Assembly: GCA_963969365.1 (NCBI GenBank)
Contig: OZ017760.1
Coordinates: 868,001 to 932,000 of the forward strand
DNA: 64,000 bases
Source of the DNA: Asterochloris sp. CNOR1
Lineage: Eukaryota; Chlorophyta; Trebouxiophyceae; Trebouxiales; Trebouxiaceae
Direction: 5' to 3'
Shown: in pieces, positions 1-64,000 of the stretch
How the letters are laid out: every line of letters starts with the position of its first letter
How positions within the stretch are numbered: the first letter of the stretch is position 1
Translations under genes and position numbers: made by a program
Notes under the pieces: generated by a model
The model's input: the letters and a program-made list of their open reading frames with translations, nothing else
Databases searched by the model: none
What the model was told of the DNA's origin: nothing

Positions 1-2390
1 CCTGCTGCTTGTGTGCCCAGCCAATGCACCTGATCCTGAGCTGGTGCTGCCGGGCAAACCTTGCTCGGCAGGTACCTCAGGTGCGTACCAACAGTCTTGC
101 TCCCCAACGTATGCTGCTTACCCATGCAATCAGCCACATGCCTGACCCTCCGTCCACGCTGCTGCCAGGGGCACCTGTTCTGGTGTGGTTCCCTGGGGCA
201 TGTCCAAGGAAGTAAAGCAGCTTCAGCACCCATCCTGCTTGCTCACCAGCATGGTCCTGCAGCTGTGTGTCACCATTCGCCAGCAGGCTCTCAGCCCTGG
301 CAGCTACTGCTGGGGCACCCCATCCGGCGGGTCCCAGCAGCTGCATTTCTGACTCACACAACTCAGAACACAAACTGATCCTGCTGACTCAGCCATGCAA
401 CCTCACCCCATGCTGCTGCCAGGCGCACTTGTTGTGTGCCTCCCAGGTGCCACGCTTGACACAAAGGCAGCTCCAGCTTGCTGACTGACATGACCCTGCA
501 GCCACATGCCATCCCTCCACCAGGAGGTCTCATGCCCAGGCAGCTGCCGGGTGAACCCCAGGCGGGGTGTCCCAGAGGTGCCCGAAAGTCGGGTGTGACT
601 TGCTCACCAGCGGTGTCCTGCAGACGGGTGTCGCTCTCCACCTCAGCCCAGGCAGGTGCCATGGGCACCCCAGGCGGCACGTCTCCCAGGTGCACATTGA
701 AAACCATGAGGCGCCCTGAGAGGCCCAGCCACTGGGCGCGGCTGCCCTGCTTCAGGCTCCAGGCAGTGGTGGCGGCCAGGGGTTTGAACTGCCAGCCAGA
801 GATCTCGGCTGTGACAGAGTGGCCTGCAGGCAGCAGTGCAGCAGTCAGCAGGCTTTGAATGCCCCAGCAGTGGCACGGCCAGGGTGGTGAAGCGTCAGCC
901 AGAGGTCTCGGCCACCACACAGGGTGATCGTCATGGCTGCAGTCAGCAGTGTGTGCTGAAGTGGCAGTCAGCGGTGAGAAGTGCTGGCACAAGATCTCTG
1001 CTGCCACAGAGCAGCCTGTGCAACCAGTGCAGCGGCCACTAGGTGCGGCATGCCCAGCAGTGGCTGCAGCCAGGGCAGTGACCCAGCCACTAATCTATGC
1101 TGTCACAGAGTGCAGCTTAGTGGTGCTGCAGCTTCAGGGCTGTGGGCTGCCATCACAACCTTTACGATGGTGGCCTGCACAGGCTGGTCAGCAGAACTGC
1201 GGCCTGCAGCGCAGCTGCCTCTTAACTGGGCCTGGGCATCCCTGCAACTGAAGGGGTCATTGTCCAGGCATTCAGCACAGGACAACTCCGTGCAGATGCA
1301 GCTGGCCCATAACTCTGTGGCCCTGGCCGGGCCCACTTCAGACAGGCATCACTGTCTTCCCTACTTTCCTGACAAAGTGAAGCATGCAAACAGCCATCAG
1401 CCAGACTCGGCTCCTGTGTAAGCCGCTCACAAGATGTGCAAGCAACATGTCTGCGCAGCTTGACTGCTGTGACAGTGCGCACTGCCCATGGACACCTAAG
1501 ACCCGAACACTGCCATGGCCTGCTCAAAACCTGCCAAAGAGCAGGCTGCAGCTGCAGCAAGCTCACCAGCTGTGACGTTGATGAAGCCAATCTGCGCAGG
1601 GGGCATGTGCCAGCCGTCCTGCTGCTGCATGAAGTGGTGGGGCACACGCTGGCTCAGCAGCAGGGACCCATCGGAGCTCCACGGGGATATGTCGGTGTGG
1701 CTGAAGGAGTGCACTTCATCACTGGACTGGCTGAGCATGGCCACCTGCACTGGGCAGGAGCAGTGAGCGATGCCACTTGAACTGGGCATGGGGCTGATTA
1801 TGCAAGCTGCTCTGATGCTGCATGTGCATGAGCAGCTGGGCTGGCCACCATCACTGCGCCTGGCCACCTGCCCAGAGCAGGATGACTGAAACATGTTGGT
1901 GCACCCCATGACAGGCCTGGCTCAGCAGGGCCACTGTGCAGGCTGCTGCGTGTGCACTGCTGGATGCAGGTTGCACCACTAACAGTCTACAGCCTGGCCA
2001 TGGCACAACAGCAATCGTGAACTCCCTGGCACTTGCTGCGTGCTGCCGGCAAGCACAGGCAGCATGAGCCAGGTACGCACAGGACCAGCGCACACATGCT
2101 GGTACCTGCATCTGTGCACTCAGCGATGACGCAACTGTGCTCACAGCCCTGTGCTGCTGAGGACAGATGGAGGGCAGAAGGTAAGCAGCAGCCCACCTGC
2201 ATGGGCATGACCCTGAAGTCTTTCATCAGCTGCTCAGTCAGTGATGCAGCCTCCTGTGGCTGGGAAGCAGCAGCAGCATTGACGACCTGGCCTGTGCCCC
2301 GCTGCACCTGCTGCTGCCTGGCCAGCATCAATAAGTGCATGTCGTTGTGGCACTGCTGCATCCTGTAGGCAGCAATGGCTTTTCGCATTG
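1..2390 (-). CDS. Unrecognised multi-exon gene, 3' part outside window
   Basis: I do not recognise this protein. Three stretches on the minus strand look like real exons, with consistent amino-acid composition and good splice sites. The first, about 2208-2371, begins MQQCHNDMHLLMLARQ and ends before gtgggc. The second, about 1577-1742, contains DGWHMPPAQIGFINVTAG and ends before gtgagc. The third, about 612-817, contains EISGWQFKPLAATTAW and SGRLMVFNVHLGDVPPG and ends before gtgagc. Possible further coding lies near 2480-2640. The protein may be secreted or bind carbohydrate, judging only from the Trp- and Gly-rich beta-like character, which is weak evidence. The 5' end is not resolved and the gene runs off the left edge. 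Its introns hold arrays of copies of the edges of the third exon, listed separately. Confidence 0.5.
239..634 (-). repeat. Duplicated exon donor edge
   Basis: Bases 601-634 cover the last codons and splice donor of the exon at 612-817. They have a similar copy at about 239-275. Both read gctcaccagc, then gtcctgcag, then a gtgt tract, and the copy keeps a usable gtgag donor. Confidence 0.65.
791..1116 (-). repeat. Four-copy intron array of an exon acceptor edge
   Basis: The acceptor edge of the exon at about 612-817 (bases 791-830) is followed upstream in the intron by three diverged copies at 894-930, 987-1021 and 1087-1116. All share a core like agatctcggctgtgacagag, and spacing is about 90-100 bases. 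The alignment was made by eye. Confidence 0.7.
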
Positions 2391-2918
2391 ATGAATTGGT
2401 GTGTAAGCGCATATTGCTAGCTGATGGAGATAGAGCAGTGCATACGCATGCACCGCACCAAATGCCCTGCATTCCCCAGCAGCTTCATGCATTACCTGAC
2501 AGCTGTGCCATGGATGATTGAGACGCAGGGCAGGGCAGGTCCAGCATGCAGCCTTGGGCAGCAGCTGCAACACGGTCCATCTCTGGGTAGTGCTGCTCTG
2601 CCTGCGCAGCATGCTGGCCCACCGCAAATGCTTGCAGCCCTGCTCTGCCTGGCACCCTGCATTGCGCTGCGCGCATCTGTGCGTGGCCCACCCAGCCCGG
2701 GCTGTCAGCTGCCAATCTACAGCAGCTCTGAGTTGCCTACTGTATGCCCTGCGGGCGCCCCACAGAGGCACCCCTAGGTACTGCGGGGGCTCAGAACCTT
2801 TCAGTCTGACACTCTGGGCACCTCTCAGGCTCCCAGCTCAGTCACTAGCGCCGCCTTGCATGGCACCCTCCCATTCCCCACACCCTCAGCTCCTGCTAGA
2901 ACGTATGAAAAGAAGCTG

Positions 2919-5900
2919 CTAGCCCCACACACGCACTCGCCTGTAGTGCAGGTAGGCCATCTGCCCCTCAGTCTCCACCTTGTGTAGGACCAGCCACCCT
3001 GCGCACAGGTGCTGCCAGCTGCGCACCTGCAGGTGCCCAAAGGGAGGACCTGCCTCCTCACCTTTCAGTCTGCAGGCAGGCAATGCAATGGGCTTACTCT
3101 GCTGTGACTGGTGCTGAGTGACAATCAAACAGAGCAAACTGCTGCAAAAAAGGTGGCAGCTAGTAATGGGCAACATGACCTGTGCTGTAGACGTGGCGGC
3201 CTCCCAGTGTGCGGCAGCTCTGCAGATGTATAACAGGTGCATTCCCGAATTCGCCAAGACATTTCTGAGGTGCATGCACAAGCATATGGCATGACGTGAG
3301 CTGATAGCGCGTGCTAGGTAGCGCATCAGCCTCTGCATGCAGTTCTGCCACTGGCCTGCTGGCTCTCAGTGATGGAAAAGCAGTACATGAAATATCGAGC
3401 TCACTCAATAAAGCAGCAGCCTCCAGATGCTGTGCGGATCATGGGATGGTTGATGTGCCGCAGCTTCAGCCCCATCACCCTGGAGCAGCAGCACAGGTGA
3501 ATTGGTGCTCGTGCTGATTGCCTGCATTAACTAACGCACCGCCTGCACCTCTCTAGCAACTTTGCGGCATTGGACTAGCTCAGCCAACAAGGGCACTAAG
3601 TACCAGGTCAGGCAACATGCAGGTGCAGATGCCGGTAGCTGCCTGCAGTTTAGCACAGACATGTGTGGCCGACATGATGCCCTTCCCTTGCTCAGAGAAA
3701 CTCGTGAGGCTGGGCACAGGCAGCTTTTCTTGTGCAAACGCAGAGTCTCCCCACCAAAAGCCAAAAGTGGCGTCCTCATTGGGCATCAGCTTGAGGGGGG
3801 ACACCTGGTTCAGGGCATGCAGGGACTGGGCCACGCCATATGAGAAGACATACCTGCAAGGGGTGATGCAGACTTCGCAGAGGTGCAGCAAGTGACGAGC
3901 ATGCCCGGCAGCTGCATCATTAGGCAATTTCTGGCCGATCAACAGACAGGATGCTGGGCAGGGCTGTTACAAGCACAGCACTTGTGTTGCAGCAGCTGAC
4001 AGGCTGAAAAAGGTATGATCTGATTTCGACTGGTATTGCATGCCACTGGGCAGCAGCTGGGGTCACTTGATGCACAATGACATTGCTGACGCGCAGCATG
4101 GGTGCAAGGCAGCAGAATCATCTCACCCGCCTCCAAACATGTAAGGCACATAAAATGCCTGGCCAGTCAGCCTGCAACGGCAGAGGAGCATTGTGCAGGC
4201 TTGGCAGCAGCACCTTGAGTCCAATGCAAGACACTCAGGGCACCATTCTGTGCTGGTCCCTGCTGCTGTACAGCAGGAGAAACAGTGATGAGAATACACA
4301 ACAGCAGCAGCTGGAACATGCCAAGGGGTCATGTGCAATAGACTCATGCAGCCTGCAGGTCTGAGCGAAGAAAGGGCGCGCACTGTGAGTACTCCAGGTT
4401 ACTCCACTTGTTGTCAGCCTCTGTGATGACGACGCCATTTCGCTTCTCCTGGCCTGCAGCAGCAAGCAGCATGTCAGCTCAGACAAAGTCCTTGTTACAG
4501 TGCACAATCCACCAGCAACTGGCTGCTACAAAGGACCACCCGACCTGCGGCACTGTGGCAGCTTGTCAGCTTGCAGAAGGCACTGAGAAAAGGCGCCAAG
4601 CAGATTGCCAGCCGGCCGTGGCGTGCATTTTGACGCCCTCCTCTCAGCTTGGCAGGGCAGCCGTACAGCGCCTCAGCTTATGAAAATCCTGTGATTGCAG
4701 TTTGCTCACAGCCTGTGGCAGGGTTGCTGAGACACCCCTCCTGGCATGCAGGGCGGGGGAGCTACACCTCAACTCACAGAGACCCAAGATGGCGCAGCGT
4801 GTGCCCATGCCAAGCAAACTGAATTGAACTGCCTAGATGGTAGGTGAGGGCTCACTTGCAGGTCACAGCTGACACAGCCAAGAAAAGCAAGGGTGGTCAG
4901 GCTGTCTGGCCGCAGATAGCAGCCCAGAAGTACGTCATATTGCACTTGTTGCCATTGCAGCATGACAGCACGTAGCGGGCCTCTGTCACTGATGCTGCAC
5001 AGCACCTACACCCAAGATCAGTCAGGTGCCAATAACGCATGACAAGTTTTGGCAGTCTTCCAAAGTTGATGCCCTGCCCCTGCGCTGTGTCACCATGCAT
5101 CCGCAGCTTCCCACCTAGATAGATCTTCTCATCTGCACAGTCAGGGCTCTGGCACAGCCCCCTCAAAGTGTCCACCAGAGCTGCTGCATCCAGCCAGGTG
5201 TCATCATCTGCAGCAAGGTGAAAGAGTGTGAGGAGGCTGTCAGCAGGGCATCACTTGTGCAGCCGACGGCTATGCATAGGCTGCTTTCCAAGAGACCAGC
5301 AGCGCAGCAGGGACAGGGCTTCCAGCAGCAGGCACTGTTCAGCAGGGGCAAAGCCAACTCACCCGCCTTCATCACAAAGCGAGGGTGCACATGCTCCGTC
5401 ACCCACTGCACAGGCATCAAGGTCTCAAGAGTCAGCTGTGCCTGTTGCTGCTGCCATCTAGAAAGGGAGTCGCTGCCGCCTTGCCTCCGTCTCCTGTGGA
5501 AGAATTTGGGGTAGCCCTTGATTCCCAAGCAGGCAGCACACTGGAAACCAGATGCGCTAATGCGCAAACCTAAGGCAAGCGAGCTCATGAAGCACGTCAT
5601 GTGGATCACAGCAGTGCATCAGCCGGCATGAGACACAAAGGAATTGCCTGGATGTTTGCAGACTAGAAACATGGGGTCAGAAGGTGTCAGTTTTGGCAGG
5701 CTAGGTGAGTGCATGTGACACACAGACTTTACCCGACCATTTGACCAGAGCCATGGGTTCAGGAGGTGTCAATCTGGCCTTGATGGAGCCTTGGGCAGGC
5801 AAATGCGTTCAGTGCAACATAGGCTGCAAGAATCTGACAAGGTGACATCTGGCCGCATATTGAACAGCATCTCTTGCAGTCCAGGGCCTGCCAGCTGGCG

Positions 5901-8499
5901 CAGCATGAGACATGGCCAGTGGCAGCAGCTTTACACGATTGCAGGTTACATGATTGCAGGGCTTGTATCTCACAGCTGTGTGTTTGCATGCACCTTTGCC
6001 AGCTGCACACGTCCCTTTGCTGTTCCAATTTGCCTTGAAAGATATCATGCAGCTACAGTCGTCGAGCAATGCTGCACATGGGTGCATGTGACGGCACAAT
6101 TTCTGGCAATCCCGGAGAGTCCTGTTAGCGGGTGCTGTGAGGCTGCAGTAGACAGGGCACGGCAGCCATCCGGCAGACAGCACATCAACTCCTACGGCTG
6201 GTGTGTAGAAAAGTCGGCTGACATTCCTCAGCCGACTTTCTCTACACAATTGCTGCAGAGATTGATGTGCTCTCTGGCATTGCTGCTGTGCCTAAAGACT
6301 CATCAGTGGGCAGTTAGAATGATGACTGCTGTGCTCTGTCTGCTGCAGCCTCAAGTACCCTCTTTGGGATTTGCGGAGACTGGGCCGCCACATGCATCCA
6401 CGTGCAGCATGCTGCTTGACCTAACCCCTGGCCCACCTCCATAGAGGCAAGTTGCACATGCAGAGGCAGAGGATGCTGCTGGGGGAGTGCCATTGACCCA
6501 GCTGGCCTCACCAGCCCAATCCAATGTCAGCAAGCCTGTGACTCAGCTGCCCACAAAGGCCACCTCCACGAACGCCCAGATCTTGTGCACAGCGGAGCTG
6601 GATGCTGCAGAGCATAAGTCGTCACCCCAGCTGCACGTTCACCTCCACCAAATCCCATTAAAATTTTGTTCAAGATGTGAATTGCCAGCCCCAGCCTGGC
6701 GCTAAGGGCGGACACAGAACCCTGGCGTGCCCTACCTCCACAAAGGCCCAAGTCTTGTGCACAATGGAGCGGTAGTCGGTTGCCGAGTCCCCGTCTCGCA
6801 CCAGGATGATGTCTCTGTGCAGCTGGGCCTCCTGCACCACCTCCGGAGTAACCTCCTGCTCATACAGCACAAAGCGGACCGCCACCTGGGCGGCTGGGGC
6901 TGCTGCCACCCAGCTGGTCCGCACGGCATGGCGCCGGCCTGCAGGCAGGGCAGCAAGGGGTCAGCTGCTTGCAGCACAAACTTGACTGCTACTTCGGCTG
7001 AGACTGCCGCCACTCAGGCAGTGCACCCAGCGCGGCGTCGGCCTGCAGGCAGGGCAGGCATGAGGTTTGCAGTAGACCGAGGAGACTCAGGCTACTGCCA
7101 CCCAGGTGGTGCGCACGGCTTGGCGTGGGCTGCAGGCAGGGCCAATCACTTTGTGTGGCAGGCAACGTGTGAGACTTGGGGACTGCGTGGCCTGCAGGTA
7201 GGGCTCACAAGGGGCTGATTCATGGCAGGCAGCAAAAGTAATCTGGGGGCGTGGCGCCGCTCCCGCCCAGATGATGCGCACTGCCTGCCGGGAAGGCAGG
7301 GAAGCGGCAGGGCATTGATCATGCAGAGGACGCTGTGTATGCTGCAGGTGGGGAGACAGCAGGCGGTCAGGCTCACGGTTTGGCGCTGACCTGCAGGCGG
7401 GCACACAGGGGAAGGACAGCGACACAAGTAAGGGGAATGGCTCTGGCACCTCCCCATTGCCTGGGTCAGCAAACTGACCTCCAAGCACACTGTGTTGCTG
7501 TCTGCAGACTCCAGGACTGAACAGACGCATGCAGTGTGCTGCACTGGCTGACACATAACATCATCAAGTTCTGTGCCTTTGCATCTTCGCTGTGCCTTGA
7601 GGCGCTGGCTCTCACCAGCGCTGTCATGCTGGGAGAGCACCCCAATGAAGAGGAAGGGCTCGCTGGCAGCAGCGCTGTCCTGCCGGCCGCAGTCTACGGC
7701 GTCACCTGCATGGCAGCAGGGGTCCCTGTCTGTGCTCGGGGCAGGCAGGCGGGCCTGTGCCTGGTGACCAGCTACAGCAACTGTCAAGGCATGCTTCCTG
7801 CGCAAGTTCATGCATAGCCCCAGCAGAACAGTTTGTAGAACAGGGGGTTCAGGTCAGGCAGCAAGTTTTATCTGCAGGCTGGCCAGTGCCGCAATGGTGG
7901 CGCCTTAGTCAGACATGGGATCGCCAGGTCAGCCTGGCCTCCCAGGCACCCAGCATTTGGAGAGCGCCAGCCTCACCTATGCATGCACCCCCCTGCACTT
8001 GGGCATACTCAAAAACGCCACCCCAGGCTGCCGAAGCCCTGAGGGAGCTGGCCTCCCCCTGCTGCACTGGCGCCTGCAGCAGTGCAGCCTGCTGCACCTT
8101 GAGACGGGCTATCTCAGTTCTGGCCCTGCTGATCCTCGCCTCGACCAGGTTGACCAAGGCATACCTGCAGCCATGCAGGCTGTCTGAGGGGTGCTCCAGT
8201 GAGAGGCACCCTGGCCACCCCACAGCTGCTGGAGGCAAAAGCTGCAGGCAACAGCTGTCGGCAAGCCTGCGCATTCTGTCTGGGACTGGCTCTGACCAGC
8301 AGCAGATGCTGCAGCAGGCCAAGAATAAATGAGTGCAGCCTCACTTGTGCTCTAAAGCAGCCTGGCTGCACAGCCAGTCTGCATGGCTCCCCGTCTCAGC
8401 TGCCAGCTGCTGCAGGGTGTGCAACGGGGACAGCCACAGGCAGGTGCTGGCCAGCCCCAGCAGCAGGAGCCATGGCAGCAGCAGGCTACAGTGGCCCAT
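2919..8499 (-). CDS. Beta-1,3-galactosyltransferase-like protein (GT31 family)
   Basis: This is a probable Golgi type II membrane glycosyltransferase that adds beta-1,3-linked galactose or a related sugar. The start ATG at 8497-8499 opens MGHCSLLLPWLLLLGLAST, a short cytosolic tail followed by a signal anchor. Exons by eye are: 8345-8499 anchor; 7977-8164 stem with a coiled-coil-like ARISRARTEIARLKVQQ; 7616-7705 with PFLFIGVLS; 6736-6938 with AVRTSWV, VRFVLYEQ and DIILVRDGDS; 5363-5405 with HVHPRFVMKA; then 5207 downward with the metal-binding DDDTW and KIYLGGKLR; about 4360-4455; about 4125-4180 with VPYMFGGG; 3851 downward with YVFSYG and MPNEDATFGFWWGD; and a last exon near 2919-3030 ending GQMAYLHYR. 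The order matches GT31 proteins: AVR.TW, DDD, GGGY, EDV..G. The 3' exon choices after 5.1 kb are the least certain. The exon at 6736-6938 is flanked on both sides by copies of its own edges. Confidence 0.82.
6203..6247. repeat. Near-perfect 20-base inverted repeat, 6-base loop
   Basis: The arms are 6203-6221 (gtgtagaaaagtcggctga) and 6228-6247, its reverse complement with one extra base, around the loop cattcc. It lies in the intron between the GT31 exons at 5363-5405 and 6736-6938. It would form a strong RNA hairpin or DNA cruciform. There is no flanking target-site duplication that I can see. Confidence 0.8.
6561..7310 (-). repeat. Edge copies flanking one GT31 exon on both sides
   Basis: The exon at 6736-6938 has a donor-side copy (real 6733-6772, copy 6561-6600, including the exon end and a gtgg donor). 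It also has an acceptor-side array (real about 6900-6950; copies about 6998-7053, 7090-7143 and 7251-7310). The acceptor copies still encode recognisable versions of the exon start, such as RQAVRTTWVAVA and RQAVRIIWAGAA on the minus strand. Confidence 0.8.
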
Positions 8500-9174
8500 G
8501 CTGGCAATGTGTTGCGTTTTGCAGAAAACTCCTTCCAGTCTTGGACCGCCCCTACATGTGTCACCTCACTGCGGGGCTTGACTGCGCTGGCCCACCCATG
8601 CTCAGTGTCTGGCCCTGACCACATGCAGTATATGTCAGCAGGGCGGCAATGCTGCCCTTTTGGCTAAGGACACCTCTGCCCCTGCGCTGACCTGCAGCCT
8701 AGTTCTGCCAGCACGCCAGCACGAGCGCTAGCGCATCCCTGCAGACTTGCAGGGTCCATGTGCTGGGAGGTGTTCCTGGAAGTGGCCCATGGGGTTGCTG
8801 CATGGGTGCCAGAAAGTCGCTTGCATGCACGGCAGCTGCAGTTGCATCACATTAACTATTTGCAGTCAGCCAGTGACAGCTCTTGGGGTCATGGCACTGC
8901 TCACTGATGCTTGCTGCATGTCACGCCTGATGGTGGCAGCAGCAGCAACCTGCTCTTGGTCAATTGCTTGCCCTGAAGATCATTGGAGCATAGCTTTCTG
9001 ACATATTGGGACTGTCCTCTCCACCGGCACCCTGTTCTCTCTTTCCCCTTGCTCACCAGAGTCAAGCTCCAGGGGTCATGAGGCCACACCACAGGTTCAA
9101 GGCAGGCCCCAGGTAGGCAGCACCTGAGCTTTCCCAGAGAGTCTGCACTCAGTAACATGAGGCCCATTACATGT
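8500..9174. other. Gap upstream of GT31; no clear gene
   Basis: This stretch lies between the GT31 start codon and the small minus-strand gene. I see no convincing exon. It should hold the GT31 promoter and 5' UTR and perhaps the 3' exons or UTR of the small gene. Confidence 0.4.
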
Positions 9175-9708
9175 TCAGGGCAGCAAAATCAACATCCATT
9201 CAGGCAACTTGGGCTGCACATTTTGATGGCACAAGGCAGCATTTGTATACATGTATGCAACACTTCTGGACACTGTGATGAAACACTTCCAAGCATGGCA
9301 ATCAGCTCCCAGCTGCAGGAGGCAGGGAAGGTCAGTACACCCCTGCAGCATGCAGTACACGGAGCCAAACAGGTCACCACACAAGGGCTCACGTGGCTTG
9401 AAGATCAGCTGGGGCAGGCTCCAACCAGCCATGCAAATCCCAGCCAAGCTCATCAGAGCCGGCACAGCCTTGCTCTGCACCGTGTCACCCCTGCACCATT
9501 ATGCCAGGGGGTGCGGGCTGCCCTGCATGCACAGTGAGCGCCAGGGCATGTCTGCTCACAGGCCAGCCCTGTGCACGGCGCCGTTTGTCATGTTGCCATA
9601 CTGGATCATGGCCTGGCACTTCTTGATTCTGGCAAAGCCTCCGCGGCTCCTGTAGTAGTCTGCCCAGGTCATCCAGGGCACAGGCCTGGCATGCCCGATT
9701 GCTGCCAT
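9175..9708 (-). CDS. Small unrecognised gene, at least two exons
   Basis: I do not recognise this protein. On the minus strand an ATG at 9706-9708 opens MAAIGHARPVPWMTWADYYR, followed by RSRGGFARIKKCQAMIQYG and GNMTNGA, ending before gtgcac near 9585. A second exon starts after ggtgcag near 9480 with SKAVPALMSLAGICMAGWS, then LPQLIFKPREPLCGDLFG, and ends near the Met-Leu-Gln before gtgtac at about 9345. A possible further exon continues to a stop at 9175. The ALMSLAGICMAG stretch is mildly hydrophobic and could be a membrane segment. It sits head-to-head with the potassium transporter gene. It might instead be 5' material of another transcript. Confidence 0.45.
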
Positions 9709-9950
9709 TGGAGAGTAAGTTTTAATTCAGATTCCATGCAAGGGGAGTAGCTCTGACCTCGAGTAGGAACTGACCTCTGAAGCTATTGGGTTTCAGGCGG
9801 CGTGAAGCGGAAGCTGGCACTTGTTCAGCCAGCCACTCTGCTGTACACCTGCCTGGCGCGCTGCTTGTCTCACTGACATAGTCAATTGAGTTCACGCCAC
9901 ATCAGCAGCATCCAGAGGGTTCTGGCACCTCTGTCGAGCTCCAGTCAGAA

Positions 9951-12900
9951 GATGAAGGACCCGACTGCAGGGCCTCCTTCACTCCCCAAATCATCTCCCA
10001 AAACATCTGGAGGGCTCAAAGCGCGTCTCAGCAGGCTCACATCCAGGCATGGAGACGTGCTTTGCTGTGGCCAGGACTTTGAGGTGCTGGGTCAGGTCCA
10101 GCAACCACATCCAAAATGGCCACGCTGCAGGGCTGGCAGGGCTGCTTCTGAGGCCAGACAGGACAAGTTTTTGCCCGGGGTTGCAACAGGGAAATGGGAG
10201 GGTGATGTGGACCTTGAGGCGCAACAGGCGAAATATGATCCCAAGGTCTGTTGTGGCTGCACCAGCTGATCATGTTCACATGCAGCAAGTTAGGCCATGA
10301 CATCTTATCAAAGCTGCTCCCACCTCATCACAGCTTCAGCTTTAAGGCCTCTAGAATGCGGCCGACACCTTCTGTACCCATGCATTGCAGAAGCTGAGGG
10401 GCCTGGCTCTGCTGGCCATCTCCTTCCAGACATTGGGAGTGGTGTATGGTGACCTAGGTGCGCAGCAGCTGCACGTGGAGTGCTTCTCAGTCGGCGATGT
10501 GTCAGTTGGATTCAAGCTTGCGAGCAGCGCTGTGCCTGCTGAGCTGGCTGCTGCGCTCTGTCGCTTCAATAGGCTGTACTGTACTGACAGTGATACAGGG
10601 CATGCCAGGTGACAGGTGCTCGAGTTGGCCAGAGCTGCACTGACGGTCCTGCGCCTGCAGGCACCAGCCCTCTATATGTGTTTGCCGCCGTCTTTCAGGA
10701 GCAGCCAAATGAGGAGGATTTGGTGGGGGCAGTCTCCCTCATTGTGTGGACACTGACTGCTATTTTGGTGGTCAAATATGCCCTGATTGTGCTGAGGGCG
10801 GATGACAATGGTCAGGGAGGCACCTTTGCCCTGTACTCCCTGCTCAAGAGGGCGGGCCAGTACCGCTCGCGTGCTGGCGACCTGCAGCTGACAAGGTCAG
10901 CTGGTGCTCTGCTGCTTTTGTGGAGTCGCAGATAAAAAGGAGAGGACGCCTTGCTGCAAAGGCAATGCTCTGAAGCGGGTGAACCGGAATCGACCGCAAC
11001 TGCATGCACAGTGGGCAGGCGCACATGCATGCTGCTTGCATGTGCCGCCAAAGGCTGGTGGACCTGTCTGGCCATGCTCAAAGTGACCTTGCACTCCCAC
11101 CCGCTGCAGATGTCCCCCACTGCAGGGCCTACGTGCACCGCCAACAGGCTCACCATGCTCAAACACTGGGCTTCGCTTGAGCATCGCAAGCTGCTGCAGG
11201 TACTCCCAATTTGGGCCTGTTGGCACTGCCACAAAACTGAACAAGTTGAAATCGGCAAGCACAGCAGACAGCAGCTGGCGCACCCGCCTGGCTCGCAGCA
11301 TCACATACCAGAGGGTAGGTGGCCTACGATGCAGAGTGCGGCTGCTGTTTTGCATGCCTCAGATGCAGTGCTGCTGCTGCTGCTTCACCCTTACAGAAGG
11401 GCTGTCACTAGCAAGAATGGTTCTGGTGGCTGGCAGATGGCCAGGTTTCCAATGGTCACATCCTGAGGAGCTGCTGTTGTGCCTCTGCAGATCATTCGTG
11501 TTCTCGTAGTGCTTGGTGTTGGGGCCATTATGGGAGATGGGGTGCTGACCCCAGCCATCAGCGTGGTGTCATCCATAGAGGGAGTGCAAGTCTCCTTCCC
11601 TTCAGTCACCAGAGGTCAGACACACCTGCACTTTGGCTTGCCAGCAGCGGCCCTCACACTGCACTGCTCATGTTAGCTGTAGCAGGTTGCTGCAAGGCAG
11701 CCTATGGTGCCTCGATCAAGCAACGAACAGCCAGGCTGGCTGTGCAGTGCGGGGGGGGACTCAAGCACACAAACAGGCAACAAGTGATGCTGCCTGACGC
11801 TTTGTAGCGATGTCAACACACCTGCAGGCACCATTGATGCCATCTCCCTAGCCATCCTGTTTGTCCTCTTCAATGTGCAGCGGTGAGCAAGGATCAAAGT
11901 CCCTGCCTTGCAGAGCCATTCACAGCTCTGTGCCTGTTGGCAGCCTTGGTGGCAGCCCTGATGACAACAACTCACTGACCAGCAATTTGTTCCCTGGTCC
12001 AGATTCGGCACCAGATTTGTGGGCCTGCTGTTCAGTCCCATCATCTTTATCTGGCTGAGTGCAAACGGAGCGGTAAGGCACATGACATTCGACCTACAGC
12101 CTCACCTGTGATCATGGCCAATCTGACTGCCGTGCCTGATGCGCCTGGAGCCCACCAGCCAACAATAGCATGAAGACACCTTCACTGCTGTCACTGCTGT
12201 GTTTGAGCCTGACAGCCGCATGCAGGCATACATGTGCGCTACTACAACTCAGTCTCCCCCATGTTTGTGCAGATTGGAGTCTACAACATTGCCAAGCACA
12301 ACCCAGCCATTCTAAGGGCCTTTGGGCCCAACTACTGGTAAGCCGTGGCTGGAGCTCGTCTGTCTCTCTGCTAGTCACCCAGCCAGTGATGCCGACAGTG
12401 CTGCACAGCCTCCTTCATGCCTTTTCAGCTGCTGAGCAATTTGACTGGCAGTGCTGCACACCTACTTCATGTGCTGCAGGTTCAACTACTTCCTGAGGAA
12501 TGGTACCCAGGGCTGGAGGAGCCTGGGCGGCGTGGTGCTGTGTATCACTGGAGTGAGCCACCATCTTTGCCTAAATCTAAAAGCACCTGCGTGGTGCCAT
12601 TGCATGCATGCTGGTGTCCATGGGCACTGCACCCCACAGCTTGTTGCTGGCACTAGTCCTCAGCAAGTACTGTGCAGCCCGCATGTGTCACCTCACAGTC
12701 CCGGACGCCTCAAGGCTCTAATGTCCAGCGCTGAGGTACCCCTGGCTCCTCCTAGGCCAGTGGCACCTATGTTGCCTGCCTGTGCCATAATTGAGGAGGT
12801 CCCATGTTGCCTGTGCCTGCGGATCATCATCCTGCCTGCATCGTCCACCCCTGGTGACAGGTGCATCTTTGGCACGTATTGTTTCACATCACACATGTGG

Positions 12901-15900
12901 TGCCTGCAGACTGAGGCCCTCTTTGCCGACCTGGGCCACTTCAGCAGGTATGCCATCCAGATCAGCACCTTCGGCCTACTGTGGCCGTCACTTATACTGA
13001 CTTACCTGGGCCAGGCAGCCTACCTGACCAAGTGAGTCAGCGCAACACCACGAACGTGTACTGCTGCTGGCTATGTGTGATCAGGTGATCCTGAAAGGGC
13101 ATCAGTGCCATCCACGCTGATGCACTGCTTTCTACTGCTTGAAGGGCTGTCAGGCTGATGCGGTTCAGGCAGGCCCTTGCCAGTTGCACAGTGCTAGGGC
13201 TAAGCTTTGCGGATTGGGGGGATGTGCTTGTGCATGTCCCAGCCCCTGCTGCATGGCAGCTTGAAGGCATGCTGCTGGCGCCTCAGCAGGCATTTGCCAT
13301 CCTGGTGACCCCAACTGAAGCGCTCGTCCTGACTGGCAGGTACCCCCAGGACTGGACCCTGACCTACTTCAGGTCGGTGCCTCACTCCCTCTACTGGCCT
13401 ATGTGGGCCATCTCCATCCTGGCAGCCATCATCGCTAGTCAGGTGGGGCGGGCGGGCAGCATCAGTCTGCAGTACACATCAAAGCAAGTTGGGCATGCTG
13501 CTTGGCAGACAGCCTGCCCAGGGTGCAGGCAGATCAGGCTGTGGCCTGCATGCGCGGGAGCTGTCCCTTGCAAGCAGTCTGCCTGAGACAGCACTGTGCA
13601 CTGCACAGCACTGTGCTGGCCAAGCGTGCCAAGCTGTTCAGCTGACAGCATGTTGTGGGCTGTTTGACTGCACCAACCATGTGGCAACTATGTGCTGTGG
13701 CAGTCATGCCACTGAGGCTTAATCGGCCGACTGGCTGACACTCTCTGCTGCCCCTTCTGCAGGCCCTCATCTCTGCAGTGTTCAGCATTGTATTTCAGGC
13801 CATAGCACAAGGCTTCTTTCCCCGCTTCCATGTCTACCACACCTCAGACCACGTGAGTGCCAATCCGCCGTCCAGTGCTGCCTGCTGTGAGTCACAGTCT
13901 TCCAGCTGGGCTAGTTCATCTCACCCAAGCCAGTCTAATGCACCTTGCCTTCTTATGTGCTGCCCTTACGCTGAGTTCATGTGTGCTGGCTTCAGGTCTA
14001 TGGTCAGGTCTATGTGCCTGTCATCAACTACCTGCTCATGACCCTGACACTGATTGTTGTTGGAACCTTCAAGAGCAGCGCCAAGATGGGAACAGCCTAT
14101 GGTGACCATGGGTTGCTTGCCCTGCTGGTCATGATGGTGGTGCCTGCAAAGCACTGCTTGAAAGTGGGGCTGACCCCCTGTGACAGGTGCTCACTGGCAC
14201 ATATAATCAGCCTTCTGAGCTGCTGACCCACATAGGGTCCAATCCTGGCAGGCTGAGGTTTGCTCTTAGCTGCGGCAACAACCCACAGCTTGCTCTGCAC
14301 ATACAGCCTGCTGCATGCCATCAAGCAAGCTGGCACTGATGTGGGACACCTACCACGGCTGTCCCACAACTGGCACCCAGTGCACGCCCTGCACAGCGGG
14401 CATCCTGTGCTCATGTGAGAGCTATGGACCTCTGCAGGGTTTGCCTTGGTCAGGAACTCTGATCTTTTGTCCCCTTTCCAATGTCTATTGTTAGGGCCCT
14501 TGACAACTGCTGCTTTGCCTGTGCAGGGCTGGCTGTTGTTTGGGACATGCTCCTAACGTCCCACTTTGTCACGCTGGTCATGCTGACAGTGTGGCGGATC
14601 CCCACTCCCCTGGCCGTGTTCTTCTACTCCATCTTTGCCGTCATTGAGGGGCTCTACTTTTCCTCCTCGGTGGAAAAGATTCCCAAAGGTAGGCTCTCTG
14701 TCACGTGATCCTGCCATAACGTCATTCAACACCGCCACATGTGGCCTTGGCGGGACAGTGCCGCCTGCCCTGGCCACCTACAGTCAGTGCCAAGTATGGA
14801 CGACCAGCTGCTCAGGCAGCCACCCTGTGTATGCTGTCATCTGTCCTCAGCATCACCACCTGCCTGTGCTGCTTGCTTTGTCATTAGAGGGGGTGGTCGG
14901 TCTGCAAGTGGTTTTGAGGTGCTGCCTCTCTGTCAGGTGCCCAGCTGTGCAGTGCGCATCTTTGCTGCAGCCGTCAGCATGCCTGCTCGTTCATGCACTC
15001 CGGATCCTGACTTCATTCAGGTGGTTGGTTTTCTATCATGATGGCAATCATTTACGCATCAATCATGATGCTATGGTTCTGGGGCTCCAAGCGCAAGGAC
15101 GCTTTTTTTGTGTCCAAGTTCTTTAGCGACATCAAGACTCTGCCACAGCTGCTGTACGCTGTGCCTCCCACGAAAACGTCCGCTGCCAATGGGGCAGAGG
15201 CAGAGGAGGAGCCTCAGAGACTTATGGTGGTGCCTACCAAGCAAATGGTGGGTGTTAGAGTACTCAACATTGCTTTAGGTGGTGTGAGCACATGTCTTGC
15301 TGCCTGTCAGGGAGCCTTGTGGTAACCATCACCGAGCAGCTGATGTGTGCTAGGTGCAGCTTGTGATGCTGCAAAGAAGTACTCGGGAGAAATAGTTGAG
15401 GAACCTGAGAGACGCATGTTAGCGCCTGCCAAGCAGCTGGTGGCTGCTGGGTACAAAGACCATGTGGGTGGCGTTAAGACATGCCATCCTGTCTGCTAGC
15501 AGGCCCGAAGGTGGTTCCCACCCCGCAGCTGTTGGGTGCTGTGTACAACAGTTGAGTGGGTGGTGACAAGGCATGCTTTCCTGCCCATCAGCAGGTTGCA
15601 GCTGTCAACAGAATCACCAAGCAGCTGCTGCGTGCTGGGTTCACTGCTGCAAGACAGGCCTGGGAGCTCAAGCTGTGAGGGGCAGAGGAGGAGTTTCAGC
15701 AGCCTGCTTGAAGCCCTTTGGGTCTTGTCATCATACGGCGAAGCCTGTTTGTCTGCCAGCGCGGGTAACTCATGTGGAGTAGTGGGCATGCTTCCATGCC
15801 CAAACTGCATTGAAGCTGGGCTGTGCCTCACAGGTAGGCCCAAAGCCTGCTGCCAAAGCGCAGCTTGGTTGCTGCCTTTCATCTGACGCCAGTCTCTGTG

Positions 15901-18900
15901 TGGCACCGCCGGGGCGCAGTCTGACCAGCTCTCGCGCCAAAGCCATGTGGCAATCCTGCTGATCAAGTCTCTGTTTGTCTGTTTGTAGGTCACGCAGATT
16001 CCTGGCATTGCCCTGTACTACTCAGAGACCATCTACGGCCTTCCTCCAGTGCTCATCAAGCAACTGACAACCTTCCCCATGATGCACAAGGTGAGTCATG
16101 CCTATGTATGATATACATATTTATACACAGCCTCCCCATGATGCACAAGGTGTGTCATGCCTCTGTATGTGTGGTGTATATATATGACTGCCATGCCTGC
16201 TGCAGGTTGCACGGTGAGCCATCAGGCGCACCCTGCTCTGCAGCAGTGCATGTATGCCAAATGCGTAGTGTTGGTGCCTCTGCTCATGTGCTGACCCTAG
16301 GCCTGCACTGTGCATGCACAAGCAATCAAATGTGTTCCGCAGTGGTTGCAATGTCTTAAGAAACTAGCAATCGGTGCTGAGGCTGGTCATGAAATCCCAG
16401 AAGCTCGCCCTGCTCGTCGGAGGCAAGTGCAGTCCTGCCCCACCCTGCAGGTCAGCTTGGTGGTGACCAACCGCTTCGTCCCCCTGCCTGAGGTGTACGA
16501 GCATGAGCGCTTCCTGGTGGAGTCCCTGTCCCTGTCAGGAATGTACCACGTCATTGCCAGGTCAGCGAAATGCATGCACAAGCTGCTGTCTGTGCAGTGG
16601 CATGGAGGCTTGCCTGGGTGGCTGCTGCCCCTGCCCTGCTGCTTTGGCGGCCCAAGCCACCGCAGTCATGCCTGCAGTGTCTGGTGGTTGCTGGTCCTGC
16701 AGCAGCATGCAAGGGCCCTTCCTCTTGTAAGGTTGGCGCGGTGCTGCCAGGTGTGCACTGTCAGTGACTCGCACAGCCATGTGCAAACTGCCGTAAGGCA
16801 GGCTCTGTACCAGATTTTGGCCTGTTGAAGGCCCTGTCTCCTCCTGCCCTGAAAGCTGCACTGTCCATGCATGGCCTTTGCTTTGGCTGCCTGTCAGCCC
16901 ACAACCCTGTGCTTTTGCTTGCAGGTATGGCTACACTGAGCGCGTGCAGCAGGATGCCAAATTTGTGCAAGCCGCTGTGGAGCACACCCTGGCCTTGATG
17001 TACCAGCACCTCCACATTGCAGTCAGCCAGTCTGATGATTTGCAAGCAGTTTTTGGGCAGGCACGCCCCTCCATGAGCCTGGTGGCTGCAGCAGGTGAGA
17101 GAGGATGCCCAGTAGAGGAGGTTCTGGTAAAACCTGGGAATTTGCTAGACCATGGCTGCTGCTAGATCATTGCTGGCTGTTCAGTGGCCAAGGAAGGATT
17201 GAGGCTCCACTTGAGCTGCAATGGTCAATCTCAGCAATTCAGAACTCTTGCAGTGCTGATCATTCAGTGCCAGACCAGTCAAACGTGCCACGGCGTTTCT
17301 GCTCAATTGTTGGGGGCATTCAATATGATTACCAAACTTCTGCCACATGCTGCAGGTGCCCAGGAGGGCGTCCCAGCCTTAAATTCTGCCTCAGCTGGCG
17401 CCTTGCAGGCTGCTGCTGCAGACTTGAGGCGTGTCAGTTTTGCTGGTGACTCGGCGGGCCTTTGAAGCTAGCTGCAGCCACCAGTTGCCTGCATGTGACT
17501 TGTCATGCCTAGGGCCCATACTGCTGCCTGTGGTCTGCATGGGATGTGCTGTGTCCCACAGAATGACTGCTGCCTGTGGCCTGCATGTGATCTGCTGTGT
17601 CCCCAAAGCAATGTAGCTGCCTACCTGTAGCTTACCTTTGCACTCACCATCCTGTCTGCCTATTGCTTGCACTGTCCCCTGTCGTGGGCATTTCCACAAC
17701 AACCTTGCGGCCAGCATTCTTCCAATGAGTTCACAATGATGCTGTACCTGCCCTCAGGTGACACTGCGCACACAGGCAGTGCTGTGCAGCAGCAGACTGC
17801 GCCAGAGAACATCAGTGCGCAGACACTGCCCGACAGCCATATCCCAGTATCTCCGTTCTCAGGCGATGCCTCACAGAGTGAGGCCCTGACTGCCCCGCAC
17901 TGCCACTTTTGCGCACACACACGCACACACACACACACACACACTTCTCCACAGCACGCGGCTCCAGCTGCGGCCATGCTGCCTGTGCGCCTCTGCACTG
18001 TCCACTGCAGGGCACTGCCTTTGCTGCCATTACGTGCACCTTCTTCGTTTTTGGGGGCGTGGTGGTGTCATGCCGGTGCCCACCCTCAACCTGCCACCAC
18101 CAAAAGGTTCCTTGTCACGCCCAGTCAGTCTGCAGATGCCCTTGCACTGCAAAGGGTCCTGGGCAGGCCTGTCACCTTCCAAGGCTGCAGCACTTGACTG
18201 TGCTCCTGCAGGTGTGACTGCCCCTCAGGAGGCGGGGCCCTCCAGCTCTGGTCCCCGCCCCACCCTGGCAGAGGCAGCCAGGTCGGGGGGCCACCCCCTG
18301 GGAGGGCTGGGCAGCCTGAGCATGAACTACAGCTCCCTGGAGGCTCGCATCAGCATGGCGCCCAGCAGCAAGGGGGACCCATACCTGTCTGCCCGCCCCA
18401 GCATGAATCTGCGCAGCATGAGCCCTGAGATCAGAAAACAGCTGGGCACGATGGTCAAGAGGATTGTGGCTGACTCGGTGAGTGCACCTGCCTGCAGTTG
18501 CATCATGCCAGAGTACGGCAACGAGGCCCTCTGGGGGGTCCTTTGCTTGCCTCGCCTCACACCCTGGCTGCTATGGCTCATCTGCTGAGGGCGTTTGCCA
18601 ACAGACAGAAGCGGTTGGAGAGCATGGCAATGCTTGGCCCTGAGCCCTGGGCAGCTCGTGCTGCAGATGCGGCTGCATGACTGCTGGAGTGTCATGCCAG
18701 CTTGTGCTCACAGAGTGATGTTGTGTTGCTGCAGACGAACCAGCTGCAGAGCACAGGCACCCCTGCGGCCCGCCGTGCATGGCTGCTGGCCAGGGAAATT
18801 GACCTGCTGCAGACAGAGCTAAGTAGTGCTGAGGCCCCAGTGTTCATCATGGGCAGGGCTCACGTCCGCCTGCGCACAGATAGCAACTGGTGAGGCTGTT

Positions 18901-19458
18901 GACGGGCTTGGCAGCACATCGCACCACTGCCATGGGGAGGACCCACGCCCGACTGTGTACAAGCAGCATCCATGAGGCTGCTGATTGGCTGACAGTTGCA
19001 GCAAGCTTGCCATCAACGGTGTGGGCTGAGGCAGATTGCCCCGGAAGACAGCACAGTACAGTCCCAGTGCACTTCTAGCTGCCCTGCAAAACCCTGAACA
19101 TACTTTCCTGCACACTCGTTTGGCTGCACACTCGTCTGGCTGCAGCTTGGCCTGGCCTGGCAGCAGTGACTTGGCTGTCATCTGGCTGCAGGTTCAGGCG
19201 GTACTTGCTTGAAATGCCGTATCAGATCATGGTCAACAACACGAAGGCAGATGCCTATAGGTGAGTGAGACATCGTTGTTGCTGAGCACAGGTCACACTT
19301 GTACTTCTGAGTAGCCAGCTGAAGCGGCCTGGTGACACACTTTACACCTCTCTTTGGAGCAACAGTTGAGATTGCCAGAAACTTGTGTCTTTTGCTGCAG
19401 GACATTCAACATTCCAGAAAGCAACCTCAGTGAGTTTGGCATTGTTTATGTCGTCTGA
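9951..19458 (+). CDS. KUP: KUP/HAK/KT-family potassium transporter
   Basis: This is a plasma- or vacuolar-membrane K+ uptake transporter, probably K+/H+ coupled as in the family. Exons by eye: 10391-10457, 10661-10895, 11200-11314, 11491-11614, 11828-11882, 12003-12072, 12273-12337, 12480-12552, 12910-13031, 13340-13442, 13763-13852, 13996-14101, 14527-14698, 15021-15247, 15989-16090, 16451-16560, 16925-17094, likely exons near 17358-17447 and 17757-17865, then 18212-18477, 18735-18889, 19192-19260 and 19401-19458. Diagnostic motifs are GVVYGDL joined to GTSPLYVF, and [11 protein letters not shown]; some ten membrane segments follow in family order. The C-terminal cytosolic part has a Ser/Pro-rich insertion around 17.3-18.4 kb, then a conserved tail ending [13 protein letters not shown]. 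Only the N-terminal exon is unsettled: an ATG at 9951 is possible, but the joining splice is not clear. Two introns carry copies of neighbouring exon edges. Confidence 0.93.
15208..15640 (+). repeat. Five-copy intron array seeded from a KUP exon end
   Basis: The end of the exon 15021-15247 and its donor (about 15208-15260) recur as diverged copies near 15311-15353, 15404-15451, 15505-15544 and 15598-15639. The shared core is like accaagcagctggtg, and spacing is about 95-100 bases. All copies lie in the 740-base intron before the exon at 15989. Confidence 0.75.
16071..16169 (+). repeat. Tandem duplication of a KUP exon end plus splice donor
   Basis: Bases 16071-16110 (exon end, donor gtgagt and intron start) are repeated at 16131-16169 with about five differences. 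The copy keeps the exon end and has a gtgtgt donor. The repeat period is 60 bases. Confidence 0.9.
17518..17613 (+). repeat. 48-base tandem duplication in a KUP intron
   Basis: Bases 17518-17565 and 17566-17613 are about 85% alike by eye. Both begin actgctgcctgtgg and contain tgctgtgtccc. It is not obviously derived from an exon edge. Confidence 0.7.
17912..17944. repeat. CA microsatellite in a KUP intron
   Basis: This is a run of (ca)n with two g-for-a or g-for-c interruptions near its start, just after the Ser/Pro-rich exon of the potassium transporter. Confidence 0.95.
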
Positions 19459-19725
19459 GGCGCGCAACACATGTCCACAATAATAGACACCGTGCAGCAG
19501 CACCTACCCTTTCACAGAGCCGGCAAGCAGTGCAATTTGTGCCCTCCGATGCCGTCTGGAAGCTCACTGCGAGCGAACCTCCAAATCTACTCTGCCTTAC
19601 TCTGCCACCATTCCACTGCCAAGCACTGCAAGCAGCATGCATTCTGCTTCGCACCTGCCTTAGCCAGCAGCTGTGGCATGGGGTGCTGGTCTGCTGTGTC
19701 ATGAGGCACATTTCAATCTCTTGAG

Positions 19726-22700
19726 TCAGACTTGCTTGGGCAATGCTGGCAGCTGTCCCTTCCCATATAGCAGAAACCTCAGCAAGTTGTAGGACCAGTC
19801 TGCCATTGAGTTTTGTCCAGTAAAGGGGAAGGACCCGCCCAGAGCCTCAGCGGCTGCGAACCCCGATGTGATTGCTGCCTCATGTGGATTTCCAAACAGG
19901 TAGGCGCCACACAGGAAGGCTCCATTGTGACCCTGCAGTGGCATCTGGGGCTTGTCAGACAGCACAGTGTAGGCTCTTGGGGGCGAATCTGCAAGAGTGT
20001 GTCAGCCTTCACCTGGGCAATTCTTGAAAACAGAACAGTCCTCACAAAGTTTGCAGCTGTTGTCCTCATGTGTCGGGCATTCCTTCGGTGTATCTTGCTG
20101 TCGTCCAAGTCAGCGTCCATGCGGAAATTGGTTTGGCACACTCGCGTGGGGCCTGCCTGTAGCAGCAGCGCACGCGGTGTCTGGCCGCTTTGCATGAAGC
20201 CTGCACATGAAGCTTGGTGTGCAGCTACATTCAGCTGGCAAAGTCAGGCAGGGCCTGACAAGGTGTGGAAGCTCATGCAGCAAGCCTTGTATACCGGCAT
20301 GCAGCTCTGCTTGCCAGTGTCTGCACTAGATGGCAGCATGTGCCTAAGGGACTTGACTGCTCCCTCACCGCATTGCCTGTGACTGTGATGCAAGAGCAAC
20401 TCCCGTGTACAGTGTGCCCAGTATCCACACCTCTTGGCTCAATGCTCTGCTGAGAAGAGGCAGCTTGCAGCCTCCCCTCTCAAGCCTCTTGCACTGTCAG
20501 GCACAGCTCAACTTCATCGTTGAGTCTTGACAAGCACGTTCTTAGGGCCTGGCAGCCATTCTGTGCAGCAAGCAGCCTCAACTGTTTGGCCTGGACAAGT
20601 CTTACCCAAGCAAAGCTCAACCCCAGCAATGACGTGCAGGAAGCAAACTTACCTGGTCTGCTTCCACAAGTCACAAACATGCATGGCTCGATCCAGGCAG
20701 TCACCACGCTTAGGAAACAGCCTCACCCCTCCTGTGTAGTTCATGGGGAGGCTGGCACTGCCAGCCTTTCCTGTGCTTTGTCGTCAGGATTTTAACATAT
20801 CAGCATGGCACCAGCGATAGCAATCAGCGACCTAACCTGCCCCGCCTCATCAACTGTCAGGCAGGCATAGCTCAGCTCCAGCTCTGTGCCCCTGCCAGGT
20901 CCGCCGTCAGCATGTCGTACCATCCAAAAGGGTGTTGTATTGTAGTCCTGGCTAATGCTGACATGGTAATTTTGGCGCAGGTAATCTGCAGCAAGGAGGG
21001 GACACTAGCATCCAACTGGGCAGCCAATGGTACATTGTGTGTGCTTGCTTTGCAGGTGGCCTGCAGTATACACAAGCTGTTCATGATCGCCCTGAGGGGA
21101 CAGCAAGAAGACACTGCACAGGCACACAAATGCCCAGGGCACCTCTGCGGCAGCCCTGCCCATTTGAGAGAACTGGCTGCAATTTATGCTGCCCCAATAG
21201 CTGCACACTGGCTTGCAGGATGCGCAGTCCTACCTACATCAGTATGAGTGATGATTGGAACATCTGCGTAGTCAATCGCGCCAAGCATCGCGCTGCAGGT
21301 GGCAGTCTCTTGAGACGAAGAGCAGCTCTGCATCTTGCCACTTGGCAGGCGGCCAAAGCTGCCTGCCACGAAGACCCCAGACAGCCAGGCAGCGGCGACA
21401 CCATGTCATTCATCACGCCCAATGCATTGAAGTGCGGCCAGACTGGCACACAGCCAGGCAGGCAAGGATCCAGCTCTGGCCAGACTTGCACAGACATGAC
21501 ACAGACTGAGCACTGGCCCAGCAGAAGCACACAGGGCTTCTCCACCTTTTCCGGGCGGCAGTGGCTCCGCTGCCTCCAAGGCTGAGACGGTGGCAGCACA
21601 TAAACCTTGATGAATTTGCAATCCTTTCAAAACACGAGTGTGGCTGATTACCACACAGCATGGCCAGACAAGAAGTCGCCTGGGAGGACGAAGCTGACCT
21701 GTACTTCCAAGCTGCCGGTGCACCGCTGTCGCGCAGCATTTTGAGCGCCAAGTCGCCTGGACAGGCCAGGATGACACTGTCAAAAACACCCTCCTGGCCT
21801 TGGCTCTTCACCAGCCACCTGCCGCAAGATTGAGGGCAGTGCGTGAGCTGCGAAGACTGCTGCAAAGGAGCATGAGGACTGACCTTCAAACTGCGTGAAG
21901 TACATCATTTGCTGTGAGCAACCAGGCTGGCTGCTGCAATGACGCTTCAGCAAGGAGACTAGACCCCAGCCATTAGGGTACCTGCTGTACCCTGTTCAGC
22001 AGCATGGCAGCAGCTTTGTGTGCTGCCCGTCAAAAGGCAGCTTCCCACCCATCAGAAGCGGGCACAGCCACCCATGAGCCTGTTAAAGCTGCGAATTGGT
22101 AGCACGAGCAGCCAGCACCTGGCTCACTACATTTGCCGCCACCTTCCGCCGCAGGCTGTCTGCAGGTCTGTGCTTGTGTTGCTGGCCGGCGGCCAGGCTG
22201 CTGTGGCAGCCTCCCACCTGTCAGAAGTGCTGCCATGCTGCCTAACAAAGTGCAGACTGTCCACAGGCCTCCCCAGGCATATGGTGGTGCCCTTGAGCCG
22301 CAGCTCTTCTGCCATTGTGTCATAGAGGTTCCGAAGATTTGGAAAGATGAACACTTCTGGGCCGGAGGTGGCAGGCGCCAACATGGTCCTGCGATCTGCC
22401 TGAAATATATTGAAGGCTGGGTGCATCAGGGCAGAGGCTGTCACAGCTGCAGGTGTTGCATCCATGGAGCCACCTGCAGGCACACAGTGAGGTGTGAGGG
22501 CAGCATCTAAAGATCCATGAGAGCCCAGAAATGCAGTCGGGGCTGCCACAGAACTACTGGTGTTGCTGTGCATCACAGCAGCAGAATTCTGGCAAGTCTG
22601 TGAGCATCATACATTGCTGGACACCATGACCACACAAGTGACTGTGCTTGGGAAAGTAGCCAAGGCATCACTCATTGCAAGCACTTTATGCTGAGGCAGC

Positions 22701-24410
22701 CCGGCCACGCTTTCAGGCCTGACATGCACAGTGCAGCACAGAAGATCCACCAGCACCACAATGCAACATCGAAAAGCATGAGCTGGCACCGGCGATGCTC
22801 AGCCACAGCTCACCTGTGCCATTGAAAGAGCCAACGATTGGGTACACCACGTCCTGCTTGAACTCATCACTGAAGCGCCACAGCCGCAGCAGCCAGCCGA
22901 TGGGCACAAACTGCAGCAGCTGCAGCTTCCCCAGCACTAGCTGCTCCATCAGCTGCAGGGCAGGGCACAGCAAGAATCCTGTGACATAGGTCTGCGCCTC
23001 AGCAGCCAGCTAAGGGCACAGAGTGCATCAGGACAGAGTAGGTATGGTCCTTTCCAACTGCCATTGTAGATAGTCCCAACTGTATAATTCATTCACATAT
23101 CTTGCACTGTCCTTTGTCATCATCAAAAAAGCACAAGGCTGCCTGGGTAAAACAGGCTGTGGACACAGCAGCTTTTCCTCAGCATGGCAGTGGGCCCTAG
23201 GGGCCTCAAGGCACGAGGTGATACAACAGTGCGCCTTCACAGCAGGTGGGACTTGAGGCTCGATGCTTGCTGGAACTCGCCTTCACGAAGCGCTCAATCT
23301 CTGCGTAATGCTTCTGCAGGACTGGGAAGGTGGCGCCTGCCGTGTAGTTGTCCCAGCGCTGGTTGTCTCTTCCCAGCACACTAATGTTGAGGCCTGGCCA
23401 CGCCTGCAGAGCGTTACAAGAGGTTTGTCTCTGCAAAGCTTATTGCACACGGCAGATGAGCAGCCCGCACTAATGAAATGCAGGAATCCCCCAACTATGC
23501 AGTGAATGACTACTTCCACAGAAGGATGCTCTGCTGGCTGAGTGCTGATAATTTTATTCCCTCAGTGCAAAGCATGTGGATCTGGTGCTGCCAAGCCAAT
23601 GTTGGAAAACTCGAGAACAACAAGCTCGCTGACTCATGTCTCGCTCTGGGTTGTGCACCTTGCGTGGCTTCATCCCAAACTGCTCCATGAGCAGCAAGTT
23701 ACAAGGGTAGCTTTTAGGAAAGCCGACTTGTGCCTGCACAAGAACACCATCATTGTGAGTGCAGCTGGCGGCAGGGCACACTGCGCCACTGTCAGCTCAA
23801 GGCCTGCGTATCTGGTTGTGAGAGCGCCTCACCCCTAAGAGGCAGGGCATGGCGCACAAAGCGAACGACACCTGAGAACGACACAGGAGCTGGGGGTGGG
23901 CCTGCAGCTTCAGAGGAACTTGCCTGATCATTGAACCAGCTTTTGCCATCTGGTAGCATTGTTACAGTGCCTGCCACCCCCCCAACATGACCATCTGCCT
24001 CCCAGACCTGCAGCAGCAGGTGAGCCATCGGAGTGGTAACAGCTGGTGGGAAGCTCATCTGCATCAAGCAGACAAGTGTGGCGACACTCCTGGGCAGGGC
24101 TACGTTGCATGGCCCAGCAGGCCGATTTTTGAAGCCAGAACGATGTGCCTATGAAATTTCAAACAGCTGCAGCACAAAGTTTTACCTCTACATGATGCCT
24201 GCCAGATTGTGCCAGGCCCCAGGCGGCTGACAGGCCGGCTGCCCCTGCACCAATAATGCATGTGCAATGCTGCTGCTGCCGATGTTGCTGCTCCTCTCTG
24301 GATGGCAGTGATGTTGCAGCACAGCTACAGGTGAAGCTCTGTGGCCGCACTCTGGCCTGCGCTGGCTGGAGCCCATTGTTGTACGGGAAGCGAATGCATT
24401 GATCAATCAT
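19726..24410 (-). CDS. FAD-dependent amine-oxidase-fold oxidoreductase (COG2907-like)
   Basis: This is a predicted NAD/FAD-binding protein related to the flavin domain found before plant cyclopropane fatty acid synthases. The substrate is unknown. An ATG at 24410 gives a short leader, then the Rossmann motif CIIGAGAAGLSAAWG, ending near 24188. Next come VWEADGHVGG...NDQ (about 23938-24026), then GFPKSYPCNLLLMEQFGM (about 23625-23735). LNISVLGRDNQRWDNYTAG with PVLQKHYAEIERFVK follows (about 23280-23405), and FVPIGWLLRLWRFSDEF near 22814-22981. Then GPEVFIFPNLRNLYDTM (about 22240-22390), VFDSVILACPGDLALKML (about 21700-21850), LGAIDYADVPIITHTD (about 21240-21300), possible exons at 20.6-20.98 and 20.03-20.18 kb, and a last exon ending CGAYLFGNPHEAAITSG to the stop at 19726. 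Order and motifs match the family. No fused methyltransferase is seen. At least one intron appears to use a GC donor. Confidence 0.8.
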
Positions 24411-24760
24411 TGATGGTCCTTGTGTGATGCTCCAGATCTTGAAAAATTGAACCCACGGCTCTAGGAACGCTTTCTGGTGTCTCAGATGAATCTGTCCACA
24501 TTCCAGTCCCAACTTTCCCACAAGACTGCAATGGGCTGTCAGATCACACCTTGACCTGACTTTAGGTTTCGAACTGCAGATTGCCAGCCTGCACCACACA
24601 GTGTGTGTTTCTCATCACTCCAAGCACAGCCCGTGAGAGATCTTTGACGCCAGGGAACAGCCAGAAACCCACTGCTGAAGCTGTAAGGCACCTGCTGTGA
24701 GGCACCTGCATGTCCCAGGGCTCTGACCACATCCTTTCTCAGACACAGCAGCAGACCGCA
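24411..24760. promoter_or_regulatory. Divergent intergenic region (about 350 bases)
   Basis: It lies head-to-head between the flavoprotein start and the hairpin-protein start, so it should hold both core promoters. No TATA-like box or repeated operator stands out. Confidence 0.4.
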
Positions 24761-27700
24761 ATGAGCCAGACAGGTGCGTGCGATCGGGGATCTGGCCTTG
24801 CAGCGGCACAGTCATCTCGATCTGGTAGTGTGCATCCGCCAGCTCTGTCGGGGGATGTCAGATCTGACTTGAAGGTTGCAGATGATGGTGATGACCTGCA
24901 GAGGCAGCAAAGTGAATGAGGTACCATGCTGATCTCAGACTGTCTGCATGCAGGAGGAGCCGACTATGGGGGCAGCTTCAAGGTGCGTTTGTGCTGCAAT
25001 CTGATGACGGCATGACATACCAATCATGACTTGCCTCGCCACAAAGTTTGCCTGATGTCTCGTGCATCCAGTAGCTTCCAAGCAGTTTGACATGGAAGCC
25101 CATGCCTGTCACAGCACTGATCTGACCTGACATGCGGTGCCTGATGGATTGTGGGGCTTGTGACTGCAGGCAGGTCCTCTGGGGTCCGGCATGGCTGGGG
25201 CTGCCGGCGGCAATGGCACCTCAGGCAGCATGGAGCAGCCATATGGGGCTTCAGCCAAAGGTGCCGGCCAACATCGTACCATCTGCTACCTTTTGAGACC
25301 AGCCCTTAGACACGCAGCTGCTGGCAGAGGCACCTGGAATTCAGCTGCACCACGTTTTGGAAAGCAAAGCCGCCAAGTGGTGGTTTGCGTCTGCACTTGC
25401 AGTCAGAGACTGTCAGGCTGCAACCCCAGATGCGTCTGAGAGCTCAGAGGGTCTCTTGCAGGTGGGGGCAGCACAGGCGCTGGCTACAACAACACAGGCA
25501 TTCAGGAGCAGAGTCTGAGCAGTGCTGTGCCCCACGGCGCTGGCGTTGCCCCAGCTGTGGAGCAGGTCAGCAGCCTGCCCCATCATGGTCCGCTGTGTTG
25601 TGCTCAGTTGAAGAAGCGTCACTTCAGGGCCTGCTGTGGCTGCTGAGCAGCCATGCCACCTTTGGTGGCTCTGGTGGGCGCTTCACTTGTTGCAGTGGCC
25701 TGCCTGCAGGGCTTTGGCCTGGTTTCAGGCGGTGGTCAGAGCAGCAGTTTTCCGGGCGGTGCCACCACTCACACTCAGAACCCGCATGACATTGGCACAG
25801 GTAGCTCTGCAGGGGTGGCAGGCTCTGGGGCTTCCAGGTGAGCTCTTGCCGCCGCCTTTTCTATTGGTGGCAACTGTGCCTGCCTGCACAACACATGCTG
25901 CAAAGTCATCGCGCCCACCAGCGTGAGCACTCATGCAGCAGTTGCCCTGTATAACCCTGCACAGTTCATCATTGGATATGAGCCAGTGACCATTGGCTTC
26001 AATTCGGCTGAGCCTCTGCGCAGATGAGCTGCTCAAGTTGAGGGCACCTTTTGGCCTTTAGGGGCTCTTGCTGAGTACAAGGTCCCTGGCTGAGCATCTG
26101 CATGCCATCTCTGCCTGTGCTGGCCCTCGAGGCTTCTGGCCAAGATCAGGGCACAGCTTGGCTGAGCACCTGTGCAGGTAATTATATACATGTTGCTGCC
26201 CTGCGTGAAATCTTGCTGTGCTGCAGGGACCGTGCCCACAAGGAGGATGAGCAGCGCTACAACACTGCACACGCTCTCGCCGACAACCACATTGCGGAGG
26301 AGGCTGCTGCAGCAGGGCGTGCAGGTAACACGCTGCCTTTCTAGGTTGGCTGTCCTGGTTGCATGGCAAGGGTATATCTCACATTGGCATTGCAAGCTGC
26401 TTTTGCGCAATGTGCAGGTGATGAGGGGAGCTGCATCTTTGGGCTGCTTGGGCAAGTCAGAGGGCGCTGCAGGGTGAACTGCTGCAGGTGCTGTGCAGCA
26501 GACTCTGCCTGGCGTCGATATTTCTGCAGAACACCAAGGTGTAGGCAGTTGTAGTTCAGTGGCTGAAGGTGTCCAATTACAGGGCGCCCTGCATGGACTG
26601 GACGCTGTTGTGGGGAAGGTGTTGGAAGTGCCGCCATCTTATATCACAGTCTTGGGTGCAAGGCAGAGGTGTCTCCGGTGCAGCAGCCTTGTTGCAACCC
26701 CATCCTCTGTGGCTCCTGCTGCAGCAAAGGACACATGTATGTGCCACAAGGCAGCTGATAGGCTTAGGGTGCAGGAGCTCTTGTTTATGCTTTTGCTACC
26801 TCTCACACCTCCCCCTGCTTCACAATCCCCTGTGCTATTCGCTGCAGTGACAGGTCACATCCATGTGCCCCACTACAAGTCAGAGGAGCCCCACATCGCA
26901 GAGGAGGCAAGTGCTGGGACCGGGTACGCGCAGCAGGGGCAATCAGGCACAGGCACAAGCTGGGCCCCGGACTCTGGAACAGGCAGCGGCGCACAGGCCC
27001 CTGCTGGTGCCAGCCTGGCTAGTGCTGGCGTGGCAAGCAAGGCAGCGGATGTGGGCGCTAAGACCATGGGTGAGCACAGCTTGTTCTCCCACATCCCGTG
27101 GCTGCCCTTGCGATAGCAGCCTGTGCACCCAGCTTTGCACCATCTGGGAGCTGATGGATGCTGGTGTCCAAGATCATGCACGGGTGAGCATGCCTGTTTT
27201 GTTCACGGCCCACATGCTGCTGCATGTCATCTGCTGCATGTGCAGCATTCACCTGCTACTTGAGTGGCTCCAGCAGGGAAGCTTGGTGAATTTTCATTAA
27301 GTAATGTTGGGTGCTGAAGGGCACCACAACATTCCTGAGTATGAGAGTGAGAAGCCCCTCAAGCCGGCAGCAGTGGGAGCCATGTCCTACACGGGTGCCA
27401 GCGGTGCCTCCCACGGCGAGCGCTCCCCCGCACAGACTGCCCCACCCTCCTCCACACAGGTCATTTGTCTGGGATTGCTCTACATGTGCCTGCAGCTGCT
27501 GTGCCTGCAGCTGCTGCTCCTGCAGCTACTACACCAGGAGCCCCATGATGCCTCTGGAGCTGGGTGCTGCTGGCCTGCCTGCAAAAGTAGTTTGAGGCAG
27601 CAGCAGCTTGCCTGAAGTGGCCGCAGGCATGCACAGAGCCAAGACTGCAGCTTGATGCAAGCACCATGGCTTGGGCTGTCAGTTCAGAACTCTTGTCGTG

Positions 27701-29495
27701 GACCCTTGAATTGTTGTGCTGTGATGCACGTGCCTGGCTTTTAGGTCTGACAGCAGCCATCCCCTTGCCTGCAGAGCTCGGCAACAGGGGCCAACAGCCC
27801 CCATGCTGCAGCACTGAGCCCCGTCACTGACTCAACCTCCACACAGGGTGAGTGGGGGAAGAGCCTAGCATGATGAGCTCAACAGTAATGTTTGTCATGT
27901 CTTTCATGATGCCAGCCTGTAGAGCATGTCATGGCTGGCAGACTGGGCGAGGGCTGGGGCTGCACCACAGCAAACGCCTGGTGCTTGTGGAGCTCACTGT
28001 GTGTGGGCTGCCACGGTGTGGGCAGGGTGCCAGCAGGGCAAGGGTTGCAAGCTCATGTGCGTGCATCTGTTCTGCAGCACATATTGACTGCCCAGCAGTC
28101 TGAAGCCATGCATCCCAAACAGGCAGTAGTGGGCCTGCCCCCCTGCACGTCAGCTGTAGGGTCAGGCGCTGCTGGCCGGTGCACAGCTCCTTTGAAGGAG
28201 GAGGCACAGCTGCACGAAATTCTGTTGAGCTCTGTTTCATCAATGTGTTCACTCCCGTACAGGTGCAGCAGGCACAGGTGGTGCTGGCCAGTATGCGACT
28301 ATGGCCCAGGAGAAGGCACAGCCCGTCCTGAATGCTGCGGGTCAGTACGCTGCCATCGCTCAGGAGAAGGCGCAGCCCGCCCTGAACGCTGCCGGCCAGT
28401 ACGCAGCCGTGGCTCAGGAGAAGGCCCAGCCCGCCCTGGATGCTGCCAAGGGGTATGCAGTCCAGGCGCAGCAAATGGCCCAGCCCCATGTGGACCAGGC
28501 CATGGACTACGCTGCTGGTGTGGCGCAGCAGGCGCAGCTGAAGACCCAGGAGGTGGTGGGGCAGGTGTGCCACAGGATGCTGGTGTGTGTCAGATAGGGT
28601 ATTTGGGGAGCAGATGCTTGGCTGCGGTGGCACGGCAGGTGTAGAGCGGGGGCCACAGGAGTCTCGGTGTTATGTACACATAGCCTTGCAGCTAGTGTGT
28701 GGTTGGAAGGGTTGCCAGCTGCTGCTGTGCTGTTTTGCTGCATTCACAGCAGCAAGTGTGGTGGAATGCATGCTGGCAAGAGAGCCAGGTCCAGGTTGTT
28801 AACCCCCAGTGGCGCAGATGTATTGAACAGGAAGCCCTCGGCAGATCACTTATCTGCCAGTCTGAGCAAGCGGTTGAGCCAAACTCTGTTTGAGAGTTGG
28901 TGGTAGAGAAGTACGCTGCTCCACAGCTCGTGTGGGCTTCAGCAGTTGCACAGCTGGGTCAACATCTACGGCGTCAGCCTGCCTCCCGTCATCTGACCGC
29001 TGCCATGTGCCCCTGCAGGTGCGCGAGGCAGACTTGGAGGGTCTGGCCGCCTCGCCCACAGTCAGGATTGCTGTCGGCGTGTTCCTGCTGTGGCTGGTGC
29101 TGCCCTTCAGTCTCCCCTGGAAGGCAGTCCTGAGCCTGATGGTGGTCGCTGGGATCGTGGCGGGACTGGCAGTCTACGCACGTGGGTCCTGCTTTTGCTG
29201 CAGCTGCATATCACACAGCTCAGGCAGTATGCAAACCTGATGACTGGTCCACTGCTGCACATCACACAACAAATGTGCATGGATGTGCAGCTGGAGTGTC
29301 TGTGGCATGGTGGCAGCATCAGCAAGGATCTGTAAAGGCGCCCAGGATGCTGCTTGCCAACAGCCTCTGTGCTGCCCTGCAGGGAACCGCTCTGGGAAGC
29401 CGCTCACGCCCGCCCGCAGGGGCAACACCCTGGGCAATGATGTGCCCCCCTCGACCGGCGCAGGCACCTACAACAGCGCTGCTAGGCGTTACTGA
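24761..29495 (+). CDS. Gly/Ala-rich protein with 18-residue amphipathic repeats and hydrophobic hairpin
   Basis: I do not recognise a named family; it is LEA-like or perilipin-like in character. Phases join cleanly: 24761-24773 (ATG, 13 bases), 24954-24982, 25170-25260, 25462-25565, 25710-25837, 26227-26324, about 26854-27069, 27320-27459, 27776-27847, 28263-28564, 29019-29181, 29393-29495. The start reads MSQTGGADYGGSFK. Exons 6-8 each carry a related motif (DNHIAEEAAAAG; HYKSEEPHIAEEAS; HNIPEYESEKPLKP). The exon at 28263 holds four tandem 18-residue units such as AQEKAQPALNAAGQYAAV, ideal for an amphipathic helix. The exon at 29019 encodes one long hydrophobic stretch broken by two prolines (FLLWLVLPFSLPWKAVLS), followed by a short polar tail ending TYNSAARRY. 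I infer a peripheral membrane or lipid-droplet protein. Exons between 26.4 and 26.8 kb remain possible. Confidence 0.75.
28287..28510 (+). repeat. 54-base coding tandem repeats
   Basis: Four units of 54 bases encode the 18-residue AQEKAQP.LNAAGQYA repeat. Units 1-3 are close to identical and unit 4 (AQQMAQPHVDQAMDYAAG) is diverged. Confidence 0.9.
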
Positions 29496-29755
29496 ACAGG
29501 CAGCCCATGTAGTGTGCTGCCCACCTGTTGAACCCTGGGCACCTGGCCTCACTGCCACATGACAAGCAGCTGTATCAGCACATCTGCCACCAGCCACCAG
29601 TCTTTGAGGCAGCCAAGAAGGCCATACAAGCAGACTTTCTTCGAATCCACTGACATGTCTGCCATGATGAGACAACACCAGATCTACCAATAGTGTAAGC
29701 TTTGTAACAAAACTGGCTGCAGCCCAGATCGATATTTGCTGTCTTGGAAGCTCGA

Positions 29756-31744
29756 ATGCGCCCAGTGAGATCTTTCGGAACACCTGTCACCACTCTAGTG
29801 AGCTTGCCAGTACGCCCCAGAAGCATGGCCCAGCAGACTCGTGCTGTGTCTGGGAGAATGGTAAAATATGCAGCTCCCAATGCCTGCACAGCTCTCATCT
29901 CAGGTAGGGATGCTGATGCCATCACCTGGCGAAGTCAGGCATGCAGGGGACAGCTGTCCTGCCTGCAGGGGAAGCCAAACATCATGTTGTAGTGGTGGGC
30001 CTGTGCCATGCAGCAATTGTGTGGCGTTTCCTGCTCAGTCCCTTTCCATCAGTGCAACTGCCAGACACAAGCACCGTTGTTCAGCTGCCAGCACCAGCCT
30101 GCAGGTTGGGGGTCTTGGGGATGGACTTCTCTTTGCCCCATACGTCACCGCCCTGGCTGCAGCACAGCAGGACCAGCAAGAATGGTAAGACTGACATTCA
30201 CACATCTGCAAGGCATTGGCATCTCTGTAGGTTGACATCAGCTGGTGTGCCTGCAGGAGCCTGGTGCAGCCCCTATTGAGGACAGCGCTGCAGGTGGCTT
30301 TGCTGGTCTCCTATCTTGCATCAACCGTGAGCCCTCCCATCACTTCTCCTCATGGTGCAGGGATGGGGCACGGGGTGCTTGAATAACGATGCAGCAGACC
30401 TCCATGAGCTGGCCAAATACCTGAGGGAGGCCGAGGGATCAAAGGTTGTAGTGGCCCAGTTTGGGATCTCTTATGTCATAGCCAGACTATTTGCGAGGTT
30501 CTCCATGGAGTTGCGCTGCCAGGCTTTGCTCTGTGCAGAGCCAGACTGTACCAGGGTCCAGCTGACCGCTCTGAGCCTGCTACTGCAGGGCTTTGTCCTG
30601 ATAGGGCACAGCACCGGCTGCCAGGACGCAGTCAGATATGCAGAGCAGCACGGTGCCAGCCGAGATACAGCTCCCCTTCTAGGCGTCGTGCTGCAGGCCG
30701 CAGTGCGCGTGGCAGCCTGCCCATGGTTGCGCTAGACAAGTCATGCTGAGCTGGAACGGCAAACGGCTACCTGTCATTGCTCTGCTGAGTAAAGCGGACA
30801 CCTGCCTGTTGTTGCGCAGCCAGAGTCAGTCAGCTGTGCTGTTGAGCGACGTAGAGGTCACAAAGCCGCCTGCTGGGTGCATAATCAGGCTGTTTGCCAG
30901 CAAGGACGGCTCTGCATCAGCTTCTCTAGTGGGTTGGTCTGGGGCAGCGACTGACTCGGCCGTGGGCTGTCGTGCAGGGGGTAGGGAGGCAGTCTGGCAA
31001 GGTCCTGAACTGATTTGCATATGTGATGCAGGTGAGTGACCGAGAGTACCAGGCCCAGCGACCAACCACTAAGGAGCGATTGCGCAAAGCACAGGACTTG
31101 ATCGCTGAGGGCAAAGGGGACACCATCCTGTTCAGGTGTGGGCAAGAGCAGTGCTCCTTTGATGCACCCCTCCTGGCGTCCTGCAGACTTCAAACAGGCA
31201 TGTGACTTGCAGGGATGACGATGATGCAGGCACCCCTATCAGTGCCAGCAGGTTCAGGTCCCTGGCGGGCAGGTGGGGTGGTGCACGCTGCTGTCCCTGC
31301 AGTCAGCTCGAGCAGAAGTATGTCCGAATCACACCTGTGGGATGCTGCAGGGATGGAGATGATGACATGTTCAGTTCTGACTTCTCAGATGAGGAGCTGC
31401 AGGTGACCCCAGGCTCTCATAGTGCATGTCAGATCAGAAGCACATGCTCAGGGACTGCCCTCTGAGTTCAGGCCAAGCTTCAGCCAGTCAGTGGCTTTCC
31501 AACGCTGGTTGTGATGGGGGGCAAAGATGAGTGTTTGCCCAAGTCTGTGGATGCTGAGGGGCTGGGCAGGCGCATGGTGCAAGCCATTGGCAGCAAGGGC
31601 TCGCTTGCTTATATCAGAGATGGCAACCACTCGCTTGAGGGCTGTGAAGACCAGCTGGTGGCTGCTGTGCAAGTAGTGATCCAGGACGCCCTTGGCCTCA
31701 GCAAAAGTGCAATCAAGCCGCCATACCTCTACTCCTGTACATAG
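29756..31744 (+). CDS. Alpha/beta hydrolase of the DUF1749 (UPF0613) family
   Basis: This is a serine-hydrolase-fold protein conserved in fungi and plants; its natural substrate is unknown. Ten exons keep frame throughout: 29756-29903, 29969-29994 (26 bases), 30105-30184, 30257-30293, 30361-30444, 30589-30702, 31032-31135, 31213-31272, 31351-31402, 31472-31744. They sum to 978 bases, or 325 residues, the usual family size. Family motifs in order: VGGLGDGLLFAPYV, GWGTGCLNNDAADL, the nucleophile elbow LIGHSTGCQD, VSDREYQAQRP, TPISASRFRSLAGR, DDDMFSSDFSDEEL, then VVMGGKDECLPK and IRDGNHSLEG. The Ser, Asp and His of the triad are therefore probably present. Two in-frame ATGs (29825, 29858) lie downstream of the chosen one. 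It starts 260 bases after the end of the hairpin-protein gene on the same strand. The exact order of exons makes this the best-supported model in the window. Confidence 0.93.
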
Positions 31745-32103
31745 GCCCACTGCAACTCCCATCTTGTGGATTGTAACACGACAGTACCTGTGACATCTCC
31801 AAGTCGTGAGGCAATGGCCACTTCAGGCTGCTGCTGCACGTCTCCCTTTGGCCAATGCTCAGGCAGCTGGCTTGCAGCAAGAATTACGTGCCCTCTCCAG
31901 CTACCAATTACAGGAGGCCTGATTATCAATCGGGGCAGATTTCAGATGTGCATGCGTGCCATTCAAGAGGGGCAATGAAATGGGCAGTACTGGGCAGGCA
32001 AATTGAGAGAGGGGGTCTGACTTCAATTCAGTGGAGTCTAAAAGAGAAGGGCTGAAGGAGATTACTTGGCAAAATTAAGCGGCACACTCAGGGCACATAA
32101 GAC
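31745..32103. other. Convergent intergenic region
   Basis: It lies tail-to-tail between the DUF1749 hydrolase and the PHD gene. It should contain both 3' UTRs. I see no gene and no clear terminator hairpin. Confidence 0.5.
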
Positions 32104-35100
32104 TCAGCCAAGCTGGCTGCACTTCTCGCAGACAAACACATTGGGGATCGGCTGCACGTCCGACATTCCCTGGCAGCGGGTGTGCATCCAAACACCGCAC
32201 ACATCACAGGCTGCCATCCGCTCCCCATCGTCATCAAGAGTGCCGCACTTGCAGGCAACGACCCAGTTCTCAATGCCACCTGCAGGCAGCACATGTATGG
32301 CTCAGCCAGGGCTGCATGCCCCTGTGACTGCCAGAGGAACTCAGGTGCAGCCCTGGTTCACAAGCGGGAGGCGATGCAGGTGCTGGCCTGGGCATGGGTC
32401 AAGCCGAGGCACGCACTGGCACAGGCCCATTTGGGTCACAGTAGTGCACATGGGCCCACCTGCATGCCGCCACTCCGGCTGCAGGAGCACATTGTGGCCC
32501 TTGGCCTGCACTACTGTGCCTTGCGGCGTGTCTGAGGTGAGGCAGCCATCCTCAGAAAAGGTGATGCCGGACAGCTCCACCACCTGCAGCAGACAGCGAT
32601 GTACCAGCAACAATTGCTATTGTGGGTCTGCATGCATGTGGCACGCTTGATGAAAGCAATGCATTGGGCCTGATGCAGAGCAGCACAGTGCTTCCTAGGA
32701 AGCAGAGGCGCACATAGCGAAAACCCTGGGCAACACATAGCTGCAGTACGAAGAAGGAGGGGTTCCTGTAGGGACGCCTGCTCACTGGCAACGTAGGGCT
32801 TTCAGGCTGGCCAGAGCGGAAATAGGAGGAGGCCTGCCCTGAAAGCGCTCCAGCATGACTACTGATTACACAGCACCCCCTGCTCAGGGACAACAACCGT
32901 CTGCCAGAGCAAGCCAAAGCACTCAGCAGGGGTCACCGCTGACCTCAAATCGCTGCATCATGATGTACAGGTCTCGCAAGGCCGCCTGGGCAGCCTCCCG
33001 AACCTGGGCCTCACTGGCCCCAGCAGGCACCACCAGGGGCTCCACTGGCGGCTGCAGGCTGGCTCGTTTGCGGGCATGGGTGCGCACCCTGGGCAGCCTG
33101 AACGGCAGCAGTCAATCTCTCAGTGGCAGGGTCAGCAGTACGATTCGCTTGAAGGGATTGCATCCTGATCAGGCTGCAGGGGCATCTGTGTGCATTGCAG
33201 CCAGCAGGCAACAGGAGCCTGCACTGGAGCTGCTGCGGGGCAAGGTGTACCTGAGCACCTCCGTTGCCCAATGGAAGACACTGCATACACATGCATCAGC
33301 AGAGGCAACGGCAGAGGCACCCATGTAAGCCAGCTGCTCCGCAGAAGCCAGACATGCATAGATAGGCAAGCAAGTGCTGAGGGCACCCTGCTCACTTTGC
33401 CAGGCCTCTGGAGGCGACGGGGACCCCCTGCTGGCTGGCAGCTGCCTCAGCTGCCTCAGGTGCAGGCAGGACGACTTGCAAGAGGAGGCACACCATGCCA
33501 CCTGTGGCACCTGCAGGCAGAACATCAGGCATTCACTCTGACGGCCCATTGCCACAGGCACAATCATGCCCTCACACTGCGACGACAAGCTCCGCATCGA
33601 GGCTGACTTGTGCGCCATGCTTCGCTTCAGGCATCATACAATGCTCTCAGCAAGCAGTGCAGAGCTCCCACTACCAGCAGGGCGTTGTGATTCTGGTGGC
33701 CTGGCTGCCAGCATGCCGGCATGCAGTGTCCAAGCAGGAGGGCCCACCTGCTGCCGCCTGTACCAGCCCCAGCCCCTGGCAGTCCTTCACAAAGTGCTTC
33801 ACATCCCGCAGACACTGCACATCTGCCAACAGATTTGGCAGGTGCAGCTTGGGCCTTGCAGGTGGAGTGGCTGCCTGCAGCCATCCGGGGCACAGGTGAT
33901 CAGCAGGAGATGGAGTCCGCCAGCAGTGGCTGGTGCTTGCACACAAACAGATAAGTCACCCACGGCAGTAGGGCAGCGTGCACATCAATATTGCTCAGCA
34001 CAGACATGGGCTGAATTGCCTGCTGTCTGGCAGCCAGACCGGCCACAGGCTGCATCATCAGGCTGCATCTTCCTTGAGGAGTCCAGCCCAGCCCACCTCA
34101 GCGCTGCCGCCGGGCGTGTGCCTCAGCCCAGCCCTGGCCTCAGTGGCAGGCGCCCAGCCGACATCCTGCTGCCGCATGCTGGGCGTCCGGCTGCGAGGGG
34201 CCAGCTCCCAGCCGGGGAGGGGCGGCAGGCGCTGCGCAGGCGCATACCTGCGCAGCACCCTGTCGAAGAAGCAGTGCAGGTCGCACAGCACCTGGTCCCG
34301 TGCTGTGCTGCCTGGGGGGGAGCCAGGGCGGTAGGCTGCTCCAGGCCTCAGGAGCTGCCATGCCTGCCTGCCTGGCTTGGCAGGCGAGTGTCCACCCTGC
34401 ACCAGGGCAGGAACTCGTGTACCCAGGCGGAGCAAGGCTCAACACAAGGGGTGGCAGGTCTAGTGCCACCCCTGAGTGGGCGCGCAGCCAAATCTGCGGC
34501 ATCGCAAGCGGAGTGCCGGCCTCAAGCTTGAGGGGCCAGCTTTATACCTTTCAGGCATTGCCACCAGAGGGACGCTCTGGTATCATTAGCAGAGGCACTG
34601 CCTTGCTGCCGGCGTACACTTGCAAAGACCCCTCTCAAGTCTCCTGCCAGACATCAGGGTGATGCAAGCCACATTTGAGCCTGACATATGTCGAGACTAG
34701 CTGCAGGTGCTCACCCGGTGCTTGTGCCGCCTGCCCTGGCTGGTGGACCCCCCTCTCTTGCGTTTCAGCTCGCCTACCTGCACAGCAGCAGTCCCTCAGA
34801 GTTGCCACAGCATGCCAGTGACGCAGCATGCAGGGGGTGTTTGCATGCACCTGCAGGCCGCAGCTCCAGCAGCTGCTGCAGCATGCTGTCCACGAAGCAG
34901 GCACACCTGTGCAGCAGCATGCAGGGCACTGCCGACATGAAGCATTTCAGCAGCTGTGGCAGCCAACCCCCACCTGACTGAGACCTCTGCTGCCTGCTCG
35001 CGTGCAAGCTGCTGGGCTGCATGTCAGCGCAGGACCTGTCGGGCCCTCCTGCATCGGGTCTGTCGGGCCCTGCTGCGCCGGGTCTGACGGACCCTGCCGT

Positions 35101-38100
35101 GCCGCATGGCTGTTGGACAACTGAGGCACAGAGGGGGGCACCAGGTGTGACGGCCTGCCGATCTCTGAAGCAGGCGAGGCTGCGGCACTGCCACGAGCGC
35201 CGCAGGCAGCGTCGGCCGCCTCAGAGGTGGGCTGGGACTCTGTGTCCCGCACCATGTCTGTGTTGGGAACAGCAGCCGCAGTGGCGCTTGCCCTGCATTC
35301 AGGTGGGTCCCGATGCTGCTCAGGCTGGCTGCTGCCAGAGCAGGCCTGACAACTGGCTGGCTGGCTGGCCTGCTGCGCATCTGAGCTTCTCGCCCTGGGG
35401 CTGCCACCTGGCAGCCTTAGCTCAGCCTGTGGGGTATGGGCATCTGCAGGCGCACGATGAGGCTCAAGCAGTGAACTGGTGAGTCCCGCTGTATGCTGCC
35501 AGTGCATGTCAACGTGCTGCTGCGTTGCCAGTGGGAGGTAGCAGTCAAGGGTGCGGCAAAGCTGAGGGTTGCAGAGCCCCTTCTCAACGTGTTGGAAGGC
35601 ATGGGCAGGGAATGGGTTGCTGGGACGACTGGTCTGTGGCAGGCAGCACAGTTGAAGTGATGCCACAGGACCACTGGCTGACCTGCAGCCACCTCAACCC
35701 GAGAGGGAACTTGATGTGGTGCATCAGCCTGAGCTTGGGCGCCTGTGGCAGCCTTGTCCAGACAGAGGACGCTGGCAGGCGCAGATAGTGTGCCCTGACT
35801 AGCAGGGGCCAGCTCAGGCGGCCCAGGGGGCGATGCGCTGGCCCCACGCAGCGTCCGACGCCGCTTGTTGCCCCACGACCTGCAACAACAGCTGTGTGTC
35901 AGTCATGTGTGCCATGTTTGTCCAGCCATAATGCAGACTGTTGCCTACAGAAAATCACAATTGCTTAAGACACCTGCAGCGAGGGACCACTGGTGTTACG
36001 TCTGTCTCTGTCAGCCAAAGGTACTGCTGGATTTGTTGATAGAGACAGCACAGTACAAAACAGCAGAGCTCCTGCTGCTGCCACCATGTAGGGCATCCAG
36101 GCTTGTGCAATGCAGATCACATGCTAACTCGGCAGACATGAGCGGGCCAGGAACCACAGCGTTTCCGCATGTCCCCTCTGTACAAGCAAGACTGGATCAG
36201 GCTGCAGTTGAAAGGGAAGCATGTGTGGGCCCCAGTCAGGATTTGGACATTGTGTGAGCAGCTGCTGCACCTTGCCTTGCACACTGCTGCAGCCAGCTGC
36301 ACGTACTGCGTAAAGGCCCCTGCTCACCCAAGCACACCTTGCCCACTGGCGGGCACCCGCAGGGGTTAAGGTTTTGGGATGTAAAGTTTTGGCAAAGAAG
36401 CTGAACACACCTTTGTTTTGATAGCTGCAGCATGGGAGCACTCTCTGCAGCACGGCAGCCCTCACCCGCGCGATGGACCCCCACGGGTGGGCCCCGCCCC
36501 GCTGATGCCATTCAGCCCTCTCAGACGGATGCGGCCAGGTCGTCTGTTCTCAGCAGTGTCGGCCTGGCCGAACGCGCTGGCCGGCTCGGGGGAGGCCGGT
36601 GCGGTGCGCTCGCCAGCAGCGCCGATCTCATGCGCTGACGCCTCGCCAGGGCTGCCTGCAGAGTGTCATGCACCAAGGCACCTCGGATCTATCCAATACA
36701 CAATCTTGTTGCGCATGCTTTCGAACGTGTGGACCCTGCCTGCTGTGGTCCCTGCTGCAGTGGCCAGGCACTGCTTGAGCAGGCCTCTCACCTGCTGCAC
36801 CCTCCTGCACAGCACAGGGGCTGCCAGATTGCCTGCACTTGTGGCCTGCCAGGCCACTGGTCCCACCAGGCTCAGGGCTCTGGGAGGCATCGCTGCCAGT
36901 GCTGCTACTGGGGGCAGCAGCAGCAGCTGCAGCAGCCCTTGAGGCACCAGTCAGGCGCCTCCCAAAAACGTCACAGCCCCTGACGGAGCGATTCCGCAGC
37001 CGGCTGGTGCCGCCGCCTGGCAGGTGCAGGCTTTGCACCATCGCTGACTTCTGGCTTGCTGTGGCAGCTGGGTGGCGCCGGCAACCCTGGGGGGCACCCT
37101 CCAAGTGAGTGTCAACTGCTGGGGAAGGCTCTCTGAGAGCAGGACTTGTGCTGCCTGCAAGCAAACAGAGCTTCAGTCCTGATGGCTTTTTCAGCTGTAT
37201 TTGGCTGGAGGACAAGCTCTGCAGGAGCATGCTTGGCATGCACATACATGCGCCAGGCTGCAGTGCTCCTCACAAATTGCAGGTAATCAAGTGTCAGGCA
37301 GGTGGCACACAGAGAAGTTGCACCTTGTAGTATACATGTGTCGCCATCAGGCTCTGGAGTACAGGTGTCTTGGCCCGAGCTGCAGCCTTTCTCAGCCTCA
37401 ACAGCCTCAGATGGCGACTGCAGCTCCAGCCTCAGTGTGTTGTCCACCAAGCTTGGCAGTTGACGCTGCCCAGACAGCTCTGGAGCAGCTCCCATGCCTA
37501 CAGGGGCTGGCGGCTCTTGCAGCGCAAGTGACTCAGCTTCAGCTGTTGCTGCTCCTGAGCCATCGGCCCCAGACGGCAGGGCTAAGACAGTAGCAGCATC
37601 TGCCGCCCGCTGGCGCTCGACCGCCATGCAGGCTGCAGAGAGCATCCCCGGGCCCTGCTGAGGGCCCAATTCAGCTGGAAGTGAGGCATTCACAAGCTCT
37701 GGCTGGACTGCGCCCCGACTGCAGCCCTCAGGCTCCCCCTGGGGGGCGCCCTTGCGCTGAGGCTCTGTTTTCAACATATAGCTGACAGGTGCTGGGGCCA
37801 GCTCTTCCTGCCTGCAGATCTCTGCTGCCGGGGTTGTGGCAACTGCACGCTCGCTGACTCCCTCTGCTTCCAGCACCGCAGGGCCCACCACACAGGTGCC
37901 AGGGGGCAGCTGGGTAGCCACCTTCTGCTGCTGTGGGGACCCTGAAAGCTCACAGCATGTCTGATTGGCATCACTGTGCTGCTCGGGCTGCTCCTCAGCG
38001 GAGTGCTGGCCCGCATGCAAGGACTCCTCAACTGCAGCAGAGGCTGAAGCTGAGGCTTCTCTGCCCTCAAGCAATGCCCGCAGAGGTGGCTCCTCGGCCG

Positions 38101-41100
38101 AAGGCCCCCCGGCCTCGATGAAGGCCACATGGGGGGCTTGGCTGTCCTCTGGGACGGCCCGCAGCAGCTGAGACATGAGCTTCCGGACTGTCCGTGAGCG
38201 CTCAGCTGCCTCTGCCTCTTCTACCTGGAGCAGACCCTCAGAGGGTGCCAGAGCAGCCACACCGCCCACAGGCTGTGCACCAGCAACAGCAGCAGGCAGT
38301 GAGCCTTGTTGCTGTGCGGAAGCAAAATGAGCTGCAGCACCCCCCACCCCTGCTGCCACGCCACACTCTGTGACAGCAGCAGGCTGTGAAGCAGTGACAG
38401 CAGCAGGCGCTGAGTGTTTCTGTTCTGTCAGGGCAGAAGGTGTCATGGTGCTCCCGCGCGGTGCTACTGCTGCTTCCCTGGCAGCAGGCAGCTGTGCAGC
38501 CTCCTTTGCAGGCTCAGCTGCACACGGCAGCCAGCCTGGCACAGCTCTGTGTCCCTCATCTCCCTTGGCAATGCCACCAACGGTGCAGGCAGTTGTCTCC
38601 CCTGGACTTTGCGTGCACGGCTCTGGAGTGAGGCAGCAGCAAGCCTCTTCCTGCTGCACACAAGGACCCTGCCTGAGCAGAGCAGCATCTGGCTGACCAG
38701 CACTCTCTTCTGAGCAACCTGCAGATGCCAACAGGAAACGGTGAACACCAGGTAAAAGCACAACAATCAGAGCTGCAATGCTTCAGAAGCCAGCAGGACA
38801 GCTCATGAGCTGGGTACCTGTGCTGAGGTCCTCAATACCCGTAACGGGCATGGCGCCCTCTGCAGCAGCCTGCCGTGTCGACGGGAAGCTGGGCTGGTGC
38901 CGCTGCAGCGCCAAGTCCTGGGCATCTGCCTGATGCAGCAGCCCATCCCTCCTATCCTGTGTCAGCTGCTGGGCAGGCTTGGACTGACCAGCAACCACCT
39001 GCTGCTGATGGTCTCCCACGTCTGCAGCACTAGCAGCAGGCTCGCCCTCCTGATGCTCCCCTGCTGGCTGCTCAGCCTGCCCTGCGTGTGCAGCCGGGCA
39101 AGGTCTCTGCCTGAACTCAGCCACAACTGCATCTGCCACAGGATCCCCCTGACTTCTAACCGCACCTGCAGCTGCCAGAGGGCACTGCTGAGAGCCAGCA
39201 GCCCTTTCCGCATCCTGCTCTGATGCCTGGACGTGCTGGCAGGCAGCAGCCTCAACTGCATCAGCAGCCAGGGCCACCTTGGCCCCCAGCTGCTGATGCA
39301 CCACAGCATCCACAGAGGGCCTCTGTCCTGATTCTGCCTCCTGCACTGGCTGCTGGTGGTGCAGATCACCTCCAGAGGGCTCAGCCAAGGCGTCAGGTTC
39401 CAGGCCAAACCCTCTCAGCTGCTTCTGCGGCTCCCACAACATGTCAGCGGCTGATGCCTGGCCTGACACTTCCTCCTGCAGTGCCTGTGGCTGCTGCGAC
39501 AGGGCATCAGGGCCTGCTGCTTGTGGTTGCCTTGTCCCCTGTGCTGGCTGCTGCTGCGCCTGCTGCCCAGCCAGCGCCTCCCCAGCGCAGGATGCCATGT
39601 GGAGTTGCATCTGCTGTGCGAGGTACAAGTTGCTGGGCGGCAACCCCGCCAGTGAAGGGGCAGCAGGCAGCTCGTGGTGTGGCTCCAGTTGGAACACACC
39701 AGGAGTGCCAGCCTCTCCCAGCGGCACAGCAGGGGCGGCAGCAGCAGCTTGCCCTTTAGGCCATCTGCCGGCAAAGTCTGCTCTGTGTCTAGCTGCCAGC
39801 ATGTCCAGCGGCAGCTCATCCGATTCTGCTGAGCAGCTCCGAGCACGCTCAAGTCGGGCTGCTGCAGGCCCCAGCACAGTGGTGGCCGGCATGGGTGACA
39901 GCTGCTGCCCAAGTACAGCTGGCTGGGCCCTGGCAGAAGGCAGAGGGCTGACGGCCGCAGCAGGGGCAATGACCTGAGTCGCCCGGCGCTGGGCGGGGGG
40001 CCTGTAGTTGAGCAGGCAGTCTGGCAGCTTGCCCAGGTTGCAGCTGCCCCGCAGCATCGTCCCGTCGTGGGTTGCCGGCGCCTGCTGCAAGCTTTCCGTC
40101 TTCCTACCCTGTGCACACAAGTGATGAGAGGGAGTCAGGCAGGGCAGCCCCCAGCGCACAAGCTGGCAGCTAGCAGCACGTCACACCGCCTGAGTTGGAC
40201 ACCCAGCCACCGACATCGAAACTTCCTTCAGACCAGCAGTGATCAGGCTAAAGGTGCCTTACGAGCGCCCATGTTGCCACGCACCCTCACCTGCCCATGT
40301 GAAGCAGGATAGGGCACTGCTATGCTTGTGCCATCCTCCTTGAGGGTCATGTAGTAGACCTGCGATGTGGCCGGGTCCAAGTGCCTGCAGACAAGGGGAG
40401 AGGACAAATGCCTGAGGCGGCCTGCAGGGAGAAGGGCAGCCAGAGCGTGAAGGAGGTTGGGCTGCTTGCAGGGACGCTGTATATGGAATGCCACAGGTTG
40501 CTGCCGCCTGATCTCTTGTATGCTGCATGGTAAAGAACCAATGCTGGGCCCTATCTGCACGGTCAGCCTGAGCTTCTGTTGAAGCTGGCTGCTGCAGAGC
40601 CAAGCAGGGATTTGCTTTGCCCACCTGAAGACTGCCCAGCCATCCAGACTGACTCCCGCTACACGGAGGGCATAGTCCACTAGAGAGACATCCTCTTTGC
40701 TGCGCTCGCAGGCTGCCTGTCGAGCACATGCCCGTGGGACCCACCACCCCTCGAAATCCTGCAGGCGTGGCAGTAGGGCCCTGCAGACTCAGCAAAGAGC
40801 TCATGCTGCGGCTCCATCAGCAGACACAGCAGGTGGCCGTTGCATGCACGGAGGGTGACTCTGCCGCACCTGGGCTGAATACGCAGTGCAGCGCTCAGGC
40901 CATGTGATGGTCCATTGGCATGGCAGTCTAGCGCAGCAAATAGCCGCCAAGTGATGTGGATCAGCACTGGCACCCAGCATCTGTAGCTGGCTGACTGACA
41001 GGCGTCTGCGGGCGCCACCAGTGCCGTCCTGCCAGCGATCTTGCAGGACGGCCAGTGCAGTCGAAGAGATTCTCCAGCCAGCCCTTGACCTACACGAGCA

Positions 41101-44100
41101 GCTCACCTGCAGTGCCCCGAAGACGGCCCTGTGCACCTGCGTCATGCGCTCCCGCTTCCAGCGCTTGCTGTAATGCTGTGGCCCCAGAGGCTTCACGTCC
41201 CCCAGGTTGTGGGGAAAGCGGTCCATGGGCTGCGCGGGCGGGCAGGCAGAGTGCTCGTAGCTGACAGCCTTCCCTGCCTGCAAGCACCATGCTGCTGCTT
41301 TGTATCTACATTGCATGAGGGCAGTGGGCAGCCAGCAGGTGATGTCACCCCTCCCTGCAAGCAGGAGGTTGCTTCCCTGCGTGTCCACAAGCAGGCCACA
41401 TATGGCGCTTGCACATGCAGGGCAGGCAGGCTGATGTGCAGGTTACGCTGCCTGCTGCCCCTGCACAGCCACTAGAAGGTCAGCGTCGTCTCTACATCAG
41501 CGTCAGCAAGCTCAATGCTGAGGCTCTCCCTGGGGGTCAGCATGAGCAAGTCCACCTTCTACGCTGCATGGCACAAGCATGAACTGCTCACCAGCTCTGT
41601 TTCTTTCTTTGGAGCTGTCTCCTTCTTCTTGCTGCCTGCCTTGGGACTCCCAGGGACTGGCTGCTTGTGGCCCCTCCCAGCAACCTGCTCGAAATCAGTG
41701 CTGGCCTCCTCACGCTGCCTGCGCTTGCTGCCAGCCACCGCCCTGGCGCTGCGCCCAGATGCCACACGTCCACTGGCGACTGATACCAGCCTGGGAAGGC
41801 CTCTGCCCTTCGAGCTGTCCTTTGCCCCACTAGCAGGTTCAGGGCAGACCACTGGGCTGTGGATCTGCTGCTGCCGTGAGGACCTTGCCTGACGCCCAGG
41901 TTCCCTGCTTTCAGTCTTGCTGGCGGGGGTGCCTGCATGGCATGACTGACGCTGAGGGTCTGACATGGACAGGACAGACAGGAGTTCTCCCCAATAACTG
42001 CCAGCGTCAGCATCACACCTCCTCCTGAGTGCAGGTGTTGCCCCCTGCTTCCCCACAGCACACGTTGCGCACAGAACACGACGCGCCAGGGACCCAGGAC
42101 AATCAGCCCTGTGGGGTGTTGCACCACCCCAACAGGCCCAGAGTGGTACTGCGGTATCACCTGAGGCTTCCTGAGCATCTGACTTGGATTTGAGCGTGCC
42201 TCGGGGCTTCAGCTGAATCACGAGAGGCCGGGGCCCAGCAGCCTTGCGGCCGTTGCCCCCCTCCGGGCGCCCCACTGACGGCTGTGCAGGCCTGGCGGCG
42301 ATGGATGCCCCTTCTGCCAGCAGCTGTGCAGCTGTCGCGGGGTTGAACAGGGCTGCCAGCATCCCTTTCAGGAGAAGACCCAGGGTAGAGCAGGCTGCTG
42401 CCCCTCCCAGACTCTCCTGCATGGCAGTTGGAGGCAGTTCCAGTATGCCAGACAAGTACAAGCTTTGCCAGACGAGTACAACTCAACTCCACATTGTTTC
42501 GCACATGCACGCCGATTGCATGTTGCAGGCCAACATGCACGCACATGCTGGAAGCGCAGTAGGGCAGAAGAACACTGAAGTCATCTAGACCTCCTGAGAG
42601 GGCTATTGTGACTGGAGGGCAGCCTAACCTGGTATCGCTTGATGATACTGCAGACGGTCGGATCCACTTTCTCAAATTCTGCCAGCACTGCATCCAACTT
42701 GGCTTTGTGCACAGCCTCCACAGCCCGCTTCCACCTGCAGAGCCATGTAGGACGAGCCATGAGCAGCAGGCAGACAGCCACAAGGAGCCTGCAAGTGATG
42801 CTGAATGGCAGGCGCGCTTAGAGCAGCGAGTAGACACTGGACAGCCCAAGAAATATTTCGGCCCAGGGACAGGCCTGGTGCTGGGTTTTTGACATGCTGT
42901 CTGATCAGCTGGCTGCTGGAGACTGTCTCACACCAAATGTCATATGTAATGTCATGTGCTTCGGGCCTTGGCTGTTGACCAGGAAGCTGCCACAGCTTGC
43001 AGGGGCAGTCTTCACATTGTTGGGCACCAAGCCAGTCTGGTCACCTTGGCTGCAGGATGTTGAAGCCCCCACGGCCATACTGGTAGCCCCATCTGCCATA
43101 CCACGTCTGCCTGTTGGCAGCACAATGCAGCACTCGCAGCTCCATGCCAGCCTGCACAGAAAAACAGAGGATGAAGGCCCTTTGGAGGTTGCTCAAACCC
43201 CAGATGCGGCACTTTGCATGTTTCTTAGTTGCCAAGAGCAGGAAACTTGCAGAGCAGCAGATTGGTTGGTGATGTGGAGCTACAGAAGAGGATGGCCAGG
43301 CTCATGCCACTTGGACAGATGGGACACCGCGATGCAGTGTCAAGAGGCGCTTGGTCACTCATGCAACATAAGGGAGTAGAATGGCAAGGCACCGTATTGC
43401 AGACAACCGAGGATGCCCTGTGGGCTGACCTTGTTAGAGACATCTTCCACGCTGACTGCTTGGATGTGCAGATAGCTGCACAGGCGGTCCCAGATGTCCA
43501 TGGTCTGGCGCCCTGCATGGGGTCACTGGTTTCAAACACCAGCATCATCTGCAGCGTGCTGCATACTCTGGCACAGCTGAGCATGACATCAATGGTTTGA
43601 ACCTGTCAAGGGTGGAGCCAACCTGCGGGTTCAAGGGCACTGAGTGCAGACTGAGGGCAGACGAGAAGTGCGTCAGCAGTGCGTAAGCTGTCAACATGAC
43701 ATCATCAAGCAAACATTCAGCAAGCAATCCCTCTTCAAATGCGTGCAAATGATGTGAGACCCCACCTGTGAGCAGCTTGGAGCCGCCTTCCAGCCCATTG
43801 ATGCGCAGCAGGTGCCCAAAGCCGTTGACGTGCACCACGCCGTGCAGCAGGTGGTCAGTGCTGTCCAGGACAGAGGGAGGAGCAGTAAAGGCTGCAGCCA
43901 GCTCGTCGTTCGCAGCTGCAGGCAGCAACAGGGCTCATAGGTCTGATGGAAACACTTCAGCAACAAGCCAGGCCTTCGACACAGGTCAGGCGTCCAGGGA
44001 CACAGGAGACAGAACTATTGAATGTGCACGGTGGCATGAGCCAAAGTAGCCCTCTGCCAAGCATACAACACAGCTCTTGCTTCATAGGGTGCAGGCAACC

Positions 44101-45065
44101 CTCACCACCCCAAAGCAAGTGATGCTTGCCTGGCTGCAACGGCAAAGGCATGTCAGTCCCGCGGGCACGAGCCTGGACGACCGCTGGGAAGGTGCATGCA
44201 GCCGCCAGGTCTGTGGGAGATGGCAACATGAAGTGGTACCGCCTGGTGCCCACCGGGTGGTGCTGCCAGCCTGGACAGAAGAAAAGTGGGCCCTCAGCAC
44301 ACGAAAGCTGCTTGCATGCACGGGAGCATCAGCAGTGGTGCCAGCCTGCCTGAGTGCAGCAAAGGTAATGCACCCAGCTGCAGGGGACCAGGTGGGCGCG
44401 CTGTCAGCACACAAGTTGCTGACTGCCTGCACAGCAGCAGTCAGCAGAGCCTGCAGGGGACACCTTGAACACAGCTTGGTGCTGCCAGCCTGCATGGAGG
44501 CTAGTGGCTGGCAGTCTAACAGATGCTCAGCAGAGCACTCAGCTGGTGCTGCTGAGAGTCAGCAGGTGCTGCTGAGAGTCAGCAGGTGCTGCTGAGAGAG
44601 AAGGACAAGGGGCCCCATGTACCTGCACCATCTCAACGCTGTCTTGGGCATGCAGAAGGCGCATGAGGAGCGTCCCACAAAGACCAGAGATGTGCACTGC
44701 CTGCTGCTGCAGTCAAGTTTGAGCTGGGCATGCTCATCCTCAGGACGAGCAGCTTGCTCATGCAAACAGGGGAGCAGTGTCCTGCAACTTGCACTGTGGT
44801 GAATCTGCTGCTCACCAATGATTCTGCAGGCATCGCAGCCAACCACACTATGATCCTCTGCCCTCTCCTCATAGACATGAAGCCACAGCTTCATCCCGAC
44901 GCCAATCAGTGGCACCATCCAGGCTCGCATATTGTGCACGCCTGGCAGGGCTACAGGCTGCCCGCAGGCCTCCAGGAGCAGGCCCACACACTGCCTGAAG
45001 GCAGCAGCGGGCGCAGGCCGCTCGTCTGGCAGCCAGGGCCCCTCTGCGGGTGCCTTGACAGCCAT
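32104..45065 (-). CDS. PHD-finger protein of the MS1/MMD1 family, with giant disordered insertion
   Basis: This is a nuclear chromatin-reader-type protein. Land-plant relatives (MS1, MMD1/DUET, At1g33420) act in meiosis or pollen development. ATG at 45063-45065; exon 44816-45065 has AFRQCVGLLLEACGQP and GCDACRIIG. Further exons: about 44180-44270 (GTRRYHFMLP); 43770-43925 (HLLHGVVHVNGFGHLLRING); 43433-43535 (IWDRLCSYLHIQAVSVEDV); 43047-43156 (WYGRWGYQYGRGGFNIL); 42631-42736; 42170-42420; 41588-41920; 41107-41283; about 40627-40735 (DVSLVDYALRVAG); 40292-40384 (YYMTLKEDGTSIAVPY). Long low-complexity exons follow (38822-40110, 37320-38718, 36470-36640, 35690-35882, 34980-35460). Then QVLCDLHCFFDRVLRRY (34.2 kb), LRDVKHFVKD (33.8 kb), ALRDLYIMMQRFE (33.0 kb), VELSGITFSEDG (32.5 kb), and the C-terminal PHD finger 32104-32283 with CKCGTLDDDGERMAACDVCG and HTRCQGM. 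The order matches land-plant family members. Exons between 33 and 37 kb are the least sure. Confidence 0.85.
34980..40110 (-). other. Low-complexity coding insertion in the PHD gene
   Basis: Long open frames on the minus strand (458 codons at 38783-40159, 549 at 37112-38761, and more at 34947-35666) are rich in Ala, Gln, Glu, Pro and Ser. They lie between the conserved winged-helix-like part and the DVYRD-like region. Small internal repeats occur, for example QGPSDPAQ / QGPTDPMQ / EGPTGPAL at about 35.05 kb. I infer intrinsic disorder. Confidence 0.65.
44250..44600 (-). repeat. Intron copies of a PHD-gene exon acceptor edge plus 20-base triplicate
   Basis: The acceptor edge at 44254-44322 recurs in part at 44330-44354, 44392-44432 and 44474-44497 (shared ggtgctgccagcctg and gtcagcacac...gctgactgcctgcac). 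Next to it, 44541-44600 has three copies of a 20-base unit gctgctgagagtcagcaggt. Confidence 0.65.
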
Positions 45066-45603
45066 GCTGGCTGCTGCGCTGAACCCCTCACTGCTCTCCT
45101 GGGCGCCAACCCGCTGTCAGTTCTTCCATATGCCTGGCTGCTGCCTAAGGGCTGCTTTGCCTGAGGAATGAGCAAGGGCTGGGGTGTCTGAGAGCCTAAA
45201 CTTTGGCCAACTTTTTCAGATCCCTGAGGAAGTTGTGCTGCCGTCCAGCAGGGCTGGAAGCAAGTGCCCTGGCACCACGAAGAGGTGCACAGGGGGAGAT
45301 CAAGGAACCCAGCAAGCTGAAAGTGCTCAAAGGTTCCTAGCAGTCACATGTGCAACGATACAGATGCCCCAGGCTGGAGTTGTGTAGATGACAAATTGCT
45401 CACACTCTGAGGCCCTCTTCTACTTCCATTCTTGTCTCTGCAACGCCTTAAACACAAAGCTCATTGTTCTGAAAGTTTGTGGCTGCCTCTAGACACATCA
45501 GGTCAGTCCCTCAAAATGATATGCCCACATGGCATCAAACACGAAAAAATTCAAGCCAGCCAGCCAGACAGCTCTACCAGCTTCCTGCTTGCTGTGATAC
45601 TGA
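45066..45603. other. Intergenic region between two minus-strand genes
   Basis: No supportable exon was found. It should hold the PHD-gene promoter and 5' UTR and the 3' UTR of the upstream tail-anchored gene. Confidence 0.45.
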
Positions 45604-47209
45604 TCAGCCAGGGGGTAGTGGGGCCGTGCCTCCAGTCTGCGAGACCACATATGCAACAGTACCAAAGAGCGCGACGATCACAGCAGCAAGAAACGGAAGG
45701 CCTGGCACTGATGAGGCCTCTGTGGACTCATAGCCCTGCAGCAAAAGGATGCTCGAAACAGCCTTGCCACTGGCAATGGTAAACAGTGTGCCGTTTGAGC
45801 ACCATCAGCTTGCCAGGCATCAAAAGGATGCAGTCACTTAAGAGCTGCCGCTCCTTGTGTCAGCAAATAAAGTTTGCAGGAAGCGAGCTCTGCCAGGCTG
45901 AGGGCGTGGCTGCTGTGTGCTAGTGCTGCAGGGTCCTTACCTTCTCAACATACTGGCCCTGGGCCTCAACACTGGTCTTGAAGAAGTTGGCGGCAGTGCC
46001 TGCACACACAGTCAGGCAGGGGCTGACAGGCAGCATGCAGAGCAGATGCCTGGCATGGTAGCAGGTAAACACAGTCATCACTACACACAATGCGCATGGG
46101 CAGAGGCCGGTATGCGCAGCAGGGGGGGGCCGAGCAGGGGCAGCTGCCGCTGCTGATCAGACTGACCTCCCACTTTGCGCTTAAGCGCTGCATACTGCTC
46201 CTTGGTCATCTTGTCCTGCTTGCCATACCGCGCCTGGTACAGCAGCTCTGCATCCCTGGACAAGCAGGGAGTGCCTGTCATGCATGCTTTGGTGCAAAAC
46301 TTCAGCAACAGCAGCGGGTGCGTCTGGGTGCAGCACTGTGGGTGCCTGAGCTCACCCCTTGGACCTTGCCTCAGAGAAGTCCAGTGCATCTCTGGCTTGT
46401 GAAAAAAAGCTCGGCTTTTTCCTGCACACACTTCAGCTTCAGCATGCGAGATCTGCTGGGCCTTGAGGGTATTCTTCAGTGCTCAGGCCTGCTCACCGCT
46501 CTGCCTCCTTCAAGAGTTCTGCTTCCCGCTTTGCTGCAAGGCATGCTCAAGCTCATCAGGAATTTGCATGCATATTGTGTTCACAGCCAATGAATGCTGG
46601 CAAGCAATCAGCATGCATACACACTTCTTCGAGTCTTCTGTTTCTTCCCGGGGTCTGGGGCCGGAGCAGCCTGCCTGCGGCCAAACAAAGCCTGGGTGTG
46701 GCATTGCCGGCTCCTGCATGGTCTGGACACAGGGGTGCTGCTCAACTGTGAGCATTGCATGATGCTGATCAAATGCATAGTATATTTGATTGACATGTGT
46801 GGCCACAATTTTTGTGCATTCTATTAGTGGTTCTGTTGGAGCCAGCTGACCCCTCGCCATTTATATTGGGCCTAGTCAAGCTTTACATCAGCTCAGCAGA
46901 AAGCCAAGTACATAGAATTGGGGCACACCTATACACGCCTGCCTGAGTTTTTATCTGGGAGACACCTCAGCACTAGCTACATATGCCTGCCTGGAAGTTC
47001 TATCTAGGAGAGACCTCAGCACTAGCCCTTGAGCCATGGCTAAGCTTTTCAAGTTTCAGCAGGCGATACCTACCCATGGAGACTTTGCTCCCCGCAGAGC
47101 TCTGTTGCATTGCCAGCTGCAGGCAGCAAGCTGGAAGTTGCCTGTGCAACACAGGCTGCGGCGACCTAAGGTATGCTCGAGCAGCGCATGTCACATGACA
47201 TGCCCGCAT
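45604..47209 (-). CDS. Small tail-anchored protein, probably chloroplast-targeted; family unrecognised
   Basis: I do not recognise the family. Six short exons splice in frame on the minus strand: about 46643-46692 (LFGRRQAAPAPDPGKKQKTRR region); about 46498-46540 (AKREAELLKEAER); 46356-46395 (ARDALDFSEARSKG); 46167-46255 (DAELLYQARYGKQDKM and TKEQYAALKRKVGG); 45941-45999 (TAANFFKTSVEAQGQYVEK); and 45604-45735 (GYESTEASS, then one hydrophobic segment FLAAVIVALFGTVAYVV, then a short tail and stop). The layout is a charged helical domain followed by one C-terminal membrane span. A first exon near 47044-47209 could supply a transit peptide (MRACHVTCAARAYLRSPQP, later MQQSSAGSKVSMG), which is why I suspect a thylakoid or envelope protein; that exon is uncertain. 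It lies on the same strand as the PHD gene, 540 bases upstream of it. Confidence 0.6.
46932..47026 (-). repeat. 49-base tandem duplication
   Basis: Bases 46932-46977 and 46981-47026 are about 80% alike (both contain gcctgcctg and gacctcagcactagc or a close variant). They lie in the presumed first intron of the tail-anchored protein gene. Confidence 0.8.
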
Positions 47210-47857
47210 AGCAGACTGTGGTGTTCAAGGGCTCACTGCAAGCATCAACAACACTGGTCGCAGTGGCAGTGTCCCGCAGCAAGCCAGGATCAAAGACAGA
47301 GATGAGCCATGCTGCCAAGGCATGACGCCGGAGCACATTCAGCCTGCTCACCATTCTGCTTGCGCAGGACTGAGACTGCAGCAGGCAGGTTCCTGCCCCA
47401 GAAGGGCTCTGCAGGCCAGGCTGCCCTCCACAGGTGCAGTAGCTCAGCAAGGCAAGCAGGGAAGGAGGGAGACGACACTGCCCTACCTTGATAGCCTTGT
47501 GGCCTGCACACCCAGCGGAAACCAGGGCATTTGCAGTCAGGTCAGGCAGGGAGGGCGTGGCAGCGCGTTCAGCAGGTGGCTTGTTCATGCATGAGCAAGC
47601 AGAACAGACCCGTGGCGACAACCTTGACTACAGTCAATAAAAAAAAACTTGGTAAAGCGGCCTTGACTCTGCCAAGCAGGCGATATGCGAAAGCGCAGAG
47701 CAAAACGGGCCAGGGATGTTGGTGGAGGTGTGGCAGTTGTTCACTCTCCTATTCCTGGACCGTTGCGAGTTGGAGGCTTGCACTTAGCCGCATGAAGGAC
47801 TGTACCGACTGACATCCTGCATACTTCCCTGCAGAATGTCAGCTCGAAGCCGAGGAC
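47210..47857. other. Divergent intergenic region
   Basis: It lies between the minus-strand tail-anchored gene and the plus-strand Gln/Ala-rich gene. An A-rich stretch (cagtcaataaaaaaaaact) at about 47632-47650 is unusual for this GC-rich window. No gene is supported, although an upstream exon of either gene could be hidden here. Confidence 0.4.
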
Positions 47858-50800
47858 ATGGTGGTCCCAGACGGCATGCTGCAGCCAGCCATGCACTCCA
47901 GACGCCTTGCGCATTTGCCTGTCCTGCCTGCCACCGGTGGGGGCATGTCTCAGCTGCTGGGGAAGCCAGTGCACATGGCGAAGCAACCCCGCAGTGCGTT
48001 TGGTGCCGGGCCCAGACGAAGACAGCCAGAGCCATATGGCATTGGACCCCTGGGCAGGGCTTTGCAGGTGCAGCCCAGAATCAGTCGACCATGGCACACT
48101 ACCAGTGTGGCCTTGCAATGCTCATGCTACGTGCGCTGCTGCCCACACCTGTCGCCTGCTCTGGCGAGGCCCCCTTGAGCAAAGCACTCGCCACACAGCC
48201 CAAGAACCTTTCCCTGCAAGGGCAGCCTGATTCGACAAGCTCGCACAGTGCACCACTCGAGCAAAGTAAGCCCCTCAAGCAGTCATTGGCTATGCAGGCA
48301 CAGATTCAGGACCTTTCCAATGTCACAGAGGAGGACAGGGTGGCAGCAGAGTTGCTGATTGGCTTCAGGACTGCGGGCAACAGGTGTGCACATGGCATTG
48401 CGTGGTTGAAGCATCTACCACAGAGGCGCGGAGATCGCATTCGTCAGGCACATGCTCAGGCTGCAGATGACATCACTTTGCTTTCATGCAAAAATCTGTG
48501 TGCCAACATGACATCCTCAGCCTGCATGGAGCTTGGGGAAAAACAGTTCGTCGGCATGCACACCAGGCAGCTGCGGCAGCCTGCAGAGCAAACGCTTCTG
48601 CGCATCAATCTGAGCCCTCTGCTAGCGTCTGCGCATCAGGCAGCTACGGCAGCATGTAGAGGAAATGATCTGCATGCCAATCTCAGCCCCCTGCCAGCGT
48701 CTGCGCATCTGGCAGCCTGCAGAGAAAGCGCTTCTGCGTTGAGACTGGCTCTGCCTCCGGCCTGCGCTCGTCAGCTCCCCTTGACGGAGGCAGCCTGTGT
48801 GCTAGGCCACTGAGCTGCAGCCAGAGTTGGCCTGTCAGAGACCAATCCCTGCACGCAGGCACAGCAGCGCTTCTGCCAGCATCTGTACTCCTAAAAGCCT
48901 GCTTCCCCTGTGGTGCAATGCCAGCCTCTGCTCCAAGGTTGTGACGCTGACACGAGCCTGCTCTTGTGCCTGCAGGGCAGAGAGCCCGCAGCCAGAGAGC
49001 CCCAGTCCCCTGCCCAGCCGCAGCCGCAGCCACCGCTGGAAGGCTGCCAGGCACGCGGCCCATGATCCGCAGGCAGGCCTGCAGCTGCTGCAGGCCCTGG
49101 CCGGCTCTGGGGCATGCACTGCCAGCGACAAGGAGAACACCGGCACCGTGTCCCCACCCCTGCCAGTGCGGCACAGGCCAGGAGCAAAAGGCCTCGGGCC
49201 CCCACCTGTACTGTTGCCGGCTGTGGCTGGCCAGGCGGTCGCGGCTGGCGTCGTGAGCCCCTCAGCGCCGAGGCGCAGCCAGGCAGTGCTGCCCCAGCAA
49301 CAGCAGGGGCGCCCTGCGCTTGGTCTGAAGGCCCAGGGCGCAAGTATGAACAGCTCCGGCGGCGTGCCAGAGGCTGGGCAGCAGCCTGCTGACAGAATGC
49401 AGTGGACACAATTGGAGCAGCAGCAGCCGCAGGGCGCTGTCAGCGGATGGCAGCACCCCCAGCAGGCTGCCTCTGCAGCTCAGCAGGCAGGGACACAGGT
49501 CAGGCAGCCCCTCCTGGAGGCTGGGGTGCGCCTGCTGCCAGGCAGGCACCAGTTCAGCGTGCAGGTGCCTGGCCAGGTGTCAGGCCGACCGTCGGAAGCG
49601 CAGGCCAGTCAGCCGCAGCGGGAGGCTGCCCAGCCAGGGAGCCAGGCGCAGGCTGCTCCAGGCGTGGCCCCCCAGGTGGTGGTGTACAGGGAGCTGGGCG
49701 CGCTGAGCCCTGGCGGGCGCTGCACTGCACAGACGGCCTGGGCCAGCGTGGTGGCGCGCAGCAATCAACGGCGCAGCGTGGACGCAGCCCAAGAGGGGGC
49801 CCGCAGGGGCGGCTTCAGGCATGCTGCGCCTGCAGATCGGGCTGGCTCCCGCAGCGCCGCGCTGCCAGGACTGACCTCTGTGCCTAGGGGAGGGATGCGG
49901 CCTCAGGCGATGCAGCACGCCAAGGATGCGCTACAGGCACAGGAGATACTATCCAGCCATGCCACTGCTGCAGAACAGCAACAGTATCAGCTGCAGAGGC
50001 AAGTACAGGCACCTGCTGACGCAGTGCCAGCAGGACCGGGATTGCTGCCTGTCCCGGCCTCAGCAGCTGCAGGGCAGCAGCCGCAGCAGGGGCCAGTACA
50101 GGCCCCTGCTGGTGCCGCTCCTGTGGGCGCAGCTCTGGCCCGCCCAGCGCAGAGCGGGGCTGCCCGGCCCTCCGAGGCGCCTGCAGAAATGCAGCAGCCT
50201 CGAGAACTGCAACTCCCTCAGCAGACTGGTCAGCTGCCCCTTAAGCCTGTGAGCAGCCTCAGCAGCCTGGTGGAGCTGCACAGGCGGCAGCAGGTGCAGA
50301 CACTGTCTGCAGGGCAGGCACCTGGGAGCCACCCTGCTGCAGCACAGCCAGCCCTGAGCAGTCTTTTGGAGGTGCACAGAGGGTGCGAAGCCATGGCAGG
50401 CAGGCCCCTGCAGGCGCAGCTGCTGCAGCCATGGGCCAGACATCCTCCAGCGGCAGCAGCAGCCAATGAGGCAGCCTGCCGCCAGGGGGCACACCCTCAG
50501 GGAAGGCCTCTGCAGGTAGGTCTGCTGCTTTCACTCTTTGCCCTCAATCTGGAGGGGCTCTTCAGCACTGCTGCTCTCACTGTGCGCTGCGCTGTTTGGC
50601 ACTGGCAGCGCAGCACTCTGCAGGATTTGGCACGCGAGCAGGCTGTCGATGGCCAGGCCTCGGCCTGACCTGTCACTGCTCTTGCAGGGCTCTGCACCTG
50701 TGATGCAGGCAGCTGTCAGCCATCAGCCAGCAGCCAGGCAGGGGGCTGGAGTTGCAGCCATAAGGTGGCGTGGTCCAAGACTCCCAGGCTGCCAGGGGGC

Positions 50801-52223
50801 TTTGGGTGCAATGCAGCCACCTGGGAGGACTGCAGCCTCCAGTGGCGGTCATGCGGCGCAGGTATTGAACATGCTACCACTTTTGCTGAGAGCTCTGATG
50901 ACTGTGTCCCTAGCTTGGTGTGGCTCAGCAGCCTGGGATATTGCAGTCTTGCAGCGCAGACATGAACACGTCTCGACATTGGGAGGTCCTGACCGCCATC
51001 CTGCCACTGCTTCCTTGCTGGTGCCATGGCCTTGCTGGGCGCGCAGCTGCCCCCATGTCAGGTTCTTCAGCATGCTCCTGTAGTCCCTCAAGCCTGCTGC
51101 ATCTGCTGCTCTCCGCCAAAGCGCCCCCGCTGCCTGCAGGGGGCGCCTGTGCTGAAGGGCTCCAGCTGGCAGAGCGCTCCAGGCCAGCAGCCTGCCTGTC
51201 TGATGCGCTTCTCTGCAGGGCGTGCTAGCGCGTGAGTATCAGTCCACTGTGCACGTCCCTCTGCATTTGCCATTGCAATGCATCCTGCCCAGCCGCCTTT
51301 GCTCACATGCATGCACTTCTGCAAGAATCTCCGCCGATGCCCACTGCTGCATAGTTGAAGCCCTTCCTGCTTGTCAAGCTCATGCTTTGCCAGATCCTGC
51401 AGGCAGCCACCCCCGCCAGCCATAGCTCTGCTCTTGCTTCACCGCCAACAATGCATCGAGTTGCGATGCAGCACCCTCTGGGCAGATCCTTGTCTTCCAC
51501 ACAGTTTGCAGACCCTGCAGGCAGCCACCCTTGGCCGGCCCAGTATCTGGTCTTGCTTGCCCTGCCACCAGTAGATCGCCGTGCAGTGCCTTCCAGTCAG
51601 GCACTTGTCACCCATACACTGTCTTGGACACTGCAGGCCACCGCGCCCAGCCGGCCAGGGCTCTGCAGCGCTGCAGGCAGCGCTGGCCCGCCTGCCCAAA
51701 CCTGCCCAGCCTGGGCGCTCAAGTGCAGAACCGGCCCCAGCAGGCAGCGCGGAGCCCATGCCAGGCCACACCGGCGTCCGCATGGTATCAGAGATCAGGA
51801 AGATGATTGCCAAGAAAGTCGGCTGGCCAGTGCTGGTAGCGCCGCCCTCTGCCGCCCATCAGCACCCAGCAATTCCTGCAGGCATGGGCACTCTGCCCCG
51901 CCCAGCACCCATACTGAGGGGGCCAGCTGCCGCCCAGGCACCCACTCTGGCAGGACTGCCCTCCATCTTTGTGCTGTCTGGGTATCAGTCATCAGGTGGG
52001 TCTAGTGCTATACACACTGGTTTGTTGCCTCCTGCTGCCGTCCACATGTGGCTGCCTTGGTACAGGCGGGGCCCTCCTGTACTTGCATTTAAACAAGCTT
52101 TCTGCCAGAGCGTCATAGTGTTGTGCTTGCCTTTCACTGCAGGCCCCAGACCAGCCAGCACTGCGCAGCAAGGAGGGTCTTGCTCCTCCCACCATTCTCG
52201 CCAGCACGTCACGCCAGCACTGA
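47858..52223 (+). CDS. Gln/Ala/Pro-rich low-complexity protein, function unknown
   Basis: I do not recognise this protein. Likely exons: about 47858-48066 (ATG at 47858; the alternative ATG at 47836 opens another frame with a CPAC...CVWC pair); an exon near 48230-48382 with LSNVTEEDRVAAELLIGFR; a single large exon about 48978-50515, very rich in Gln, Ala, Pro and Ser, with a doubled motif (SSLVELHRRQQ and SSLLEVHRGCE); 50688-50860; about 51635-51994 with GVRMVSEIRKMIAKKVGWP; and 52142-52223 ending ILASTSRQH and stop. The open frame across the large exon is unbroken for more than 500 codons, and splice junctions keep phase at the end. The composition suggests a disordered nuclear regulator, but that is inference. 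The intron before 51635 is an array of copies of the exon's acceptor edge. Confidence 0.6.
48590..48760 (+). repeat. About 75-base tandem repeat
   Basis: Two and a half units share cttctgcg, atctgagccc(t/c)ctgc(t/c)agcgtctgcgcat and caggcagc(t/c). They sit in the intron, or possibly an exon, just before the large exon of the Gln/Ala-rich gene. Confidence 0.7.
51388..51660 (+). repeat. Three-copy intron array ending in a real exon acceptor
   Basis: Copies start at about 51388, 51505 and 51621 (period about 117). Each has a ctgcaggcagccacc-like core followed by a ccggcc-like tail; the last one is the true acceptor and exon start. Confidence 0.7.
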
Positions 52224-52583
52224 GGCACCCCCTTGCAGCTTGGCGCTGTGCCTCAGCTGCCAGGGGCCCTGCTTAAACAATGTGCCTCCCCCCCCCCCCC
52301 CCCCCCCCCTTCTAACCCCCTCCCTGTGTGCTTTGATAGGGCTTTGTCTTTGCCAACACTAGGCTGGCGTGAAAATTGCAACAGATGCCTCCAACAGTGC
52401 AAACACAAATCAGATGTGCCAGACACATGCAGCATTGATAACACAACAAAGCCTCAAGTGCCTTATTGTGTCTGCAAGGGGGAGATGTACGAAATCGACA
52501 CATTTGAAATGGGTGACAACGGGGACTGACTTCAGTGGTATCTCTCAGAAAAGTGGATTGTGCATGGACTTTTGAGGTCCACC
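52224..52583. other. Convergent intergenic region with a 22-base poly-C run
   Basis: It lies tail-to-tail between the Gln/Ala-rich gene and the BRUTUS-like gene. Bases 52288-52309 are an uninterrupted C run (G run on the minus strand). No gene is seen. Confidence 0.7.
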
Positions 52584-55500
52584 TCATACCAGCCTTGTAT
52601 TGTATGAGGCGCACCGCCCGCACTTGTGGTACACAAAATGGAATGGCACCTCGCTGCGCTGGCCACAGTCATGGCACAGGACATTCTGCAGGCAGGCAAG
52701 GATGCTTCTTGACATTGCCAGTTGTCATGCATGACGCACAGCCCCGAGTGGCCCCATCACGGTGGCCTCCAACACCAGGATGCAATGAGCCCCGCAGAGC
52801 CTGCCAGCGATGCAGTACCCAGAGCCTGACAACACGCATGACTCACGGCTAGGCACACACAGAGCAACGCGCCCAGCCTGCAGACCAGCAGCCCACCTGG
52901 CGGCGTGATGCATACTCTGGCGGCAAGTCATCGATCCTGGCAGTGAGGGAGTCAATCATGCGGAAGTACACACTCATGTCTCCCATGCTCTTGCTGCAGA
53001 CGGGGCAGGTGTAGTTGTACTTGGTGTACTGCCCGAAGCAGTGGCTGTGCATGAAGTGCCCACAGGGCAGCTCCTGCAGGCAGGGCAGGGGGGGTCAAGT
53101 GAGGTCGGTGCGGTGACAGAGAGCAGCGGTTGGGAGGGGGTCCCCCCTGACAGACGTCAGCTGGGATGTGAGTGTGATGCAATAGAAAGCAGACAGCAGC
53201 ACCGACGCTGCACAGGCAGCAGAGCAGCCAGCTGCAGGTGTTGCCATTCGTGACTGCAGGATGCACGTCTGCCCACTGCAACCCTCATTCAACGAGGCTG
53301 CCTGCTCTTCACCAGGTGCTTGCTGCAGAGGCCAGGCATGCACATTTGCCGCTTGCATGTGCTCAAGCCCACAGACTCACGCGATAGGGCTGCCTGCTGT
53401 CAAACAAGTACTCTGTGCAGACGGGGCAGGTAGACACGTCGCGGCACTTGTGCCCCGGGAACTCGGAGAGGTGCATGCACGCGTTGCACTCCATGCAGTG
53501 GCAGGCGTCCATGCCCAGCCCCTGCCCCACGCGGCACAGGTTGCAGAAGGGGCAGTGGTAGATGCTGCGCCCCTCCTCATCATCGTACAGGTGGCAGATG
53601 GAGCAGAAGTAGCGCGCCATGCGGCACTGGCAATTAGCGCAGCTGCCTGCAGGGTGGGGTCACTGGGCCGACCTTCGATATGGCATTGCCTGCTTGCAAG
53701 AGGACCCAAGGCTGCAAAACTAAATGACAGAATGCCTGCAGAAGCAGCACATGTTGCTGGCCAGGTGGCAGATAGAGCAGAAGCAGCACGCCATGCGGCA
53801 CTGGCAGTTGGGGCCTACACGCGCGGGACACAGTGGCTCAGCAGGCGGCCCGTACATGCCAGGAGTGAGATATGGCTCAGTGCCAGACACAGCAGCAGTC
53901 AAGCGCTGTCTTGCGCTGGCAGCTGGCACAGTGCCTGCACACTGGAGGGCATGTCTGATGTTGCTAGCCGCAGCAGGCTCTGGGTTGTTGCCTGCACTCT
54001 TGGAGATGGGCCTGAAAACACACAGCCAACCCAGGCTCAATCAAGTCAGCTGGCTCCTTGCAGTCAAGCCATACCTTTGTCCTAGCCAGGCGTGCCCACC
54101 TGCAGGCGACTGTTGAACTGTGGGCTCCATGCAGGCGGGCCCGTCACACAGCTGCGCTGCTGCTGCAGGTCAGGATGGCAAATGGACCACCACTCTGTCA
54201 CCTTCCCGGGGCTGCTCATGCTGCTGGGGCTGCAACTTCATGTCGGCAACTTGAGCTGTTGTAATCAGCACAGCCAAGCAGATGCGCACCCCGTGGCAGG
54301 GTACAGAGTCAACCCTCGCGCACCTGCTGGAGCCTGCTGGTGTCCGCACTTCATGCAGGCCATGCGGTCGACTGCGTGAGGGTCCAGCAGATGGTCCTCG
54401 GCCTGGTCATGGCAGAGGCGGCACACGTACATGCGATGGCAGCAGGGTGCGCTCAGCTTGCACCTGCATCATTGAGATCGAGGTGCAAGTATCAGGAGCC
54501 CGCTACAGGTATGCCCAGGCAGCAGGGCGTGCTCACGTTGGACCTGCAAATGGGAGCAGTGTATGCATGAGCCACAAAATTCTATGTTCTCACCAGACCA
54601 TGGCTGGCCAACCAGCTTGCAGCAAGGTGCACTCAACACCTTGACCCTGCAGGGAGCAGTGGCCAGCCTGTACAGGCGAAGGGGGGGCCTGATTATCTTT
54701 AGACCCACTTGCGCTCCGTGCACAGGGAACAACCGCAATGCAAGAAGCGGCAACAGATGCTGCGGCGAGATGCAGCAGAGCATGCCCACTAGCTTGTCCC
54801 TGCACATGGGCGCTAGCCATGTGCCGTGACTTGACTTGACAATGCAGTTGACTGGTGGGATGCCCTGCAGTGCTCCTCTCAACAGTCACCGTCCCGCAGG
54901 ATGCGAAAGTAGCTGCTGCAAAGATTTGCCAACCTGCGCTTGTAGTGGGCACATCCCAGAGCTCCCCCAGGGTGGTGGCTCTGGCGCAGATGGCTCAGTC
55001 CAGCCGTGTCCGCAGCCCTGGTGGGACTGGTCTGCAGACGCTTCTGCTGAGCCACAATGTACTTTGAGGCCATGATGTTTTGCATCAGGTAAGCCTTGCG
55101 CTTTGGTTCCAGGTCTGCACAAAGGCAGGGCACAGCAATGCTCAGCAGATGAACCACGATGATGCATTAGGCCGCGCACAATGGCGCACAGTTGGCACGG
55201 CTTGCAGCCCAGAAGCGGCGCATGCCGCTGCTGTTGGTGCAAGGCCTATCGTGGCCAGAGGTGCACTTGACAGGCCAGCACTTGGCAGCTCAGCGCCCAT
55301 GACAGAGCCTGCCTCAAATGAGCAACACAGAGGGTGGCAGAGAAGATATCTCTCAGGCATGGGGTGAGTGAAGAGAGTGCTGTTCTGCAAGGAGGGCGGC
55401 AGAGAGGGTGTCCAGGAATCCTGTTGGCATCAGCATTGGGAGATGCACACCGCAGACCCCACAGTCATGAATTTTCAAGAAGTGTTGCTGCTTCTGCCAG

Positions 55501-58500
55501 GCAAATGCAAAGCCTGTGTGGCAAGGGAATCCTGCAACTTGCCCGCGACTTACCTCGGTCGTTCCACATGCGCCTGACAGCCACCTCCAGCTGCTTCTGA
55601 TTCATCCTGAAGATGTCCTACATGCAGACAGGGCAGCGGCTTGCTGGGCAGGCGACAGGATCAAACCCTCAGCAAGACCTGAACTGGCGCTTCTTTTAGT
55701 GAGCTGGGCTGCAGACGGCCAAAAAGTCCCGATCGTCATCACCAAAGTGATGCTATGCAGCAGATCGCCTGCTCAAAGGATGAGCATACTGTGGCTGAGG
55801 GCTTGAAATTGAGAGAGTCCTGTAACCATGCTTCACACAGCACACGAGAAAGCGGCAGACCTCATTTCCTGGTCCCACTTTGGCTCAAACTGTTGACTGC
55901 CGACAACAGGATGCCACAGCATCATGAGCTGGGAGTCATGCACACCCCCCCGGTTTACCCGAGCATGAGGAGCTGCTGAACCCTTCCTGCCAAAAGTGGG
56001 ACGCCACATCAGGGGCCGGGCAGCAGGCCTCACCTCCCAGCCTGGTCTGAAGACGGGTGAGCTGCTGCGCTCCTGGTCACCTCCAGCATCCTGCCTGGCA
56101 GCAGCCCCTGAGTCTGTCAGGTATGCTGCCACATCATCCAACGCTGCAGGCGTGGCGGCAGGGGACCCACTGGCACCCGACGGCTGCAGGCAGGAAGCAA
56201 AAAGTGTGAAGGAAGGTAACTCCATGGGCACAGGGGGCAGGTCTCATGTCGGCAATTGACTGCAGCGCAGCCAGGACATGGCTGGCAAGTCCTGGTCCAA
56301 GCAAAAGGTTGCCAGCGTAGCACTGTTGTGCTTTTTCTGGGCCTTTTGCGTCAGGCATAGCAATGATAAGGTTGTATATGCAGTGCACTAGTAGCCATGC
56401 TTCTGAGCATTGTGGCTGTCGACCTGAGCACTTCAGGGTGGTCTGGCTGCACAGAAACAAGACTCTGACATACCTGCAGCTGCTCCTGCACCGTGGCAGC
56501 TGCTGAGTCAGGCATCGGCCGCAGAGTGGCGTCTAGCCACTGGTCAAACATGGTGTGCCGGGTGGCGCTGCGCAGGCTGTCCATCATGCCACGCTGCTCA
56601 TCAGGGGTGAACGAGCCTGCAGGGCCAACAGATACAGTCAGGTAGGATGTGGAAGGAGTTACCAGGCACATACTGTAGAGTAAAACAAGCCTTCAGCATC
56701 TGCTGAAGAAGGCAACTGGCAGTGCAGGGTATGCTGCGCTGCAATGGGCAGCTTGCGCAGGCTTGTCACATCGATGCACTGCCTGTTAGTCAGGGTTGAG
56801 CGAGCTTGCAGATTGGCATTGGGGTGAGGTTCTGTCCACAGGGCGTATCTGAGCGTCGTCTGCTGAGTGACCTCTGCCAGCCAGCATGCCCAGCCTGACA
56901 TTCCTCCCCAGCAAAGCAACACTTGAAAGCCTTAGGTTGAGAAGTAACCCAGATAAGGCAAGCATTGGTCAATTCATATACATGGCCTGCTGTTCTGAGC
57001 CTGCCTACAGTTTGCTGGGCCACACAGCTTTCCCTGACTAGACCTGCAGCTCAATGCCAATCCAGTGTAGCATTTCGCTGTACCACTGCCCACAGTGCTC
57101 TGGAGAGAACAATCAGCCCAGACTGCCCAGCCCTGGTACTCACCTTTGAGACGGCGCAGCAGGGCCTGCAACATGTCTGCCCCAGTGCTCTGGAGAATGA
57201 GCAGCTGCAAGATACAGGCTGATGTGGAGGCCTGGCACTCACCGATGACCCAGGGCAGCATGGCCTGCAGGACCTCTGCCCCAGTGCGCCCAATGATGCG
57301 CCCCACCAGCCTCTGCTGCTCATCACAGGTGAAGTGTTCTGCAAACAGCGGCCACAGCTCACGCTCCTCGGCGTTCACGTGCTGCTCCAGGGAGGCACGC
57401 ATCGCTGCAGTCATCTGCTGCAGCTGCTGGGCCTCGGCGCGGGCTGCAGCCACAGCCTGGGCTGCACGAAGCCTCTCAAAGATCTTCAGGCAGGAATTTG
57501 GGGGTTGGGCGTCAGTGCAGATGGTCGTCAATCATCTGCCAGGCTGGGCCGGCAGCTGCTAGGCCTGAGTGCGAGCAGCAGCTGCATCCTCAACGGCATG
57601 CAGGGAGTTGCAGGCAGGGACCAGGAGACATGCGTCAGTGCAGGGGTTGAAAGAGCGGTGACAGGCAGGGTTGGCGCAGCCTTTTGAGGTCTGCAGGCAA
57701 GCTCCTGGAATCGTTATACAATTTGCACACGGGCTGTGACATAGTGCCAACCAATGCAGAACAAGCCGCCTCTTGAGGATCTGCAGGCAGTGGCAGGGAG
57801 CCCTAGTGTCAGTGCGGGGGTGCATGCCCTATCAACCAGTGCCAGGCAGTGAGAATATCAGCCTCTCATTGCCCTGCTGAGCAGACACAGTAGGATTGCC
57901 AGCTGCTGCTGGGAAAGGCAGCCCCGACTGCAACGCTGCGGCATTGTTTTGTTGAGGTTGATGCGGTGATGCCAGCATTTCAAGCACGGCCGCACCGGGC
58001 CTGGAGACCTGCAACCCAGCTCTACGGTCCGCTTGTTGCCAGACCTCCTTTGATCAGCAGGAAAGTGTTAGCAGGGAGGCCCCATGATGGCAGACCTCCT
58101 GACATGGTGGTCCAGCTGACAACTCTGCAGCTGAACCGGCACAACCCTGCAGAGGCAGACTGCCCAATTGATGCACATTTGCAAACAGCTGCGCATCCTA
58201 CCAGTTGCCTGAAGCCAGGGACCAGCACAGAAAGAGATTTCCCCTCAGTCTGATCCAAGCCTTAGTGGCGCAATATCCGATCACCTTGTGCACATCCGCA
58301 AACAGTTGCGCCTCCTGCTGGTGATCTAGTGAGTAGGCATGTGACACGCGATGGAGGGCCTCCTTTGACTCCAGGGCAGGGAACACAATGTCATCCTCTG
58401 CCTGCAGGGGAACCCTGCCCATGTCAGCATCTCAGCAGCTCCAGAAAGAGGCTGGTGCTCTTGTGGGTGCCTGCTCAGCTGACCAATGACGCGCAGTCTT

Positions 58501-61500
58501 CCAAACAAGCATATGGTGCAGCCTCCTGGCCAAGCAGGCTGATGCGCTCTCTGGCACCAACCAAGGGGCAGAGTTGATGGGAGGCATACTACAAGACTTC
58601 TTGCTGGCATTGATGTGCGAGCAGGCCTCGGGACACATACGGGCAGCATGCATGGCAGCTTGACCTGAAGCCACAAGGCATGCCCCGCAACAAAGACTGC
58701 ACACCTCTGAATGAGCCCGATAGATGCCATCGAGGAATCTGAAGCGGCCCTCCAGCTGCTGCAGGGAGTGCTGCCAGTCCCAGCCATCATCATCCTCCAA
58801 GGCTGCTGCAAAGGCGTTCACATCCTGCTCCATGTGGTGCAGGTCCCGCCTCAGGGCCTGTGGGCAGCAAGACTCGGGGGTGACCACAACAGGCAGCAGG
58901 GTGGCCTCTCCTGCAGCCTTGCAGCACTGCCAGGCAGCCTTGCAAGCAGGACAGAAGGACTCTTGCCACCTCGGCCCAGTTACAATGTCAAGTGGCAACT
59001 CCTGCAAGCTGTTGACCATCCAAGCATAGGCCCCAGGCAGGCCGCCTGCTTTGATCATACCAGAGGCCCAGGGTTGAGCTTTGCCCTGCTCACAAGCCAG
59101 CGCTGGAAGTGCTTTGAAGAGGCAACTGGACATTCATGCTATGGTAACAGGCCGCCGCCTGTACTCACCGTAGCCATGGCCCCAGCAATGTTGTCCTGCT
59201 GAATAAGCAGCACTGCTCAGAACAGCTGCTGACCTTGTGGAACTGGAAGATGTGGTCAATGGGGTGGACGCGCTCCTCGGCTCTCCGGGCAGACCTGGGC
59301 TCAGCACTGCCAGGAGGCGAGGCATCGTCGAGTGCAGAGGATGGCCCAATTGCAGGGCTGCCTGGAAGGCCGCTGGCCCTTTCAGAGGCTGCCTGGGTGT
59401 GGCTGAGGACTTCTGTCCGCCGACGCTTGCGCTGAGGCTGCTCTTCATCAGCCATGGCAGCGGCAGCAGCGTCCTTGGAGGCTGCTTCTCCTGGCAGACC
59501 GTGCGCCTTTACCAGGAAGACGTCCGTCTGCAGCAGGGTGGACACTTAGATGGTGTCTGACTGACAACATGCCAAAGCAGAGGGTGGCCAACAACTGTGC
59601 CTAGGCCTGCAGCAGCATGCGCAGCACAGCAGCAGGTGGATGCGATATGCCGCAGCAGTGCGCAGCAGGGCAGTGTGCTGTCTGCATCTGGCTGAGGACT
59701 CCAAGCCAGTACCTGTCTGACTCAGCAGGCTGACTGCTGGGGCGCGACAAGCTGAAGGTGTGCAGTCTGTGTTGACTGTGTGATTTGTCCCTGGTGTTGG
59801 CACAGCAGGGCACAGAGCAGGGCCAGGCTTACCGCAACAGGAGGGGTTCCGGTGGTGCCACTCTTCGTCCAGCGCGTAAGCAGCTGCACTAGAGTGCGGT
59901 CGGCGGCAGGGGCAGCCAGCTGCATGTTGGTAACCAGCTCAGCTGCCTCTTCTGATGTGAGAGACGCTGCAGGCAGACAGGCCAGTCACTGTGTCACACC
60001 ATGCGCTGTCAACTTGGCAGCTACATGATGGTCACCAGAACAGCTGCCTCCTCTGGTGTTGTATCCGCTGCATGCACAACAAGCAGCGTGTCGCAAGGTG
60101 CCTTGTTGTAGACACAGCGCAGGTGTGGGGCTGTGTGCTGCCGCTGTTTGAGCGAGCAGCGAATACACCCAGCAGCACACCAGCAACATTGCTTGAGGCC
60201 ATGCTAAAGAGGAGGGAGCAAGCAGGCGGCAGAGCATGCTGCTGCAGTCGCAATGACCCCAGGGCCATATGATTGAGCCAGCCTCATACCTGCCACCCAG
60301 GGCATTACTCTCTCCAGCAGACGCAGGGGCATCCCCCTCAGCGTGCGCCACACCATGGCCCGCTGCTCCGCCGCACAGAGGTGCTTCTCCAGCAGAGGCA
60401 GCACATCTGCCTCCTCATGAGCCATGTGGCGGCTCATGCTGTGGCATACTGCATCTGCTGTGCTGCACAGCGTGCGCATGAGGCTGGCAGCTTCCTTGGA
60501 ACCGCGCCTGCAAGATTGAGAAGCCAGAATCAGTTTCGTTGAAGTGAGGCACAATCTGACACACGTCTCCACGTTCATGGCCTTGCCGCCGACGCCCTAA
60601 GAGGAGACATTTCTGGAGTTTGATGCTGGAGATGACCTTGCTGACGAGGTGTGCCAGCTCTTGCTTGGGCAACTGCATCCCCAGATGGCTGGGCTCCCAC
60701 ACACTGATGCTGAGCCGGAGCTCATGTGCAGCTGCCAAACAGCTGGAGGACAGCTGCAGAACCTCCCTGCACCACAGCAAAGCCTGATCCTACCTGGTGC
60801 TGGAAGTAACCTCGCTGAGCAGGTGCCCCAGCTTGTCCATCTGCGCAGCCTCGGCCTGGTGCTCATCCTCACAGCCTCGGGTACTCTCCGGGCTGGAGCC
60901 GCCCTCTGCCTCTGCTCCAGCACTCAGCAACTTCCTGCAGACAGAAGTACTTTTGTCCTCCTACTCTCAGCCAGAGTCATTGACGAGCTAAAGCCAGACA
61001 TAAAGCAGGCAGAGACACTGCGTGCTTGGCAAGCAGGCTCTGGCATGGCTGCTGCTGCCCCTGCATTGATGACAGCTCTGCATGCCTGGCATCGGCCCCA
61101 AGAATCATCAGGAACAGGGCTGCTTGCTGAGAGGCAGATGCTGAGCATGTCAGGCGTCCTGACATGGCACTTAATGCATGCATTTCGTTGCATGCTTGAT
61201 TGTGGGAATAGGGTCTTCACTGGCGTGGCAAGCACCGGGGCATGGCGCCACAGCATGTTATTGCCAGGAACAGGCATGGCTGGTATGCATGACTGCACTC
61301 ACTTGACTGCTGGGAACAAGACTTCATCCTCAGAGGCAGCATGGAAGGTGCACACTGCACGCAGGAACCTGTGGCGCTCTACTAGGCCCCGTAGCTGCGA
61401 GGCACTTGTGTCGCGGCTTTGCTGGAGCTTGGACGCCTGCAGTGAGGCAAGCTGTGGCGGTGTCGGGGACACTTTCAACAAGGGGCAGCAGCTTTGACAG

Positions 61501-63774
61501 GCCTGGCAGCAGCAGCTGGAGTATCCAGTCGGCAAGAGCAGCAGCTATGTACTTTCTGGCAGCAGTGCTAAGCGCCAGCTGCAATGCACGGCAAGACCCT
61601 GGGCAGCAGCAGTCCTGATCCTGTCAGCTCAGCCAACAAGCAACACACTCCCAGCGTGTAGCAGGTGTGAGCAGCACAGGCACACCAAGCACAGGAGACA
61701 GACCAGGACGTTCTGAGAGGCCACGCACCTCATTGACAAAGCGTTCCAGCGTGAAACGGATGGCAGCATGAAAGTGGGCAATGCCATGCAGGGGCGGATG
61801 AGTGACCGCCGCAGCAGCCTGCACCGCTGCGCTGCAGATCTGCTCCGCGCACTCTGCGGCAGTCAGCCCCAGCTTGACCTTGCAGCAATCAGGGTGGCTG
61901 CAGGCCCGCTGCTGGATATCGATGATAGGCGGCGCTGGGGCCGACTTCTGAGGGCCCAGCCAGGAGCACAGCAGCTGCAGCAGGAGCTGGTCTGAGACCA
62001 CCTGCTTCACCTGCAGTGCAGAAAGGCAGTGCAGCTCAGCAACATCAGGCAGCCAGGAGCACAGGCTGCAGAAAAAGCTGGTTTGGAGACTCCTGCTTCA
62101 CCTGCAGAACAGTCTGCACATGGCTTAAAGATGTCACTGCAGCATCTGGACTAGCCAACTTTCATATTATTCCCAAGCCAGCAGCGAGGTAGCAACTTGA
62201 TGCTGCCAACCTGCCCGCAGATCGTGCAGCAAGCGCTCAATGAGCTGATGCAATGGAGCTGACGCGTAAGAGGCACCCCAGTGACAGCTTTAGCGCTGCC
62301 ATTGCTGCTGAGCCAGTGGCACCCACAGCAGGACCAAAGCGCGTAAGCCATGGCAGTCGGCTTGCTGTGGGTGCACGCTGCATACATTGGCAGCATGTGC
62401 AGGAAGCAGTCTAGACACTGGGTGATTGTCGTCATGCCTGAGCTAGTAGCACAACAGCAGGACCAAAGCCCTGAGTGCATGGCAGCCTGCTTGAAGGATA
62501 TGTAAGCAAAGTAGAGACACAGCAGCACAGTCTCAATGCAATTACTTTCTCATCAGACCTCAGCAGCAACGCAGCAGGCCCAGATCCCTTCGTCCATAGC
62601 TGTCTGCTTAGCTGCATGAGACTGCAGCCTTTATGAAGCCCATCTCCTAGATTGCATGCGACCCAATGTCATGCTTCTCTCTTCTTACCTGTGCCAGCAA
62701 CTCCTGCTGCTCCTCCTCAGGCACTTGAGGTTTGAGCCAGGCCAGCACAGCCTCCACTGTGGCCAGGGGGATGCAGCACAGGAACTGCGCGACCAGAGTT
62801 GCCTGCAGGCGGGTCAGCAAGCCATCAGCAGGGCTCAACGCAGCGCAGTGAGGAGAAGTAGGCTCAGCCATTTCATGAATGCAGCAGAGACTCAGGGAGC
62901 ACCCAAAAGCTTCTTAATGAGGCTGGTCAGGCAGGTAGCCCTCCACCAAGGCCAACTGTGCAGGGGCCGGGCCATCAGAGTGCCTCCCCCAGCGAGACAA
63001 CCAAGCACACAAGAATCACTCCGACCCACCTGCTCTGCGTGGGTAAAGTGCTGCAGCAGCAGGGGCAGCAGCTGCTCCTCCTCCTTGGCCAGATGCTTGT
63101 GCAGGGTGGTGTGAATTTCCTGGACCTGCATGCCAGGAGCTGGATCATCTGTCATATGCAGGGTGGTGAGAACTTCCTCATGCCACATATAAAATGGCGC
63201 TGCGCCTGGCTTGGGACCACGCCTTCAAAGCAGCCCCCTTTCAAAGCTTTTGATGCGGCTTGTGCTGGGACGTGAGCGGCTTCAAACGCCGTTGGCACTG
63301 CCCCTGGATGGTGCTGTGTGAAGATGCCTGCATTGGTTTCTGCTGTAGGGGCACCCTGCTGTTTCAGAGTGTGCGTCTACTCCCCAAAGCATGGCAGCAA
63401 TGAGCTCCTGTCCAATCAGCCCAAATGAGCGGCAGGCATGCTGGTCCATTCTGCTTTGTCCTGTCTGCCCAGGCAGGCACACACTGCAGACCAGAGCCTG
63501 CAGGGGCGCACCTCATTGCTTGCTTTGCTGAATATCGGCAATTCTGGTGAGGACAGACAACAGCTGCTGGCGCATGTGCCCGTCCATCTGCCCCAGGCAG
63601 GCGCACCTTGCAGACCAGCGCCCGCAGGGTGACCCCCCGCTGTTTGCCCTGCTGCACCAGAGCGTCCCCGATGAGGGCAGACAGCTGGTCAAACAGCCTC
63701 TCTTCATCCTCATGCTCTACTGTGTAGGCCAGCGTCACATTCTTGACCTTGACGTCCAAGGCTGGGTAGACTAC
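52584..63774 (-). CDS. BTS: BRUTUS-like hemerythrin/CHY-RING E3 ubiquitin ligase (5' end outside window)
   Basis: This is an iron-responsive E3 ligase of the BTS/BTSL family; hemerythrin domains bind a di-iron centre and the RING recruits E2. Exons: 63607-63774, 63030-63125, 62689-62802, 61729-62010, 61303-61436, 60794-60934, 60290-60507, 59833-59966, 59234-59527, 58705-58857, 58285-58401, 57243-57483, 56474-56616, 56034-56183, 55554-55617, 54934-55114, 54324-54463, 53381-53646, 52897-53073, 52584-52685. About 1,100 residues are visible (BTS has about 1,250). Hemerythrin 1: [27 protein letters not shown]. Hemerythrin 2: [50 protein letters not shown]. Hemerythrin 3: [44 protein letters not shown]. 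Then [19 protein letters not shown] ([23 protein letters not shown]), CTCHY ([14 protein letters not shown]), RING ([32 protein letters not shown]) and zinc ribbon ([19 protein letters not shown]). All zinc ligands I checked are present. Confidence 0.95.
53588..53818 (-). repeat. Decoy copy of the BRUTUS-like CTCHY exon start
   Basis: Bases 53762-53818 repeat 53588-53646 (acceptor side of the exon 53381-53646) with about four differences in the best 48 bases. The copy has its own tag acceptor, encodes [19 protein letters not shown] on the minus strand and soon reaches a stop at about 53721. Confidence 0.9.
54430..54650 (-). repeat. Three copies of the CHY exon acceptor edge
   Basis: The real edge 54431-54470 (minus strand cag then tgcaagctgagcgcaccctg) has copies at about 54508-54547 and 54605-54650, each after a cag and each still carrying a Cys-Cys pair. 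Confidence 0.7.
57135..57795 (-). repeat. Copies of both edges of a BRUTUS-like hemerythrin exon
   Basis: For the exon 57243-57483, the donor edge 57234-57289 is copied at 57135-57190 with donor gtgagtacc intact. The acceptor edge near 57466-57490 has weaker copies near 57678-57705 and 57766-57795. Confidence 0.75.
58172..58321 (-). repeat. Copy of a BRUTUS-like exon donor edge
   Basis: Bases 58172-58204 resemble 58289-58321 (core gcaaacag.tgcgc.tcct), 117 bases apart, downstream of the exon 58285-58401. Confidence 0.75.
61958..62107 (-). repeat. Copy of a BRUTUS-like exon acceptor edge
   Basis: Bases 62051-62107 repeat 61958-62016, including agccaggagcacag, gagac and the acceptor tract cctgcttcacctgcag, 92 bases apart. 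This is one of the clearest cases. Confidence 0.9.
62300..62625 (-). repeat. About 125-base tandem repeat in a BRUTUS-like intron
   Basis: Units near 62308-62375 and 62435-62495 share ctgagc.agt.gcac..cagcaggaccaaagc and ggcttg or gcttga; a weaker third unit lies near 62555-62612. Confidence 0.65.
63100..63185 (-). repeat. Copy of a BRUTUS-like exon acceptor edge (58-base offset)
   Basis: Bases 63100-63135 (acceptor side of exon 63030-63125) are echoed at 63158-63185: tgcagggtggtg, a few bases, then cttcctcatgcca. Confidence 0.65.
63463..63631 (-). repeat. Copy of a BRUTUS-like exon donor edge (125-base offset)
   Basis: Bases 63588-63631 (donor side of exon 63607-63774) resemble 63463-63507: ctgccc.aggcaggc.cac, then tgcagaccag.gcc.gcaggg. 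Confidence 0.75.
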
Positions 63775-64000
63775 CTGCAGAGGCGGTGACGTCACCGCTG
63801 AATGTTGAGTGCTGGGAGCGGCCCATGATCCACACTGTGCACGTAGTAACCTGCCACAAATGCATCTGCGTTTGCTTGGTGGTGCAGTAGATGAAGCACA
63901 GGAGTGACTCTTTGCCAAAGTCTGGCAAAACATGGTGAATGGCCTATTGTCCTACATGCATCAGCACCGGTTGGCATGAACGGAATGAACGCCGCGCTGA

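Follow-up and report, generated by a model that had tools for sequence, protein, structure and literature searches.

The window analysed here, a 64,000-base stretch (868001-932000 of its contig) of an Asterochloris genome of 56,383,464 bases in 21 contigs, comes from a trebouxiophyte lichen alga and carries several intron-rich genes. Among its proteins Pfam identifies a KUP transporter, with relatives in Trebouxia and other trebouxiophytes, and a BRUTUS-like protein with hemerythrin, CHY, RING and zinc-ribbon domains. A DUF1749 alpha/beta-hydrolase-like protein is encoded at 29858-31922 (also Pfam), a fourth window protein had no Pfam match, and three long open reading frames of the window scanned against Pfam gave no family. 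An earlier reading of the letters alone (hereafter the sequence-only reading) had named its genes without coordinates, and we matched genes to those names by position. The modelled BRUTUS-like protein aligns over its full length, at 89% identity, to a protein labelled jgi/Astpho2, a label that we take to denote Asterochloris. A few residues differ within otherwise identical exons, so the window probably derives from a different strain or a near relative. The published genome of Asterochloris glomerata is described as 56 Mb long; its genes average 9 introns, and repeats make up about 5% of the DNA (PMC6652019).

Gene models are our own and come from a gene finder self-trained on 264 kb including the window and 80 kb from another contig; the resulting 344-kb sample is thus the 64-kb window plus 280 kb more. 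After convergence both splice motifs were sharp (donor CAG|GTGAG, acceptor CTGCAG|G). Depending on the setting, 643-840 introns were modelled, with 547 common to all five settings and 796 in the main one; the median intron length was about 218 bases. Compared with the Asterochloris protein, 17 of the 27 predicted exons of the BRUTUS-like gene match at 95-100% and 3 match partly, while the remaining 7, which are short (6-63 bases) and without a match, are false exons. Errors of this kind are therefore carried into all model-based counts given below. For this gene, introns were set independently of the gene finder by aligning the Asterochloris protein to the DNA in spliced form (an alignment also our own), and 20 of its 22 introns were used, two doubtful ones of less than 60 bases being dropped.

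In the BRUTUS-like gene, on the minus strand, 11 of 40 exon edges have a copy in the adjoining intron, against 0.25 expected; the sequence-only reading had claimed at least seven. On the donor side these are 63609-63654 with its copy at 63485-63530 (34/46 identities), 61313-61339 with 61111-61137 (21/27, score 15), 60795-60833 with 60621-60659 (30/39), 58289-58316 with 58172-58199 (24/28), 57228-57287 with 57129-57188 (offset 99) and 53388-53437 with 53296-53343 (35/50). On the acceptor side they are 63100-63121 with 63157-63178 (20/22), 61957-62021 with 62050-62112 (CTGCAG kept in both), 59917-59975 with 60018-60076, 57424-57471 with 57556-57603 (33/48) and 56569-56616 with 56754-56805 (40/52). 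An exon segment near acceptor 53646, at 53588-53640, also recurs at 53762-53814 (89% identity, offset 174); this pair belongs to the edges counted for the window by gene-finder models and lies outside the 11 of 40. At the edge 57228-57287, GTGAGT is present in both copies and the frame is open between them. The Asterochloris protein model places the donor at 57242, an intact second donor follows 99 bases on at 57143, and the gene finder chose the latter. The two form a candidate alternative 5' splice site that would add 33 residues.

Copies of exon edges are found in other genes of the window as well. In the left-edge gene (minus strand), the acceptor edge 1731-1766 of intron 1745-2196 has a copy at 1854-1889, and an array surrounds acceptor 823 (763..1112, offsets 104, 192 and 294). 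The KUP gene (plus strand) presents the donor edge 16074-16110, comprising the exon end and GTGAGT, with a copy at 16133-16169 only 59 bases away that reads GTGTGT at the donor position; it also holds a three-copy array (15193-15358, 15385-15547, 15510-15643) spanning two exon ends and intron 15464-15988. A further intron of the KUP region (18890..19191, plus strand) has a donor-edge copy at offset 83. Also on the plus strand, the intron at 27848..28262 has an acceptor-edge copy at offset 112 and precedes an exon with in-frame 54-base repeats. These coding repeats, in tandem at 28261-28538, encode AGQYAAIAQEKAQPALNA-like units that presumably resemble desiccation-related LEA proteins. In the large minus-strand gene that we take as the PHD gene, intron 41278-41591 has a marginal acceptor-edge copy (score 15). 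The plus-strand gene taken as the Gln/Ala-rich one shows a 73-base tandem array before acceptor 48715 (48557..48738), an edge copy (48575-48602 / 48711-48738) and, in intron 50372..50515 at offset 86, a marginal copy on the donor side with a score of 15.

Between 2197 and 15463 no edge of the window was counted, which places the GT31 edges outside the counted set. With the first gene model, this interval showed edge-like pairs that were left uncounted: 6562-6598 / 6734-6770 at donor 6735, and a three-copy array on the minus strand (6865-6953 / 6972-7057 / 7076-7142) around acceptor 6938, with a CTGCAG acceptor-like site in 3 of 3 copies. The gene-by-gene attribution of the sequence-only reading is less certain: the gene taken as PHD has a single, marginal edge, and neither of the GT31 edges belongs to the 18 counted in the window. 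The arrays that it described do exist (15193-15643, 6865-7142 and 763-1112), with steps of roughly 90-190 bases where about 90-130 had been proposed.

Exon edges were compared with their adjacent introns and with length-matched introns of other genes (Smith-Waterman score of at least 15, 20 null rounds). The comparison covered 578 of the 796 introns, namely those of 90-800 bases whose flanking exons have at least 25 bases. A copy in the own intron was found for 44 of the 578 donor-side edges (null mean 2.2, maximum 4) and for 40 of the 578 acceptor-side edges (null mean 2.4, maximum 6), so that own-intron matches are about 17-20 times commoner than foreign-intron ones. Reverse complements gave 2 donor-side and 1 acceptor-side matches. 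The result is similar for the 462 tested introns common to all gene-model settings (37 donor-side and 33 acceptor-side matches), and the window alone contributes 18 of 224 edges from 112 introns. Offsets across the 84 matches range from 45 to 337 bases and identities from 95%, in the KUP donor pair, down to about 64%.

These figures agree with what had been read from the letters: exon-edge segments recur in the adjoining introns, on the donor as well as the acceptor side, at distances close to the 58-361 bases claimed; for identity the claim was about 92% to barely traceable. The permutation proposed as a refutation, that matches to the adjacent edge are no commoner than others, was run and does not refute the claim, adjacent-intron matches lying far above those with foreign introns. 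Chance or composition was rejected as a source of the matches, strong ones being nearly absent from foreign introns, from reverse complements and among inverted repeats.

Similarity of this kind is not confined to exon edges. Self-comparison of the window yielded 40 direct pairs less than 500 bases apart against 21 inverted ones (self-overlapping palindromes left in). Across the 344 kb, at scores of at least 22 and offsets of 30-400 bases and with overlapping palindromes removed, there were 121 direct pairs and 3 inverted; at 60-300 bases apart, the enrichment is strong for direct repeats and absent for inverted ones. Matches have a median length of 61 bases between exon and noncoding sequence and of 88 bases between intron and intron. 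When each intron with 100 bases on either side was compared with itself (score 18), a local duplication was detectable in 162 of 787 introns, against a null of 9.2. The share rises with intron length, from 11-18% below 300 bases to 30% at 300-450 and 41% at 450-800, where the null share is 3.5%. Local duplication within introns is therefore wider than the exon edges, and the exon-edge copies are part of it. The proposal that introns grow by repeated duplications of different ages is borne out by these counts. Tandem Repeats Finder, with 12 rows in the window, missed most of the diverged pairs. We also observed that young pairs are scarce: of 164 pairs, 7 have 90% identity or more and 84 fall at 70-80%, which would suit either a fast loss of new duplications or the dominance of an older burst.

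Introners, which are known mainly from fast-evolving lineages, green algae among them (PMC9860276), or other mobile elements could in principle have supplied the intron sequence. The similarity is local, however: at scores of at least 26 there are 78 direct pairs at offsets of 30-400 bases and 4 beyond 5 kb. Accordingly, the 344-kb sample holds no dispersed or mobile repeat family and no long-range family of near-identical introns across genes, which makes a mobile source extremely improbable, within the 344 kb covered.

A different possibility is that tandem duplication of AGGT-containing exon segments created the introns themselves, in which case donor and acceptor surroundings would be copies of each other. 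Such gain is accepted elsewhere (reviewed in PMC3443670) and local duplications are plentiful in our sample. We searched for the corresponding register in 574 of the 796 introns (those of at least 70 bases with flanking exons of at least 30), with a power of about 1 down to 70% identity and 0.96 at 65%, estimated from 300 ungapped implants per level. None of the 574 introns had in-register copies at 24 or more identities of 46 (null 0.14), none reached an in-register Smith-Waterman score of 17, and 6 reached 20 or more identities, against a null of 5.1. The mean in-register identity is slightly above that of shuffled pairs (12.07 vs 11.76 of 46, raw means), a small point in favour of this origin. 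On the other side, the offset of the copy equals the intron length (within 3 bases) in only 1 of the 84 edge matches. Offsets amount to 0.11 to 1.01 of the intron length, and the copies therefore sit within introns and lengthen them. Tandem-duplication gain is ruled out above about 65% identity by the register test, and overall we regard it as very improbable. The bearing on the origin of new introns suggested by the sequence-only reading is not supported, with 0 of 574 introns in the tandem-duplication register.

The next question is whether the exon edge is preferred. Introns being short, random placement alone already gives many junction-crossing pairs. Even so, under three gene-model settings 49-51 boundary-intron pairs of score 22 or more were observed where 25.8-32.0 were expected, a count that none of the 500 random shifts run per setting attained, while intron-intron pairs fell to 17-19 where 27-31 were expected. 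At scores of at least 26 the boundary excess is smaller (31 vs 22.7 expected, P=0.029). Exon edges are thus hit about 1.4 to 2 times more often than if the same duplications were placed at random. The excess resides in diverged pairs (24 vs 17.6 at 75-80% identity, 41 vs 33.5 below 75%) and in partial pairs, those whose match covers only part of the offset (61 vs 45.0, P=0.005). Near-full-length pairs occur at the random rate (12 vs 13.3 expected), and pairs at least 80% identical show a weak excess (20 vs 16.8, P=0.185).

An exon-edge-directed process, such as transcription- or splicing-coupled break repair that copies junction segments into the intron, would readily give the boundary excess, and it gains from the concentration of partial pairs at exons: 61 partial pairs are exon-noncoding and 13 noncoding-noncoding, against 12 and 15 full pairs (Fisher P=0.0003). 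It should, however, give its best signal in near-full-length and most similar pairs, precisely those with no preference or a weak one, and we consider it unlikely. Unequal decay offers another route to the same excess. Exon and copy differ more often at codon position 3 (0.233) than at the other two (0.194 and 0.188, P=0.007), which fits coding constraint on one copy. Within the matches, donor pairs have no clear exon-side advantage in identity (exon side 0.778, intron side 0.755), and in acceptor pairs the values are 0.750 and 0.800. In simulations of decay, the ratio of detected exon-edge to intron-intron pairs grows from 1.27 for young copies to 2.2 at K 0.30-0.45 and 8.6 at K 0.45-0.60. 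The observed ratio is 63:17 (3.7), above the 1.74 of a model with uniform ages, which counts against this account, and many copies would have to be old. Slower decay of the exonic copies would account for the edge excess in diverged and partial pairs, and no special role of the exon edge is needed for the interpretation.

The splice signals within the copies were also inspected, as the copies might be maintained functional elements, namely decoy or alternative splice sites or alternative exons. Among junction-spanning acceptor copies, AG is kept in 18 of 25, and in 14 the score falls short of the real site by no more than 3 units; this, together with the intact, in-frame second donor at 57143, speaks for function. 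Against it, junction-spanning donor copies keep GT or GC in only 9 of 19, and 3 are that close in score to their real donor. Moreover, the BRUTUS-like acceptor copy at 62050-62101 aligns to its exon with gaps (54 vs 52 bases), which by inspection puts the copy out of frame. Maintained function is, on balance, quite improbable. By counts only in the 344 kb, loss of the dinucleotide seems commoner in copied donors than in copied acceptors. A scheme in which edges are preferred sources for repair copying over 60-200 bases, with copied donors disarmed and copied acceptors persisting as spare 3' sites, is one we consider unlikely.

Taken globally, the best explanation, to which we assign a probability of roughly 0.7, combines short local duplication, a tolerated copy in the intron and constraint on the copy in the exon. 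The genome frequently duplicates tens of bases locally, most copies lying 60-200 bases from the original. Errors in mending double-strand breaks are the probable cause, either as small tandem duplications or as short patches copied off a nearby template. A random event would often straddle a splice junction because introns are short, and it would be tolerated, presumably as neutral, where the original exon-side junction stays in use, the extra copy remaining in the growing intron. Coding constraint would hold the exonic copy while the intronic one decays, so exon-edge pairs would stay visible longest and look special.

Tandem duplication followed by decay alone does not reproduce the share of partial copies. 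With decay including indels, pairs shorter than 0.6 of their offset make up 8-17% of the simulated boundary pairs and 4-13% of the intron pairs, whereas 93 of the 156 observed pairs of score 20 or more are that short and 41 of 156 reach at least 0.8. We compared the intron beyond the junction with the flank of the copy and found similarity in 14 of 73 cases at scores of 9 or more (null 2.4) and in 9 of 73 at 10 or more (null 1.2). The exon-interior side of the match gave 8 of 79 at 10 or more (null 0.8). Flank similarity is thus alike on both sides and singles out neither the junction nor an end of the duplicated unit. Spacers of 22 bases occur in the two partial pairs with the highest similarity and may, by inspection, be ends of tandem units altered by indels or microsatellites. 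Short templated copying in break repair probably contributes alongside tandem duplication.

In about 1 intron in 5 a local duplication can still be made out, and constraint on the exonic copy may preserve the traces of old events. The 56-Mb Asterochloris genome would be a tractable system for measuring how much local duplication adds to intron length and for following the fate of duplicated splice sites. Gene finders are warned that copied edges resemble micro-exons and second splice sites. To our knowledge, intron lengthening is less documented than intron origin; intron gain by internal gene duplication was reportedly described by Gao and Lynch in 2009. Our literature search, with subscription journals mostly outside it, did not turn up exon-edge copies described for Trebouxiophyceae.

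The duplications themselves are of a known kind, that of doublets and repair-mediated duplications, clearly seen in this alga. Pace et al. 2009 (PMC2671141) describe short linked duplications in vertebrates, made by capture of nearby DNA and attributed to synthesis-dependent strand annealing; as here, the copies are short and closely linked, and exons and intron splice sites are explicitly included. Their donor-acceptor distance averages 1.2 kb, with a peak that the authors themselves regard as a possible artefact of method, compared with mostly 60-200 bases in the alga, and unlike in those vertebrates the copies of this green alga are mostly diverged. Doublets (Thomas et al. 2004, as cited in PMC2671141) are likewise short, local and abundant, and imperfect break repair is a possible source, but they are mammalian and their copies are identical or nearly so. 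In mouse and human cells, break repair has been shown to yield small tandem duplications (PMC8355091), and local direct duplication is the commonest short insertion there, as reported in that source, which also cites Vaughn and Bennetzen 2014 for small tandem duplications in rice. Those duplications are head-to-tail and short (less than 100 bases), whereas most scored pairs of the alga are shorter than 0.6 of their offset. With intron gain by tandem or internal duplication, as reviewed in PMC3443670, the alga shares tandem duplication at AG/GT junctions; unlike in intron gain, its duplications lengthen introns and the signature of gain is absent from the 574 introns examined. What we describe looks like a known copying error that lengthens introns, and no new intron-making route.
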